From Haliclystus octoradiatus (Eukaryota; Cnidaria; Staurozoa; Stauromedusae; Haliclystidae), in the NCBI GenBank assembly GCA_916610825.1, contig OU744446.1, positions 33,709,436 to 33,773,435 of the forward strand: DNA of 64,000 bases. The letters are read 5' to 3'. A model generated the notes under the pieces. The model was not told the origin of the DNA, searched no databases, and worked only from the letters and a program-made list of their open reading frames with translations. Shown here one piece after another: positions 1 to 64,000 of the stretch. The first letter of the stretch is position 1. Each line of letters begins with the position of its first letter. The translations under genes and the position numbers were made by a program.

Positions 1-158
1 ATGAATTTGTCAAATTGAGAACACAATGTCTAATACAAACACAAAAAGCATATATTGTATTGTAGACTACTTGTTTCTGATCATTGAATTGAGACCATGC
101 AAATTCAGTTATTGACTCAATGGTAACAAATTGTGTATGGATATTAAAAAAAGCTTAC

Positions 159-316
159 CAGACACTTCCTGCTTGTAGCGCACTAGATACCATCATAGCT
201 CTATCAATATCCTGTGTCATAACACCTGCTGCTAAGCCATAACTTGTTCGATTAGCTCGTTCAATTACTTCTGATACATCTTTAAACTTGATGATTTGTT
301 GCACAGGTCCAAATAT
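159..316 (-). CDS. Aldh1a: Aldh1a coding exon 11 (last in window)
   Basis: Fifty-two codons plus TG, IFGPVQQIIKFKDVSEVIER to SALQAGSV-W. Contains the GPV motif and the ANRTSYGLAAGV block. ACAACAG acceptor and GTAAGC donor; the Trp codon is completed by an exon beyond the left edge. Bases 1-158 are intron. Confidence 0.94.
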
Positions 317-1634
317 CTGTTGTGAAAGCAATCAAAGTGAAAAAATATTTAATAAAGATCAAGTTTTATGAGGGTATACGGAGTTAGTCGAAATTTATGG
401 AGTATTTAGACTGTAAATGGACATTGGTGAACTTTATGACCTATTTCTAACGTGAGCTGTTTATGTACAGTTCATGAATGGTTTTCACGGAAAAACGTTT
501 GTGAAGACTAAATAACTAACAACATTAAAAACACTTAAACACAATTTCAATTTAAAATTCAAATATTTGACATGTCACAGCAGTATACAAAGCTTGCTTA
601 CACATCCAATAAAGGGTCAATAGCATAGGAAATGCCCTACTCTGAGACAAAGAAATCCAACGATAATGAACTGTTTATAACGTGTTTTTGAATATTCAGG
701 CACTTTTACCCTCATGGACCGATTCATGACCCAGTTCATGAACTGTTCATGAACTAAAGTAACAATGTTCATGAATTGAAGTACATAAATTGTACATAAA
801 CATTTCGGTACATTTGGGTAAGTGAGCATTCACGCTCACTTACCAGTTCACCAACTGTTAGAAAAATCACACAAAATTGTTCATCGATTGCTCATGAAGA
901 CATGAAGTACATAACGTGTTCATGAACATTTGGGAACTTTCACATTAATGAACTCACAGCAGTTCTGGACTAGCCCAATGGGCAGACTAGGCTCTAAGCC
1001 ATAGACCCAGATAAATTATAGGTCTCCTAAAATTTGGAAAAACCTTTCATGACAACCATAAAGATGCTGAATTGCATAACACAAAGCCAAGTTGATCATA
1101 TGTTCATAAAGATCCATATGTATTGATTATTTTTAAAGTAAATATCAAGGTTCAGGGCAAAACAACCGTTGTTTTCCATCAGGGTCTATTTCGAAAAAAA
1201 CATAATGACTGTCAAGCTAGACGTAGCCTAGCTCCACAAGATCCAGCTCTTCTGCTACTCTACATCTGGGTATTGTAAAATTTCAGCAAATGAAATGATG
1301 CGCTAGCAACTCTGTGTGACTGTGTCATTTATTTTATAAACAGAATACGATAGTTACAAAACAGGTCAATCAGCAACTAAGGTCGCACATCCTAAGCTGT
1401 GATTGGTTATTCTGATTTATTGTAATGAGCGCATCACTTCATTCCCTAAAATATTACATGTCCCCTACACGAAACGGCCGTTTGGTAAAGTGGAGTACAG
1501 GGGCATATGGCATAGGTCTAAGCTAGACGCTTGCCTGACTTCACAAGGCCCTAACAAATATTTCTTTGAAGTTAAGCGCTAAATGGGTCCCTGAATTCAA
1601 TCGGGCACTGACCCACAAGGTATAAGACACGTAC
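317..1634. other. Aldh1a intron 10 with degenerate GTTCATGAAC-type repeats
   Basis: No exon seen. Bases about 450-960 hold a decayed run of TTCATGAAC-like motifs in both orientations, an old copy of the palindrome-rich family that is intact at 16,963 and 17,242. The rest is unique AT-rich DNA. Confidence 0.5.
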
Positions 1635-1799
1635 CTCATCAGTGGCAATAGACATGTCATCAGTAACATTAGAAAACACAGTTGGTTTAACAAAGAACCC
1701 TTTGTCACCATGACGACCACCGCCACATTGAACAGTTGCACCCTGCTTTTTACCACTGTCAATATAGCCAAGAACCTTATTGAACATTTCCTCGTCAAC
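1635..1799 (-). CDS. Aldh1a: Aldh1a coding exon 10
   Basis: Fifty-five codons, [20 protein letters not shown] to MSIATDE. The segment [19 protein letters not shown] and the FSNVTDDM block match ALDH1A. ATATTAG acceptor, GTACGT donor, phase 0. Confidence 0.94.
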
Positions 1800-2196
1800 C
1801 TAATATCAAAATCAAAATGAATAAGTCGACAAAAAATAACATAGAAAAGCCACATTTAAAATTACAAACCATTAGCAGCACATTTAAAGGCTTACAAAAA
1901 TTGAGTTTGAGAGCTGTGTTGACAATAAAGAAGTACATGAGATAACATGTGTGCACAGTAAATTATCAACTGAGAAAATAATCAATTAGTTCAATAACAG
2001 TTCACTTGCTTCATGAAAAGCTTATGTAACAATTCACAGACAATTTTTGAATTTCATAAAAAGCACATGAGCTGGTTCATGAAGATGAAATTGCCTGAGT
2101 GTTCATGAACATTTCATGAACTGTTGATCAAAAATTAGGCAATTATACATTTACGAACTCATGAATTTTTATTTGCAAGGGATATAGTATACATAC

Positions 2197-2381
2197 TTGA
2201 GGTCCTTGACTAGTTGCTTGTTCATAAGGATCACCAACATTAATTCCTTCCGCTAATTCTTTTGCTTTGGCAACAAATTTGTCATAAATATCTTCATGTA
2301 CAAATGTACGAGATGCAGCACAACAACTTTGTCCATGGTTATCAAATAAACCATCATGTGCAATCGATGCAGCACGATCGA
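2197..2381 (-). CDS. Aldh1a: Aldh1a coding exon 9 (catalytic cysteine)
   Basis: Two bases plus 61 codons, [17 protein letters not shown] to QATSQGPQ. The nucleophile is the first Cys of [11 protein letters not shown]. The base before it, usually Cys in mammals, is Ser. ATCCACAG acceptor, GTATGT donor, ends phase 0. Confidence 0.95.
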
Positions 2382-2987
2382 CTGTGGATAGATTAATTTG
2401 ATAGAAATTGTTATTATCACAGTGAATTGTTAAAAAAAAGTAGATAGGACAAGACAAATCAAGTTGAACTGTTTTCTATAAGTATATCTGTCATCGACAG
2501 GTTTCAAAGGGTACAACGGTAAAATCAGATACAAGTTGTGTAATATTGAAAATTGCAACGCTTCTAAGAATAATAATGCATTTGAGTAACTACATCATGC
2601 ATGAGAATAAAGTTCAGTCAAAAAGGAGGAGGGATTAAAACAATAACTAGATTTGTGCACAGTAAAATGTTGTTAATCTGGAAAACGTATTTCTTCTTAA
2701 AAACCCATATTAAACAGTATTGAATAATTTGACTGAGCTTGTCAGTATGATACATAGACTTCTCAAACATTAAACAAAAATTGAAAAAGTAAAATTTATT
2801 CTGAATTTAAAACTTCTGAAATTAAGACTAATAAAGCAATTATAAAAACGAAGGAAAAGTTCTCACAAAATTCATAATTTAATTTTAAAACAATCATTTG
2901 GATTGGAATCTTTCAGTTCAACATTGATAAAGACAGTATAATCAATAACGAAATTCATATTTTCAAACGTCTCATATATGTTACTAG

Positions 2988-5900
2988 TAAAGATGTGCGA
3001 ATCCGACCCGAATCCGAGTCCGAACCCGATCCGATCTGATCGGATCGGGTCGGATTCGGGTGACATATTTGGCCTTCGGATCGGATCAGATTTGTAGTGA
3101 TATTATTTGTTCGGATTATTTCGGATTTCGAAATTTGGCCAAGTATTTGTCTTTTGCAGTAATTGATGTGTTTTAGCTTCCTTTCAACACAGAAAATAAA
3201 GTTTTGCAATGTAAATATAGCGGCTATGTTAATATGCTGTTATCTGATCAATTTTACAATTGGTTCGATTGACTCGATTGATGTGAAATGAATCAAAATT
3301 TTACGAAGGAAAAGATTAAGATGTCTAAATTAATCGTACATCGTTCGATACATCGTTTCAATGCTTGCTGTGTCTAATGTTCTCCTCCACAGTTCATTCT
3401 CTGTAATATCATAGTTAATAACTTTATATAACGATAGACAGCTTAGTAAGTCAAACGTTGTACATTCTTTTTAGAGTCTGATGGTTTTGTATTTTATCGC
3501 AGTAGTAGTGACTTAAAATCTTTAGCCCGACGTACAATGTCCATCAGCCACCCCTGCGAAACAAGTTCATGAAAGTTCATAAAAGTTCATGAACGTTCAT
3601 GAACTTTTATGAACGTTCATGAACTTTGATGAACAGTTCATGAACTTTGATGAACAGTTCATGAAGTGTAAGGAATAGTTCATAAAAGTATGGTTCATCA
3701 ACTCTTACAGTTCATGAACGTTCATGAACTTTGATGAACTCAAAGTCATCATTCCTGAACTACACTCAAAGTTTATGAACTAGTTGTCCAAGTTCATAAA
3801 AGTTCATGAACGTTCATGAACTAGTTTTCCAAATTCACCAAAGTTCATGAAAGTTCATGAACGTTCTTGAACTTTTATTGAAGTTCATGAATGTTCATGA
3901 ACTAATCATAGCAGTTTGTAAACAAATAGTTCATGGACCCACAGAGTTCATGAAGGTTCATGAACTTTGATGAACTAAAAGTCATCATTCAACAACCACA
4001 TTCCAAGTTTATTAACCAGTATTCAAAGTCCATGAACTATATTCCAAGTTCATGAACGTTCATGAACTTCAATCAATGTTCATTCTTTGCAGTCATTTCT
4101 TGTAAACCCTATCAGTAGTAGAAGTTCATGGACATTAATTCTGAATTAATGAAACAGGAATCCTAGCTTATGAAACTTCATGATAAAAACATTCTGATCG
4201 AAATACATAATAAAGCTCAACTAGATACAGTAAGTGTGAAACTGTATTAACACACAATTGTAAGGGCTATTTTAGCAGGAAAACATAAATCAATGCAGGT
4301 CTAATTGGCAGCATTTCTGGTACCATGTCAACAATTTTGGAGCTTATTGCCTTGTGATCAGGGCAGTATATAAGTAATGTCAATAAAATCTAACAGGAAA
4401 TTATTGATTTAAACTAATGACAAATAGACAATGCCTTAGGGGTAGGGTGTCACAAAATGTTTGCATTACTGGAATCAGAAATTCCAGATAAGATAGGAAA
4501 CTTTCCACTTTTAGGGTTTTCAAACTATTTATACAAAATGAATGTGAAGCCTATGAATTATAATGTTGAAAAGTAAATCTTATATTTGCAAACCTACTGA
4601 TTTTGTGCTGGCCTTCAATGAACCAGGTTCCCGGAGGACCCCCTCTTTCTGATAGATTGTTTAGGACAAGACAGAAGACACACATGTGTCTTCATTTGTC
4701 AAGACAATGTATGTACTCAAGTTAATTAATTACAATGTCTATTAAGTTAATTAGTGTAAAATCTACAGCTAACTTTTTTCTGAGTTTTATGCATCAGATA
4801 TGATAATGTTCTTGTTCAAGTTTGTTGTTTCATGTCTGATGCATTAATGTGTTAGTTTAATGTGTTTTATTAATTATGTTAACATTGTGTTGAATATATC
4901 CTAAAACATCCTATGCTGTGTAGGCTATCTAAATTTTAATGGAATAAATAGTTTAATTGATTAAATTCAATTTATTTTTAATTATACACACAATAGAGAG
5001 CAGGCCCTTCTTGTGTGTTGATTATCCTGTATATTTAAATAAATTGATAACCTAAGCTAAAATATCAAAACAAACAAACTGAAGCATCAATAGCCAATGT
5101 GTGAAGTGTGAAGAAGTAAGTTATTAACTATTTGATGACAAATCTCACAAACAGGAAGTGCTAAGTGGGTGTCTAAGTGAGAAGCCACTAAATTCATGCT
5201 GGGCTCATGCTGTCATCTCATGCTGATAGTAAGGTGATAATCTGACTATATGTAAACCAGGTGCTTGGACTTGGGTACTAGCTATTGTTATTCAAAAGAA
5301 AACTGGCTTATGAAGTCAGTTAGTAATTATATCATTCCTTACTTTTGCTGCTTATTTACTTGAGCCAGAGAAAGATAGCAAACTTGAAAAATGAGTTCAA
5401 TTCAGTAATATGAAGAAGTTAGCTGATGGATAGATATTCTACAAAGTTTTACATAAAAATATATGGCTTCAACAGGATTGAAAAGATGATTTCCAAGTGA
5501 AACTAAAGTTTGATTTTGGAATACTAATTAGATAAAATTGTGGTTTTCAAAACTCAAACAGAATTTACTACAGTAGGCCTACTCCCCACGTGGTTGTTTG
5601 GTTGCTCATATCTGGTGTTGGTGTATACATTGAATACCATCAAAGAATATGAGGCCAGATTTTATATTTCCTTTTAATTATACACAAAAAGATAAATCAG
5701 AGATGCAAAGCCTTGCAAGACTTTTATTTACCCCCACAACAAATCTACATAAAGAAGTTCAATGCATAACTATTTGTGTTGCTTGCTATTTTCAATTCAA
5801 ACACTGGACATGTCATAACTTCAAGCTCTTGAACATATAGGCCTACAATCCAAAGGTTGATATTAACATTAATTATCATTATTATTAAAAGCACTTCCTA

Positions 5901-7279
5901 AAGTAGGTGCAAATATCATTGCATGATAAAGTAAGTTTTGAAATGAATCAGGGCAAGAAAAGAATATCCTAACAGAGAACCAATTTACCCTTAATATAGT
6001 AAGATACTTATACAACCATACATTTAAAAGGTAAGACTTCACATTATGATTTGAAGACTTAGAGAGATATGTACACAAAATAGAAAGTTAAATCATGCTC
6101 CATAACTGGAAAAATCTGTTTAAAGCAAAAGACATTCAAGGACAGCACACTTTCAGAAGTTGATATGCTTTAGGCTTCAATGAGCAGAATTAATTTGACT
6201 TTAGACATATTTAAAGTATCAATCGGCTTCAAACAATCTTTGATATTTTAACAAGCTATACTAATTCCTACATTTCTATATCATATATTTTATTTGTTTG
6301 AATGTATTCATTTCCTCTTACTATATCATATTTTACAATTTTTTGTGAATTAAATGTTCAAACATTCAAAGTGCTTTTTCCTATTCTTGTTTTAATCTGT
6401 TATTTACTATACAGTTCATGAATGTTCATGAACTTTGATGAACTTTGATGGACAGATTTCATGAACTTTGATGAACTGCTTCATGAACTTTGATGAACTT
6501 GTTCATGAACATTCATGAACTTTGATGAACTTGTTCATGAACGTTCATGAACTTTGATGAACTTTGATGGAATGATTTCATGAACTTTGATGAACTGCTT
6601 CATGAACTTTGATGAACTTGTTCGTGAACGTTCATAAATTTTGATGAACTTGTTCAGGAACGTTCATGAACTTTGATGAACTAGTTTATGAACTTTGATG
6701 AACTAGTTTATGAACTTTGATGAACTGATTCATGAACTTTGCTAAACTAGTTCATGATATTTGATGATCTAGTTCATTAACTTTGTTGAACTTTCATGAA
6801 CTTGAGTTCATGAAAGTTCATGAAATCTGTGCCATTTAACGTTGATGAACTAGTTCATGAACGTTCATGAACTCAGTTCATGAAAGTTCATGAACGTTCA
6901 TGAACTTTTTCGCAGGGGCAAGCTGGAAAAGAAAAGATTTTCAAATTGAAGAAAACTCTAGCCGTCCATCTGAGACTGTAAACAAGCGTTGGTAGATTTG
7001 AATGAAATATAAGTACAACAGTGTTAAATTATGTTGGCTAAATGTACGTCTATTCGGAAGTTTCATGTTTTGAATCTCTTTGATGCCCTGTGGAATTCGG
7101 ATTTTTTCGGATTTCATGCAAAAAATTTCGGATTAGTTCGGATTAATTTAGAAGTTTTAGTTTCGGGTCGGATCGGATCGGATTGTATTTATGATTGTTG
7201 CTTCGGATCGGATTCGGATCAGTTTCACGTTCGTACCCGTAATGAACTTTCTGTAAATCCGATCCGACGCACACCTCTA
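2988..7279. mobile_element. hAT-type non-autonomous element carrying a nested insertion
   Basis: The left end reads TAAAGATGTGCGAATCC and the right end, reversed, TAGAGGTGTGCG. Both flanks carry the identical 8 bp GTTACTAG (2,980-2,987 and 7,280-7,287), the target-duplication length of hAT transposons. The ends continue into runs of GGATCGGATC-like subterminal repeats. No transposase is recognisable. Native sequence is 2,988-3,550 and 6,919-7,279; the middle is a second element. Confidence 0.82.
3551..6918. mobile_element. 3.4-kb palindrome-rich element with CCCCTGCG ends, nested in the hAT element
   Basis: Begins CCCCTGCGAAAC and ends TTTTTCGCAGGGG, flanked on both sides by the dinucleotide CA. 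Long subterminal arrays of the 10-bp palindrome GTTCATGAAC and variants (with GAACTTTGATGAAC spacers) occupy about 3,560-4,170 and 6,413-6,910. The 2.2-kb core has no convincing ORF. The termini match the roughly 228-bp elements at 16,963 and 17,242, which have the same ends and 2-bp duplications, so this is a large member of one DNA-transposon family. Its superfamily is not recognised. Confidence 0.78.
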
Positions 7280-7529
7280 GTTACTAGGTACATGAAGATG
7301 ATAAGACAAATGTTTTGATACGTATTCACAAAAGATGAGTCACATATATGAACCTACGTAAACAGTTCATCAAAGCGAAAGGGACAAGAAAACGTTCATG
7401 AAACTGACCACTTAGCATTCACGAGCAGTTCATGAACTCAATACTTTTTTTTCAGACATTGCAGGAGAATGAATTGACAATGACAATAAATGTTTGATTC
7501 GATTCAAATAAATAAATACAATAACTCAC

Positions 7530-7632
7530 TATCAACATCGGAAAAGATAACAAATGGACTTTTGCCACCAAGTTCTAAACTGACTTTCTTCAAATTTGAG
7601 TTGGCAGATGCTGCCATAACAATTCTACCAAC
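7530..7632 (-). CDS. Aldh1a: Aldh1a coding exon 8
   Basis: Thirty-four codons plus one base, starting [17 protein letters not shown] and ending SDVD. Contains the general-base motif LELGGKSP (Glu257 here, Glu268 in human). CCACAG acceptor; the GTGAGT donor leaves a single A that exon 9 completes to ATC (Ile). Confidence 0.94.
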
Positions 7633-7689
7633 CTGTGGAAGCAAGCAGAGGAATAACCAACTGAAATATGTGAAATGGTAGAATAGTAT

Positions 7690-8400
7690 TATTCGAAAGA
7701 ATACTTGAGCTACGGCTAATGACTTTTTTTTCGTAGTCCAACACATGCCAACTCAAAATAAATAAAAATAAAGTTGCCAAAATAAATGTGTGTTGGCAAA
7801 ATAAAATCAGACGTGGCTAAATGACTTTTTCATTTTTGGCCAACACTCACCGATTCACGCCAACTCAAAATTGGGGTGGCCAAATGACTTTTTACTTTCG
7901 CCAACATCAACATAATGAAGCACGATTTTAGTTAACAAAATGGTGACAGTAAAATATAGAAATTGAGAAGTCGTAGTGTTGTTAAGCATGCAATTCGACT
8001 TCCTATACAACGTGTAGAGTCCAAATCTATCCAAGGAAATAGAACCATAATGTGTTTTGATAAACGACAGCAAAATATAGAGATCAATAACTTCAGAATA
8101 GCAGAATTTCACACTTGAAATCAATCGAAGCAAAGTCTAGACATAAATAGTTGTTCGCATCAAATTACAAATTACGTCATTTTAAGCCAATCCCTGAAGC
8201 CTCGTATTTTGCTGATCAAAAGCTGTGCTGGCCTGAGTTGGCCAAAGCGGCTAAATGACTTTTTAGATTTGGCCAACCACTGCGAAAAGGGTCGAGAACA
8301 ATAGAAGATTGGGCTGCGTTGGCCAAGTTTATGATCATCTTTAAACAGTTATTTTTCATAGCTCAACACACGCCAACTCGCAACATTGGTGGTCTTGAGA
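7690..8400. repeat. Imperfect repeats with GGCTAAATGACTTTTT and CGCCAACTCAAAA blocks
   Basis: The blocks GGCTAAATGACTTTTT, TTTGGCCAAC and CACGCCAACTCAAAAT recur near 7,700-7,890 and again at 8,230-8,400, in a loose tandem arrangement. A single related block lies near 28,565. Interspersed repeat of unknown class within Aldh1a intron 7. Confidence 0.55.
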
Positions 8401-9290
8401 AATTTGAGCATCTACTTAATTTTGCAACATATGATGGATTGCTTCACCAGTGTTAATGTAGATTTTTTTAAAGTGCTATTCTACATCAATGAAATTAATG
8501 TCTGATGAAATTTCAATCATTTTCAGATGTTGATCAATTTTTGATTTACTACAGGTGACTTGGCTGAACATCTTTATAAGTGCATAAACAGTATTCTCAA
8601 CTAAAAGAAAGCATTTAATGTATCCACTTAACTTAACGCAACGCCACTTTTTATTTGCGAGCGAAGCGAACCAACTTTTTTCGAAGAAACAGAAATATTT
8701 TGGCTACTTTTGTTTATTCCGGTGTTGTATTCAATAATTAAACCTTCGTTGTCTGATTTTAATGCAAACACGAAATAGATTGTGACAAGCAATGTGCTGA
8801 ATTTATATGATTGATGTTAGCCTACAAAAATGAAATACATGATATGACACGCGAGCGAAAACTATTCAAGAAATCAGCCATCACATCACAATTATGGTTT
8901 CTACTACTTTCATTGTGTCTTATTTACAAACCTTGTAGCAATAAACTATAATGTAATATTATCAGAATAGTATTCATTTAATAAACTGTTTCTTTGTGAT
9001 ACATAAGTCTCTTACCGATTGTTGAACACGAAACAAGCAGTGCTCATTCAAGTGTAACAATGTATAAAATAAATGGTGATAGATATTCTGTTTCAAAAGC
9101 ATCGCTACTTTCACATGTCAATGAGTTTCAATTTCTATTTGTTGTAATTGTAATTGTAATATCACGTGCCCCCTTTGCCATACTATGGCAAGCACATCAT
9201 CAACTGAGTGCAAGGCGAATTCACATTTTTTGTTGTTGTTTATACATTTTAAAGTTTATTTAATATTCATTTAATCTATTAGTTAAGTAA
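8401..9290. other. Intronic DNA, nothing recognised
   Basis: AT-rich stretch between the repeat cluster and the LINE tail. No exon, RNA gene or mobile-element terminus could be supported. Confidence 0.4.
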
Positions 9291-9362
9291 TGGTTATACT
9301 CCAAATCAATTTCCATTATTATATTATCTACATTATCTTGCTTTTCTATTTTTTTGCTTTTT

Positions 9363-10284
9363 TTATAATACTTTATATTTTCTTTTAGTTAATGTTTCTC
9401 TTATTTCAATGTACGTTTTTAACCACGCGTTTGCTTTTCGAAGGCCAAACAGTCCTGCCCTTTCAATGTCCTCAATTACTACAATGTGTTCACTAGTGTT
9501 GGTACCATTAATCATCTTTTTATTACAGTACATTTGATTATGTGTTCTATCGTTTCTAAGTCTTCTTGACCGCAATGGCACACTCTATTTTTCCCAAAAT
9601 TGTTTCCTATATCATGCATTTCCAATCGCAAGTACAATAACTCACTTGCCTGGCTTACACAAATTGCTTTTAAATAGTCTTGCATTTGGTACTGTTGTTC
9701 CTTCTGGTGTCGTAATTTTTTTCATCTTTGCCTTCATCTCTATAGTCTCCAAGTCTTTTAAATTCTTGCTTATTCATCTGACTAGGGAATGCTTCGTTAA
9801 CTCCAATTTCTTTTGCTATTCGCTTTGTTTCACCGTACCAACTGTCATCTCTATCTGCTTTAATTTGTTCTTTCAGAATCTGTGTCCCTAGTCTTTCCTC
9901 GTCTGATGTTTTCAACGTGTGGAATAATATTAAACCATGTTAAGTGATATGCACCTCATTTGGCCAGATGCCAGCTACTTTGAGAATGCCCCAATAAGGT
10001 GTGCTATCTTTCAATGTTAAAATCCTTCTGAATGCTCTTTCCTGCACCCTCTCCAATCTCTTATCATCACATTTTCTAAAATTCCACACATCCAGGTTAA
10101 ATATAATAGTCGGAATTACTGTTTTTCATAATGATTAATTGCGCATTTGTGCTATACTTTCCAAGACCTCTTTCATTTCCTATTTTTTTCAAATTTTGTA
10201 TAATTCCATTAATACTGAATTCAATCTGTTCTATTTGCTTTTCTGGTGTTCCATTGCTAGTTAACCAATTACCAAGGTACTTCA
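9363..10284 (-). pseudogene. LINE ORF2 C-terminal region
   Basis: KYLGNWLTSNGTPEKQIEQI (10,285-10,225) is the usual post-thumb block. Further charged fragments at 9,915-9,670 and 9,581-9,363 include a Lys/Arg-rich end with CNKK and RSRRLRNDRTHNQMYC motifs typical of LINE C-termini. The 3' A-rich tail follows. Confidence 0.55.
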
Positions 10285-10499
10285 TCCGCGAAAAACAGTT
10301 CAGGAGTTCATGAACAGTTAATGAACGTTAAATGGCTCCAATTTTCCTGAACTGTTCATGAACTGTTCAGGTAAAGTTCATGAACCCTCACAGACAGTTC
10401 ATGAATAGTTCATGAACAGTTCAGGAACAGTTCATGAAAATTTGGGGCCACTTAACGTTCTTGAACTGTTCATGAACTCTTGAACTGTTTTTGGAGGGG
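10285..10499. mobile_element. Palindrome-rich element in the LINE RT region
   Basis: CCGCGAAAAACAGTTCAGGA at the left and GAACTGTTTTTGGAGGGG at the right, with GTTCATGAAC motifs between. It splits the LINE frame between the AFEY and KYLGNWL blocks. Confidence 0.75.
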
Positions 10500-12242
10500 T
10501 TGTACTCAAATGCTCGACTTACTGTTCCTCTTGTTAATTGTATATCTGCATTTTCCTCTTTTTTCTTTCCTGTTTTTACTATTATATACTTTGACTTATC
10601 AATATTGAAGGTGAATTTCTTTTTGTCCTCCATTAATCTCAAATTTACTCAAACATTCTCTATCATTTGCTTTGTATCTGCAGCAGCAACATCATCGACT
10701 TAGATTAGTGCATTGATTGATGCATTGATTGAGAAACTAGGAGATACCATTGTACTGGAAGTAAGGCCGATACTGTTTATTCTATCAGTACTAACACAAC
10801 ACAGTTATGGACCATACACAGTGCCTTGTTTAACAATGTTCTTCACTTTTATGTTCGACGTTGGTCCGTGCGGTGTGTGGAAAATAATATTTGCTTCCCG
10901 ATTGAGATTCTTAATAGTAGAACTTCTCTTGCCCGCATACCAGCACCATGAAGGTCTACTAGGCAGTCTTCCAGCCACAGCCTATCAAAACACTTATTCT
11001 GCATCTGCAAATAGTATATATGTATTCTTGTTCATTCTTTTGTTGTTATTAAGTAATTTTCATCCGAGCTAACCAACTATCTTTTATCAATCAAATTCTT
11101 CTTTCTACTTTTTGATAACAGGTAAACTCAACGTCATCTTTTGTTTTTTCCATTATACTCTTTTTCGTATATCTTGCTTAGTATGCTTGTTAAAAACAAA
11201 CCTCTTTCTATTTTCCATTTCTGATTTGGACCCTTTGTTCTTATGTATTGATTTTATTTCCATAGCATCCCATTGGGATGGTATAGTATTTTCCACTGAT
11301 AATTTATTAAATAGTTTAGTTAGTGAGATTATCATTTCTGTTCCACATTGCCCAACCATTTCATTTCGCCAACCTTCATTATCTTAAGCTTTTTACGTTT
11401 AAGTCTATTTACAGTACTTCTTACTTCTTCTGCAGTATATATCAGTGGTGTTTGTTCTTCGCCTTTCGTTACTATCTCGTCAGTTTTATATTGACGCTAT
11501 TTCAGTGTCCAGCTCACTTCTCAATGTTGGTTGGTCTCTGCTAAACAAATTCTGGTAAAAACTTTGATATAATCGTAATATACATAACGTGTCTTCTTGT
11601 CTGTTGCCGTTCGAGTCTATCATGGCTGTAGGTGGTTCTTCTTTTGTTGCCTTCATCCTTCTGCGAAATTCCCAGAATTTTCCTCCGCCATTTCCTCCCC
11701 TCCACTTTGCAGCAAGTTGACTGTTTTTATCAATATTTGTGATTGAATCCTACTTTCTTCCTCATAAATATGGTTAGTTATTAGTTGCTATCTTTTTTTA
11801 GTAGTTCTGAGTTAGTAATACTTCTGCATTGTAATTTTACATTTCGTTTAGCAGCCATTAGCAATTATTTCTGTTTTGTACATACTTGCTTTTGTTTTTT
11901 GCGGTTTCACATTTTTCTTTAATTTCCATAACTTGTTTTGTCCATTCAGCAAACACTACTGAGGATTTTTCAGGTCGGTAAAATATGGCTGATATTTTTT
12001 TTTTTGTAATAGCATTTTGAACTTTTGATAACCTCTTTTTGAGAATGTTTTTGGTAGTGACCTTTTCAGTTTGGTTGGTATCAAATTTTCCTTGAAATTC
12101 TATCAGTATCGCTCGGTGGTCATTATATCTTTATAGCACTTCTCCGTCAATCTTAAGAACTCTATATGGGGTATACAGTTTTTTTCGTCTATTAAAATTG
12201 ATTTTAAATTTCCCATTTCTCGTTGGTCAATAAGTACGCAAT
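10500..12242 (-). pseudogene. LINE ORF2 reverse transcriptase, degenerate
   Basis: SQWDAMEIKSIHKNKGSKSE at 11,350-11,200 is the opening RT block. VDDVAAAD near 10,690 is the catalytic motif (VDD), preceded by a stop. IDKSKYIIVKTGKKKEENA at 10,610-10,540 is the thumb region. Many stops lie between these blocks. Confidence 0.65.
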
Positions 12243-12628
12243 CTAACACAGAATGAGATTCTCCTTCTGCTCTTGTCCATACTCCCTGACATTTACTCCA
12301 GCTGTTGGCATTTTCATTCCAGTGTCTCTCATTAGCTTTGTTAACAGTCTTCCACCTTTTGTTATGTCCTTATGATTTCCATTAATTATTTCACCAACTT
12401 CTTTGCAATTAAGATCTCCCATCAGTATTACTTTTTCTCCTTTGCTTTGTCCTTTGATAACCTCCTCTCTCAGTACTTCATACATAGGCCTTGATAGCTG
12501 CTTTCTTTATCGTGCCTCCCTTTGGAAAGTATGTTACTCCTATTTGATATGTTGTGATGGTTCCAATTTTAATCCACAAACTTTCCATGTCGTTATAAGA
12601 TCTGGTGACGGCATTTAACACTCCCCCT
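12243..12628 (-). pseudogene. LINE ORF2 endonuclease, part 3
   Basis: Beyond the gypsy element the endonuclease continues with LNAVTRSYNDMESLWIKIG, then GEKVILMGDLNCKEVGEII (GDLN catalytic motif). Frame breaks occur near 12,490-12,500. Confidence 0.72.
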
Positions 12629-12726
12629 TGTTATGATCTCTCGTGATCTCAACTTCAACTGACTTTCTTCAACATAAACAATCTACTTACATGTTATTCA
12701 CAGCATCATACTGTTATATCATTACA
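12629..12726 (-). repeat. gypsy 3' LTR
   Basis: 98 bp; on the minus strand it reads TGTAATGATATAACAG to GAGATCATAACA. Very short for a gypsy LTR. Preceded by the polypurine tract TTGGGGAGG (12,727-12,735). Confidence 0.88.
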
Positions 12727-12980
12727 CCTCCCCAAGTTGATTTCCTTGGTTATCAACTAACAGCTACATGATTAATTATTTGGGTGATATCAATTATATA
12801 CAAAAACAAAAACATAAAAAAGGTTGGATATATTGTAAATTATAAGATCCAGACTAGAAATTAAAATCAGTTTTTAATGTTCATAGCGTTTAGTCTAGTT
12901 TTAATTTGTGTACTTCTTCGCAGGTTATTACTTATCTTCTGATGTCTCATTGTCTCTATCGGAAATTTCTGTTTGATCAT

Positions 12981-13960
12981 TCATATTAATATTTTTATCA
13001 TTAATTTCGATAATCTTAAATAACGTCTATTTCTCCAGTACAGTCTACCCGATGGCCGTTTCACGTGATAGTCCCTGTTTTTTCCAATCCCGATAGTTGT
13101 TCCTTGTTCGGTCCATCTTTTTGATTTTATGTCTTGTATCACAACACTGTCACCAATACATAATGATTTCAAATGAGCAATTCGATTATAATTAAATTTG
13201 CCTCTTATATAGTTGAATTAATTTGCTATCGGCGTCTTCTGCTTGCGTTTGCCAAACTTGTGCAAAAGCAGAATGATGCGCTGGAACTTTTGACCTCATA
13301 AGGTGGCCATATAATATTTGTGCTGGTGAACGTCCATCTTCACGCAGTGTGAGTCTAATTTCTAACAAACCATGCAAAAACTCTTCACAGTCAATGTCAC
13401 CATTGGGTTGTTTCGCAAAACAAGATATTTCACTACTTTTACTGCATTACTTTTTATAAAAATCTCCAAAAGACTTGGCATTAAATTGCGGACCTCCGTC
13501 TGTACGTATTTGAACTGGCACGCCAGTTAAAACGAAATATTTTCTAATAATTTTAATGACGTCAATAGCAGCAGGATCATTTTCCCATTCCGTTATAAAG
13601 GGAAATCCTGATAATCGGTTTACATAAACGAGATGAGTGTGGCCACCATGACTAAATAAATCTGCTGATACACTTTCAAATACTCGCGTTGGTTTGACAT
13701 CTTTCTTAAATTCTTCCCTTGGTAAGCTTGGTAATCTTGTTTGGCATGGTTCACATCTTTCTATAAGGTTTTTAATATCTGAGTTAATTCCAGGCCATTA
13801 AACAGCCTGTCTGGCCCGCCGCTTGGTTCGTTCAATACCTTGGTGTGATCCGTCTAATGTTTTACAAATTTCTTTTCTTAACTCTTACGGAATTGTTAAT
13901 CGGCAGCCAAATAAAATTAATCGATCATCGGTAGTTAAGTTCATTAAAAATATTTTGATA
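12981..13960 (-). pseudogene. gypsy integrase remnant
   Basis: Minus-strand pieces in order: HQGIERTKRRARQAV, stop, WPGINSD with CEPCQ (the HHCC zinc domain, about 13,870-13,740); SADLFSHGG and RTDGGPQFNAK with the first two catalytic Asp residues (about 13,690-13,480); then 13,377-13,192 and the C-terminal IGKNRDYHVKRPSGRLYWRN block (13,172-12,981). Confidence 0.8.
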
Positions 13961-14046
13961 AGGTTTTGAAGTTGTACTAATTTCTCCTCTCTCGATATCT
14001 GTAATTAAAGTTTTGTAAACAACATCATTCTTAGCACTATCTCTTA

Positions 14047-14460
14047 TTATGTCCAACTCTCTATCTGCACGGTGAATTTTATGTGTATTACCAGTGCCAC
14101 TGTCAGTATTATCGTCATTATCTTGATGTTAGCTGCTAAGGTCAATTTTAAAGTGGCTTGTTGTTGAAAGTGAACTATAGTGTCTTGTTCACGCCTGAGC
14201 TTATTTTCATCTGATGCTTTCAATGGTGCACGTGATAATGCGTCAGGTATGAAATGAGTTGTGCCTTTTTTCCAAGTAGTTGTGAAATGATAAGCAGCTA
14301 ATTGTAATTTATAACGTAAAAGTCTAGCATTTGTAACTTGATCTAATGTGTAATTATTCATGATGGGTATTAATGGTCTATGGTCGGTAATAACAATGAA
14401 TACGGGCAATCCACTTAAGTATAAATGACATTTTTTATTGCCCACGCTATAGCAAGGCAT
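14047..14460 (-). pseudogene. gypsy RNase H fragment
   Basis: Another frame carries VITDHRPLIPIMN and THFIPDALSRAP, the connection/RNase H C-terminal motifs of gypsy polymerases. Followed by a linker toward integrase. Confidence 0.8.
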
Positions 14461-15410
14461 TCAAGCTCGATAGTGGCGTAGCAGGTTTCAGCATCTTTTA
14501 AAAATCGTGACCCGCATTGCATCACACGCCAAATATCATTTTGTTTTTGTAGCAATACATACCCCAATCCACCAAGTCGAGAAGCGTCAGTTTCTAAAAT
14601 TGTCTCTGCGTTTGGATCGAATCCAGCCAAGATAAGAGTTGATGTTAATACGTCTTTCAGATCATTGAAAGCTCTTGTATGACTTTCATTCCAGGAGAAT
14701 TCAAACGATGGTTTGCGTAGTTCTCGTAGAGGGCTGGCCAAGCTACTGATCCGTGGTGTAAATTGACCAAATTGATTCCCTAAACCCATAAATGACCGTA
14801 ATTCCGTGCGAGTATTAGGTTGTGGAGATAATCTAATTGCATCCGTTTTACGTGGATCCGCTGTAATTCCAGATTGTGACAAAATATATCCAGCAAATTT
14901 AACCTTTTCCTCAGCAAAATTAAATTTTTCTGGATTCAGTGTTATATTATGTGTTCGACAGCGTTCTAAATTACTAATGATTCTTATCACATGCTCTTGA
15001 AAATTATTATCATCTGCGAGAATATCGTCAACAATTTTGTGGACGTTTTGAAGACCGGAAAGGGTAATATCACCCCTCAAATTATAGGCGTCACCTGAAG
15101 CTATAAATACCATTGGTGAATGTAAATGTATATATCTACCCTATGGGGTGATAAAACAAGTTAAATCTTGTGACTTTTCATCAAGTAGTAATTGCCAATA
15201 CCCATGTTAGGCATCCATTGTACTGAAATATTTTGAACCACGTAAGACAGCAGTGATAACGTCTTTTGGCGTGGCCATTGGATGTACTGGTCTTCTCATC
15301 TGGTCATTTAAATGTTTTAAATCCACACACAAACGTAATTTTCCATCAGGTTTAGGTACCACAACTAAAGGGTGGCACCAATCGATTGGTCTATCGCCGA
15401 CACTCCCCAT
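14415..15410 (-). pseudogene. gypsy reverse transcriptase and RNase H start
   Basis: After a frame change near 15,400, the block HPLVVVPKPDGKLRLCVDLK is followed by stops at about 15,207 and 15,140. The frame reopens at 15,113 with the catalytic motif IVDDIL (in place of YVDDIL), then the RNase H entry ETDASRLGGLGYVLLQ. Degenerate but clearly Ty3/gypsy. Confidence 0.85.
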
Positions 15411-16735
15411 ACCTTCTTTTGAACTAGTTCGTCTATCATCTTTTTAATATTTTCCCGTTGTGCATACGGTATCGGGCGTGCATTGTAAATTGCATATGGT
15501 TTTGCATCATCTTTTAATTGGATAGACATTGGCTCGCAGTTCATTACTTTTAATTCTGTTTCTGAGGAAAATACATCCTTACATGTCTCCATTAAATTAT
15601 TTTTAATTTGTAAAATTTCACTTTGTGTTGGATTTTCAGGGTATTTTTCAGCATTGCCATGACAATAAATGTCAACATCTAGTTTTGAATCAGCTTGGCT
15701 CGTATTCGCAGAAATCGTAATCCCACTTTGTCTTATTGTTGTGTCGTCAGTAGTAGTTGACTTCAAGCGGCATATCTTGGAAAAATGATTTAATTTGTTG
15801 CAATTAGTATATGTCTTTCCTTTTGCAGGACATTCCTTTCCTTCATAATGGTAGTATCCACAATTAGAACATCTCTCTATATTTGGCTTTTCTGTCTTTG
15901 GTCTTTCACTGTGTACTTTCATGCGCGATATCGTGGACTCCAATGACTGCATTGTATTTCGACAGATATTCACTTTCTCTTCATTGCGACATATTTTAAG
16001 GGTCTCTGTCAATGTTGGATGTGGTGTCTTGGCTAACAGTTTTTGCCTAGTATCATCGTCTCTTATCCCCACTGTTATCAAGGTTGCCATCCAGTCATCC
16101 AAGGTCATATATTTCAATGCAGCGTCGGTTGCTTTGAAGCAAAGAGCAGTATAGAAATCGTCAAATGCTTCATTATCTTCTTGACGATGTTGTATAACGT
16201 TTAATCTGTCTAATGCCAAATTTATTTTGCTTTTCAGGTAGGTTTCAATTTTTTGAATAATGATAGTTAAATGTAATGTATTATCATTATCAGTAATGTC
16301 CATAGAATAGGCTATTTTTTCTAATAAAGATGGAGAACAAAAGCTTTTAAATGTTGCAACCTGTTGCCCACGACTTTGGCAAGATATATCCATCACTGTT
16401 GCTAAATTATCCCAGGCTTTTCTCCATTGAATGAATTGTTGGTGCTTTATATCATTCTCCAACATTGGTGGCTGCTTGGCTGTTATTCTTGACCCAAGCG
16501 AAGGGCGTTGTCCTTATGGCACTTCATTATTGTCTTCCTGCTGTACATTTTCTGTTTTCAGTGTTAAATGTTGGAGAAGAACATTGAATTGTTGTTGCTG
16601 CTGGTACTGCTGTTGGACCATCATTTTCATTAAATTAGCAATGGAGTCAGCTTTTCCTTCAGCGTCATCACTACTGCTGCCGAGCTGGATTCCTTCAATC
16701 TGTCGATGAAATTCCACCTTAGTTGGTTTTGCCAT
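15365..16735 (-). pseudogene. gypsy gag with zinc knuckle, running into reverse transcriptase
   Basis: Reading starts at MAKPTKVEFHRQ (16,735), meets one in-frame TAA at 16,514-16,516, then is open from 16,465 to 15,365. It encodes a helical gag, then a CCHC knuckle (CSNCGYYHYEGKEC) and a second knuckle whose first Cys is lost. It continues directly into the N-terminal reverse transcriptase block (RPIPYAQRENIKKMIDEL). No DSG/DTG aspartic-protease motif lies between, so the protease appears to have been deleted. Confidence 0.8.
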
Positions 16736-16854
16736 GATAAACCACGTATAGAGATTTTGCTATATATTCATAAAAGCATAGATAAAGGCTGTACAATTTA
16801 TCACTAATTAGACATATAAAACATATAAAATTCATTTAAATATATCGGTTTAAA

Positions 16855-16869
16855 ATATCAACTGCGCCA
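16855..16869 (-). promoter_or_regulatory. gypsy tRNA primer-binding site
   Basis: On the minus strand TGGCGCAGTTGATAT starts immediately after the LTR terminal CA. The leading TGG is complementary to a tRNA 3' CCA end. Confidence 0.75.
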
Positions 16870-16962
16870 TGTTATGATCTCTCGTGATCTCAACTTCAAC
16901 TGACTTTCTTTAACATAAATAATCTACTTACATGTCATTCACAGCGTGACTGTTACATCATT
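16870..16962 (-). repeat. gypsy 5' LTR, interrupted
   Basis: Matches the 3' LTR with a few substitutions and a small gap. The last five bases (TTACA with a duplicated TT) are displaced to 17,192-17,196 by the insertion at 16,963-17,191. Confidence 0.9.
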
Positions 16963-17191
16963 CCCCTGCGAAAAAAATCCATGAGTTCATGAACAGTTCA
17001 TGAACATTTTTTTGTTGGTTCATGAATAGTTCATGGACAGTTCATGAACAGTCACAAAGAGTTCATGAACAATTCATGAACTGGTTCATGAACTGGTTCA
17101 TGAACGTGAAATTGCCCAAAAGTTAATGAACAGTTCATGAGCTTTTGGGCAACTTCACATTCATGAACTCATGATCTTCTTTTCACAGGGG
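16963..17191. mobile_element. 229-bp palindrome-rich element inside the gypsy 5' LTR
   Basis: Begins CCCCTGCGAAAAAAATCC and ends CTTTTCACAGGGG, with GTTCATGAAC palindromes between. Comparison with the uninterrupted 3' LTR shows that only a TT dinucleotide was duplicated. This is the cleanest evidence for a 2-bp target duplication. Confidence 0.88.
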
Positions 17192-17196
17192 TTACA

Positions 17197-17241
17197 CCCC
17201 TCCTTCTGTATTTCTGTCGTTTCTAAATATTCGGTATCCTT
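17197..17241 (-). pseudogene. LINE ORF2 endonuclease, part 2
   Basis: Short minus-strand piece carrying the GYRIFRNDR motif between two insertions. The CCCCT at 17,197-17,201 is also the right target duplication of the gypsy element. Confidence 0.65.
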
Positions 17242-17469
17242 CCCCTGTGAAAAACAGTTCAGGAGTTGATGACCAGTTCATGAACAGTTCATGAACATTA
17301 AATGGCTCAAATTTCCCTGATTTGTTCATGAACTGTTCATGAACTGTTCATGAACAATTCATGAACCATCACAGACAGTTCATGAACAGTTCATGAACAG
17401 TTCATGAAAATTTGGGGCCATTTATCGTTCATGAACGGTTCATGAACTCCTGAACTGTTTTCGCAGGGG
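17242..17469. mobile_element. 228-bp palindrome-rich element inside LINE ORF2
   Basis: Starts CCCCTGTGAAAAACAGTTCA, ends mirror-like with GAACTGTTTTCGCAGGGG, filled with GTTCATGAAC palindromes. Flanked by TT on both sides. The LINE frame is open on both sides, and removing the element with one TT copy restores frame continuity, which supports exact borders. Confidence 0.85.
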
Positions 17470-17643
17470 TTCTATTGAAACTATGTCATTTGCTCCCGTG
17501 TGAGTTTCTATTACAACATCGGCATTGATAACTTCTATTATCTCTATTAGACTTTGGAATTTAGACTTTAGTCCTCTAGTATTAGCTTGATATACTTTCA
17601 TGTTATTCAATGTCGTTTCTATGGTTTTTCTTCTTCTTTTCAT
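17470..17643 (-). pseudogene. LINE ORF2 start, endonuclease domain part 1
   Basis: Minus-strand NMKVYQANTRGLKSKFQSLI and the ADVV-ETHT motif match the opening strands and metal-binding Glu of LINE exonuclease/endonuclease/phosphatase domains. The frame stops at the 17,242-17,469 element and resumes beyond it at 17,241-17,197 (GYRIFRNDR motif). Confidence 0.7.
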
Positions 17644-17659
17644 TTTATTATAATTTTTA

Positions 17660-18557
17660 TCACATTCCGGTGATATTGTGGTTTTTGGGTTTTGTCATTG
17701 ACTGTTCGGTACATTGGGTACATCGGACCTTGCCAATTGTTAACACTACTAAGATTCTGGGGATGCCTGATCTCTGTTTTGAACGATTCCATTCTAAACG
17801 TATTTGCTCTTTCAGTTTCCTTACAAGCATCTCAGTTTGCATTTTATACCTTTGCTCCTGCATTGCTTCCCATTCTTGCTGTCTGATTTCAAATGGATGC
17901 TGAAATTTATCTTCTTGCACTTTTGTAATTGACTGTGACGTATCTGCCTCATGTATGTGGTTTCTATAACTTGAGAGCGGTTCTTTGTTCTTCCTCAATG
18001 CATGCGAGCATGTAACATATTTTCATTTTCTTGTTCGCCTCGATTCTCTGTGGCTGTGTCTAGGCGGTGGATAAATCTACAACTATCTCCATACCTGCAG
18101 TTTCCTTTTTCGTTCCACTTGCATATTAACATTTCATCATGCATGAATTGGCATGTTGATTTGTTGCATTTACTTCCTGTAAGGAAATACCTGCAAATAA
18201 CTGAGTGTCTGTACTTGCATCCATCAGAAAATCTGCATGACTGATTCTTTGCAAAGTATAGACATATTCTGTCATCTGATGCATTTCTTATTTGTAATGT
18301 ATCTGCTGTTTCTGGGAATTGTCTTATTATTTCCTTTGACTTGATTAGTTTAATTTCTAGTTTTCTGTTTATATCAGTCATTTCTTGCACTTTCTGTTTC
18401 CTCGTTTTGTTTTCCCATGTAAGTGCTGATTTTTCAAGTATATTCTTTTCCACCAGATCTTGATACTGCTTTAATTCAGTTCTTATCTTTTCATTAGTCT
18501 TTTGATATTTATTTTTCTTTTCTTGCAAGTTTTTAATTTTCGACACTGTTGGTTCTA
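17660..18557 (-). pseudogene. LINE ORF1 remnant with coiled coil and three CCCH zinc fingers
   Basis: The frame 18,546-17,995 encodes a Lys/Glu-rich coiled coil, then three CCCH fingers: C-x8-C-x5-C-x3-H (CLYFAKNQSC to RH), C-x8-C-x4-C-x3-H (CRYFLTGSKC to MH) and C-x7-C-x5-C-x3-H (CKWNEKGNC to IH). A frameshift near 17,997 leads to a charged tail (17,998-17,660) that ends just ahead of the ORF2 endonuclease. CCCH fingers bind RNA, which fits an ORF1 nucleic-acid-binding role. Confidence 0.62.
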
Positions 18558-19024
18558 CAGTCGAACTCGGTTAATATCCCACCTCGCTTAATATCCCCAT
18601 AATTCAAAAACCACTTTCTGTTTCTATACAAACTCAACTAATTTAAATCGCTTAATATCCCCTCGGTTAATATCCCATCTTGCTTAATATCCCGCTTTTT
18701 CAAACCCGTGTTGTTATATTTCGAACTCGTTTAATGTCCCGTTTCTTTGAATTTAAAGCAAATGATAGTCGTTTCATTGTTAGCGTTTACCTTTCTTGTG
18801 AAAATTATCATCACTTTGAACTTGATATCGGACATGACATCGACAACATTGATTGTTTTAAATATTTTACATATTTTGATTGAATAGCATTTGTTAACAA
18901 TGAACGGAATTCCTTTGTTTTGACGAATTTCTTTTGTTTTTTCTCAAATCGGATAATATCCCACCTCGGATAATGTCCCGCTTTTTGCTTGCACGGAAGG
19001 GGGGATATTAACCGAGTTCGACTG
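18558..19024. mobile_element. pogo/Tigger-like MITE
   Basis: 467-bp element with terminal inverted repeats beginning CAGTCGAACTCGGTTAATAT and a TA target duplication at 18,556-18,557 and 19,025-19,026. TIR sequence and TA duplication fit the Tc1/mariner-pogo superfamily. Internal TTAATATCCC blocks repeat the TIR. It encodes no transposase and interrupts the LINE ORF1 coding frame. Confidence 0.88.
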
Positions 19025-19470
19025 TATTTCCTTTTCAAGAGCTGCTGGATCAAAGTCCACTGCTATGACTTTATCTTCATTGTTGTTGACTGCTTCCCTT
19101 ACCTTTTTCATAAGTAAACAAAATAGATCAATATTTTCCTCTGTGTCATTCATTGATTTTTGAACATAATTACTCCTTTTTTTATGTCTTTAATTTAGAA
19201 TTTAGAACATTTACTTGCTTAGTTAAGTCTTGGATTTCTCTTGATTTACAGTCAACATTTTCTTGTTAAATTTTAATTCGGCTCTCTAAATCCAGTTGCA
19301 TTTCCAGTGTTCTTTTCTAGCTTTGTTATTTTATCAAGCAGTCTTAGTATTCTTTCTTCTTGTAACTTATGCTCACTTGCTAGGCTATCATATCTCATGT
19401 TTCTAATGTTTTCATTTACATTGCTGTTTCCTATATCACATCCTTCATATTGATCTAATATGGTCTTAGT
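19025..19470 (-). pseudogene. LINE ORF1 remnant, coiled-coil segment
   Basis: Minus-strand fragments LQEERILRLLDKITKLEK (about 19,310-19,380) and LTKQVNVLNSKLK (about 19,195-19,235) have heptad-like Leu/Ile spacing typical of an ORF1 coiled coil. They are followed by DLFCLLMKKVREAVNNNED (19,053-19,153). Frameshifts and stops break the segment, and the reading frame is cut at 19,025 by the MITE. Confidence 0.5.
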
Positions 19471-19474
19471 TGTC

Positions 19475-19932
19475 TCAGTCGTTACTGGAAAAAGTACAGG
19501 TAATGTGATAATTTGACATGTCTCTAGGCTCGTGATGTGATGTGCTGTCGATCTCAGGCGTTGAGCCTAAATTCAACTCAGACAATACTATAGGCTTAAT
19601 AAACACCATATTTTCCATCCAGATCCATTTACATTGCAAATTATTTGTGTTATTGCCAGCTGCTATAGCATCAGCAGCTGCTGACTTTAATTTCCTCCTC
19701 CTTAAATTGTGTCTCAAATCTCTCCATTTTGATTTTACAAAACTATGCTTGTCTGATAGAACTATTCTTGCTGCAATAGTTTTCCAAGCTGTATCCTGTG
19801 GATGCTTGTTAATGTAAAGTGCATCTTGGGGATTTCATACCACTGTATGTTCATAAAGGCCTACCCTCTCAATCAAATCTATCATTACATCTTTATTCCA
19901 GTGGAAGTTTTCTTCTTCTAAGTCAACCATCG
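19475..19932 (-). pseudogene. MADF/Myb-SANT-like DNA-binding domain remnant, probable LINE ORF1 start
   Basis: Minus-strand translation from the ATG at 19,930 runs MVDLEEENFHWNKDVMIDLI, then one in-frame TGA, then residues resembling a MADF domain: a paired-helix core with NKHPQDTAWKTIAARI and KSKWRDLRHNLRRRK. The spacing of the tryptophans and the basic LR-x-x-LRRRK end are MADF-like. A +1 shift near 19,485 leads into a coiled-coil-like segment. Its position directly ahead of the coiled-coil and CCCH segments on the same strand suggests it is the N-terminus of the LINE ORF1 protein. A captured host exon is the alternative. Confidence 0.5.
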
Positions 19933-20200
19933 CAGAATGCAAAACTGTAAACAAGGCTCTAAACTATATCCTCTGAACAATGCTTCAAACAAAGTACAAA
20001 CTGTAGATTGAGAATTATGAGGCTAAAAGTACACAAAAGTAACATATAGGCTTCAAATAGAAAGAATTATCTTAATAGTTTTCAAAAAGACTAAAAAACA
20101 ACATAATTCAAGGTAACAACATAAGTGGCTAAATTATATAAATCGTAAAAATATTTACGAAAAACTTTTCACACAGCCGCCATCTTGCGCGCCAAAACGT

Positions 20201-21531
20201 TGTTGCCTTAGAATTTAAGCAAGAGTTTGTTGACACAGTTTCCCTTTTACGGCGTATTAAATTTTACACGAAAAAGTACCATATTATTTATTAATTATTC
20301 AAGTTGCAAAAGCCTGACATAAATTTTGCTATAAATTGACTTGTTTACAAATATTTTGCGGATGACTGTTGTTTGAATGAAATGTGCGTTTTAGATTTCT
20401 GAGTGTGAAATTATTGCACGTTTTAACGTCATTTTGACCCGATTGCGCGGTTGCGGAAAGGTTCTCTCAAAATGCGCGGGAAGATCTTCCCCGATTCATA
20501 CATAAAATGCAGACTGGAGTAGGAGGACATGATATTATTATTCATATTAAATACCATTAAACCATGTCCAGCTATTTTCTATCAAACATTTACAAGTTTC
20601 AAGTACTTTGTACTAGGTCTTAGACTGTTGATAGCACAAAGAGATGTGTAATAAAATAGCCACATAGCGTTTACATAAAGTTACGATTACGACTGATAAA
20701 GCAAAGTGCTTGTGTTGTTTTTTCTTGCTTAGAAAGATTTCTCTTTGCTGTGTAAATGGTCACAATTCTACAGTATTCAATTGTCATGCCAACTACAATA
20801 CTTCTGTAAATTAATATAATTATATACAAATACTATCTTCCAAATATAGTAATTAAGCAAAACTTGATTTCAAAACACAATATCCTTCGCTAAACCTAAA
20901 GTTTCTGATTGAAAGATTTTCGTAGCACTCGCGTGACCATAAAATACATGATAATAATGGCGTGACAAATCCAAAATGGCGCTATTTGGTGGTGGATCGC
21001 TTCGAGATTCGAGAAGTTTTCTTCCATAAACGTAATCTGAGAGGTCTAAAAACATGCCACGATGTTGGTTATTTAATAATAGATGTAATTTGTTGCTTAA
21101 GTCAATTATTTTTCACATACCTTTCTCTATCTTTCTTATTGTAACGCTAGAATTATGTATTATTGCCCGAACTACAGAATTGGCCGATTCTAATGAAATA
21201 GATCTGGCTGGCTCGGTGATTTGGCAAAATGGCCAGAAGCACAGAACTTTTTCCGGCCAGCAGAAGATTCGGTGCATCCCTAGAAAATGTTCATGAAAAC
21301 CACACTATTCGACGTTGATGACAGTTCTGCAAAGTTGTTATGACACTTTTGACTTTCTACAAACGCGTCAGTGTTTTCGGAAAGGTGGGTTGTTCACACC
21401 AACTAAAATTCCAAAATGTAAACACGATTTTGATACCATAGCGGTCAGGATTGCCAGAGATTGTTTAATGTTCATTAAGTTGGTATGAACCGATGATTAA
21501 CTCATCAAAGCTTTTTTACTATGCATCTTAC
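20201..21531. other. Intron 7 remainder with a hAT terminus near 21,282
   Basis: Mostly unique AT-rich DNA. At about 21,267-21,283 the sequence ATTCGGTGCATCCCTA is the reverse complement of the common hAT end TAGGGATGCACCGAAT, with a GC-richer subterminal part just inside it (from about 21,180). The opposite end was not found, so the copy is probably truncated. Confidence 0.5.
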
Positions 21532-21645
21532 CTCTGTAGAACCAGTAAAAGCAAGTTTATCAACATTCATGTGACCACTGATTGCAGCACCAGCTGTAGG
21601 GCCATACCCTGGTACAACATTCACAACACCAGCAGGAAAACCAGC
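21532..21645 (-). CDS. Aldh1a: Aldh1a coding exon 7
   Basis: Thirty-eight codons, [20 protein letters not shown] to AFTGSTE. Contains the Rossmann-like NAD-binding motif FTGSTE. TTCAAG acceptor, GTAAGA donor. Downstream lies the gene's largest intron (13.9 kb), filled by nested retroelements. Confidence 0.95.
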
Positions 21646-21764
21646 CTTGAACAAACAAACAAAAAATTATTGAATGCTCTTCCTTCCACTTTTCAGCTAA
21701 CTAACTAAAGCAAACTGAAATGTTATTGCATTTTATAGTACAACGATCTGAGCATCGAGAGTAG

Positions 21765-22190
21765 AGATGGGGGAATCTCAAACGAACCCAAATCCGACTA
21801 GATCCAATCCAATTGACATCGTTTTTCGAATTGGATTCGGATTGACTTTCAGCTTTTGAATTAGATTGGATCAGCCTGACATTTTTCTGTCGGATTACTT
21901 TGGATTTTGTAAATATTTTTACACTGTTTTTGCAGTTTTTGTTGTTTTCAACAGCATTTGTCACTAGATTAAATCAAACAATGTCTTGTAATTATGATGA
22001 TTAAAAAACTGTTAATGTCAATATTAGTACTGTCAATAACAATCAAATTGTAACATTAAACATTTTTTTAAATTTGGGATTTTTTCAGATTTGGGATAAA
22101 AAATTTCGGATCAGATCGGATTATTTTTTAGTCTTGAAAATTTGGATCAGATAGGATTTGCATTCAGATAGTTTGTACCTGACACCTGTG
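21765..22190. mobile_element. hAT-like remnant related to the 2,988 element
   Basis: Starts TAGAGATGGGGGAATCTC, contains several AATCCGA/GGATCAGAT blocks, and ends near GTACCTGACACCTGTG. Sequence style and termini match the 2,988-7,279 element, but no clean 8-bp duplication was seen. Confidence 0.5.
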
Positions 22191-22329
22191 GTCAATTTTC
22201 GGCAAATCCTATCCACGCAAACCTGATTGAGATTATCCTAATTGAGAGCCTCTTTTATAATTGAAGAAAGTACTGCTATAAGTTACAATAGGCAAACGTT
22301 TAAATATTCTCCTAAGGAAAATAGTTTGT

Positions 22330-22525
22330 GAATTCATGAACGGTTTTTAAATTGTTTTTGAACGTTAAATAACCCAATTCTGAAGAACATGCTCATGAAC
22401 TTTTCATAGCAATAGTTCATGAACTGTTCATAAAAAGCTCATGCAAAAGCAGGAAAAGTTCATGAACAATGTCATCAAAATTCTTGACTATACATGAAGG
22501 CATGACTCGTTTTTGGAGGGGGTGA
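22330..22525. repeat. Decayed GTTCATGAAC-family copy
   Basis: Scattered TTCATGAAC-like motifs ending with CTCGTTTTTGGAGGGGG, a decayed right terminus of the CCCCTGCG-ended family. In Aldh1a intron 6. Confidence 0.5.
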
Positions 22526-23192
22526 ATCAACCAGGATAAAAGCTCATGCTGTCTGGATGGAGAGCCAAATCAGTTTCAATCAATGCAAAATTATTGCATA
22601 ATAGTGGATAGATGAATTCCTCTTGTAACATTTTATTGCAGATTTACCCATTAATAAATGTAATGGAAAAGTCAAGCTAGATTAACTAGTGTTAACAACA
22701 TTCTCTTTGTTGTTATGAATTGTAAAAAAACCATGACATACTTGATTTAAGTAAATAAATAAAGCATAAAACATTGAGACAAAACACAACCAAATGAAGA
22801 AATTCTCTTATATATTTCTTTTGATATTATCTTTCTTCTGATATTTAGTAATGAAATGTTCTTTAATGTATGAGTTTTAATAAATTTACTATTCTTGATT
22901 TGGCTTCTTCTCTCTTTACAAAAACGCAATATTTTCCCCTCTACAGGACAGGAAGAATTTACACAATAAACCTTACAATTATAAACAACAGAATTATTAG
23001 ACCTTATAAAATACCACTTTCAATACACCATTAACAATAAACCATACAATTACAAAACAACAGAACCATTAAACCTGAATATAACACTTGACAAAACGCA
23101 AATAATCTGAACACAAATAAATGTTTAAACTTTCAACAACTAGAATCATGACATCCTGGAATAATTGAATATTTATATGAGTGAATACAAAC
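22526..23192. other. Aldh1a intron 6 remainder
   Basis: AT-rich DNA, including a duplicated block near 22,960 and 23,030 (AATAAACC-TACAATTA-AAACAACAGAA). No coding or RNA signal. Confidence 0.4.
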
Positions 23193-23321
23193 CTCTTTGA
23201 ATAGCGCTGCGAGGTATAAAGCCGTCAGTGGTGTCTGTTCAGCAGGCTTAAGTACAACACTATTTCCACATGCAAGTGCGGGACCAAGTTTCCATGATGC
23301 CATTCCAATTGGGTAGTTCCA
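23193..23321 (-). CDS. Aldh1a: Aldh1a coding exon 6
   Basis: Forty-three codons, [20 protein letters not shown] to LFKE. Carries the oxyanion-hole Asn (WN) and the NAD-ribose-contacting Lys in [19 protein letters not shown] acceptor, GTTTGT donor, phase 0. Confidence 0.95.
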
Positions 23322-24460
23322 CTAAAAAATGAATTATATTTAATCAAAAATGTAATGTAATGTTATTCTTTTCTCCAAACCCTAAAACTAATTGTAAATG
23401 TTTGGGAATAAGATAAAAAACAATAAAAATGCTCCGTTCTTTTCTTTTTAATTGTTGAATGGAATTTTGTCACTTTACATTTTATGGATTTGAACATTGT
23501 AGCCTATTATTTGAGTTGCCTTTTCTTTCTGGATTTTTGCAAGCAAGAGTTCCAGGCTTCTTTTACTATTTCTCATGCCAAATGTAGCCAATCAGAATGA
23601 AATACAATACCTCAGTATTAGCAAGTAATATAATCAGAATTAGATAATCAAATAATAATATATATCAGTAATATAATCAGATAGTGCAACTCAATTTGTG
23701 TTTTCAGGGTTTCAGAAAGGCGAAATATGATCTTATCTTTATGTAAATAATCCAACTAAACTGTAATTTCAACATCTTAACATTAAATAGTTAAAATCTA
23801 AAATTCAAGTTAATCATTAAAGAATTTTGAAAAAAACATGTATCTACCGTATTTTTTCCCATTCAAACAAGAAAATCTAAATAACTGAAAACTTCTCACT
23901 TTCAACATTTTTGGTCAAAGAAGAGTGAAAGGCTACCTTTTTGTGGAAATATCGAAACTGAGGTCAGCAAAAACACATTAGGCCTACCGAGGATGTTATT
24001 GCTATCGGCGGCTGGCGAGCTGTTAGATTTGGATTTTTCAAGATTTGAAGATGTTAATTACGGCCTAATTTGAATATTTACGCTAAGGTAATATTATGGC
24101 CTTTTAAAAACTTTTAAAAACGCAAATTCAAGTCGTATTATCTTACTTTTTATTATTTATCTTAGTAGAAGGTAAAGTCATCTTGTGGACTGGCATTTGT
24201 GTTGAGGGAATTCAATATACTACTGAAAACTTCTTAGCATATAGGCCTACAATCTAGAATTCTCTTTATGTATTCTCTGTTATATGTTCATCTCTCAACT
24301 AATTTAATCCAGTAAAATATCAATTGTTGGTTACAAGCGTTTCTAGCACTTTTATTCACAGTGACTTACTAGATTATTAATTGAAGCTAAAATGTATTGA
24401 GAAATCTAAATATTTCTAAACAATTGGTGAATTATAAGACGTTGTTGCTGACTAACTCAC
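23322..24460. other. Aldh1a intron 5, nothing recognised
   Basis: Unique AT-rich intronic sequence. No mobile-element ends or exons could be supported. Confidence 0.4.
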
Positions 24461-24522
24461 TGGGATGATTTGACCGCAAACACCAACAGGCTCATGCTTT
24501 GTGAAGGTGAACACATTACCAT
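24461..24522 (-). CDS. Aldh1a: Aldh1a coding exon 5
   Basis: Sixty-two bases completing codon GAT, then [28 protein letters not shown] acceptor, GTGAGT donor, ends phase 0. The [12 protein letters not shown] block directly precedes the WN(F/Y)P oxyanion-hole motif in exon 6, as in vertebrate ALDH genes. Confidence 0.95.
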
Positions 24523-24939
24523 CTACAAAATCAATAACAAATAAAATTATAGAATTTACATTTTTGTAACAATTTTAAATTGTAAAAACATGAACAGAAA
24601 TTGTAAAATACTGAAGACTGATCTATTATCAAAACAATACATTATTAGTATTCAATCTTGTCTAAACGAACATCTATTTTGTATTCAAACTGATAGTAAA
24701 CACTTAGTGCGGTAGACTAATGGATTAAATTATTATTAAACTAATTTCCTTAATTGTTGTCAATCACTGAGCTGAGAGGATTATAAAAATTTCCTTTATG
24801 TCTACCTCACTAATAAATCTAAATCACTATTATTATAATCTGTTGTATTGTCTACTGCCGCAGTAAATAACATTATGCCTGGGTCATTGAACAATGAAAG
24901 AATAGGGTAGGTCTAAGGTTATATTTCCGTAATATTTAC

Positions 24940-25066
24940 CTGAAGGAATTGTTTTGCCACTTATTTTATCACACCAGCCAGCATAATATTTCATCACATC
25001 AGCAGAATGTTCAATATCACCTACTGAACTAGAAAATGCTTTGCCATTATCAAGTGTCTCCAAACT
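24940..25066 (-). CDS. Aldh1a: Aldh1a coding exon 4
   Basis: Forty-two codons plus one base, starting SLETLDNGKAF and ending KTIPS-G. Includes the ALDH block YYAGWCDKISGKTIP. CTTCCAG acceptor and GTAAAT donor; leaves phase 1, which exon 5 completes. Confidence 0.95.
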
Positions 25067-25859
25067 CTGGAAGCCAATAACAAGAATAATGAATATGTAA
25101 TCAAACATGTGTGGTAGCAGGACGACATTATATGATTAAAAGTAATAAAATCTAAGCCTTTGCAAAATCCATCAGCTTGCATTTGTATCATATATCCATT
25201 TCCTACTACTTAGCAATATGAGTCACTTGTGTTGCTGGGATAATTAAAATAACAGGGTCGGATAAACAATAATAAAGCTGGACAACTGGATTTACGAAAC
25301 CCTGGTGAATTTTAGTCTGGATCACCCTCGCGTCTAGACATAAACAGGAAACCCGAGAGGAAATTAGTCCGCTTAGCGAGTCTATCAGGACTTTTGAAAG
25401 TAAGGATAGGAACCCGTGTTTCTCAAACCAGACTTTGCAAAACCTGGGTCTTTCTGTCGACTAAACAAAGATTTATGGAAAACCCGGGTTTACAAAAGTC
25501 CACTTTCATTTTGCGGCGATACGGCATGCAAATATTGGCAACCACTTGGCTCTGTTTTAGGGTAAAATACTATAGTTTAGTGAAACTATTCAATGAATCT
25601 GTTTATAGCCTACAATATAAAATCGTGAATAACATGTATTTAAATTGTATTATTTACAAAAGAGGTGTCAATTCACATGGAATTTAATTAGATATGAACA
25701 AGAAAAGTTATTTTGAATGGTTTAAATAAAAAAAACATATCGATCTGAGGCTACAGAATCGAAGAATTATAAAAATCCAAATTCAACGAAAAACCGATAA
25801 GAAATGATAGTAAATAATAGTAAATATAAATAATTTAATGTTACTACTTATATACTTAC
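25067..25859. other. Aldh1a intron 3 with a GC-richer inverted block
   Basis: Between about 25,270 and 25,540 there are opposed AAACCCTGG/CCTGGGT and AAACCCGGGTTT motifs that could pair, suggesting an old inverted-repeat element. Not further classifiable. Confidence 0.35.
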
Positions 25860-26000
25860 AGCTAGATATTCAACATCCCTCAACAAGAGCTCAGCGAATT
25901 TGTACATGAGTTCGCCACGCTTTGATGCATCCAGCGTTCTCCAAGGTGAACCAAATTTAACGGCACGTTGAGCTGCAGCTACAGCCAAATCAACATCAGC
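25860..26000 (-). CDS. Aldh1a: Aldh1a coding exon 3
   Basis: Forty-seven codons, ADVDLAVAAAQRAVKF to RDVEYLA, phase 0 at both ends (CTCCAG acceptor, GTAAGT donor). Contains the family block GSPWRTLDASKRGELMYKFAELL of the NAD-binding domain's first helices. Confidence 0.95.
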
Positions 26001-26173
26001 CTGGAGAAAAGTTACATTATGGATCAAGGCCTTACTTAAATACATACATATAATATATTACGACATGAAAATTTAGAAAATAAAAAATTGAATGCTTGAT
26101 CAAAGGGTTACACACAACACATTTGCCTTCTTTGTTCAAAGGAGGATTTATATTGTGATATTGTGTTACATCA

Positions 26174-26445
26174 AAGGAGGGTTAGCTCAGAAGATGGCAG
26201 AGCAGCCGAACTTCAGCTAGGGTCATATCTGATCAGCTGTGGTTCAAATCCCCCAAAGATCAAATCAGCCTTGACTTTATCTAAAACATCAAATGTCAGT
26301 ACCATCTTAAGATGGCGAATGGAATGGTCCAGAGGGAATTGCATTGCAAGTAGCCGAGGCGCACATTGGCAATTGACAAACGAGAACCTATATGCTATGA
26401 AATCTGTTGAAATTGATGTGCAGTGTCACTGCTGAGGTCAATAAA
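26174..26445 (+). mobile_element. tRNA-derived SINE
   Basis: A tRNA-like head GGAGGGTTAGCTCAGAAGAT (A-box at about 26,181-26,191) and a B-box GGTTCAAATCC at 26,241-26,251, with usual pol III spacing, followed by an unrelated body of about 180 bp. Too diverged in its stems to be a functional tRNA gene. Confidence 0.65.
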
Positions 26446-26805
26446 GAGAGTTTAACATCATTGCGCAAAGCAAAAAGAGCCAATCCTCTAGAAATAGAGG
26501 AGTGAAAGGCCTACTGGTGCCTTTGTTAGGCGACACCGTCTAAATTTTTTCTGACGTATTTGCTTTCATATGTACTACATGGGGAAATGTTGGAAGGCAC
26601 AAGTGTAGTAAATTCGAATAAAAATATTTGCAAATGTGTCGTAACCCCTTCAAAAATTTAACAGATTTCAGAATGATCCTTGAGTTTATATTGTGGAGGG
26701 CATTTGAATTTTGAACAGATGATTTGACATTTCCAAGGATTAAATGAAAACTTAATGATCTATTAAATATTATTTTATAAACGCATCATCTTTGATGGTA
26801 TTTAA

Positions 26806-27022
26806 CCTCTACGAAAAACAGTTCAGGAGTTCATGAACAGTTCATGAACAGTTCATGAAGGTTAAATGGCCTGAAATTTCGATGAACTGTTCATCAACTG
26901 ATCATCAACTGTTCATTAACTGGTTCTGAACTGTCTGTGAGGGTCCATGAACTGTTCATGAGCAGTTAGTGAACACTTCGTGAACACTTCATGAAAATTT
27001 GATTTAACGTTTATGAACTGTT
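26806..27022. mobile_element. Palindrome-rich element, right end lost
   Basis: Left end CCTCTACGAAAAACAGTTCA and GTTCATGAAC motifs as in the 17,242 element. The right part decays after TTATGAACTGTT and lacks the CAGGGG terminus. Confidence 0.65.
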
Positions 27023-27881
27023 AACATTTGTATCTGTAAGTACCCTTGCACTTGCACCGCATGAGCATAGCTGACTTGAACGTTAGAAACTTTTGATTTT
27101 GTGCGAAAGGACATAATTCTAATAATTACAAAGTTGGATAACTCTGACCATACATGTCCAAATGAAAAAATACTTTTCACCATTTATCATTTAGCTTCAG
27201 CTACTCTAATCTGTGTCAAAACTTTTTCGTGTCAATGTGCACTGTAAACTCCATTATCAGTTACAGTATGAATGACAATAACGTTCACATGTTAAACATT
27301 TAAAGCCACTTACAAACACTCAAATTTTTGTGTGTTTATAAATGTGTCACTCATTTCAGGGAAATATTGATAGAAATGGTGTTTTTTGTAAGCATACAGT
27401 TAGCTAGCCAGAAAAAGAATTGTAATTTGTGTCTCGATGTTATAAAATTAAGATGTTATTGCTATATTGGTAAATTTACAATATTACATAATTGATACCG
27501 GCAATCTGACTGGCTGACATTGAATCAAAATCATGTGAACAAAGCTAACCAACAGGATTGATCGAGTCACCACTTTTGTAATTCTAGTGTAGTGTCAGAA
27601 AAAAAGCTTTGTCGGGTCGGCTACGCAGAATTTGCACTTTCCTTAAGAATCATGTAAGTCTACATGCAGGCTATAGACTTATTGATGATTGTAAATGGGT
27701 CTGAATGATCTGTTTAAGCCATTGGTCTGCTGTTGCTAATATGTCTATGTTACAGTTACCTGAACTATTTGTAGGAATTGCTGTAGCAATTCACAATGAT
27801 TTACAGATTCAGATACAAGCACAATTTGTAAAATGGAACATATAAAATGGAAAAGGTTTGGTTAATTAGAATAAGGCCTAC
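27023..27881. other. Aldh1a intron 2 right part, nothing recognised
   Basis: AT-rich intronic DNA without recognisable coding, RNA or transposon ends. Confidence 0.35.
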
Positions 27882-27986
27882 CTTATCACCTTCCTGAACA
27901 TCACAAATCTTCTCTTCTGTACATGGATTGATGGTTGGAAAAGTTTTACCACTTACAGAATTATGGAATTCATTGCCGTAGAAGAT
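27882..27986 (-). CDS. Aldh1a: Aldh1a coding exon 2
   Basis: Thirty-five codons, [10 protein letters not shown] to VQEGDK, phase 0 at both ends, flanked by TTTCAG and GTAGGC. Encodes the N-terminal strands of the NAD-binding domain (family block [15 protein letters not shown]). Separated from exon 1 by a 6-kb intron. Confidence 0.95.
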
Positions 27987-28802
27987 CTGAAACATACACA
28001 ATTAAATTGTGCTCAAAGGGAGTCAACCGGTCGCCTGCTAATTGTAGACAATTCCTCCTCAAAATAGTAAGAATGTATTCTGTTTCTGTAGGCTACATTG
28101 ATTAATAAATTAGGCTATTATTGTCACTCGTCAAAGTTTTTATTGTATTTCTTCGTTTGCATCCTGTAAATGAGTTGAAAATGATTACATTATCCATTCA
28201 TGACGTATATGCATACTCAATAAATATTTATTTACAAGTCCCTTTTTAATTTTTTCACAGCTGATACTATTTTTAAAAGTTTTGGAAATATTTTCTTGCG
28301 AAACTCAGTTCATGAACTTTGCCACCATTTTCAATAAAAATTTCATAGAAAAGTCTTTTGTAAAAAATTCAAAATATTTTCTAGGCCATTAGGCTACTAT
28401 TTCATTCAAATACATCAAAATTACACAAACATGATCATTGAGAAGCGCCGTTCATTGAGAGCCCTGCATAAATTCGATTATTATAATTTATTATTCAACC
28501 TTATCTCTGCTCAACTAATGACAGGCATATTGTAAATGCAAACATTGCTCATATAAATAGAAGCGACTTGGATGAATGACTTTTTCCTTTCAAAATTTAT
28601 GCGTATGTGTAACTTTTTGTTTGTACTTAATATACTTCCTGTTTAAACCAAATAAAATCATTGCACAAAAATAGTCACGCACAAATGCAAACTGTAGATT
28701 TAAATCATCGCGCTTTGGTAAGGCTATATATTTAAATTGAAGTGTGTTACCAATAAACCTTATCCAATTGCAATAAAACTTGGCATGCAATGTTTCTAGA
28801 CC

Positions 28803-28870
28803 ATTTAGCATAGTGGTGGGTCCGATTTATCGATTAATCGATTAGTCGATTATGTTTTCATGAATCGATA
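28803..28870. repeat. hAT-like terminus with CGATTAATCGATTA repeats
   Basis: TAGTGGTGGGTCCGATTTAT followed by CGATTAATCGATTAGTCGAT resembles ends of non-autonomous hAT elements. The partner end was not identified. Confidence 0.4.
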
Positions 28871-29683
28871 ATGGAATTTTGAATCAATTAATTGTAAAAA
28901 AGTTTTTTTGTTTCTTTAGCGTTTTTGTGCAATAAAATAGTTATTGATTGAAAACAAAGCTTCTTTGATTTATTCCTTTGCAATTAAACGTTCTTTGAGT
29001 GGATCGTAAATGTTTGTTTACATCGCGAAGCATTGTTATTCAACTCCGTTAATTATTTGCCACGCCATTTGACACCATTTCTGATATTGTCTATTTTTAT
29101 CATGAAGACGTCACCACCTTTCCAGCGTTATGATGAAAACATGTCCGAAAACACGTGAGGGTAAGAATAATTTATTTCAATTCAAATCATTCAAATTTAT
29201 GTTCTTAATTCTAAACCTAAACATAAATTGTTTTGGAATAATTAATAGTTTCATCATTGATTCAGTATTTGCATGTTATTCTATTTTTTCCAATGAAGAA
29301 AATTCGAAATATATTAGCCCTTACGAAAAACAAAAACACACGACAAAAAAATTGATAAGTGAAATCCAAATTAACAAGACGAGATAATCAAACGTATTTG
29401 AAGTGAATTTATTTGACTTATTTCACGAGGAAAACGACATTCATGGCCATTGTGCCTTCATTGACTAGGCTATCATGATCGCGAAACTATGTTATTGATG
29501 CTGATGTTATTGACAGGATGCTTGATCCACTGTGGTGCTTAGGCAATTTAAAAAAGATTTCAATCCAAAAATGTGAGATTTGATTTTTAACTTGTTGAAT
29601 GTCTTTGAATTTTTCGGGGGCCATAGCACTTGATAAACTCAACTTGAATAAAGCTACGTAGATTTAAATGTATTTTTTAAAAT
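28871..29683. other. Aldh1a intron 1 segment, nothing recognised
   Basis: AT-rich; short ORFs here lack any family motif and have no codon signal. Nothing further supported. Confidence 0.35.
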
Positions 29684-32600
29684 ACAATTATCGCCGGTCA
29701 ATAATGCCCTTTTAATGTTGAATCACTTTCACAAGGTACCATATTAGACCGAGCGCTACAGAACTAAAACAGCAGGTGGGCGGTTCCATCGTAACTGACT
29801 GACATATCGGAAGATATTTTCGAATAGGGCATCAACATCCACGCAAAGTTTGATCAATTATTATTTCTTACAAATAAAGAGTGGCAAAAACATTCCCACA
29901 AAGTAAAAATATTCATAATAACTCGAAATATAAATAAACTACAGCAATTTTAAGGGCCGTGTCTGACTGACACGGACGCTCGCCATTTTGCCAATTGGAG
30001 ATGAACATTTGTAGATTTCTGCGAAGTGTTGGCATAAAGAAGAATAAAATCACTCTCATCATGTTCTTAAGATACTATACTTTACAAATATTATTCATTT
30101 TATTAAATACTTTCAAAATATATACCGCAATAAACAAATGTTTCTCGTGTCTGACTGACAAGATTTCGTGTCTGACTAACCTCTCCGAAGCAGTTTGTGT
30201 CTGACTGACATAACTTCACATAAAACACAAGTAATACACTTTTATTAAAACTTTTATATATTCCTTCCAATCTATAATCATCATGTAATGTAAACTGGTT
30301 GTTCTTTTTGTTCAAAATGTAGCACACATACAGATAATATTCTAAACAACAAGGCCAAGTGAACTGCCATTTCCATTTCACATGCGATAAAACAGTCAAC
30401 ACGCATGACTAAATATTGATGACAGCGACCTCAAATTACCACGTGGTGTGAAGTGTCCAAAACAACGGGTAGGCGGTCAAACGGCTTCTTTGATTATATG
30501 ATCATTATGGCATTAGCTTTGAGATGCTGACTGTTGCGCTTAGGTCGAAACTGTCCGTATGAATATTAGGGAGTTTCAGATTCAAGTGACGACGACGATA
30601 AGCATCGCATGCTTTCGTATAAAACCGCTGTACGGTACCCGCACACCGTCATAAACTTTAATGTGCTTCAGATTTGTCTTAATACGACGACGATCGATAA
30701 ACCACAACAACAGCTAGTGTGATCAAATTAATAACATCAAACATCATGATCTGTTTTCAATTATCATGCTATTGGAGAAATAATTATGTGCAAATTGAAA
30801 TCAAAACAAGTTTTAAAATTTAATTTAAACATAGTAATGGTATATTTCTTTACAATTATGCAGTAATTAACCTACTTTGATAATGAAACTATTGCATTAT
30901 ATATTATAATATATAACTGGGCATTTGTAAAGCACGGAGTAGACGATCGTGCACTGAAAAATGATTTGTACTAAATACCTTACGAATGTAAACGACCGAA
31001 AGACACTAAATTGAATATTCACAAGTATAACAAAATAGTGGTGTCTTGTTGAATTAAATATATTTGTAAGCTAGAATGTTAGATTAATCTTTATTAGTCT
31101 TTTCTTTGCTGCAAAAGTTTCCATATGATACTTCTGAAGTTGTCTCTCAAGGTCCCTGTGCTATTGTTTATATGGAATTGAGGAGCTTTAAGTTTGTTTC
31201 AGTCGAATTGCCATATTCCTATAAATCCCGACTCTCTCCTTTGAGCTATGAACGCAAAGCCATGAGCCAGGTTTATGAGCGACAAGTTCACCAGTCAGTC
31301 ACGCTATATAGCAAACGTTAACTCTCGATTTTTTCCCATATAAATTTGGTATTCTAGACTCTATCAGAGACTGGAGTAATTTCAATAATTTCAGACATTT
31401 AAAGCATGAATGTTTAAAGCATAACGCAAATACAAAATAGTTTATTTCGACAAAATCGATCGTCACTGCTGACAGTATTTTTTGAAAAGACCGTCGTATA
31501 TCAGCAACTGACGACGGTGGACTCAGAAGGTGATTCCCGCTAAATATGCGCAGAAGCGCCGCGCATCGAAATACCGTCGTCGTCACTTGGATCTGAAACT
31601 CTCTATTATTTTCTGTCAGTCAGACAGGCTGATTTAAGGATGACGTTGAAGAAAAGAGCAATATTTCCCGCCAAATATGCAAATGAGCTATTTTCTACTT
31701 TGCATACGAAAGGATTTAACGATCAAGTGTCACGCTGTGGAGTAAACAAAACATTTAGGACTTTTTCGTGTCTGACTGACAGCGGCCCGAAGTGATCGAA
31801 ACATTTATATAATTTAACACAATACACTCATTATTCTTTATTTTTACCACTTGATAATACAAAACAAGTGAATTCATACTGATTGATGTAATTTTGTTAG
31901 AAAATCATGAACAGAAAAACGCAAAATTTCATGTTTTAGTTTGTTGTTGTTCTCATAAATTCACGAGCGGCCAACTCGACACTCTCTCTAAAACATTAAT
32001 TTTATCCACATCGAAGTCTAGAATCTCAATCAAACATATATATAATGATGGTAAAAGTATCTATTTTGGAGAAAACAATTGATTTTTGTCTGAATTCCTT
32101 GCTTTATTTTTAACGCTTGCAAAATTTTTGGTTTCACTTCTGATGGAATTGCCCAGATTTCTCTGGGCAACTTGAAAATCACATAAAAGTGTTTATAAAA
32201 ATATGCTAAACAATTTCCTATTTCTTGTTTTGATTAAATTATATTGCAAACCCTTCAAACATCGAATATATATTTCATGATTCACGGTCAAAGCCTCCTT
32301 ATCATTTTGAGGAAATGCTGCATGTAAGCTTCATGGTCTTGATTTTTTTTGTTCTCCCAAGATTTTGCAAATCCATAGAGGCATGACGAAAATACGAAAT
32401 CTATGAATTAAGAAGGCTCTGACCGTGAAATGATTCATAAATTCATTGCTGGTGAGCTCCACAATAAGATTTGACTAAAACAAGAAAAGGGAAAGTATTT
32501 ATGGCATTTTTATGAACATTTTATGTGAATTTCAAGTTTCCTAGAGAAACCTGCCACTTTAGTTCTGTGGCGCTCGGTCTATATCTACCACATTGTAATT

Positions 32601-32940
32601 ATCAAATAAATCTGATAGCCATATTATTTAATAATTTATAAAATAATTTCATTATTAGAAAGTTTACAAAAGTTGTAGATTTTATTTTGATTTTTGAAGA
32701 AGATTATATCTCAAAGACGGATGAGAGTTTGATGTGGCACATGCATATTTAATTAGCGGGACTCGTGCTTTTTTCAACCAAAGAACCGGTTACTGGGATT
32801 CTATCTACTTCCCTAAAAAAATAAGTTTCACATTATTTCTTGAACTCTCCCTCCCTCCTCTCATTGATAGGACAAACATTAGACTACTTCTATTGTCAAA
32901 ATTCACCTTAAAGGGGCATTATTGACCGGCGATAATTGTT
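29684..32940. mobile_element. 3.3-kb inverted-repeat element complex in Aldh1a intron 1
   Basis: The outer ends ACAATTATCGCCGGTCAATA (29,684) and its complement (ending 32,940) form an inverted repeat of about 30 bp. Inside is a second inverted pair, TAGACCGAGCGC-ACAGAACTAAA at 29,745 and 32,582. A third pair lies at 30,570 and 31,604. The interior carries five copies of a GTGTCTGACTGACA motif and a hairpin at 32,270-32,450. No transposase was found. It is either one complex element or successive nested insertions. Confidence 0.6.
30569..31606. mobile_element. 1.04-kb TIR element (GGGAGTTTCAGAT ends)
   Basis: Left GGGAGTTTCAGATTCAAGTG-ACGACGACG and right complement ending near 31,606 match over about 29 bp with few differences. 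Both flanks read TATTA, a possible 5-bp duplication, although the region is AT-rich. No coding capacity seen. Confidence 0.6.
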
Positions 32941-33980
32941 TTGAAAAAATACATGTTTTTCAAATCCTCATTTTCAAACACCAGTTGTGACATCACCAAC
33001 TCAGTTTTGAGTTTTCGTAGCGAAAAAATGTTTTGTGATTTGCTAAGACCGTTTACGAAAGATTTAATATAGAATAAAGCATTTTGTGGAAAGAAAGCAT
33101 AATGTAGATAATTGTGAACATTTGATGTTGTTTTTCTTTAGGCTACAAATCTATGAATGTGATACTTCTTGCAAAGAAGAAACATAACGAACCTAGATTC
33201 ATTTTGACAACATCAAATCAACGGCTTAATCTGTATTTCAATTACACTGACATTACTGAACCTCGATCGAAACAAAATAAACATCATATGTGATCTCTGG
33301 GTGTTTGGATATTATGGTTTCCTACAAAATTGATTTCAATTGAATCTAATTACTGACTGTTGCCCAGTCGTTCGTTTTTCTGCCTTTCCAACCGCGATCC
33401 TTTTGGTTGGAAATATACTGATAAAATTTCATACTTGTTCCGTTGTTCGCATGGAATGATGATTTCAAGGACATCTATATGTCGTATTTGAAATCCTGAT
33501 TGTCATCATCTTTATATGCAACTTGTTTCGCTTTGCTTGTGTATTTTAAAATATGTTAGGTCTACAAATTAGAAGTTGCGTTTCAGAATTCATGGCTCAA
33601 ATATCATCAACTCACTGAAATAACATGACGTAAATAAAAAAGCTATGAGATCAGAGTTCAAAAAATTCCATACAAAGGTTGCTGGTCTTGTTAGACCTTT
33701 AATTATCGCGTTCTAAGATAAAATCGTTCTATATACCTATCCTTCCACTGACACTAAGGCTACATAGGCTTGTAATCAGTAACTAGTAAAATCAAGACTT
33801 CGATACGACTATTGCTAGCGTGAGAGGCGACACCCCCTTTATTTGTCGTGGCAAATTCAAAGTCAGAAAAATCATAATGACAGAATGTGTGGAGTAGTCC
33901 TATTTGAGTTGAAATTGTATTTATACATATATAATTCGAGCTTTCAGGATAAAAACTTTGACTTTAAACATTTTACATAC
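32941..33980. other. Aldh1a intron 1, nothing recognised
   Basis: AT-rich, no repeat termini or exons supported. Confidence 0.35.
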
Positions 33981-34013
33981 CTGTGTGTATTTTATTGCTG
34001 GATTTCTATTCAT
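33981..34013 (-). CDS. Aldh1a: Aldh1a coding exon 1 (start)
   Basis: Eleven codons, MNRNPAIKYTQ, ending at a GTATGT donor in phase 0. The IKYT-Q/K block followed in the next exon by IFYGNEF reproduces the ALDH1A junction exactly. An in-frame TAA lies just upstream, which supports this Met as the start and argues against a mitochondrial targeting sequence. A TTTTCTTACAG acceptor-like site sits about 50 bases upstream of the ATG, so a 5' UTR exon or a trans-spliced leader may be joined there. Confidence 0.82.
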
Positions 34014-34528
34014 GGCTAACGCAGAATACGATATCAATCTTACAAAAAGTTAGACTAGTTGACTGTAAGAAAACAAGATGGAAGAATGAGTAATGGATTG
34101 TAAAATGTGGAGGGGGCAACTTGGGGCAAACCCTAAAGTATACATTTGAGGATCTGGGGAGCAATTGGGTTTATAGTCTTTTAATACTACCAGCAACTAC
34201 TACTCTTGGTCCTCTTGCAAATGTGTTTATATCTCGCTGCCAAGTGTAGATATTGCAATAGATATTTCTGTTTAAGCTACAATTCCTTTTTTCTGGAAGA
34301 CAATTTGACTTTCAAACCCAGGTTAAAGAAAAAATGAGGATTGCAAAGATCAATACAGAATATAATTTATAGCAGCTGTTCAACAACAGCTTTTATTTGT
34401 TTGTCTGAACAAACAATAACCTATATCCAGAAAATAACCATAACTAATTAGAAATAAATTTTGATCATTCTATCTTGGAAAGTTAAAGTTTGATTATTAA
34501 ATTTCATGATAGATCCAATGTACATTTT

Positions 34529-34596
34529 TGTATGAAAGATAGCGACAAAAAATCATGATTAAATCGTGATTTTTTTTCGCTATATCGTTCATACTA
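34529..34596. repeat. Short hairpin repeat
   Basis: GTATGAAAGATAGCGA pairs with TCGCTATATCGTTCATAC around an AATCATGATT/AATCGTGATT centre. MITE-like hairpin of about 68 bp between Aldh1a and its upstream neighbour. Confidence 0.55.
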
Positions 34597-34769
34597 AAAT
34601 GTTTTTGGATGAAACTTTTAGTCTTTTCATTACTAAATCCGATATATCCGCAAATTTCTTCACATAGACATGATCCACTAGCTAAGCCTTAAAAAGAAGC
34701 GTTGATGTAGAATTGTAGATTAGAGAAAACTAACATTGCTGCACTAATTAGGCCATAACGAATTTTCAA

Positions 34770-35007
34770 AAAAAAATATATATATATAAATATATATAAT
34801 GTAATAATAATAATGATGATATGGTATCTAACAGCAGTTGATATAGTGCTCGATGTCATTTGACAGAGCGTGAATAATAATAATAATAATGGAGTCAAAG
34901 ACTACGCATTCATTTTCTGTAACTTAAAGTTTCTCGCTTTATGCGATCATCAGACAGATACTATACTTTAAGTTACAGAAAATGAATGCGTAGTCTTTGA
35001 CTCCATT

Positions 35008-35057
<50 letters not shown>

Positions 35058-35490
35058 ATTTATGCAATTTATGCAATGCAATTTATTTCTAGCATCAAAA
35101 TCCTTTGTTCTGTTAAACAATAACTGTAGGTTTGTAAATCGATATAGGCGGAACTGTATGTTATTCATTAATTAGTTTATTTGTCTGATGATTGCGTAAG
35201 CATGAAACTATTAGTAACAATTATGAATGTGTAGTCTTTGACTCCTTTTATTATATTTATTATATTTAGCTCTATCAAATGATATCGAGCACTATTTTTT
35301 GCTATTAGATAATATCTAATATATATATATAATAAAATTTATGTTTATCTAATAGCAGATAATATAGGGCTCTATGTCTTCATTTGACAGAGCGGTAAAT
35401 AATAATATAACAGTAAAGAATGTGTATTCTTTGACTCTTTCGCCATGTATTATTATTATTAATATATATATATATATATTTATATTCAAA
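34770..35490. repeat. Inverted, microsatellite-tipped repeat cluster
   Basis: AATGGAGTCAAAGACTACGC with downstream bases is present as an almost perfect inverted pair (34,885-34,930 and 34,966-35,010), tipped by (AAT)n/(ATT)n and followed by a long (AT)n run (35,021-35,054). Related copies carrying TCTTTGACTCC and CAAATGA-ATCGAGCACTAT occur at about 35,230-35,300 and 35,360-35,450. Confidence 0.65.
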
Positions 35491-35507
35491 TATGCCGAAC
35501 TGCCGAT

Positions 35508-35690
35508 TCCATGCATATTTGTCAATCATGAAGTAATAATGATACATCTATATGCTCGAATGCGGATATAGCGAGAAAGTAGGATCACGGGGATTGACTG
35601 AGATTGGCTGGCGCTATCCGCATTAGAGCATACTGGTAAAAATATCTTCAGGCTTCATGATTGACAGATACGCATGAAATCAGCAGTTGC
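35508..35690. repeat. Foldback repeat, about 180 bp
   Basis: CATGCATATTTGTCAATCAT... pairs with ...ATGATTGACAGATACGCATG, and GCGGATAtaGCG pairs with CGCTATCCGC at the centre. An intergenic hairpin element. Confidence 0.6.
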
Positions 35691-36387
35691 CTGTAAAGTA
35701 ATTATGGAAATTTATAAAATTGACTTGGAAATGTTTGATATTGAAATAGAAATTTCTGAAATTCGCATGGAAATTCTGAACTCAACTTGGAAAAGGTGTA
35801 GATTAAAATTTAAAAAGAGTCAATGTTTTGTTGACTATTAGGCACGATTTAACATGCTTGAGTATCATGACGACAAATAGATGTTACTTGTATATTTATG
35901 TAGTAAGTATAAAACATTTACTTCTATGTAGTATTCACAATTGTGTAATGCCTAAGCTGCAGTTATCTAACATATCTTTATTTATGTTTTATTTTATTAT
36001 CATTGATCAAAATAGTTTAAATCAATAGTTATATGAAAATTATGCTATAAAATGACGATTTCAGCTTGGTTGAAAAGTTCTCTTCCAAATTCACAACAAT
36101 AGAGAATATTGAGGTATATATCACTTAATGCCAGAACTGCCCCATAACGACTTTGAAAAAAACAGTAAATTAATATAAATTTAATCTCTGCGTTAAAGGT
36201 TCTTCATCGCAATGAGTTATCGTTCCCCGGCAGTTGTCTAGTCATTAGCAAATTCAGCATAAAGGTCGATTGTTGCTTCGTATCTTTCTACAATTTTCCA
36301 CTTTCCTGGGTAGTGGCAGTTGTAGCTCCCTATAGGCTATGCAGTATAACTCATTCAAAACTAAGAATAATGGTAGCTTTAGTTAAT

Positions 36388-36443
36388 TTTATTCCGCTTT
36401 AAGAAGGGAGTTGTAGACTCTATCCGATTGATCGATAGTTTTT
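36388..36443 (-). terminator. Candidate polyadenylation signals of the single-ILEI gene
   Basis: Minus-strand AATAAA hexamers occur about 43 and 90 bases after the stop codon at 36,486. They are the closest canonical signals; usage is inferred. Confidence 0.5.
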
Positions 36444-36485
36444 ATTTCCATTCCAATGATTAATAATGTGCATAATTGTTCATCA

Positions 36486-36586
36486 TCATCGCTTAGCTGT
36501 TGGTGTAACATGCATGTCATATCTAGGGAATCTTGTTTCATCAATATCATCCGAATCTAAACTTTCAATGGGCTTTGTTGCTGCAC
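36486..36586 (-). CDS. Single-ILEI gene exon 6 (C-terminus)
   Basis: Two bases plus 32 codons and TGA: AATKPIESLDSDDIDETRFP to HVTPTAKR. AATTACAG acceptor with matching phase 1. Acidic short tail ending in a dibasic pair. Linked to exon 5 across a 3.2-kb intron; phase agreement and the lack of another candidate support this, but cDNA evidence is absent. Confidence 0.68.
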
Positions 36587-37438
36587 CTGTAATTAAAAAA
36601 ATGGAATTTCCTATACATGAAATAAAATAATGATGCTCAATAACGGTGTATCTACTTCAAATTACAATATGTGTACACATGCAGTTCGCTATAATTATAT
36701 TCTATGTATATTTAAATTGGAGAAGGGTCTTGCCGCCTATTTCAGAGAAAACCTTCTACTATATAAATGTCGATTTATGTCTGTTTGTATCTACTGTATT
36801 CGAGATTCACGCTTCTCATGGTAAACGTATGAAATCCATACTTTCCGTGGGGTATCTTATAAATTTTTGCGGCAACATAGGCCATGTTTTATGTTCATAT
36901 CTTTATATTCCTTCAATTGACGGCCCGAAGCGTATTTTTTCTTAGGATTTCTCTTGCGGCTCCATAGAAAGAACGAATTACATTCTCATGTTTGTCACGC
37001 AATATCTTTCGCACCCGACTGAAGGTTTCAGTTCTATTGTTTATTTATCACTTGGGCTAACTTCTAGCAATTAAATTTTCTATATTTCTATTTTCAAATT
37101 TCACCAAGCGTTGCTGGCTCACTTCACTAGTAATAAGATATAAAAGTTATCAAACTGATGTGAAATCCAGAGTAAAAGCCTTTTTTCTTAGCGTATATTT
37201 CTTGATTATGAATAGATCATGATCCGTGTTTTCTAACAATGCACATTGTACACAGTTCATCAAATTCAGTCATAAACTGATGATCCGGGAAAACAACAAT
37301 TTAGACAGCAAATCAATGGTTTATAAAATATGATTTATCAATTGTAATTGAGAAAGGATAATTTACAATGAAGACAAAGAATATTACATCAATGTAGACA
37401 GTAATTGACATAAAGTGAAAACAATTTAACGAAGTGTC

Positions 37439-37838
37439 TATTTGACCGGCAGTCGCAGCCATTATGGATTCAACTGCGCGTGCGCTGACAGTCAATTACG
37501 TCATTCACTCGATCACGTGTTTCACTCGTCCCAGTATTAGGGTTAGGTTTAGGGTCCGATCACGTGATCCACCCGTTTAGTGTTAGGGTTAGGGTCAAGT
37601 CACGTGATAACCACTCGGTCGAGTATAAATCCATTTCTGTTTCACTAGTTCTCGTCGGTTGGCGTAGCTCATTCGGATTGAGTCTGACTAGAGTGCAGGG
37701 TATGCTGGTTGAGTCCTGGTCGATCCGAGATTTTCATTTATTTTCATTATTTATATCCCGAAATGTTTATAAGTTACTGTTCGTTCATTATACGCATGCG
37801 TTGGTATCCATAATAGCTGCGACTGCCGGTCAAATTAG
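37439..37838. mobile_element. TIR element with telomere-like and E-box repeats and a tRNA-like segment
   Basis: ATTTGACCGGCAGTCGCAGC at 37,440 is inverted at 37,808-37,838 (TCCATAATAGCTGCGACTGC). Inside are two direct copies of a unit with CACGTG and TTAGGGTTAG (37,513-37,612), then a tRNA-like segment. Further CTGCCGGTCAAAT copies lie at 37,924-37,975, so several related termini may be stacked here. In intron 5 of the single-ILEI gene. Confidence 0.65.
37655..37730 (+). repeat. tRNA-like (SINE head) segment
   Basis: TTGGCGTAGCTCATTCGG resembles a pol III A-box region, and GGTTGAGTCC 45 bp further on resembles a B-box. The stems do not fold cleanly, so this is a tRNA relic or SINE head rather than a working tRNA gene. 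Confidence 0.45.
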
Positions 37839-38496
37839 TAATAGTTACAGGCGAACAGTCGAACATAGCGAATAGTCGAACATAGATAGTGTGACTTATA
37901 CATCTTTGCGCATGCGCTGATGACTGCCGGTCAAATAGCCTTGGCGCTAAATGACCGGCTGCCGGTCAAATAGTCACAGCGACAATTTAAATAGTTTGAA
38001 TGTATGCTAATCCTTGTGTTAGACAAGTAATGGTAATGCTCGTGGCAATGTGTTGACGAATCAGAAGCAGATTAAACCAAGACTAAATTGAACACTCTAC
38101 ATGGCCAACATATAAAAATAAGTGAAATCTCTAAAGCGAAAGGGAAAGTGGAGCAAAGCTACTCGTTGATGTAAGCTGAAAAAACTCTTTTCACAAAAAC
38201 TTATGTAATACTTGTAGCCTGATAGAGAAAGTTTTAATTTCTCTAAACTAGTAATGTAATGTTTATAAAACATTACTTCGAGACTATGGAAGCAACACAG
38301 TGTAGTGTTTGTTCTGGTATAGTAGTCAGCAGTACTGCTCAGTGATTAAGGAACTGAAAAACTGAATGGCGTGAAAAAAACACTTGTGTCATAAAGTGCG
38401 TGGTTTATGAGATATAAGAAATGTCCATACAAAAATTATGATAACGTGTCTTATACACTGTACATGAAGTGTTTCTACACTGCACATGTAGTGTAT

Positions 38497-38925
38497 CGTC
38501 TAGCATGCCTAATACCATGTATATTACTAATAGGTCATATCTATGTCAAGTATCTGTGTGTGCCGATCTATGATATGATACATTTCTTCTTGCAACAAAC
38601 GTATGTCTTTAAAATGCGTACACTGTATCTGCATACATAATATATGGTCTAGTTAGTCTAATATGTCATATCTATATCATATCTGTGTCATGCCTGTGCA
38701 AGTGTATGCGTGTGATTCATGATATTTAAAATTTTTTTCATGCAAAAATGTATGTCTAACATGACAACACCGTATCTGTACTATAGTATAAGGTCTAATA
38801 TGCCTAATATATCAGATCTGTGTCGTAGCTGTGTAATATATGTGTATGATAAATGATGTATAAAAAATTTTTCATGGAAAAATGTATGTGAAATATGCCA
38901 ATACTGTCTGCACTATGGTTTTGTC
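38497..38925. repeat. Tandem repeat, three units of about 146 bp
   Basis: Blocks GGTCTAATATGCCTAATATR, TCATATCTGTGTC and AAAATTTTTTTCATG-AAAAATGTATGT recur at about 38,497, 38,646 and 38,791 in the same order. Diverged minisatellite/satellite-like array in the intron. Confidence 0.65.
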
Positions 38926-39815
38926 GTACCCCGTTTGTCTGAAAGTTTGTGATCAGAAGTTCATTGCTACACTCGCAGCCTTGTACGTCAGATCGTAATC
39001 GTTTACCACGTCTGTTCTGTCTGTGTGCATCTGGTTTCCAGAATCTTAAGAAGACAAAAAATAGAACTACTACTGTCTGGATTGCGCAATGATTTGATAC
39101 AGTATGCACATACCATCGATAACGATTTAATTTTTATAGAATCTTCTCATTAGTGATACTATTTTTAAAATGTCCTTAACCATGCAATACCATTCAATGC
39201 TAGAAGCAAAAATGGTTTTTGAATTGGTATTGCAATATTTTTTCTCATCCTTACATTCTCATCGTAAATAATGTTCTCTTCTTCATTGAATGAAGTAATC
39301 TTCACATTTTGATTTGTAAATTAAAACATTGCACTGGATATAGCTAACATAGATACTTACGCTGCAATAAAGTTTTATCTGAAGTTCAATTAGAGAATAT
39401 GGATATATATCACTTTGATGTTCATCTCTGTTTGATTTAAGTTAAATTTCACTGGATTTCATCACATTTTGCATATACAACAGTCATCATATATTAGAGC
39501 TCAAAGCGATATACTGAGGACGTTCATAAATCTAAATCTGTTTAAAAGATCAAGTCTAGAAATATGTTTCTCATTCAAAGATTAAGGTGCTACAGATATC
39601 AACTAATTAACATTATATGAGGGATAAGAATGAAAGATGACCATATTGTACAAAACGTTGATTTTCCACTTGGATAATATGCTCCTTCGTAATTTCTTAA
39701 ATGTATAACTATCACAGGGGAATAACAAATATTAATTTCACGTTTTTCGTTTCCTTGGGAATGCAAGACAATGCCTCAGAAAAAACTGCTGGGAAACTAA
39801 TCTATGTGAGCTTAC
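38926..39815. other. Single-ILEI gene intron 5 remainder
   Basis: AT-rich; one short minus-strand ORF (38,804-39,109) overlaps the tandem repeat and has no recognisable domain. Nothing else seen. Confidence 0.4.
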
Positions 39816-41396
39816 CAAAGAAGTTGCGTTGTACTTCACCATATATTCCTTCTTTGTGATTCGATGATGTTGAGTATATATCTCTAGTTCCTTCTTCACC
39901 CTTATTTCCATAATAATATGTTACCATTCCATTAGGGTTAGCATTTTCAGCTGTCATTACTGACATATCATGTTTTTCTTTCTTCGGGCTGAAAGATTCA
40001 GTAGCGTCTGGTGTATTTATTGGTTTTCTATCAAAATCATGCTGAGAAAATGAATTTTCTCTCAACACTTCTGCTGGTGTTTGCGTAAGATGTAACTTGG
40101 CTAAATTAATTTCGTTAATGTCATCTTGTCTTTCCTTAGTTTCCTCTTTATTCCTACCCATAATGCAATTCTTTCGTCTTACTGCATCATCCTCAAATAT
40201 TCTCCTATTACTGGAACGTAACCTTGAATTACGTCGCTCTTTAGTGTCACAAGGATCATCAACCAAACCATTGCTGATAGTTCCATCTGTTGCAGTAATA
40301 TTCCGTTCATGATTTACATCTGTAGAATTCGTCTGGAGATTGTTATTCAGTTGGGCTCCTTGATTATCACCTAATTGATCGTTAGAGTGTGTGCTATTAT
40401 TACTATTCAATGTAACATCATTATTACTTGGGAGAGGTGGTGCTAAATCATTTCCTTCGACTGGATAAACGTTTGGTACATCTATATTAAGCAAAGGCGC
40501 AGAAGGTTTATCCCCACTCGCTTCCATTGGTCGTTCTTGTAGACGTCGATAACTAGGGTGCATTGAATCCTGATTTTGATTAACCGTTCCTTGGTTCAAT
40601 GCATCCGTGTATCCTTCTTCATTTCTCTGATGTATACCAAAGTGAGCATGTTTCCCTCCACTTCCCTTAGACATACCTAAAAGACCTGCTCCCATTTCAT
40701 CACCAATCGGTTCATTGTCAGCTTCTGGCTCTGTTCCCAGTGACTGCTGGAAATTGCTACCTTTCGCATAAGCCATTTTATTTCCAAGAGGATTCTTTGG
40801 TCCTTGTTTCTCGATCTCAAATGTTCCTCCGGCATTGCGTCCCTTATCCTTATTCCTATCTTGGTCTTTATCCTGATTTGCTTTGCGTTGCTCATTATTG
40901 CTTGCATCTTTATTGTCAGTGTTGAGAGCTGCTATTTTTTTGGCTTGTGGATTATGTTCATGTGCATCTTGCTTGTTCACTTTCTTTGGTTTTTCATTAG
41001 CACCTTTTTCCTCATCACTGCCTTTCTCTGTATTGAACTTAGATGCCTCTTGGCTATTGTTTTCTACACTGCTCTGGCCATCCTGTTGCGGTCTTTCGCT
41101 GTTCTGATTGTTGTTTATCTGGGCGTTCTCTGGTGATGGAGCTTTTTCTGTTGATACCTCAGCCAGGTCCTGTGATGGCTGCTTTTGAAGACCTTGATCA
41201 TTTTGTTCTGGACTTTCGGCACCACCTGATTCCTCAGGTTTTTTGTGTCTACTTGCTGTTGCAATTGGAGATTCATTTTCCATACCAGCATTGTACCCAG
41301 AAGCCATGCTTGATGGTTTGTAGATTGCTTTTGGCTTCGTCAAATCATACATGAAATTTCCTGAACCTCCAAATGAAATATATTCCCCTTTTGCAC
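39816..41396 (-). CDS. Single-ILEI gene exon 5 (C-terminal disordered region)
   Basis: 1,581 bases, phase 1 in and out (TTATTCAG acceptor, GTAAGC donor). Starts AKGEYISFGGSGNFMYDLTK. Extremely rich in Asn, Gln, Lys, Asp and Glu (for example NEQRKANQDKDQDRNKDKGR), then a patch with two Cys and clusters of Arg (CDTKERRNSRLRSSNRR) that could be processed by furin-like proteases. Ends VQRNFFG. No domain is recognised. Confidence 0.85.
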
Positions 41397-41576
41397 CTGA
41401 ATAATAAATTCAGATAATTCAAATTTAGCGCAATGATGAATGATAACTACTCGGGGATAGTATAAATATTTCAGTATGTAAGGTGAAATGTATATAATAT
41501 TATGTTTTTATTAGGTTTGGAATGTTTTGATTGGAAACACTCAAACTGAAGAAGATAGAAGTCAAACACGACTTAC

Positions 41577-41724
41577 CTATAGCTGTTCTAATAATACTTG
41601 GTCCTTTACCAGGTGGACGTTGAACTTGTTGAATCCAAGGAACAACCTTCCTTCCTTTGTAACCAATAAATGCAAATGATGAACGTACGGCTTTTTCAAA
41701 CGGACCCTTGGCACCATATAGAGT
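41577..41724 (-). CDS. Single-ILEI gene exon 4 (ILEI domain, second part)
   Basis: Forty-nine codons plus one base, TLYGAKGPFEKAVRSSFAFI to GKGPSIIRTAI-G. Includes the FAFIGYKG strand corresponding to FAM3 WVFVGAKG. TTTCTAG acceptor, GTAAGT donor, phase 1. The paralogous exon of the neighbour gene (62,188-62,359) ends with GKGPSVISVVVDL. Confidence 0.88.
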
Positions 41725-42025
41725 CTAGAAAAATTATAAATTACTTGTATTGAGAATAGTGTAGCAAGTAAATGATGTCTTTGATCATGTCTTTATCAAA
41801 ATATCACATAATGGTATCTTTCAGTAAAAATTTCAGTTTCTATGCCTTCTATTGAAGCCTGTGATTGAAATATTTCACTGCGAGGTACCTGAAGAAATTG
41901 TACTTCGAAATTACTACATTTTCGTTGTGCCTAAATATTATACTTGCATTACTCATCATTATTTGAATTATGAAAAACTTGGATTACGTCATGTATCACA
42001 GAAACAGTTAATCAGCGAGTCTTAC

Positions 42026-42339
42026 CATAGCATCCCAACCTTCTTGCCCCATTTCTCCATTACTGTCACCTTTCGATGTAATCAAAACAACGTTTTCTCC
42101 TTCGAGACCCATTAAAAATGATGCCATTCTTTGCATTTCTTTTTGTTCAATACTAGTCAAAAAGGAATGACTGTACTTCAAATGAAAACCAGGGTAGCTA
42201 AGGATGACAATATTTAGACCGGAACCACCATGACTAAGCTCTTTTCCGTCTAGAATGATGGAGCCAATGGCTTTAGAACAGTCTTTGCCAAACACTGGAG
42301 CATCATCACAACCAGAAGACACTATTTGGATTGTATGAC
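42026..42339 (-). CDS. Single-ILEI gene exon 3 (ILEI domain, first part)
   Basis: Two bases plus 104 codons. Opens HTIQIVSSGCDDAPVFGKDC, matching the start of ILEI domains (R/Q-I-V-SSGC ... C). Then IILDGKELSHGGSGLNIVIL, the G-LN-V-V-L core strand, and GENVVLITSKGDSNGEMGQE. TTTTGTAG acceptor, GTAAGA donor, phase 0. The two Cys fit the conserved disulphide. Confidence 0.88.
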
Positions 42340-42734
42340 CTACAAAATAATTGATTTTGCTGGATAAACAACAAATTTCATAGTCGTATAGCTTTTCTTT
42401 CTATTCAATGCACTTTTCGTATTGGGTGCTGAAGGCATATAATTTAAAAAATTATGAATTTCGTTTGTTTAGCATATGAAATACATACTGCATGTATTCT
42501 AGAGCTAACATCTAAAATATCTTGATGATAACGGATTAGTGCCCATTAGTGCCAATCATATAATTTTTTTAAACAAGAAAGTAGAATTAGGCGTGGAGAT
42601 GGACCGATCTTTTCATGGAAAATATTTTGGATATTTCTGAAAGAAACTTCTGATATTTTACAGCGATAATGAAGAAGCTACTTAAGCAATTATATTTTGC
42701 AGAATCTTTAAATATCCTGTCTCATATAATTTAC

Positions 42735-44708
42735 CTGTTGCGATCATTGGGAGTAATTTTGTTACTGTTTGTGGTAGAGTGTCAAGCATCTCTTGGCCAT
42801 ATTGCTTTGGTTTGTTTATGCTTGGTGGCACTTCATCTTGAGCAGCGTTGGTTGCACTTATCTGTGGTGTTTGTTTCTGTTTTATCTTCGCAGCAGGTAA
42901 TGGAGATTCCTCACTACTTTGTTGTTTAGCTACCTGTGGTGCCTGGTCAGCTGATTGACGATAGGGCTGACTTTCATCAGGTGAATAATTTACTGCTGCT
43001 GTATCCTGTTGTGGTGAACTGTATGCTGGCTTGTCTTCTTCTTTTTCATTGCCTGCTGGTTTTCTCACTTGGTTTTCATTGGATGTTGGTTTGCTTACTT
43101 GGTTCTCATTGGCTGCTGGTTTAAAATCACTACTAGCTTGGTTTGATTGTATGTTGCTATCTTCTGTTTCTTTTTGTTGCTGGTAAGGCTTGTCTGGATT
43201 ATGCAATTGGTCGTTCTGCTGCTGTTTCCCTGTTTCCTTCTGCTGCATTTGTGTTTGTTGTTGTCCATTTGAAACTTTTAATGATGTACTAGAGTAAGGC
43301 CTAGTATTTTTACCATTCGTCTTAACAGTTTTATATTGCCCTTTTGGTTCATCGTTATAATAACTTGTGGGTTGATCAAGTACACCATCCTCTTGATTAT
43401 ATATATCCTGAGTTGGGTTCCCGTCAGATTTTGATTGTCCAATATACGCATTTGGTACTCCTGTGGTAAGCTCTGGTGGTGGTCCTTCCTTGTGAAATTG
43501 TGGTCTGCCTTCATCTTTAGATGAAGCCTGATAACTACTACGGTCATCGGTAACGAATTTGATATCTCCCGTCCCAATTTCATCGCTGGTACTCAGCCCA
43601 AGATGTGGATCTCCATGATTCACTTGATTATCAAGATTAACCACTTGATCAGGCCTGTATGTTGGTGCATAGATACCCTGTGATGGAGCGAAAAACTGTG
43701 GCTCCTGCGCAGCCTGAATAGGTTGACCTGAATCAAATACTCGATTTGCTGCAAGGAACTTGTCTATGCCTGCTTGGAGTAATGGTGATTTCTCGCCACG
43801 CTTTTGTGGTATGGTAGTTTTTGGTGGTGATGGTTTAATCCTTCTAGAAATGGCCGCATTGAATGTTTGTGTCTCTATTTTTGGATTTAGGTTTTGGTTA
43901 TTTGCTTGATCCAGCTGCGAAGAGCTACTTTTCAACTGGTCTTGTGTAAGCTGTGGCTTTATGACAGGTTTAATATTATTCCTCTGTTGAGGATTTTCAT
44001 TCATGTAATTTTGAGGCATTAAATTCATCATTTCTTTTTCCACTATTCTATGTGGTATTGCTTTAACAGATGAAAATGTTCTCAAACTATTATCACGATT
44101 GCCTTGTGGTAGCATTGCTGCTGATTGAATTTCATAACGAGATGTTGGATTTATCGAGGGACTATTAGCATAATCACTTAATTCCATATCCTTTTCGATA
44201 ATGTGAACTTGTTTTCTAGGATCCATTGGTTTTAAATCAACCATACCATCGCGACGATAAAAAACTTGTCGTTGAGGAATTTCAAATCTTCTTTTCGGTT
44301 GAACTCGTGGTGACTTGTTTACTGTCGGATATACATTTTTAAAAGTTGATTTCAAATTCGGATGGCCTTTGATGACAGGTTTCAACTGTTTCTTTGGAAG
44401 ATTTGAATTTAAAATGGGTACTTTAACCTTATTTACCATATTTGCTATTCGTTGCGATGCTACTTCCATCATTGTTCTTCCAAGAGGGGTTTGCAATGGT
44501 GTTAAGCTTTTCTTCTTCGGTTTTGGTATTCCAAATAATTCTCTTCGTGGATAGTTACTCATTCCACGTCGCTTAGCAACAGTTGCTGCAAATGGTGTCT
44601 TTTCTTTAAGTTTTCGTGGTAACAATCTAGTAAATGATGCTAGGTAATTATATGGAAATGGTTTCTTTAATCCACTTACTTTGTTCTGGACCACAAATGA
44701 ATCCACAT
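42735..44708 (-). CDS. Single-ILEI gene exon 2 (N-terminal disordered region)
   Basis: 1,974 bases, phase 1 in and out (GTGTAG acceptor, GTAAAT donor). Starts VDSFVVQNKVSGLKKPFPYN, basic for the first 150 residues (many KK, RR and KPK), then rich in Gln, Asn, Pro and Tyr. Near the end (plus 43,030-43,130) is a tandem repeat of about 10 residues, KPAANENQV / KPTSNENQV / KPAGNEKEE. No Cys occurs in this region. The end LPQTVTKLLPMIATG may be an amphipathic helix leading into the ILEI domain. Confidence 0.88.
43030..43130 (-). repeat. 30-bp coding tandem repeat (KP-x-x-NENQV)
   Basis: Three diverged units code KPAANENQV, SKPTSNENQV and RKPAGNEKEE in exon 2 of the single-ILEI gene. Shows growth of the disordered region by tandem duplication. 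Confidence 0.8.
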
Positions 44709-45446
44709 CTACACAATAAGTACGATTTTTGTTAAATTAATCTAACAGTAAAATAATAGCCTAACATAATTATGATGATGCTTGAGAATTGGTAAAACGA
44801 ATTTACGATTTTTATGCTAGCAATAGTTGATTGATCTATATTTTGTAATTAAAAAAAAATTCTTCATATTGGTATTTTCAATTTTTACATTTGTACTTGA
44901 GCATCATTCAGGTAAAAGCAACCTACGATTCTTCCAGGCAAAATGTGGAACTGAAGTGAAGTTTCTCGGGTTGTCTAACTTGCTAAATATATCTATGACT
45001 ACCTATGGTATTACAATATGAAGACTATCGATCAGGGCATCGCACACTAGAAGAGATTTAAAGTGACCAAATATCTGTTCCGCAGCACAAGAATCTCTCA
45101 GTGATGATTTCAGAAATGTATTTTGGTGATTTTTAAATAGAATTGCGATATTTAACGTGGGCTGAAAACAACGCCGTTTCCCAAATTGGCGCAAATATAT
45201 ATATTCAGACTGGGAAACCTATACCGTTTTGCAAAAATCTCCAGATAATCTATGTATCATAATTTTTGAAACGTAGCTAGATGCTTTCTAAATACAGTTT
45301 AATATCTAAAGTCTCCTTTCAGAGCAAAACAGTTTTGAAAAGTCTTCTTTGCTGCTGGTGGAGAAATTAAACCCTTCTTTCTTGTCTTTATCCTTAAAAT
45401 CTTTTTTTCATCTCCATTCATGTGTAAGGCAATGTGTCTGGCTTAC
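44709..45446. other. Single-ILEI gene intron 1, nothing recognised
   Basis: AT-rich intron between the signal-peptide exon and the long disordered exon. No further exon or element supported. Confidence 0.4.
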
Positions 45447-45492
45447 CTATAACGATGTATAACATCAATAAAATAAATATCTCCAATCTCAT
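45447..45492 (-). CDS. Single-ILEI gene exon 1 (signal peptide)
   Basis: Fifteen codons plus one base, MRLEIFILLMLYIVI, a short hydrophobic signal peptide, ending at a GTAAGC donor in phase 1. A TTTTTTATTACAG acceptor-like site lies about 60 bases upstream of the ATG, so an upstream untranslated exon or trans-spliced leader is possible. Confidence 0.8.
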
Positions 45493-46416
45493 AATGAAAT
45501 ATATAGCAATGTTTATTTCTAATAAAATGTTTCTATACGTCTCCAGCAATCAAGCTGTAATAAAAAACAATTAGTAATCTTGAAATTCATATTTTCAACT
45601 GCATAGTTCTGTTCTATTTGTCAATCAACCATGTTTGATCAATACCATTCATGTATCCTACACATTAAAACAATTCTGTTTTTATTGCGTATAAAAATGT
45701 TTATTATCGATTTTTATCATCGGAACCATAACCGAGGTTTTGATAGACTTATTTCTGCGAGATTGGAAATCAATCAAGCGAATTGTTTGTGACTTTGTGC
45801 GTGACCGTGGATAAAAGTAAAACTGTTTCCAAAATCGAAAACTGAAGATCTTTCCTAACGTTTTCAGCTTGAATTTCATTCTTCATATATTTGCCTATTC
45901 AAAAAAGTTTATCTCTTTCATCCTCATTTCAAATTACAAAACTTTTGTTGAAAAAGAAATTTCAAATTGCAATTACAATTACAAGTTTTGATTGGGTGAC
46001 CCTCTAAATCACAAACTTGTATCCATGACAACTACATGACTGACGTTTCACGGTGAATTGATTTTTGAGCCTCTCGAAGCATTATAATTATCTATCTCGC
46101 ACCTAAAAATAGTTTATTTCAGCTCAAATAATCCACTATCTACCCCTAATTCAAGTATTTGTATTGGATTTTTTGAATTTTATTGTCATTAATAAGTTTT
46201 TATTTTACGGAGTTAAAGTGTTGACCTTCGCCCTCAACTGGTGGTGTTGTGACTTCGTTTTTGTTTCTCGTTCAAGCAAAGCTAGCCGGAGACGGGAATA
46301 TATTTCCACATAATACTATATTATATCAATAAAATAATATTTTTATCAATTTGAAAAACTTGTTACATATCGATGACATACTTTGGACACATGAATAGCT
46401 AGGATGTTTATAAACA
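45493..46416. promoter_or_regulatory. Bidirectional intergenic region between the two ILEI genes
   Basis: 924 bp separate the divergent start codons. It must contain both 5' UTRs and both core promoters, or a shared one. No clear TATA box at a convincing position can be assigned because the DNA is generally AT-rich. Head-to-head layout suggests co-expression. Confidence 0.55.
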
Positions 46417-46558
46417 ATGAAATTTATCACCATCATTACTTATATGGCAAAATGGCTGATGGAGAAGAAAATATTATTATTACTCTTAGTTATGATAGTG
46501 GCAAATACTCATTGTTATGTTATAACAGATGATGATGATAACAGTGAAGAAGAAAACG
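46417..46558 (+). CDS. CTLD-ILEI gene exon 1 (signal peptide)
   Basis: Forty-seven codons plus one base from ATG 46,417. A Met at 46,459 gives a more classical signal peptide: MEKKILLLLLVMIVANTHC, then the acidic TDDDDNSEEEN. ATGs at 46,417, 46,444 and 46,459 are all in frame, and the start is undecided. GTATGT donor, phase 1. Confidence 0.75.
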
Positions 46559-47509
46559 GTATGTATGCTATATTTATGATGTAATAAACATGAATTATAG
46601 AAAACATTAACAAACACTAAGAAATCTTTATAGTAGGAACAAGCTTTTATAATTATTCAGCTAAATTAAAAAGGCTATAGATGTTAAAGATGAACAGATT
46701 TCACTATTCCTAATATCCTATATCTTTTTTCGGGATTTCCTATGGGTATATATATATACAGTAGCGAAGAAATTAATTCGAAGAGATTATACGTCAATAT
46801 CGAAATCGTCTATGCAAATACCATATTTATATAACTACTTCCATGAATTTCACAGGACGACTCTCTTCAAACATTACTCAATCTTCCGATTTATTGATTT
46901 CATGGAGTTGGCATGGATGCTTCTTATATTTATACTAATCAAAGCTAAGTTAATCGCATTACAAGATTTGGACAATGCTAAGGACCCAACGCAGCTACTG
47001 AACATATAGAGAATAATGCATGCAGATCATACTCTCCTTGTAAACACTAGTTGATATTGTTGGTATATTGTAGTTGCCTCTAACTCTTCGCATAATATTC
47101 TATGTAGGTTGACGCGTCACGGGCAAATTTATGTGCAAAAATACGAATACGACAAATCGCATTTGATTTTGAATTTGCTTAATCTTTCCGAATTTTAAAT
47201 TCGAAAGAGCATGGCAGAAAAACTTGAAGTGAGGGCCACTTGTCAGTGGTCTCTCTTGTGCATTGTGGCATTGGAGCTTTAGATGCATTTGATAAAAGTA
47301 GATACAATTTTCAGAGAACTTCAAACTTCAGCAGAGATTTCCAAATAATAAAAAATGTTTGTCTCCTTGATAAGCTACAATGAAATCAACATCGTATCTT
47401 CACTATTATAGAAAGTCAACAAATTCCTGTTGAAGTTTGTATTTGATAGCATCATGAGGGATTATTCTAGCAACTCAACATTCATAATATATTTCCTTTT
47501 CTGTTATAG

Positions 47510-49345
47510 ATGACTTCACAGTGGGCAAGACACGTGATACAGTAGCCACGAAAGAAGACCCAGACGAAGACTCAAAATGGGTATCACATTTAGTTTCATC
47601 TCAAGAATCAAAAGGCTCAAATTCATCACAAAATTCATTTGATGTTTTATCTCGTGGATTTAACCGATTTTCATCACCTAATAAAGAATTATCAAATGAA
47701 AAAGTTAAGGAAAATACACCTGACGATAGGCAAGAGAGTTATGAAAGAGATGCTGGAATTGATGATGATAGAAACTGGGAGACGAAGTCTGATTCACAAC
47801 ATAATGGAGAACTTGCTATACATTTGGAAAATGAAGCTATATCTACACAACTCGCAGCTATTGAAGAAGAAGATAATAGCATGAAATCATTAATGAATAA
47901 GAAAGGAAAAGCTGTTGAAAATGCTTTACCAAATGAAGTATTAGATAAAATGGTTACAAACGCATTTGATGAATCCATTAAACGTGAACGTGAAAAAGAT
48001 GCGGCTGATATGAGAGATCCTGATTTTAGTAATAGACGTCATGATAATGGCGATGACATAGAAGATGATAACTTAGCTCAAGAGTATTATGACTCAGATA
48101 ACTCAGATAAACCCAATAGTAGATTACGTAAAGGACGAAAGAAACCGAAACCGGAAGCTTATAAAGATCAAGATTCATCAAAAAGACAACATTTATTGCG
48201 TAATAATAATGACTCACAAAATTTGAAATCAAATATAACTATTTCAAAATATAACAGAGCTAATAATAATCACTCCTTAGCGTCAAAGGCATCGCATGGA
48301 CATGAATTTATAAAAAACAGAAGGCCAGCTTATAAGAGGAAATCATCCTATCATAAACTCACTGCTAATAAGATAGTCTCTGAATCGTTGATGAAAGCAA
48401 ATAACACTGTTCGAAATTCAACTCTAGATGGAATTCGGAAATTATTTTTTCATTCTAAACCAAGTGAGATTACCAACCTTGTAAAAGAGAAGAAAAATGT
48501 TACTATTGTTCAAGATGAATCTAGAGAAACAATGAAAAATAATAAACTAATTGATAACTTCGTTCATTTTGTAAACGGTATTTCAAATGATCACAAAAAT
48601 AATTCACTAGATACAAAACTTGATGACAATATCTTGCAAACCAAAACAACTACAGAAAAATATAAAAAAATTCAATCAAAATTTGTGGATGAGCCAGTTG
48701 CTGAACTGAAAAATGATACTCTACGATCAAATGAAAGAATTATAAACAACAAGCATAAAAATATATCACCAAAGATAAGCAATAATAACAATACAAAATC
48801 CAATTTAACTATCACTCAACAAAACAAACAATATGCTCAAACAGACAATAACAGAACTAGGATAGCAGAATCTACAATGGCTGCTATGGCTCAAGCAACG
48901 TCAAATAAAATAACATTAGGTTACAAACAATTGGATGTACTACGGAAAGCATTCATTAAACAAGCTAAACACATTGGTAAAGGTAATCATACATTTGCGT
49001 CATCTGGGAATAGTTTCAAACGTTTTCAACTGCCAGGATCTACTGCATTAAGAAACAGTTTTAACATGAGAGATATCCTATTAGCTTATAGCACGCTCGA
49101 TCCTCATGAAAAGAACCAATTTTTATTGACAGTTAACGAAGATGGTTCCAAAAAGAACGAATCAACAACGGTATCACTCAATGGTATGAACAATGGAGCA
49201 AATAATACGACCAACACGAACACATGGCCAGGAAGAGCATCTTCCAGACTCCATGCTGAATTTGAAAGTTCATTACGTGGCGATCCAAGTAATGATGGTG
49301 ATAAAAAGAACAAAATGGGTGAATTACCTGAGGGGTTAACCGGTG
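47510..49345 (+). CDS. CTLD-ILEI gene exon 2 (acidic/Asn-rich region)
   Basis: 1,836 bases, phase 1 in and out (GTTATAG acceptor, GTACGT donor). Begins DDFTVGKTRDTVATKEDPDE. Charged and Asn/Ser/Lys-rich (for example NNNTKSNLTITQQNKQ), with many N-x-S/T sequons. It lacks Cys, so it is probably disordered and possibly N-glycosylated. A near-C-terminal stretch KQLDVLRKAFIKQAKHIGKG could be helical. No known domain. Confidence 0.85.
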
Positions 49346-50185
49346 GTACGTACAATTTAACAATTTGAATTTAACATTATATCTTAGAAAAATATTGCTT
49401 TATGACCAACAGAAGATCCTTTCATTTATAGTCAATTTTGACCATTATAGCCGCCTACTTTTGAAAAGTTATCATATTTTATCTCTGATATACATTATAC
49501 AGCTATTGCGATTATGTTACTTTTTAACATCAGCAAAACTACTCCAAAGAAATAAGCGGATAGGAAATTCTTAAATTCCAGCAGGAATAAGTTTCAAATC
49601 AAACTTTCTTAATTACATCGAACTTTGGAGATCGTACTTTGCAATTTCTTGGAATGCTTGAAAGTTCAACATTAAGGAGATATTTCAGCTCAAATTAAAA
49701 TACTTAGAAATCGAATGAAAGTGAAATCTTCTTACAATTTTCAAGTGTTTTCAAGTAAATTTTTTTTTTTTTGCTACTTCTTCCTCTTTCGTTTTTTGTC
49801 ACGTAATTATTATAAGCACAATTCGAATATAATATTTATTTTCATTAATAATGTATGATAGATAATACTAAATTATATATATAAGCCAATATTGAAAGCA
49901 GAACTTTTGTAAACAATTTACTACATACCTAATTTTACTTCGAGAAATAGAATTTAATAATATATAACTTAGCTTCTTTTGGCTGTTGACAAAGGATTGG
50001 TCTATGATGGTCTAATCCAGTCTCCAATGATTCCTTCAGACAGCAAATGAGAACATCGATGTCATTACTCCTTATTTCGAAACAATTGATTCAATTAATG
50101 ATTAAGAAACCAATCCTTCGTCATACACCATCAAAATATGAAAAATCCTATCTGATGTGCAATTCTGTAATTCATCTCCATGTAG
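49346..50185. other. CTLD-ILEI gene intron 2
   Basis: AT-rich. The frame is open from about 50,008 into exon 3, so an alternative acceptor at 50,019-50,020 (AATCCAG) in the same phase would lengthen the protein by 55 residues, including LMCNSVIHLHV. The 50,184-50,185 site has the better pyrimidine context. Confidence 0.45.
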
Positions 50186-50417
50186 CCATGTCATACACAA
50201 ATCGTGATGGTCGAGAGTTCTTATTTGCTGTCGGAACGGAAACATTGACATTCGCTGAGGCTAGAACAAAATGCAAGTCACATGGTGGAGATCTTACTAG
50301 TATTGGTGACAAAGAAGAACATGAGTTCGTAACAATGAATGTTGTGCCTGAACCTGGTAATTACTGGATTGGATTCACTGACCAAGCGATAGAGGGCACA
50401 TGGGAATGGGCAGATGG
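50186..50417 (+). CDS. CTLD-ILEI gene exon 3 (C-type lectin domain, first half)
   Basis: MSYTNRDGREFLFAVGTETL, then TFAEARTKCKSHGGDLTSIG and YWIGFTDQAIEGTWEWADG, the canonical first half of a C-type lectin fold, including the first conserved Cys and the WIG motif. Ends with two bases (GG) at a GTAAGT donor. The start is chosen by phase and by the match to CTLD starts. Confidence 0.8.
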
Positions 50418-50541
50418 GTAAGTGTAAAAAATATTTATCCCAGTAGGATTATTTTATAAACTTGAAGAACTTAATTGACCATCGTACATTACTGGCTTAT
50501 AAACTCAAATTAACGGTTTTCAAAGTTTGGATTTCTCCATA

Positions 50542-50718
50542 CAGTAACACCTGCATATAACGGCCAGCTACAAGAGGTAGATAAATTGACCACTATAGAC
50601 AGGTGGCCTTTATATACAGGTTTGATTCAATAGAACATACTATTATAGACATTGCAAGAGTGACCACTATATACAGATGGCCGCTGTACGGAGGTGACCG
50701 TTATAGCAGGTTTGACTG
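50542..50718. mobile_element. pogo/Tigger-like MITE, 177 bp
   Basis: TIRs CAGTAACACCTGCATATAAC and, reversed, CAGTCAAACCTGCTATAACG, flanked by TA on both sides. Internal ACCACTATA/GGTGGCC blocks repeat. Typical non-autonomous Tigger-like element. Confidence 0.88.
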
Positions 50719-50770
50719 TAACGACAATGATAATGGATGTGTGAACCATGCTTGTTGTCTGTACATCTGT

Positions 50771-51710
50771 TATAATGTATATCTCGGATATTGGGAGATT
50801 GCTTCTTTAGATAGAGAAAAATTTTCTATAAGTACATTTTCTTCTTGTATTTTTACTTTGCGCAAGCATTTCCCTCTCAAAAATGAAATCAAAGTTACCT
50901 TTTTGTGTCTCATTCTTTTTCCTCAAACAGGAACCCACTTATTTCCCACAAGAGAGATTACACCGGAAAAAACACTAAACATTTTACTTATTTGTCTCTT
51001 GATAAAAACCGCTAAACCAAATGACAATCTGCTTTCAGAATGAAATTTTCAACGTTCAGCTGAAGATTTAGAGCTATATTTGATCAATATTCAAGATCCA
51101 GGTAAAGAGATATAAGCCTCTGAAGTCAAAAGTTTTTAGTTTTGCATTTTTCTCACTCAAGTGCTCACGTGACTAGCACCTCTTTACGACTTCGTCTAAG
51201 CAGGTTATCGCTGCTGGTTATTGAAGGTGTGTGACTATTTTTAATACGCATTAACTATGCCGACTATGCTTAGACGAAGCCGCAAAGAGGTATTAATCGT
51301 GTGGGCACTTGAGTGAGAAAAATCCAAAACTAAAAACTTTGACTTTAGAGGCGTATATCTCTTTACCTGGATCTTGACTATTGATCAATTATAGATCTAA
51401 ATCTTCAGCTGAACGTTAAAAATTTCATTCCGAAAGCAGATTGTCATTTGGTTTAGCGGTTTTTATTTAGAGACAAATAAGTAAAAAGTTTAGTGTTTTT
51501 TCCGGTGTAAACTCTCTTGTTGAAAATAAACGGGTTCCTGTTCGACGAAAAAGAGTGAGACACAAAATTAACCCAAAATCGTCACTTTGACTGCATTTTT
51601 GAAGGAGAAATGATCGCGCAAAGTAAAAACACAAGAAGATCATGTACGAATAGAAAATTTTTCTCTATCTAAAGAAGCAATCTCTCAATATCCGGGATAT
51701 ACACTTTATC
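50771..51710. repeat. Long inverted repeat 1 (intron 3)
   Basis: Arms of about 435-450 bp (50,771-51,203 and 51,262-51,710) are nearly complementary, with a loop of about 60 bp. For example GATATTGGGAGATTGCTTCT on the left mirrors AAGCAATCTCTCAATATC on the right, and GGAAAAAACACTAAAC mirrors GTTTAGTGTTTTTTCC. The arms have small indels. Ends TATAATGTATATC / GATATACACTTTATC. Confidence 0.88.
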
Positions 51711-52039
51711 AGCTTCATTGATTTATGATCAGCTCTAAATGAGGGAACTGAAGAAGAAATTGTATTTTATGGAGCTATAAACAGTATAGCATTCATAATT
51801 CATAAATCAATGAATATACATTCATAATTCATAAAATTCAGCAAATCTTTTTTTGAAAAGTGTTACATAAGTTTACATGGACAAGGTGATTAATTATTTC
51901 CCAGTATTTAAGTGTATGGTGGCATTTACTATATTGATATTTAGATTATTACTGGAATCATTAAATGTGCTTCTCTCACATTTGCTAGGGAATATGTTAT
52001 AAATATTTATTGAGCTCTTGTGCTATTTTGCATTATTAG

Positions 52040-55000
52040 GACACCCGTGAGATTTTCCAATTGGAGTAATCTAGAACCAGATGATGGGAACATGAAAAGT
52101 GGTGAAGCAGCTCATAATGAGGATTGTGCTATTTTAAAATCAACTATGGATTGGAGTGATGTTCCATGTTGGAGTAAATACAAATACATTTGCAAATTAT
52201 ACCCAAATGGTGTAGGAAGTCCATCTGTCTCTTTCGGAGGTCCTCTTTCAGAAGAAGGAGTAGAACAAGAAAAGATGCATCACAATAAAACTGGTGATGA
52301 ATGGGGAATTGCACCCGCACTAGGTGGACAAGGAGGCTGGATGGGCTCAAAGAACGGGGGGCCATCCGTAGCCGAGAAGGATGCGGGTGGACAGGCTTTG
52401 AAGAATAATCCCGATTCATCAGGTCTTGGAACACAAACAGCTCAATCATCAGATTCTATGAAACCAGAAGCACAACCGCAAATAATGCAGTCGCAGGCTA
52501 GTCCTATGGTACTACCACAAACAGTTCAGCCCGTAGCCCAGCCAGTGCCCCAGCTTCAACATCAAATTCAATTGCCCCCTTTGAATCAGTATCAAGATTC
52601 TAATTCGATGACAAACCAACATTCTATAGAAACAGCCAACATTCCAGTTTTGCACACTCCACCCCAGCAGTATCAACAAAGTCAAAGTATTCAACCTTCA
52701 GCCAATATCCCAACAAATTTACCCATCAATATACCAGCCAATGTACCAGTTCAACAGCAACTTCCACCATACAAACCCTTGCCCTTGACATCTGAAGGTG
52801 ATGTTAAACTTGGTGCTGGTGCATTTGCCATAAGCAATACTTTAGACCATCTTCAATCTCCAGATACACCTTCATTTCAAACTAGAGCAGAGGGTATAGG
52901 GCAACGTGTATCTCCTGGTGACACAACATATCAGCACCCAAAAGAATTGGACGCAATGATGCCATCTGTTAATAAAAACAATGCTGATTATATCTTCAAT
53001 ACATTATCAAATTCTGCTCAGAAAGAATATCAGCGTAAAAATGACTTTGTTCAATCCCTAAAAAGTGTCTTCAATGCTCGTTTCAGAGAAAGAGAAAAGG
53101 GACCGCAATCAGGAAAGGAAGACTATCTTTCTTTCGGGAAGGATCCTTCAGCGATGATTAGAACGCTCCGTCCTCGAGAAGTTAACCCTACTTCAAGAAA
53201 ATTAAGTGATGCATCTCAAACCAGTGATGGTGACTCTAGAACTACAAAGCCTAAATCTCCTGTAGCTCCTCTAATGGGATATAAACCAAACAAAGGAAAA
53301 GTAATTGCTGGCGGAAATGGTGCTCCATCAGTTCAAGATGTTCCTCTACCCGAACCATCAGTAAACGGCTCAAACGAACCAACTGGAAATAAACTAGCAT
53401 CAAACGGTCGGTTGATGCCAGCACAGCAATTCCCTCCTCATATGCAAACAGGCCTACAGCCTGGAAAAGTTTCGTCAATATCCCCAGTTAGTTATGGTAC
53501 CCCTTTACAACAACCTGACCAGCCAATACAGTCGGCACCAGTCATACTTCCTCCCATGCCTTTGGCTGCAGATCCTGTAAATCCTGTGAATCCTGTAAAT
53601 CCGGTAAATCCGGTAAATCCTCCTCCTCCTCAAAGTCAAAATTTAAATGGACTACTCAATAACACACCAGGTCATACCCTTACTGGAGTAGAACCTCCGT
53701 CGGGTCCAACCAGTTCCGGAAATAATAATAACATCGTTGTAGCTGCTGAACCAAATGAAAATCCACTCCAAAAAGCTGTGTCCCTGCCTGCAGAATCCCA
53801 AAATACTCCACATATAGATATTGCTAAATTACCTATTATCACTCATAGACATGGCAAATACGACCAAATGGTGGAGGCGTTGCTTTCTGCTAGTAAACTT
53901 GCTAATAGAATTGTCCCAGGGCTTCTAAAAGATTACTCAGAGAGATTTTCTCCTGATATTGATGTTGTTAAGGATGTGTGTGGGAAAATGTGTGGTGATA
54001 CTGTTTCCAACCTTCAAGTTGGTGATCCTGAACAGATTGGTACCGTATGCGGTAGGCTATGTGCACATTCTCTTCTGAAAATGAACCCGCAAGAGGTACT
54101 TACGCTACTGCATGAGCTTGGTCACCATGAAGAAATGCATGCAGTCCAGCCACCACTAGCTGTGCCGTGTAACCCAATGCCACCACCCTACAACCCAGCA
54201 ACGTCAGATCCTCCATGCCATGGTGCCTTACCACCAGTAGTACCACAGGCTCATTTAGATCAAGTTGTACCAAATTCAGTTCCTCTGCAACCCAGCGCAG
54301 CATTTGTTCCTCCTCCTCCGGAGCAAATTAAAACAGCAAACGTTCATGATGCTAAGCTTTCTTCTGCAGCAAATGAGTTTACAGACGCGTTAAATAATTT
54401 TATGAAAACGGTGAAACCAGATACCAATCTAGCAATTGAGCAGGCACATGCTGTTTCCCATCCTGAGGGATATCAAGAACAAGCAGTCCATGCAGGACTT
54501 GATGGTCTCACGTTGACACAATACGGAACTCCTCACTCGCAATATGGTATGGGTGGTTCATTCGGTGGCCCTTTTCAACAAACTTTTGGTTTACATCATC
54601 GAATGGATTTCACAAGCCCAACTAGACGATGGGCAGGAGCAGGTAGCTTTATTAATCCGTTGAATATGAACCCAGAACCAGTTCAAGATACTTCACCACA
54701 TTATCGTCATATACTGCACCATCGTTATGCCCAGGCGCATTCAAGATTTGGAAGAGTTTTTCCTCGAATTCGTGATATACAAATGAATCGGTATGATAAG
54801 GATTTTTTTGGTCCATATTACAAAGAATTATCAAACCCATACTACAAGAGCTCTGCTGGTGTTCCAAACAATGATGGTTCTATGGTAATACCTACACGTG
54901 ATGTTGGTAGCTTTGCGACACTTCAGAAACCTACTTACAATCCTGCTGGAGAAATCGATGCCCAATTATACAACAAACGAACATCACCTAAACGTCATCA

Positions 55001-55110
55001 TCCTTTACCTCAAATAAGCTCCAGTGGTAATGTTTACCGAAAACGACCAATTTCTAACATTGAGAATCCTGCGATACAGCCAAAGATATCAGTGTTTGAT
55101 CACAGACAAG
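52040..55110 (+). CDS. CTLD-ILEI gene exon 4 (lectin second half, Pro/Gln-rich region, twin CX3C)
   Basis: 3,071 bases. Begins TPVRFSNWSNLEPDDGN, then EDCAIL, WSDVPC and YICKL, completing the lectin fold with three further conserved Cys. The calcium-site tripeptide reads EPD rather than EPN/QPD, and WSD replaces WND. About 960 Pro/Gln/Asn-rich residues follow, including a 9-bp tandem array coding (NPV)n at 53,574-53,625. Near 53,970-54,060 is a twin CX3C helical segment (VCGKMC ... VCGRLC, 18 residues between pairs), followed by Pro/Cys-poor and His/Tyr/Arg-rich stretches. GTATTA donor, phase 1. Confidence 0.86.
53574..53628 (+). repeat. 9-bp coding tandem repeat, (Asn-Pro-Val)n
   Basis: Units of CCTGTAAAT / CCGGTAAAT repeat about five to six times, coding NPVNPV..., then end in a Pro run. 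Coding microsatellite within exon 4, a likely length-polymorphic site. Confidence 0.85.
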
Positions 55111-56350
55111 GTATTAATCATTTGCTTACATATCGACTGTAAACATATCTGTATGACAGATGATATACTCTCTGTCTGTATGACAAGACATCATATCTAC
55201 AATGTATTGATAATTATATTGATCTCCCTATAGTTACAGTATATGTACTTTCCTGCATATTAGAATGGTCCAAAAAAATGAAAGTTTGAAAGTTGAATTG
55301 CATTCTCGATTCTATTTTTCTTGTGGGTAAGAAAACCATAAATTCAAAATTTGAGTTCAAAGACATATTGGGAAATGGGCGCTCACTGCCCTTCTAAATT
55401 AATACACAAAGTCATTGGGAAAAACACTCCAAAATTTCAAAAACATATAATTAAATGTCGGTGAGGTATTTTTGAATAGTTTTTTATGTCTATGAAGGTA
55501 ACAATCTCCGAAATATCACTGTGGCATCTAAAAGTCTATTGAATGAGAACATATGCTGAAAATGTGTGTTTCAAAGTGATGCATTTGAATGCATGGCTTC
55601 CCCTTTGATTTTGACAGAATATAGTGGTGTGTGGTTTTTATAAAACTAAAAACAGATATCAAATGGAAAGGTGTTGACATATTCAGTTTTTCTCGAACTT
55701 GGGATAATTGCTTATGCATTCATTTCCCAACAAAAAGGTACAAAAAACCACTGTCCATATCAGTTTCCAATAATTCTTTGACAAATCATACTAAATTGAA
55801 ATAAAAATCTGTCAACACCTTCACAGAACAGAAAACGTACACTTGTATGATCTGTCAAAATCACAGTGGAAGCCATACATTCAAATGCATCACTTTGAAA
55901 CACAAATTTTCAGTATATTTTCTCATTCAATAGACATTTAGTAGATGCCACAGTAATATTTCGGAGATTGTTAGCTTCATAGACATAGGAAACTACTCAA
56001 ATATACCTTAGCAACATTTAAATATATTTTTTCAAATTTTGAAACGTTTTCCCCATTGACTTTGTGTATTAATTTGGAGGGGCAATGAGCGCCCGTTTCC
56101 CAATATTTTAGAACATTAAAATCAAGAATGTAATTCAACTTTCAAGCTTTCATTTAATTGGCCCCTATACTGTATATAATAGTATCATCATCTTGCATAT
56201 TTAATTATTCATTATGGCGTTGCTTCTGTAATATTCTCATTTCAATTAAACAATGATAGACGCATGTTATTTGAAAATTGAGAAATTGATGAATTTTTAA
56301 TGTTTTCTCTATATCTGAGATAAAATGTATAATTGCTTTTCATATTTCAG
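55111..56350. other. CTLD-ILEI gene intron 4
   Basis: Almost entirely occupied by inverted repeat 2. The coding frame of exon 4 runs ten codons past the donor before a stop, so an unspliced form would end HLLTYRL. Confidence 0.55.
55267..56164. repeat. Long inverted repeat 2 (intron 4)
   Basis: Left arm about 55,267-55,682, right arm about 55,808-56,164, loop about 125 bp. Matching blocks include GGGAAATGGGCGCTCA with TGAGCGCCCGTTTCCC, CAATCTCCGAAATAT with ATATTTCGGAGATTG, and GGTGTTGACA with TGTCAACACC. The arms differ by small gaps. Confidence 0.87.
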
Positions 56351-56542
56351 ATGCAGAAGAATCGATAAAATCACTTCATCAGAAGACTCTCCAGAATGCA
56401 AATTCAAAACCGTCTATGCTATCATTTTACCCTAGACCAAGCAATCATGTCCTATTGGTCAATAGCATTCTATTGCATCGTCCTAATCCTATCACAGAGT
56501 TTACTGAAACTGGGATGAAGCGCGGTTTACCGGGGGGAGAAG
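56351..56542 (+). CDS. CTLD-ILEI gene exon 5 (linker)
   Basis: AEESIKSLHQKTLQNANSKP to GMKRGLPGGEG, 192 bases, phase 1 in and out. ATATTTCAG acceptor; the donor GTACAA is weak. Contains MKR, a possible processing site. No domain. Included because it is open and phase-compatible on both sides. Confidence 0.65.
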
Positions 56543-57825
56543 GTACAACGTATCACCGTTTTCATTGATTTATGATGCAAATTACTTCCATGATTACTTC
56601 GTATTGCAAAAATTAAACTCATTATTTATAATATACTTTATTTATCATAAATATTTGTTCATTTGAAATATCTAATTTATTAATTCGTTTTGTCTGATAA
56701 TTTTGATACATCCTATCTAAATTTGTAAATAACTCTGAACATTCAAATGGTTATGTCTCGATTTGTATGCATGAGCTATTGTTACATAGGTCTAGTTCGC
56801 AGTTATTACGGATAACTTATCCGATATTCGATGTAATGTACTTGAGTTTCGAACAAGGATACATTATATTTACAAGGACATCATGATAATTTTATAGTGA
56901 GATGCAGAAGAAGCCATAAATATTCAATTTTTCTTTATGTTGATCAATTTCTCAATCAATAACGCCTAATATGAATAGACTTTCCAGTTATAAGAAAGGA
57001 AACATTCTAACAAAATTTGCAGCATGCTTGCTAGGAAAACATTTTCATGTCACTCGATGAACATTTTAATTCCAGATGTGCCTTCAGAATAGCTTAGTTT
57101 GAGCTGATCCTAATTTTTTATAATAGAGGAACTGTTTAGATTAGGAAGGAAAAAAACATGTATAGATGTTTCTCTGTAGATGTTTTCTCTGTGTTTGAGT
57201 ACAGGTAGGTTGAGATCTTACAATTTCGGAAGACAATACAGTAGCCAAATCTTTTTTAACCATTTCGCTTTTTTAATCTTGGCTATATATTTTCTGATAA
57301 TGATGCAGAAATGATGTCACATGCAAACTAGTGCCAGACCTTTCTTCAAAAAATATGGGCACTCTTAGAAAAGCCCGCTGTAAACTTAATTTGCAAAATT
57401 ATTAATTTTATCTGCTGGTGGGTTAGCCTGCTCGCAGACTCACTTTCAAAAGGTAAACTTGGTACACAATAGAGTCTGCTAACTCGAAGAAAAACTTGCT
57501 TTTTCTGATTCAGCTCGGTGCGTGAAAAGGTGTAAAAACTATTGTCTATAACGGGCTGTGATTCAACATCAAGATTTTCTGATGACGAATCAGCGAAGAG
57601 TATTTTGAAGAGAGGCTTTGGTTGGCTAGACTACAATAACCAACTATTTTCTAGCAAACTGCATGCCTTTTGAAATCGTTTTGAATATTTCGGATAAACT
57701 TCAATGCCAAGAACTGAGAATTATCATCATTTCCAAGACGTGTTGGAACCATAAACTGCCATATTTGCACTACTTCGTGTTCAAAGTGATATTTTATGCA
57801 CTCTTGACAATCATGGTTCTGTAAT

Positions 57826-59105
57826 TCTCCTTTTGTTAGATCTTTCTGCAGCGTTTGATACTGTTGATCATTCAATTTTGTTATACCGTTTATCCACCAG
57901 ATTTGGAATCAAAGGTGCTGCTCTTGATTGGTTCTCATCGTATTTAACTGGTCGTGAACAGTTTGTTTCCATTAATAATTCCAGATCTTCATCAAAACCC
58001 CTTCACTTTGGAGTACCGCAAGGATCAGTGTTAGGACCAATTTTAAATCTTTTGTACACAGCTCCAATTGGTGATATTTTAAGAAAACACAGCGTGCCTT
58101 TCCATCTATATGCAGATGACATTCAAGTTTTTGTAACTTTTCAACCATCGACCAATGGCGAACGTGAATCCGCCATTCATCAAATTGAAGCATATGTTGC
58201 TGAAATTGATAGCTGGATGACGGCCAACAAATTAAAATTAAATAAAACAAAGACTGAACTAATTTATATACATTCACGTTTTATTCATCAATTTAGTCCA
58301 ATTTCTATTAATTTTAGTGATGAGTGTATCAGCCCAACAACATCAGCACGCAATATTGGTATCATATTTGATCAACATCTATCGATGACTGAACATATTA
58401 ATAAAGTATGCAAATCTTCATTCTTTCATCTTCAACGAATTTCCAAAATCCGAAAATTCCTTGACTTCACCACCACAAAAATATTGATACATGCATTTGT
58501 TAGATCAAAATTAGACAATTGTAACTCTTTATATTATGGTCTAAATAAATGCTTAATTAAAAAATTACAACGTGTCCAAAATACGGCAGCAAGAATTATT
58601 ACACTAACTCGAAAGTATGACAGTATAACACCAGTATTGTATGAGCAACATTGGCTCCCAATTGAGCAACGGATTATATTTACAATAATATTATTAACTT
58701 TCAAAGCATTACATGGCCTGGCACCACTCTAATTACGAGATATTTCAATTAATTGCTGCCCATCAAGATGTTTTAGATCATCATCAATTAATTTACTAAC
58801 TGTTAAAAAATGCAATTTGAAATCCTCTGGTGCCCGGCTCTGGCGACAGAGCATTTTCGGTCGTTACTCCAATTTTATATGGAGTGGCCTTCCTGATGAC
58901 TTGCGTAATTGTCACTCTATAACGATATTCAAGACAAAGTTAAAAACGTACTTATTTGTTATAGCCTATAAATATATCATATATTTATGTTTAAAATTTC
59001 AACTATACATATATAGTTTAATATAGATCTAGTTCAACAGAAAATGTACAGAACACAACGATATAGGCGCTATATAAATGCCTTATTATTATTATCATTA
59101 TTGTT
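57826..59105 (+). mobile_element. 5'-truncated CR1/L2-like LINE
   Basis: The reverse transcriptase region starts abruptly at [19 protein letters not shown], contains VPQGSVLGP, the intact catalytic [11 protein letters not shown] and the HWLPIEQRI block, then after one in-frame TAA (58,730-58,732) continues to GLPDDLRNCHSITIFKTKLK. The 3' end CGCTATATAAATGCC followed by (TTA)n is characteristic of CR1/L2-type elements. Confidence 0.88.
57833..58732 (+). pseudogene. LINE reverse transcriptase fragment
   Basis: 299-residue open frame beginning inside the fingers/palm and covering the palm and thumb. It lacks the endonuclease and N-terminal RT blocks, and a premature TAA replaces a residue before LRDI. 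The YADD catalytic Asp pair is present. Not a host gene. Confidence 0.85.
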
Positions 59106-60008
59106 AATTGCATCAATTATTTTTACTCAAATCTCTGATTAGTCTTAAAAATGTATGAAATGTTTTCGATCGTGATTGGACAGCGTTTTTATTCAAAAGC
59201 TACTACAAGTGGAGAGACACGCTACGAAAATAACATTGCAAGGAAAATTAATTCAACAAATAACAATCACTGTAGCTCAGCTATTGGTTGAGCCACTGTT
59301 TGGTCATATTCTCATTTAAATTATGATTACAGATTTACTCTATATTTTCTTCGTTCATTCGACAAAATAAATTTGTCACGCGCATAATTTTAAAGTTCGT
59401 TGTGGTTCTTTGATGGTTGGACTCGTTGGTCTTGTTCTGGGTTTGACTTTCATGGCCAAGCATTCCTTTCGAAAGTGAGACGTCCAATTTTCATGCCCCA
59501 TGCTGGATCAGCAAAAACAAGCTTTTGTCTTAGGGCTAGCAGACTCTACTGCTTAACAAATCTACATTTTGACATTGAGTCTGCGAGCAAGGTACTGATT
59601 GATGTACCTTGACATATTTTCTTGGATTCTACCATGTGCTTTGATTGGAAAAGAAACAAAAAGGTTATTCCATAAGATTTTTAAAACTTTCCAAAAGCTA
59701 CAGCTACAGCTACAGCGTGACTTGTATTTAAATCTTCAAAACACCACAACTTTTAGTATTCTCTTCATTCAAAAGAAGTACATTGTAGAATGCAAAAAAA
59801 TGTCAAGGTAAAATAATCAGTAGAAAAGTTAAGGCTTTTGTAAAGCAATTTTACATCCAACTTTTTCAAGATCGCCCATATGATTTGATGTGAGCCTGTA
59901 ATGTGTTTTCTTAAGTGAACTGTAGAACAGACAAATTGCAGATAATATTTAGAAATTACTGATACAGATCGACAAATTCTCACTAATATTTTCTCTTATG
60001 TCTTATAG

Positions 60009-60337
60009 CAAAGAAAAAGAAACAGATACGTCTCACCATTCGTTCATCTGGCTGTTTTGATCCACCATATCATGGCGTCAATTGCGAAGATACAGTAGCA
60101 TCAATCGAAGTAAATGGTGTAGAAGTCAGTCCTAATCGTCAAGGATTTAATTTTGTTGTTGTTGATTATAAATCTGGGCAAGTGGACCGTGCTGCGTCAT
60201 TCAATACTCATGGAGATTCAGGAGCTTATGCAAAACTAGAAAAATTTATTAAGGAGTTACCACCCTGGAAAATTATTTGTGTTGCTGTTAAGGAAGATGG
60301 TAAGAATTACCTTCCATCCACGGCAGCTCAAACATTG
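60009..60337 (+). CDS. CTLD-ILEI gene exon 6 (ILEI domain, first part)
   Basis: Two bases plus 109 codons. KKKKQIRLTIRSSGCFDPPY ... NCEDTVASIEVNGVEV ... GFNFVVVDYKSGQVDRAASF ... IICVAVKEDGKNYLPSTAAQ. The IRSSGC-to-C pair and the G-x-NFVV strand define an ILEI/FAM3 domain. CTTATAG acceptor, GTATGT donor, phase 0. Confidence 0.88.
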
Positions 60338-62187
60338 GTATGTAAAATTTATTTAAATTGCACCACTTTAAATATGAATCAGTTTATTTTCTATAATCCT
60401 CAATTTCATTGAGAAAATCCTTGGTAATATAATTCCCTGTTTAATTATATTTTTATCGCATTATTAGTGCTTAAAGCAAATAATGTAGATGTTATCGCAG
60501 TAAGAAAACCTTTGATGCTGCTGGCCTGACATGTATTTCGTCCCTGCCAAAGGATTCATTAGCGGCCTTTCATAGCTCGTTAGTCATGGATGGTGACTAA
60601 ACAAACAAAACTAAAGCAAACATAAATAAATAGCCTAAAAAAATATACTGCCAAATATAGAGAAACTGTAAACATTACTAGATAACATTTTCTGTTTTTA
60701 AAAAATGATTCTGAAGCCTCATTGTTTAGATCGAAGGTGTTATTAAATTAATTAAAAGTTTCTTTGTAAAACATTTTAAAGCAAAAGATAGCGACAAAAA
60801 ACTACAAGTAGTGGTTGTTGAAAAATTTTCGGTATTATACATTATACCATCGTCAGTTCAAAAGAAAGAAATATTAATTTACAAATTACTTATAGGCTGA
60901 GGATCTAAAAACTTAATACATTCTAATTGTTAAAAATAGTGCTAAAAATAAAACAATGAAACAGAATGGAAACCTATTCAATTACAATATGTTCTATCAT
61001 GCATATATTTACAAAAGGAGACGAGAACGGATAGACTCACTCTGAGTGTTGAGAGTCGGTTTCCTTTCTCGGATGATTAGCATTTCGTGAACCAAACAGT
61101 CAAACTTGTTCTTACATTTTCTCACTACTGAAAACAGATGTTGTGAATCACTGATAGTCCTATTGTGTGAATGTAAGTGTCGTCCGACAGCCGAGCTCGA
61201 TCCACCGTGTTCGGCAATGCGTTGATGAATAAGACTATCAGTGATTCACACAATAGGACTATCAGTGATTCACAACATCTGTTTTCAGTAGTGAGAAAAT
61301 GTAACAACAAGTTTGACTGTTTGGTTCACGAAATGCTAATCATCCGCGAAAGGAAACTGACTCTCAACACTCAGAGTGACTCTATCCGTTCTCGTCTCCT
61401 TTTGTAAATATATGCATGATAGAACATCTTGTAATTGAATAGGTTTCCTTTCTGTTTCATTGTTTTATTTTTAGCACTATTTTTAACAATTAGAATGTAT
61501 TAAGTTTTTAGATCCTCAGCCTATAAGTAATTTGTAAATTAATATTTCTTTCTTTTGAACTGACGCTGGTATAATGTATAATACCGAAAATTTTTCAACA
61601 ACCACTACTTGTAGTTTTTTGTCGCTATCTTTTGCTTTAAAATGTGTTATTAAATGATGAAAATATTGCAAACCTATATAATGAATGTTCTTAATAGTGA
61701 AGAATTCTCCACCCGATATCAGGATGTCTCCTTCTATTCAAAACTTGAATTAGATATTAATAGATATAGGACGAAATAAGTGTTTGATTGTATACCTTAA
61801 TAAGTCTCCTGCAGGTATTAGTGTTGGTCTTGTTATTAAAAACACTATTATCTTACTTATTACCATCCGTATGTATAGTATAGCTTTTTCTCTTTGAAGC
61901 TGGCAGTAAAATTCATCTTGAAAAAACGTGCATGTACTCTGGAATTTAAGCATTTCTTTACAATACGAAGCGATATATGAAGTAAACTGCATACTATTCT
62001 CAATGGAACTACATCTAGAATGAATATTGAAAAAGTATTTCTTTATTCTCCTAGTAGCGAGTTTTTTCTTGATTACTGAAAACATGTCCACGTAATAAGC
62101 TATACTAAAAAGATATTTTGTTCAAACCAAACAGTTATGATATATAAGCAGCATCTAATTGAACATCAACCATCTTTCTTGTTTTAG
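60338..62187. other. CTLD-ILEI gene intron 6
   Basis: Holds inverted repeat 4 at 60,771-61,644. The rest is AT-rich without recognisable features. The intron splits the ILEI domain at the same place as in the neighbouring gene. Confidence 0.6.
60771..61644. repeat. Long inverted repeat 4 (intron 6) with 12-bp flanking direct repeats
   Basis: Arms of about 400 bp (60,771-61,175 and 61,240-61,644) are nearly perfect complements, for example AAAGCAAAAGATAGCGAC with GTCGCTATCTTTTGCTTT, around a loop of about 60 bp with GC-rich sequence. The identical 12 bp GTGTTATTAAAT lies at 60,737-60,748 and 61,644-61,655, compatible with a target duplication. Confidence 0.92.
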
Positions 62188-62359
62188 AAAAAACTTGGTG
62201 CTACAGATATCGTCACTTCTGATGTTGAGTATAGAGCGGCATATGCATTGGTTGGTTTGAGTGGGCCAGCTGATGTGGTAGATAAGGTACCTTGGAAACG
62301 AGAGGAACTTAGTAAAGCTGGTAAAGGACCAAGTGTTATCAGTGTTGTTGTTGATCTAG
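62188..62359 (+). CDS. CTLD-ILEI gene exon 7 (ILEI domain, second part)
   Basis: Fifty-seven codons plus one base, KKLGATDIVTSDVEYRAAYA to GKGPSVISVVVDL. The AAYALVGLSG strand corresponds to the FAM3 VFVGAKG strand. TTGTTTTAG acceptor, GTGAGT donor, phase 1. Confidence 0.88.
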
Positions 62360-62602
62360 GTGAGTATAATTATATAACGAGGTTTTACTATTGATTGATT
62401 TCTGAATATCCAATATTCTTGATACTAAACTTGATTCAAACATGGAAAGTGTTATATTTGGTTTTAGTGATATGATACCTTTTGAAACACAGATCTCATT
62501 GTTTTTGTAACTCAGTTGTTCTCAAACATTTACTTACATGTCGAAATTTTTTCTTCGTCAGATGATTGGATGATTAAATTGTAACACATTACTTTCTTTC
62601 AG
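62360..62602. other. CTLD-ILEI gene intron 7
   Basis: Short intron, nothing recognised. Confidence 0.5.
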
Positions 62603-64000
62603 ATGCTCTTTATAGCAACACAAAACCTCCACCAGGGCTTCACGTACCAGCATTCAGCTTTGAAACACTTACAAGCAACTCCCAAAAAGGAGGTGATAAA
62701 ACTGATTCCGGTAGTGATCCATCAACAGAAATGTCCCCTGGATATGTGGACAGCGTTGCAGCAACATCACATCAAAAAGAAGCTGGAGCAGTAGCTGGAG
62801 ATAGTCAGGCTACGGCGTCTGTTGGTGATGTCGGGGCTGTTCCAAGCGCTGGTGGTCCAAGTGTTTCGTTAGGAGGAAAAGATACTGACCAGAAAAACGA
62901 AAGTGAAAGTAAGCAAGGAACGGAAAGTAAGCAATCTTCAGAGAGTAAGCCATCTGATTCATCAGAAACACAAAAGAATACACCACAAAGTGATCACCAA
63001 TCGACACCTAATCAAGGTGTCCAACAAAGCCAATCAAAAGGTGACCAGGGCATGAGTAATGGTTTTGGTCCAGGTGGTGAGGGTTTACAAGGCAATAATC
63101 CAACAAATATTGCTTCTTCAGCTTTAACTCAACCATCGCCCTCTTCTGGAATCGACACAAAAGATATCAATAAGCTTGTAGCATTGGCTGATGCATTGGG
63201 ATATGGAAAGGACAAAACGATGCCTGGAATGGGTGATCCCGGTGCTATAAAAAAGTTGATTGCCTTAGCTGATGCAGTTGGGGTTAGCAAGTCACCTGAT
63301 CCAGCAAATCAACAAATCGCTACCCAATCTACTGGTATTCAAAAAACTCTAAATCCTAGCACTGCATCTTCTAATGCTGGAAAGTCCCCTTCAACAACTT
63401 CTACAGCTTCAGCATTACCAGTTAAAGATTCACAACTTCCTCAAGGAGAGTTTACCGCGTTAGAATTACAAGCAATGACTAAATTAATGGAAAGGATGGG
63501 CCTAAAAGGAAATTCAATGTCACAAAATCAAATTGCTATGTTTGGCAATGCTAATGCAGCTAGCAATTCTCCTTTGATTGCAGGGGCGATAAATACGCCA
63601 GTTGCTCAGTTACCTTCGAATGCCATGTTACGTCCAGGTATAATGGCACCTTCATCTCTGTTGCAGCAAATGAACCCATCTACAGTAGTTAATCAGCAAG
63701 CTGCTTCTTTTCAGCCTTGGCCTTTAATCCAAGGAATGTCATCGGCCGGTGGTATTACAGGAGAAGGAAGACAATTACAAGAATCAAGTATGCTAAGACC
63801 GGAAGCATATACTGGAGCTCTCCAAACAAATGCTGATGTTTCAGCCGTACCTCATAGTCTTCCGGTAGCAGCAGAAGCTGTCCAACCAGCTGCGACACAA
63901 GCCTTGAATATGCCAGCTCCAGATCCTGCAACTACTTCTACTCCTGCTTCAGCCACGGCTGCTGCATCAGAAACAGTGACTGCCGTACAAAATACTCAAG
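62603..64000 (+). CDS. CTLD-ILEI gene exon 8 (low-complexity tail, partial)
   Basis: Open from a CTTTCAG acceptor to the window edge, 465 codons. DALYSNTKPPPGLHVPAFSF, then Gly/Ser/Gln/Lys-rich sequence (repeated ESKQ, SESK), then two copies of a helical repeat, INKLVALADALGYGKD (63,164-63,211) and IKKLIALADAVGVSKS (63,247-63,294), and a weaker third, MTKLMERMGLKGNS (63,475-63,516). Pro/Ala/Gln-rich sequence follows to the edge. Confidence 0.85.

Follow-up and report, generated by a model that had tools for sequence, protein, structure and literature searches.

What kind of protein is encoded by a pair of very large, head-to-head genes on chromosome 1 of the stalked jellyfish Haliclystus octoradiatus, in which ILEI modules, and in one case probably a C-type lectin domain (CTLD), are embedded in long low-complexity sequence? 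Work on ILEI/FAM3 domains has centred on cytokine-like factors of vertebrates and on glycan enzymes that contain such a domain. We analysed a window of 64,000 nucleotides (contig OU744446.1, 33,709,436 to 33,773,435), for which a sequence-only reading had proposed two divergent genes 924 bp apart, each beginning with a signal peptide and each unusually large. The start codons at 45492 on the minus strand and 46417 on the plus strand agree with this arrangement, and the region between them (45493–46416, 924 bp) would be a promoter region common to both genes if they are co-regulated, as their head-to-head placement alone suggests. A TATA-motif scan had no informative outcome, and the window yielded no Rfam or tRNA matches. 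The long exons are coding, because the longest stop-to-stop frame reaches 1,042 aa, whereas 100 Markov copies of 36486–64000 give 173 at most, and because of their GC content by codon position (for example, 0.57/0.44/0.27). Each start codon is followed by a hydrophobic, signal-like stretch, and both first exons close with a phase-1 donor, in keeping with the proposed signal peptides.

The minus-strand gene models to 1,354–1,387 aa. Its first exon (45447–45492) carries the start codon and the signal-like peptide (best 9-residue hydrophobic mean 3.30; donor score 5.5), and exon 2 (42735–44708), an open frame of about 658 residues, is Gln/Pro/Lys-rich. Exons 3 (42026–42339) and 4 (41577–41724) encode the first and second parts of the ILEI module in the spliced model, the entry acceptor of exon 3 having been picked for phase from outside the best six by score. 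Exon 5 (39816–41396) is modelled as an Asn/Glu-rich C region. The candidate last exon (36486–36586) is tentative: its acceptor (5.0) is one of 22 above 1.5 in the scanned stretch, with one other scoring higher (38130, 5.7), and without this exon the gene ends at a stop at 39802–39804.

The plus-strand gene extends past the window and models to a single open frame of about 3,121 aa across 11 GT-AG introns, so that large size holds for both products. Exon 1 (46417–46558) carries the start codon and a signal-like peptide (hydrophobic mean 3.79; phase-1 donor 3.9), and exon 2 (47510–49345) is an open frame for a 612-residue region rich in Asn, Lys and Ser. The CTLD begins in exon 3 (50186–50417) and ends in exon 4 (52040–55110, with an uncertain 3′ end), occupying about 52040–52230 of the latter before a Pro/Ser/Gln-rich linker, link 1. 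ILEI module 1 is split between exon 5 (60009–60337) and exon 6 (62188–62359); exon 7, a low-complexity open frame that forms the Ser/Ala/Gly-rich link 2, runs from 62603 through the end of the window at 64000 and on to L009:987. There, outside the window, a second ILEI module and the C region follow (L009:1730-5451; main module exons L009:2785-3324). The expectation of one ILEI domain per gene thus stands for the minus gene and fails for the plus gene. Within link 1, a Cys-containing stretch (53793–54164) has no Pfam match and occurs as a single copy in the genome; single-sequence AlphaFold2 gave low-confidence helices (mean pLDDT 50.5, pTM 0.36), and genome searches with this stretch and with an Ala-rich stretch returned no relatives besides themselves.

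The domain assignments are firm. Once spliced, the three ILEI modules (PF15711) score 68.7 (plus module 1), 66.8 (plus module 2) and 48.4 bits (minus), covering positions 1–89, 2–89 and 1–89 of a 90-position profile, and the CTLD (PF00059) scores 84.2 bits over positions 2–106 of 107; all exceed the curated Pfam cut-offs (27 bits for ILEI, 22.6 for Lectin_C), and the profile search proposed with the sequence-only reading therefore upholds both domains. In the PDB, relatives of the CTLD include the PLA2 receptor, mannose receptors and aggrecan, and those of ILEI module 1 are FAM3B (1.4e-5), CEMIP2, FAM3C and POMGnT1, with weaker matches for module 2 and the minus module. A search of the exons, all but a few small ones, turned up no polymerizing domain. 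For each of the three ILEI modules the borders can be placed in phase 1 and the internal intron in phase 0, the borders being partly picked for phase. Between the two proteins, blastp gave one match, which pairs ILEI module 1 with the minus ILEI (25.8% over 163 columns), and the plus protein against itself gave none at E 1, even between its two ILEI modules. In a tree of 23 ILEI sequences (93 columns), the minus module and plus module 2 group at 85 and plus module 1 joins at 49, all on long branches; local duplication of these modules was considered and set aside, the tree being too weak for such a claim.

One question is whether the CTLD and the ILEI modules belong to one transcript. Both domains are confirmed, while the join between them, on which the earlier proposal of one protein depends, rests on a weak donor at 55110 (−0.4), or alternatively on phase-1 donors upstream at 55026 (1.0) and 54642 (3.3). 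The fusion could be a modelling artefact, the exons forming one CTLD protein that stops past 55110 and another made of ILEI, link 2 and ILEI; we regard this as improbable. A score of −0.4 is reached by 10% of the 3,379 GT dinucleotides in the window, a stop closes the exon 4 frame at 55142, polyA-like motifs occur from 55450 on, and the 4.9 kb intron contains a reverse transcriptase fragment, all of which would fit two transcripts. Against two transcripts, none of six ATG-plus-hydrophobic candidates in 55143–60009 has a phase-1 donor above 2.5; the first ILEI exon lacks an ATG ahead of the domain and is entered in phase 1, and the two upstream donors offer other ways to make the join. On the splice evidence, a CTLD-ILEI fusion in the plus gene is likely.

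Another alternative concerns what the modules bind. The sequence-only reading had argued from the POMGnT1 stem towards a glycan-binding coat or matrix, in which CTLD and ILEI modules would both bind sugars and cross-link glycans. The Ca2+ site of classical C-type lectins has EPN or QPD and WND with an E between them; by eye, the present CTLD reads EPD, NED (E) and WSD at these positions and may retain part of the site. Related ILEI domains (POMGnT1 stem, FAM3C, FAM3A and FAMP-1 Fam3L2) bind GlcNAc or other sugars according to PMC9802357, which also reports that a FAMP-1 domain without D179 and R207 shows no sugar binding. Against this reading, the positions of POMGnT1 R129, D179 and R207, whose conservation marks POMGnT1-type GlcNAc binding, read Q/E/R, P/G/K and S/G/R in the three modules, so that none keeps the set, whereas R/D/R is found in seven of eight full-length ILEI frames of the same genome, four of these being near-identical tandem copies. 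The argument from the POMGnT1 stem is weakened accordingly. An acidic residue does occur one position later (KED, KGD, KGD), and both plus modules have an Arg one position earlier; these neighbouring charged residues could partly replace the lost contacts and give altered binding. A coat held together by sugar binding of both module types is, in our view, unlikely, even with ILEI placed alongside SUEL lectin exons at another locus.

That locus belongs to a wider set. The genome holds 24 ILEI matches, counted exon by exon: three belong to the two genes, ten frames and six exon pieces entered the residue comparison, and five lie outside it (L018, L019, L020, L021 and L024). By motif, four of these five keep the Asp after Gln (L019 has Glu), and of the four that extend to the R207 site, three show YR at it and L018 does not. 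At C1:39.15-39.17 Mb, four VWA, two SUEL lectin and two ILEI exons lie together with a basic Gly/Lys/Arg repeat and may form a single gene; at 39.16 Mb, a phase-0 donor closes both ILEI first exons, and the two flank a SUEL lectin exon that has phase-1 borders and is located downstream of the four VWA exons. This locus resembles the plus gene in the phase-0 donor of its ILEI first exons and in the lectin and adhesion-type domains and low-complexity sequence alongside, and differs in having SUEL rather than CTLD and in keeping R129 and D179 in both ILEI first exons. At C1:38.89 Mb, a further ILEI exon has a MAM exon nearby, as well as a laminin-G-like exon that scores just under its cut-off. 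Two of nine lectin loci lie within 20 kb of ILEI versus a random mean of 0.03, where the nine derive from 14 lectin hits on chromosomes with ILEI matches only (65 hits on C5, C6 and C7, which have none, were left out) and one of the two close pairs is that of the window, from which the test arose. In the other pair, at C4:2.027-2.029 Mb, a CTLD sits just upstream of exons that by eye resemble those of a 7TM receptor, and the ILEI frame may belong to a gene of its own. In this genome, ILEI has the look of a module that is bounded by exon borders and distributed over extracellular proteins, and we infer that it has been shuffled.

Between the modules, composition differs by region. The Gln/Asn/Pro-rich description given earlier needs correction: the N part is Gln/Pro/Lys-rich in the minus protein and Asn/Lys/Ser-rich in the plus protein, link 1 is Pro-rich and link 2 Ser/Ala/Gly-rich. 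Calling them disordered draws on composition and on a crude scale with little power to tell linkers from domains. An N-glycosylated scaffold was considered and rejected: sequons number 25 in the plus protein versus a shuffled mean of 30.5 and 5 in the minus protein versus 13.0, the plus N part being mildly up (16 versus 11.9, reached in 124 of 1000 shuffles). There is no overall enrichment, and this gives no help to a glycan-rich scaffold. A peptide precursor was rejected as well, with no RX[KR]R site in either protein and three G[KR][KR] sites in all; with 40 and 28 dibasic pairs in the two proteins, some processing may occur.

The reading that we prefer, with about an even chance of being right, is that both genes encode secreted mosaic scaffold proteins of a matrix, mucus or adhesive, in which ILEI serves as a protein-protein or altered-ligand module. 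The chains would be exported, and their long low-complexity linkers would carry small folded modules, one ILEI in the minus protein and one CTLD plus two ILEI in the plus protein. Within a layer outside the cells, such as mesoglea, surface mucus or adhesive secretions, they would act as extended multivalent scaffolds, with the folded modules keeping the network together, the CTLD perhaps contributing Ca2+-dependent binding and the ILEI modules making protein-protein contacts or binding a changed ligand, rather than binding GlcNAc as in POMGnT1. Staurozoans attach by glandular adhesive regions (PMC5088631); no work on staurozoan adhesive proteins was found among the matches listed in the open-access literature. 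A bolder version, that in stalked jellyfish an ILEI fold once GlcNAc-binding or cytokine-like became a shuffled structural module and that the pair are co-expressed partners of one adhesive or mesogleal material whose ILEI modules bind each other, is speculative and quite unlikely.

Two further alternatives fare worse. Minicollagen cysteine domains have CXXXC spacing, and four CXXXC pairs with that spacing in the plus protein might point to cnidocyte or nematocyst structural proteins; neither protein, however, has CXXXCXXXC or a run of four Gly-X-Y triplets, and cysteines number only 20 and 4, which makes such a role very unlikely, although 85 of 176 Nematostella cnidocyte matrisome genes are cnidarian-specific (PMC12549020). 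Least probable of all, a slim prospect, is that these are FAM3 signalling proteins of the cytokine-like kind whose tails are unusually long, since the domain is the same as in FAM3B and FAM3C but comes with low-complexity linkers hundreds of residues in length, with several domains and with changed ligand-site residues, and is accompanied by adhesion-type domains at two other loci.

Set against known systems, the architecture combines familiar parts in an unusual way. FAM3A-D are small single-domain secreted proteins of about 230 residues, and share the ILEI domain with the present models; these run to about 6 and 14 times that length, with long linkers and in one case a CTLD, so that neither is a small single-domain protein of the FAM3A-D kind. 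The typical FAM3 size given in the sequence-only reading applies to FAM3A-D, while larger ILEI proteins are known, namely POMGnT1, cell surface hyaluronidase and FAMP-1. Its statement that no CTLD-ILEI fusion of such size had been described is borne out among the matches listed in the open-access literature, where we found no ILEI/CTLD architecture of this kind and where the terms "ILEI domain" and "interleukin-like EMT inducer" were absent. The main text of a cnidarian matrisome study (PMC12549020) mentions neither ILEI nor lectin, and a Hydra adhesive study (PMC5080974) reports galactose-binding lectins and mentions neither ILEI nor FAM3. CEMIP2, the cell surface hyaluronidase, and the POMGnT1 stem match in sequence and likewise carry ILEI within a larger protein; unlike the present models, they are enzymes, and both keep the R/D/R contact residues. 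C. elegans FAMP-1/M70.4, with its two FAM3-like domains, offers a parallel in having more than one ILEI domain per protein, one of them without sugar-contact residues; it differs in a C-terminal domain that its authors liken to the POMGnT1 catalytic domain, and the available part of that report makes no mention of a CTLD or long linkers (PMC9802357). With 24 ILEI matches, some beside lectin or VWA exons and with the sugar site kept or changed, the Haliclystus genome provides a natural comparison for the function of the ILEI fold.

The architecture of this head-to-head gene pair is real and unusual, and its domain combination is apparently new, though the components are known extracellular modules. 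First of all, Pfam searches of unspliced single exons give ILEI (PF15711) at 27.9 and 49.5 bits and the C-type lectin domain (CTLD; Lectin_C) at 46.5 bits. With exons joined, the scores are 68.7 and 66.8 bits for ILEI 1 and ILEI 2 of the plus gene, 48.4 bits for the minus ILEI and 84.2 bits for Lectin_C, which upholds the sequence-only reading of ILEI in both genes and a CTLD in one. Other Pfam domains in the exons searched match only at E 0.13 or worse, an intronic reverse transcriptase aside. Relatives of ILEI 1 in the PDB are FAM3B (1.4e-5), CEMIP2, FAM3C and POMGnT1; the best relatives of ILEI 2 and the minus ILEI are POMGnT1 (0.00069) and FAM3B (0.0041), respectively. Second, the spacing of 924 bp proposed between the divergent start codons is borne out by their measured positions. 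The plus gene model has 12 exons and 11 GT-AG introns, running from 46417 to position 5451 of L009, the genome piece beyond the window end, in a single frame of 3,121 residues; the minus gene model has 5 exons as far as 39816 (1,354 residues, or about 1,387 with a possible last exon). By length and codon-position composition, the long exons are coding. Because exon borders were picked by generic splice score together with phase, agreement in phase does not always count as independent evidence; for the minus ILEI exon, the acceptor used (42339) ranked outside the top six by splice score.

Within the plus gene, plausible splice sites tie together ILEI 1, link 2 (the low-complexity stretch between the two ILEI modules) and ILEI 2, and the codon split at L009:987 encodes a cysteine where ILEI 2 begins. 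The tie of link 1 (the stretch following the CTLD) to ILEI 1 is weaker: the donor at 55110 scores -0.4, phase-1 donors farther upstream score higher (55026, 1.0; 54642, 3.3), and the 4.9-kb intron contains a reverse transcriptase fragment (RVT_1, 81.5 bits; 57755-58732, plus strand). Of six candidates for another first exon between link 1 and ILEI 1, none combines a signal-like start with a phase-1 donor scoring above 2.5. The intron dividing ILEI 1 contains a 406-nt inverted repeat (60767-61172 and 61244-61649; arms 98% complementary, 71 nt apart), a frame of which resembles, by eye, that at L009:6228-6620. By composition, the linkers are biased to Gln/Pro/Lys (minus N-terminal), Asn/Lys/Ser (plus N-terminal), Pro/Ser/Gln (link 1) and Ser/Ala/Gly (link 2). 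Disorder-prone residues make up 73-95% of the linkers versus 65% of ILEI 1 and 53% of the CTLD, a simple scale that separates poorly because residues of the latter two are also rated disorder-prone. Searched against the genome, the Cys-containing stretch of link 1 and the Ala-rich stretch of link 2 match only themselves; single-sequence AlphaFold2 gives the former helices of low confidence (mean pLDDT 50.5). A scaffold role would be the most economical reading of the two predicted proteins.

The window is C1:33709436-33773435 of an assembly of 33 contigs totalling 261.9 Mb, with C1 (chromosome 1) at 39,977,743 bp; the report on Haliclystus octoradiatus jrHalOcto1.1 gives matching figures of 33 scaffolds, 262 Mb, a 39.98-Mb chromosome 1 and an 18.3-kb mitochondrion (PMC9975415). 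The mitochondrial contig (C33, 18,316 bp) has 8 in-frame TGA codons in cox1, two tRNAs by ARAGORN and, judged by eye, frames resembling DNA polymerase at its ends. The palindromic 11-bp unit AGTTCATGAAC recurs in arrays along the window (3563-3901, 6414-6908, 10344-10438, 16984-17408, 26828-26995), which also holds gypsy-type retroelement-like pieces (13447-16513, minus strand; by eye). Downstream of the plus gene, at about 3.6-7.5 kb of piece L010, lie very long trinucleotide microsatellites with poly-Asn/Ile/Leu/Tyr frames. Counted exon-wise, ILEI matches at least 24 places in the genome and Lectin_C at least 79, at least 61 of them on C5. A single-strand cluster at C1:39.15-39.17 Mb (L012 1343 to L013 9395) comprises four VWA exons, a basic Gly/Lys/Arg-rich repeat, an ILEI-SUEL-ILEI series and an extra SUEL lectin exon, two SUEL exons in all; both of its ILEI modules share the phase-0 break of the window ILEI. 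Another ILEI exon, at C1:38.89 Mb, has as neighbours a MAM exon (54.9 bits) and a laminin-G-like exon that scores 26.6 bits, below the 27.6 cut-off. With such company, ILEI seems to be a mobile extracellular module of this genome, the window pair being one instance. At C4:2026610-2038213 (L038-L040), a CTLD exon lies 1.6 kb downstream of a single-exon ILEI frame and precedes exons that, by eye, resemble a 7TM receptor.

Finally, PMC9802357 names R129, D179 and R207 as the GlcNAc contacts of the human POMGnT1 stem and describes FAMP-1 Fam3L1, without two of the equivalents, as not binding. At the aligned positions, located by spacings of 50 and 28 residues in the POMGnT1 segment and not by structure, the three modules of the window have Q/E/R, P/G/K and S/G/R. 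Of eight genome ILEI frames that span all three positions, one carries R/N/R and the other seven R/D/R, among them four near-identical copies at C4:5.007-5.019 Mb (L001-L004), single-exon frames arrayed in tandem whose starts look signal-like by eye. D and R are retained in two partial frames, and R and D in the two C1:39.16 Mb pieces; the first position is R in a POMGnT1-like piece and L in the C1:38.89 Mb piece. Both C8 pieces carry R followed by E, so a second-position E is not confined to the window modules; five further matches, outside this comparison, have D there in four cases and E in one. The glycan-binding mechanism is thus weaker than first thought, as the contact residues are changed; with charged residues offset by one position, the window modules may still bind in an altered manner. 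The FAM3B, FAM3C, CEMIP2 and POMGnT1 segments all carry R/D/R at the sugar site.
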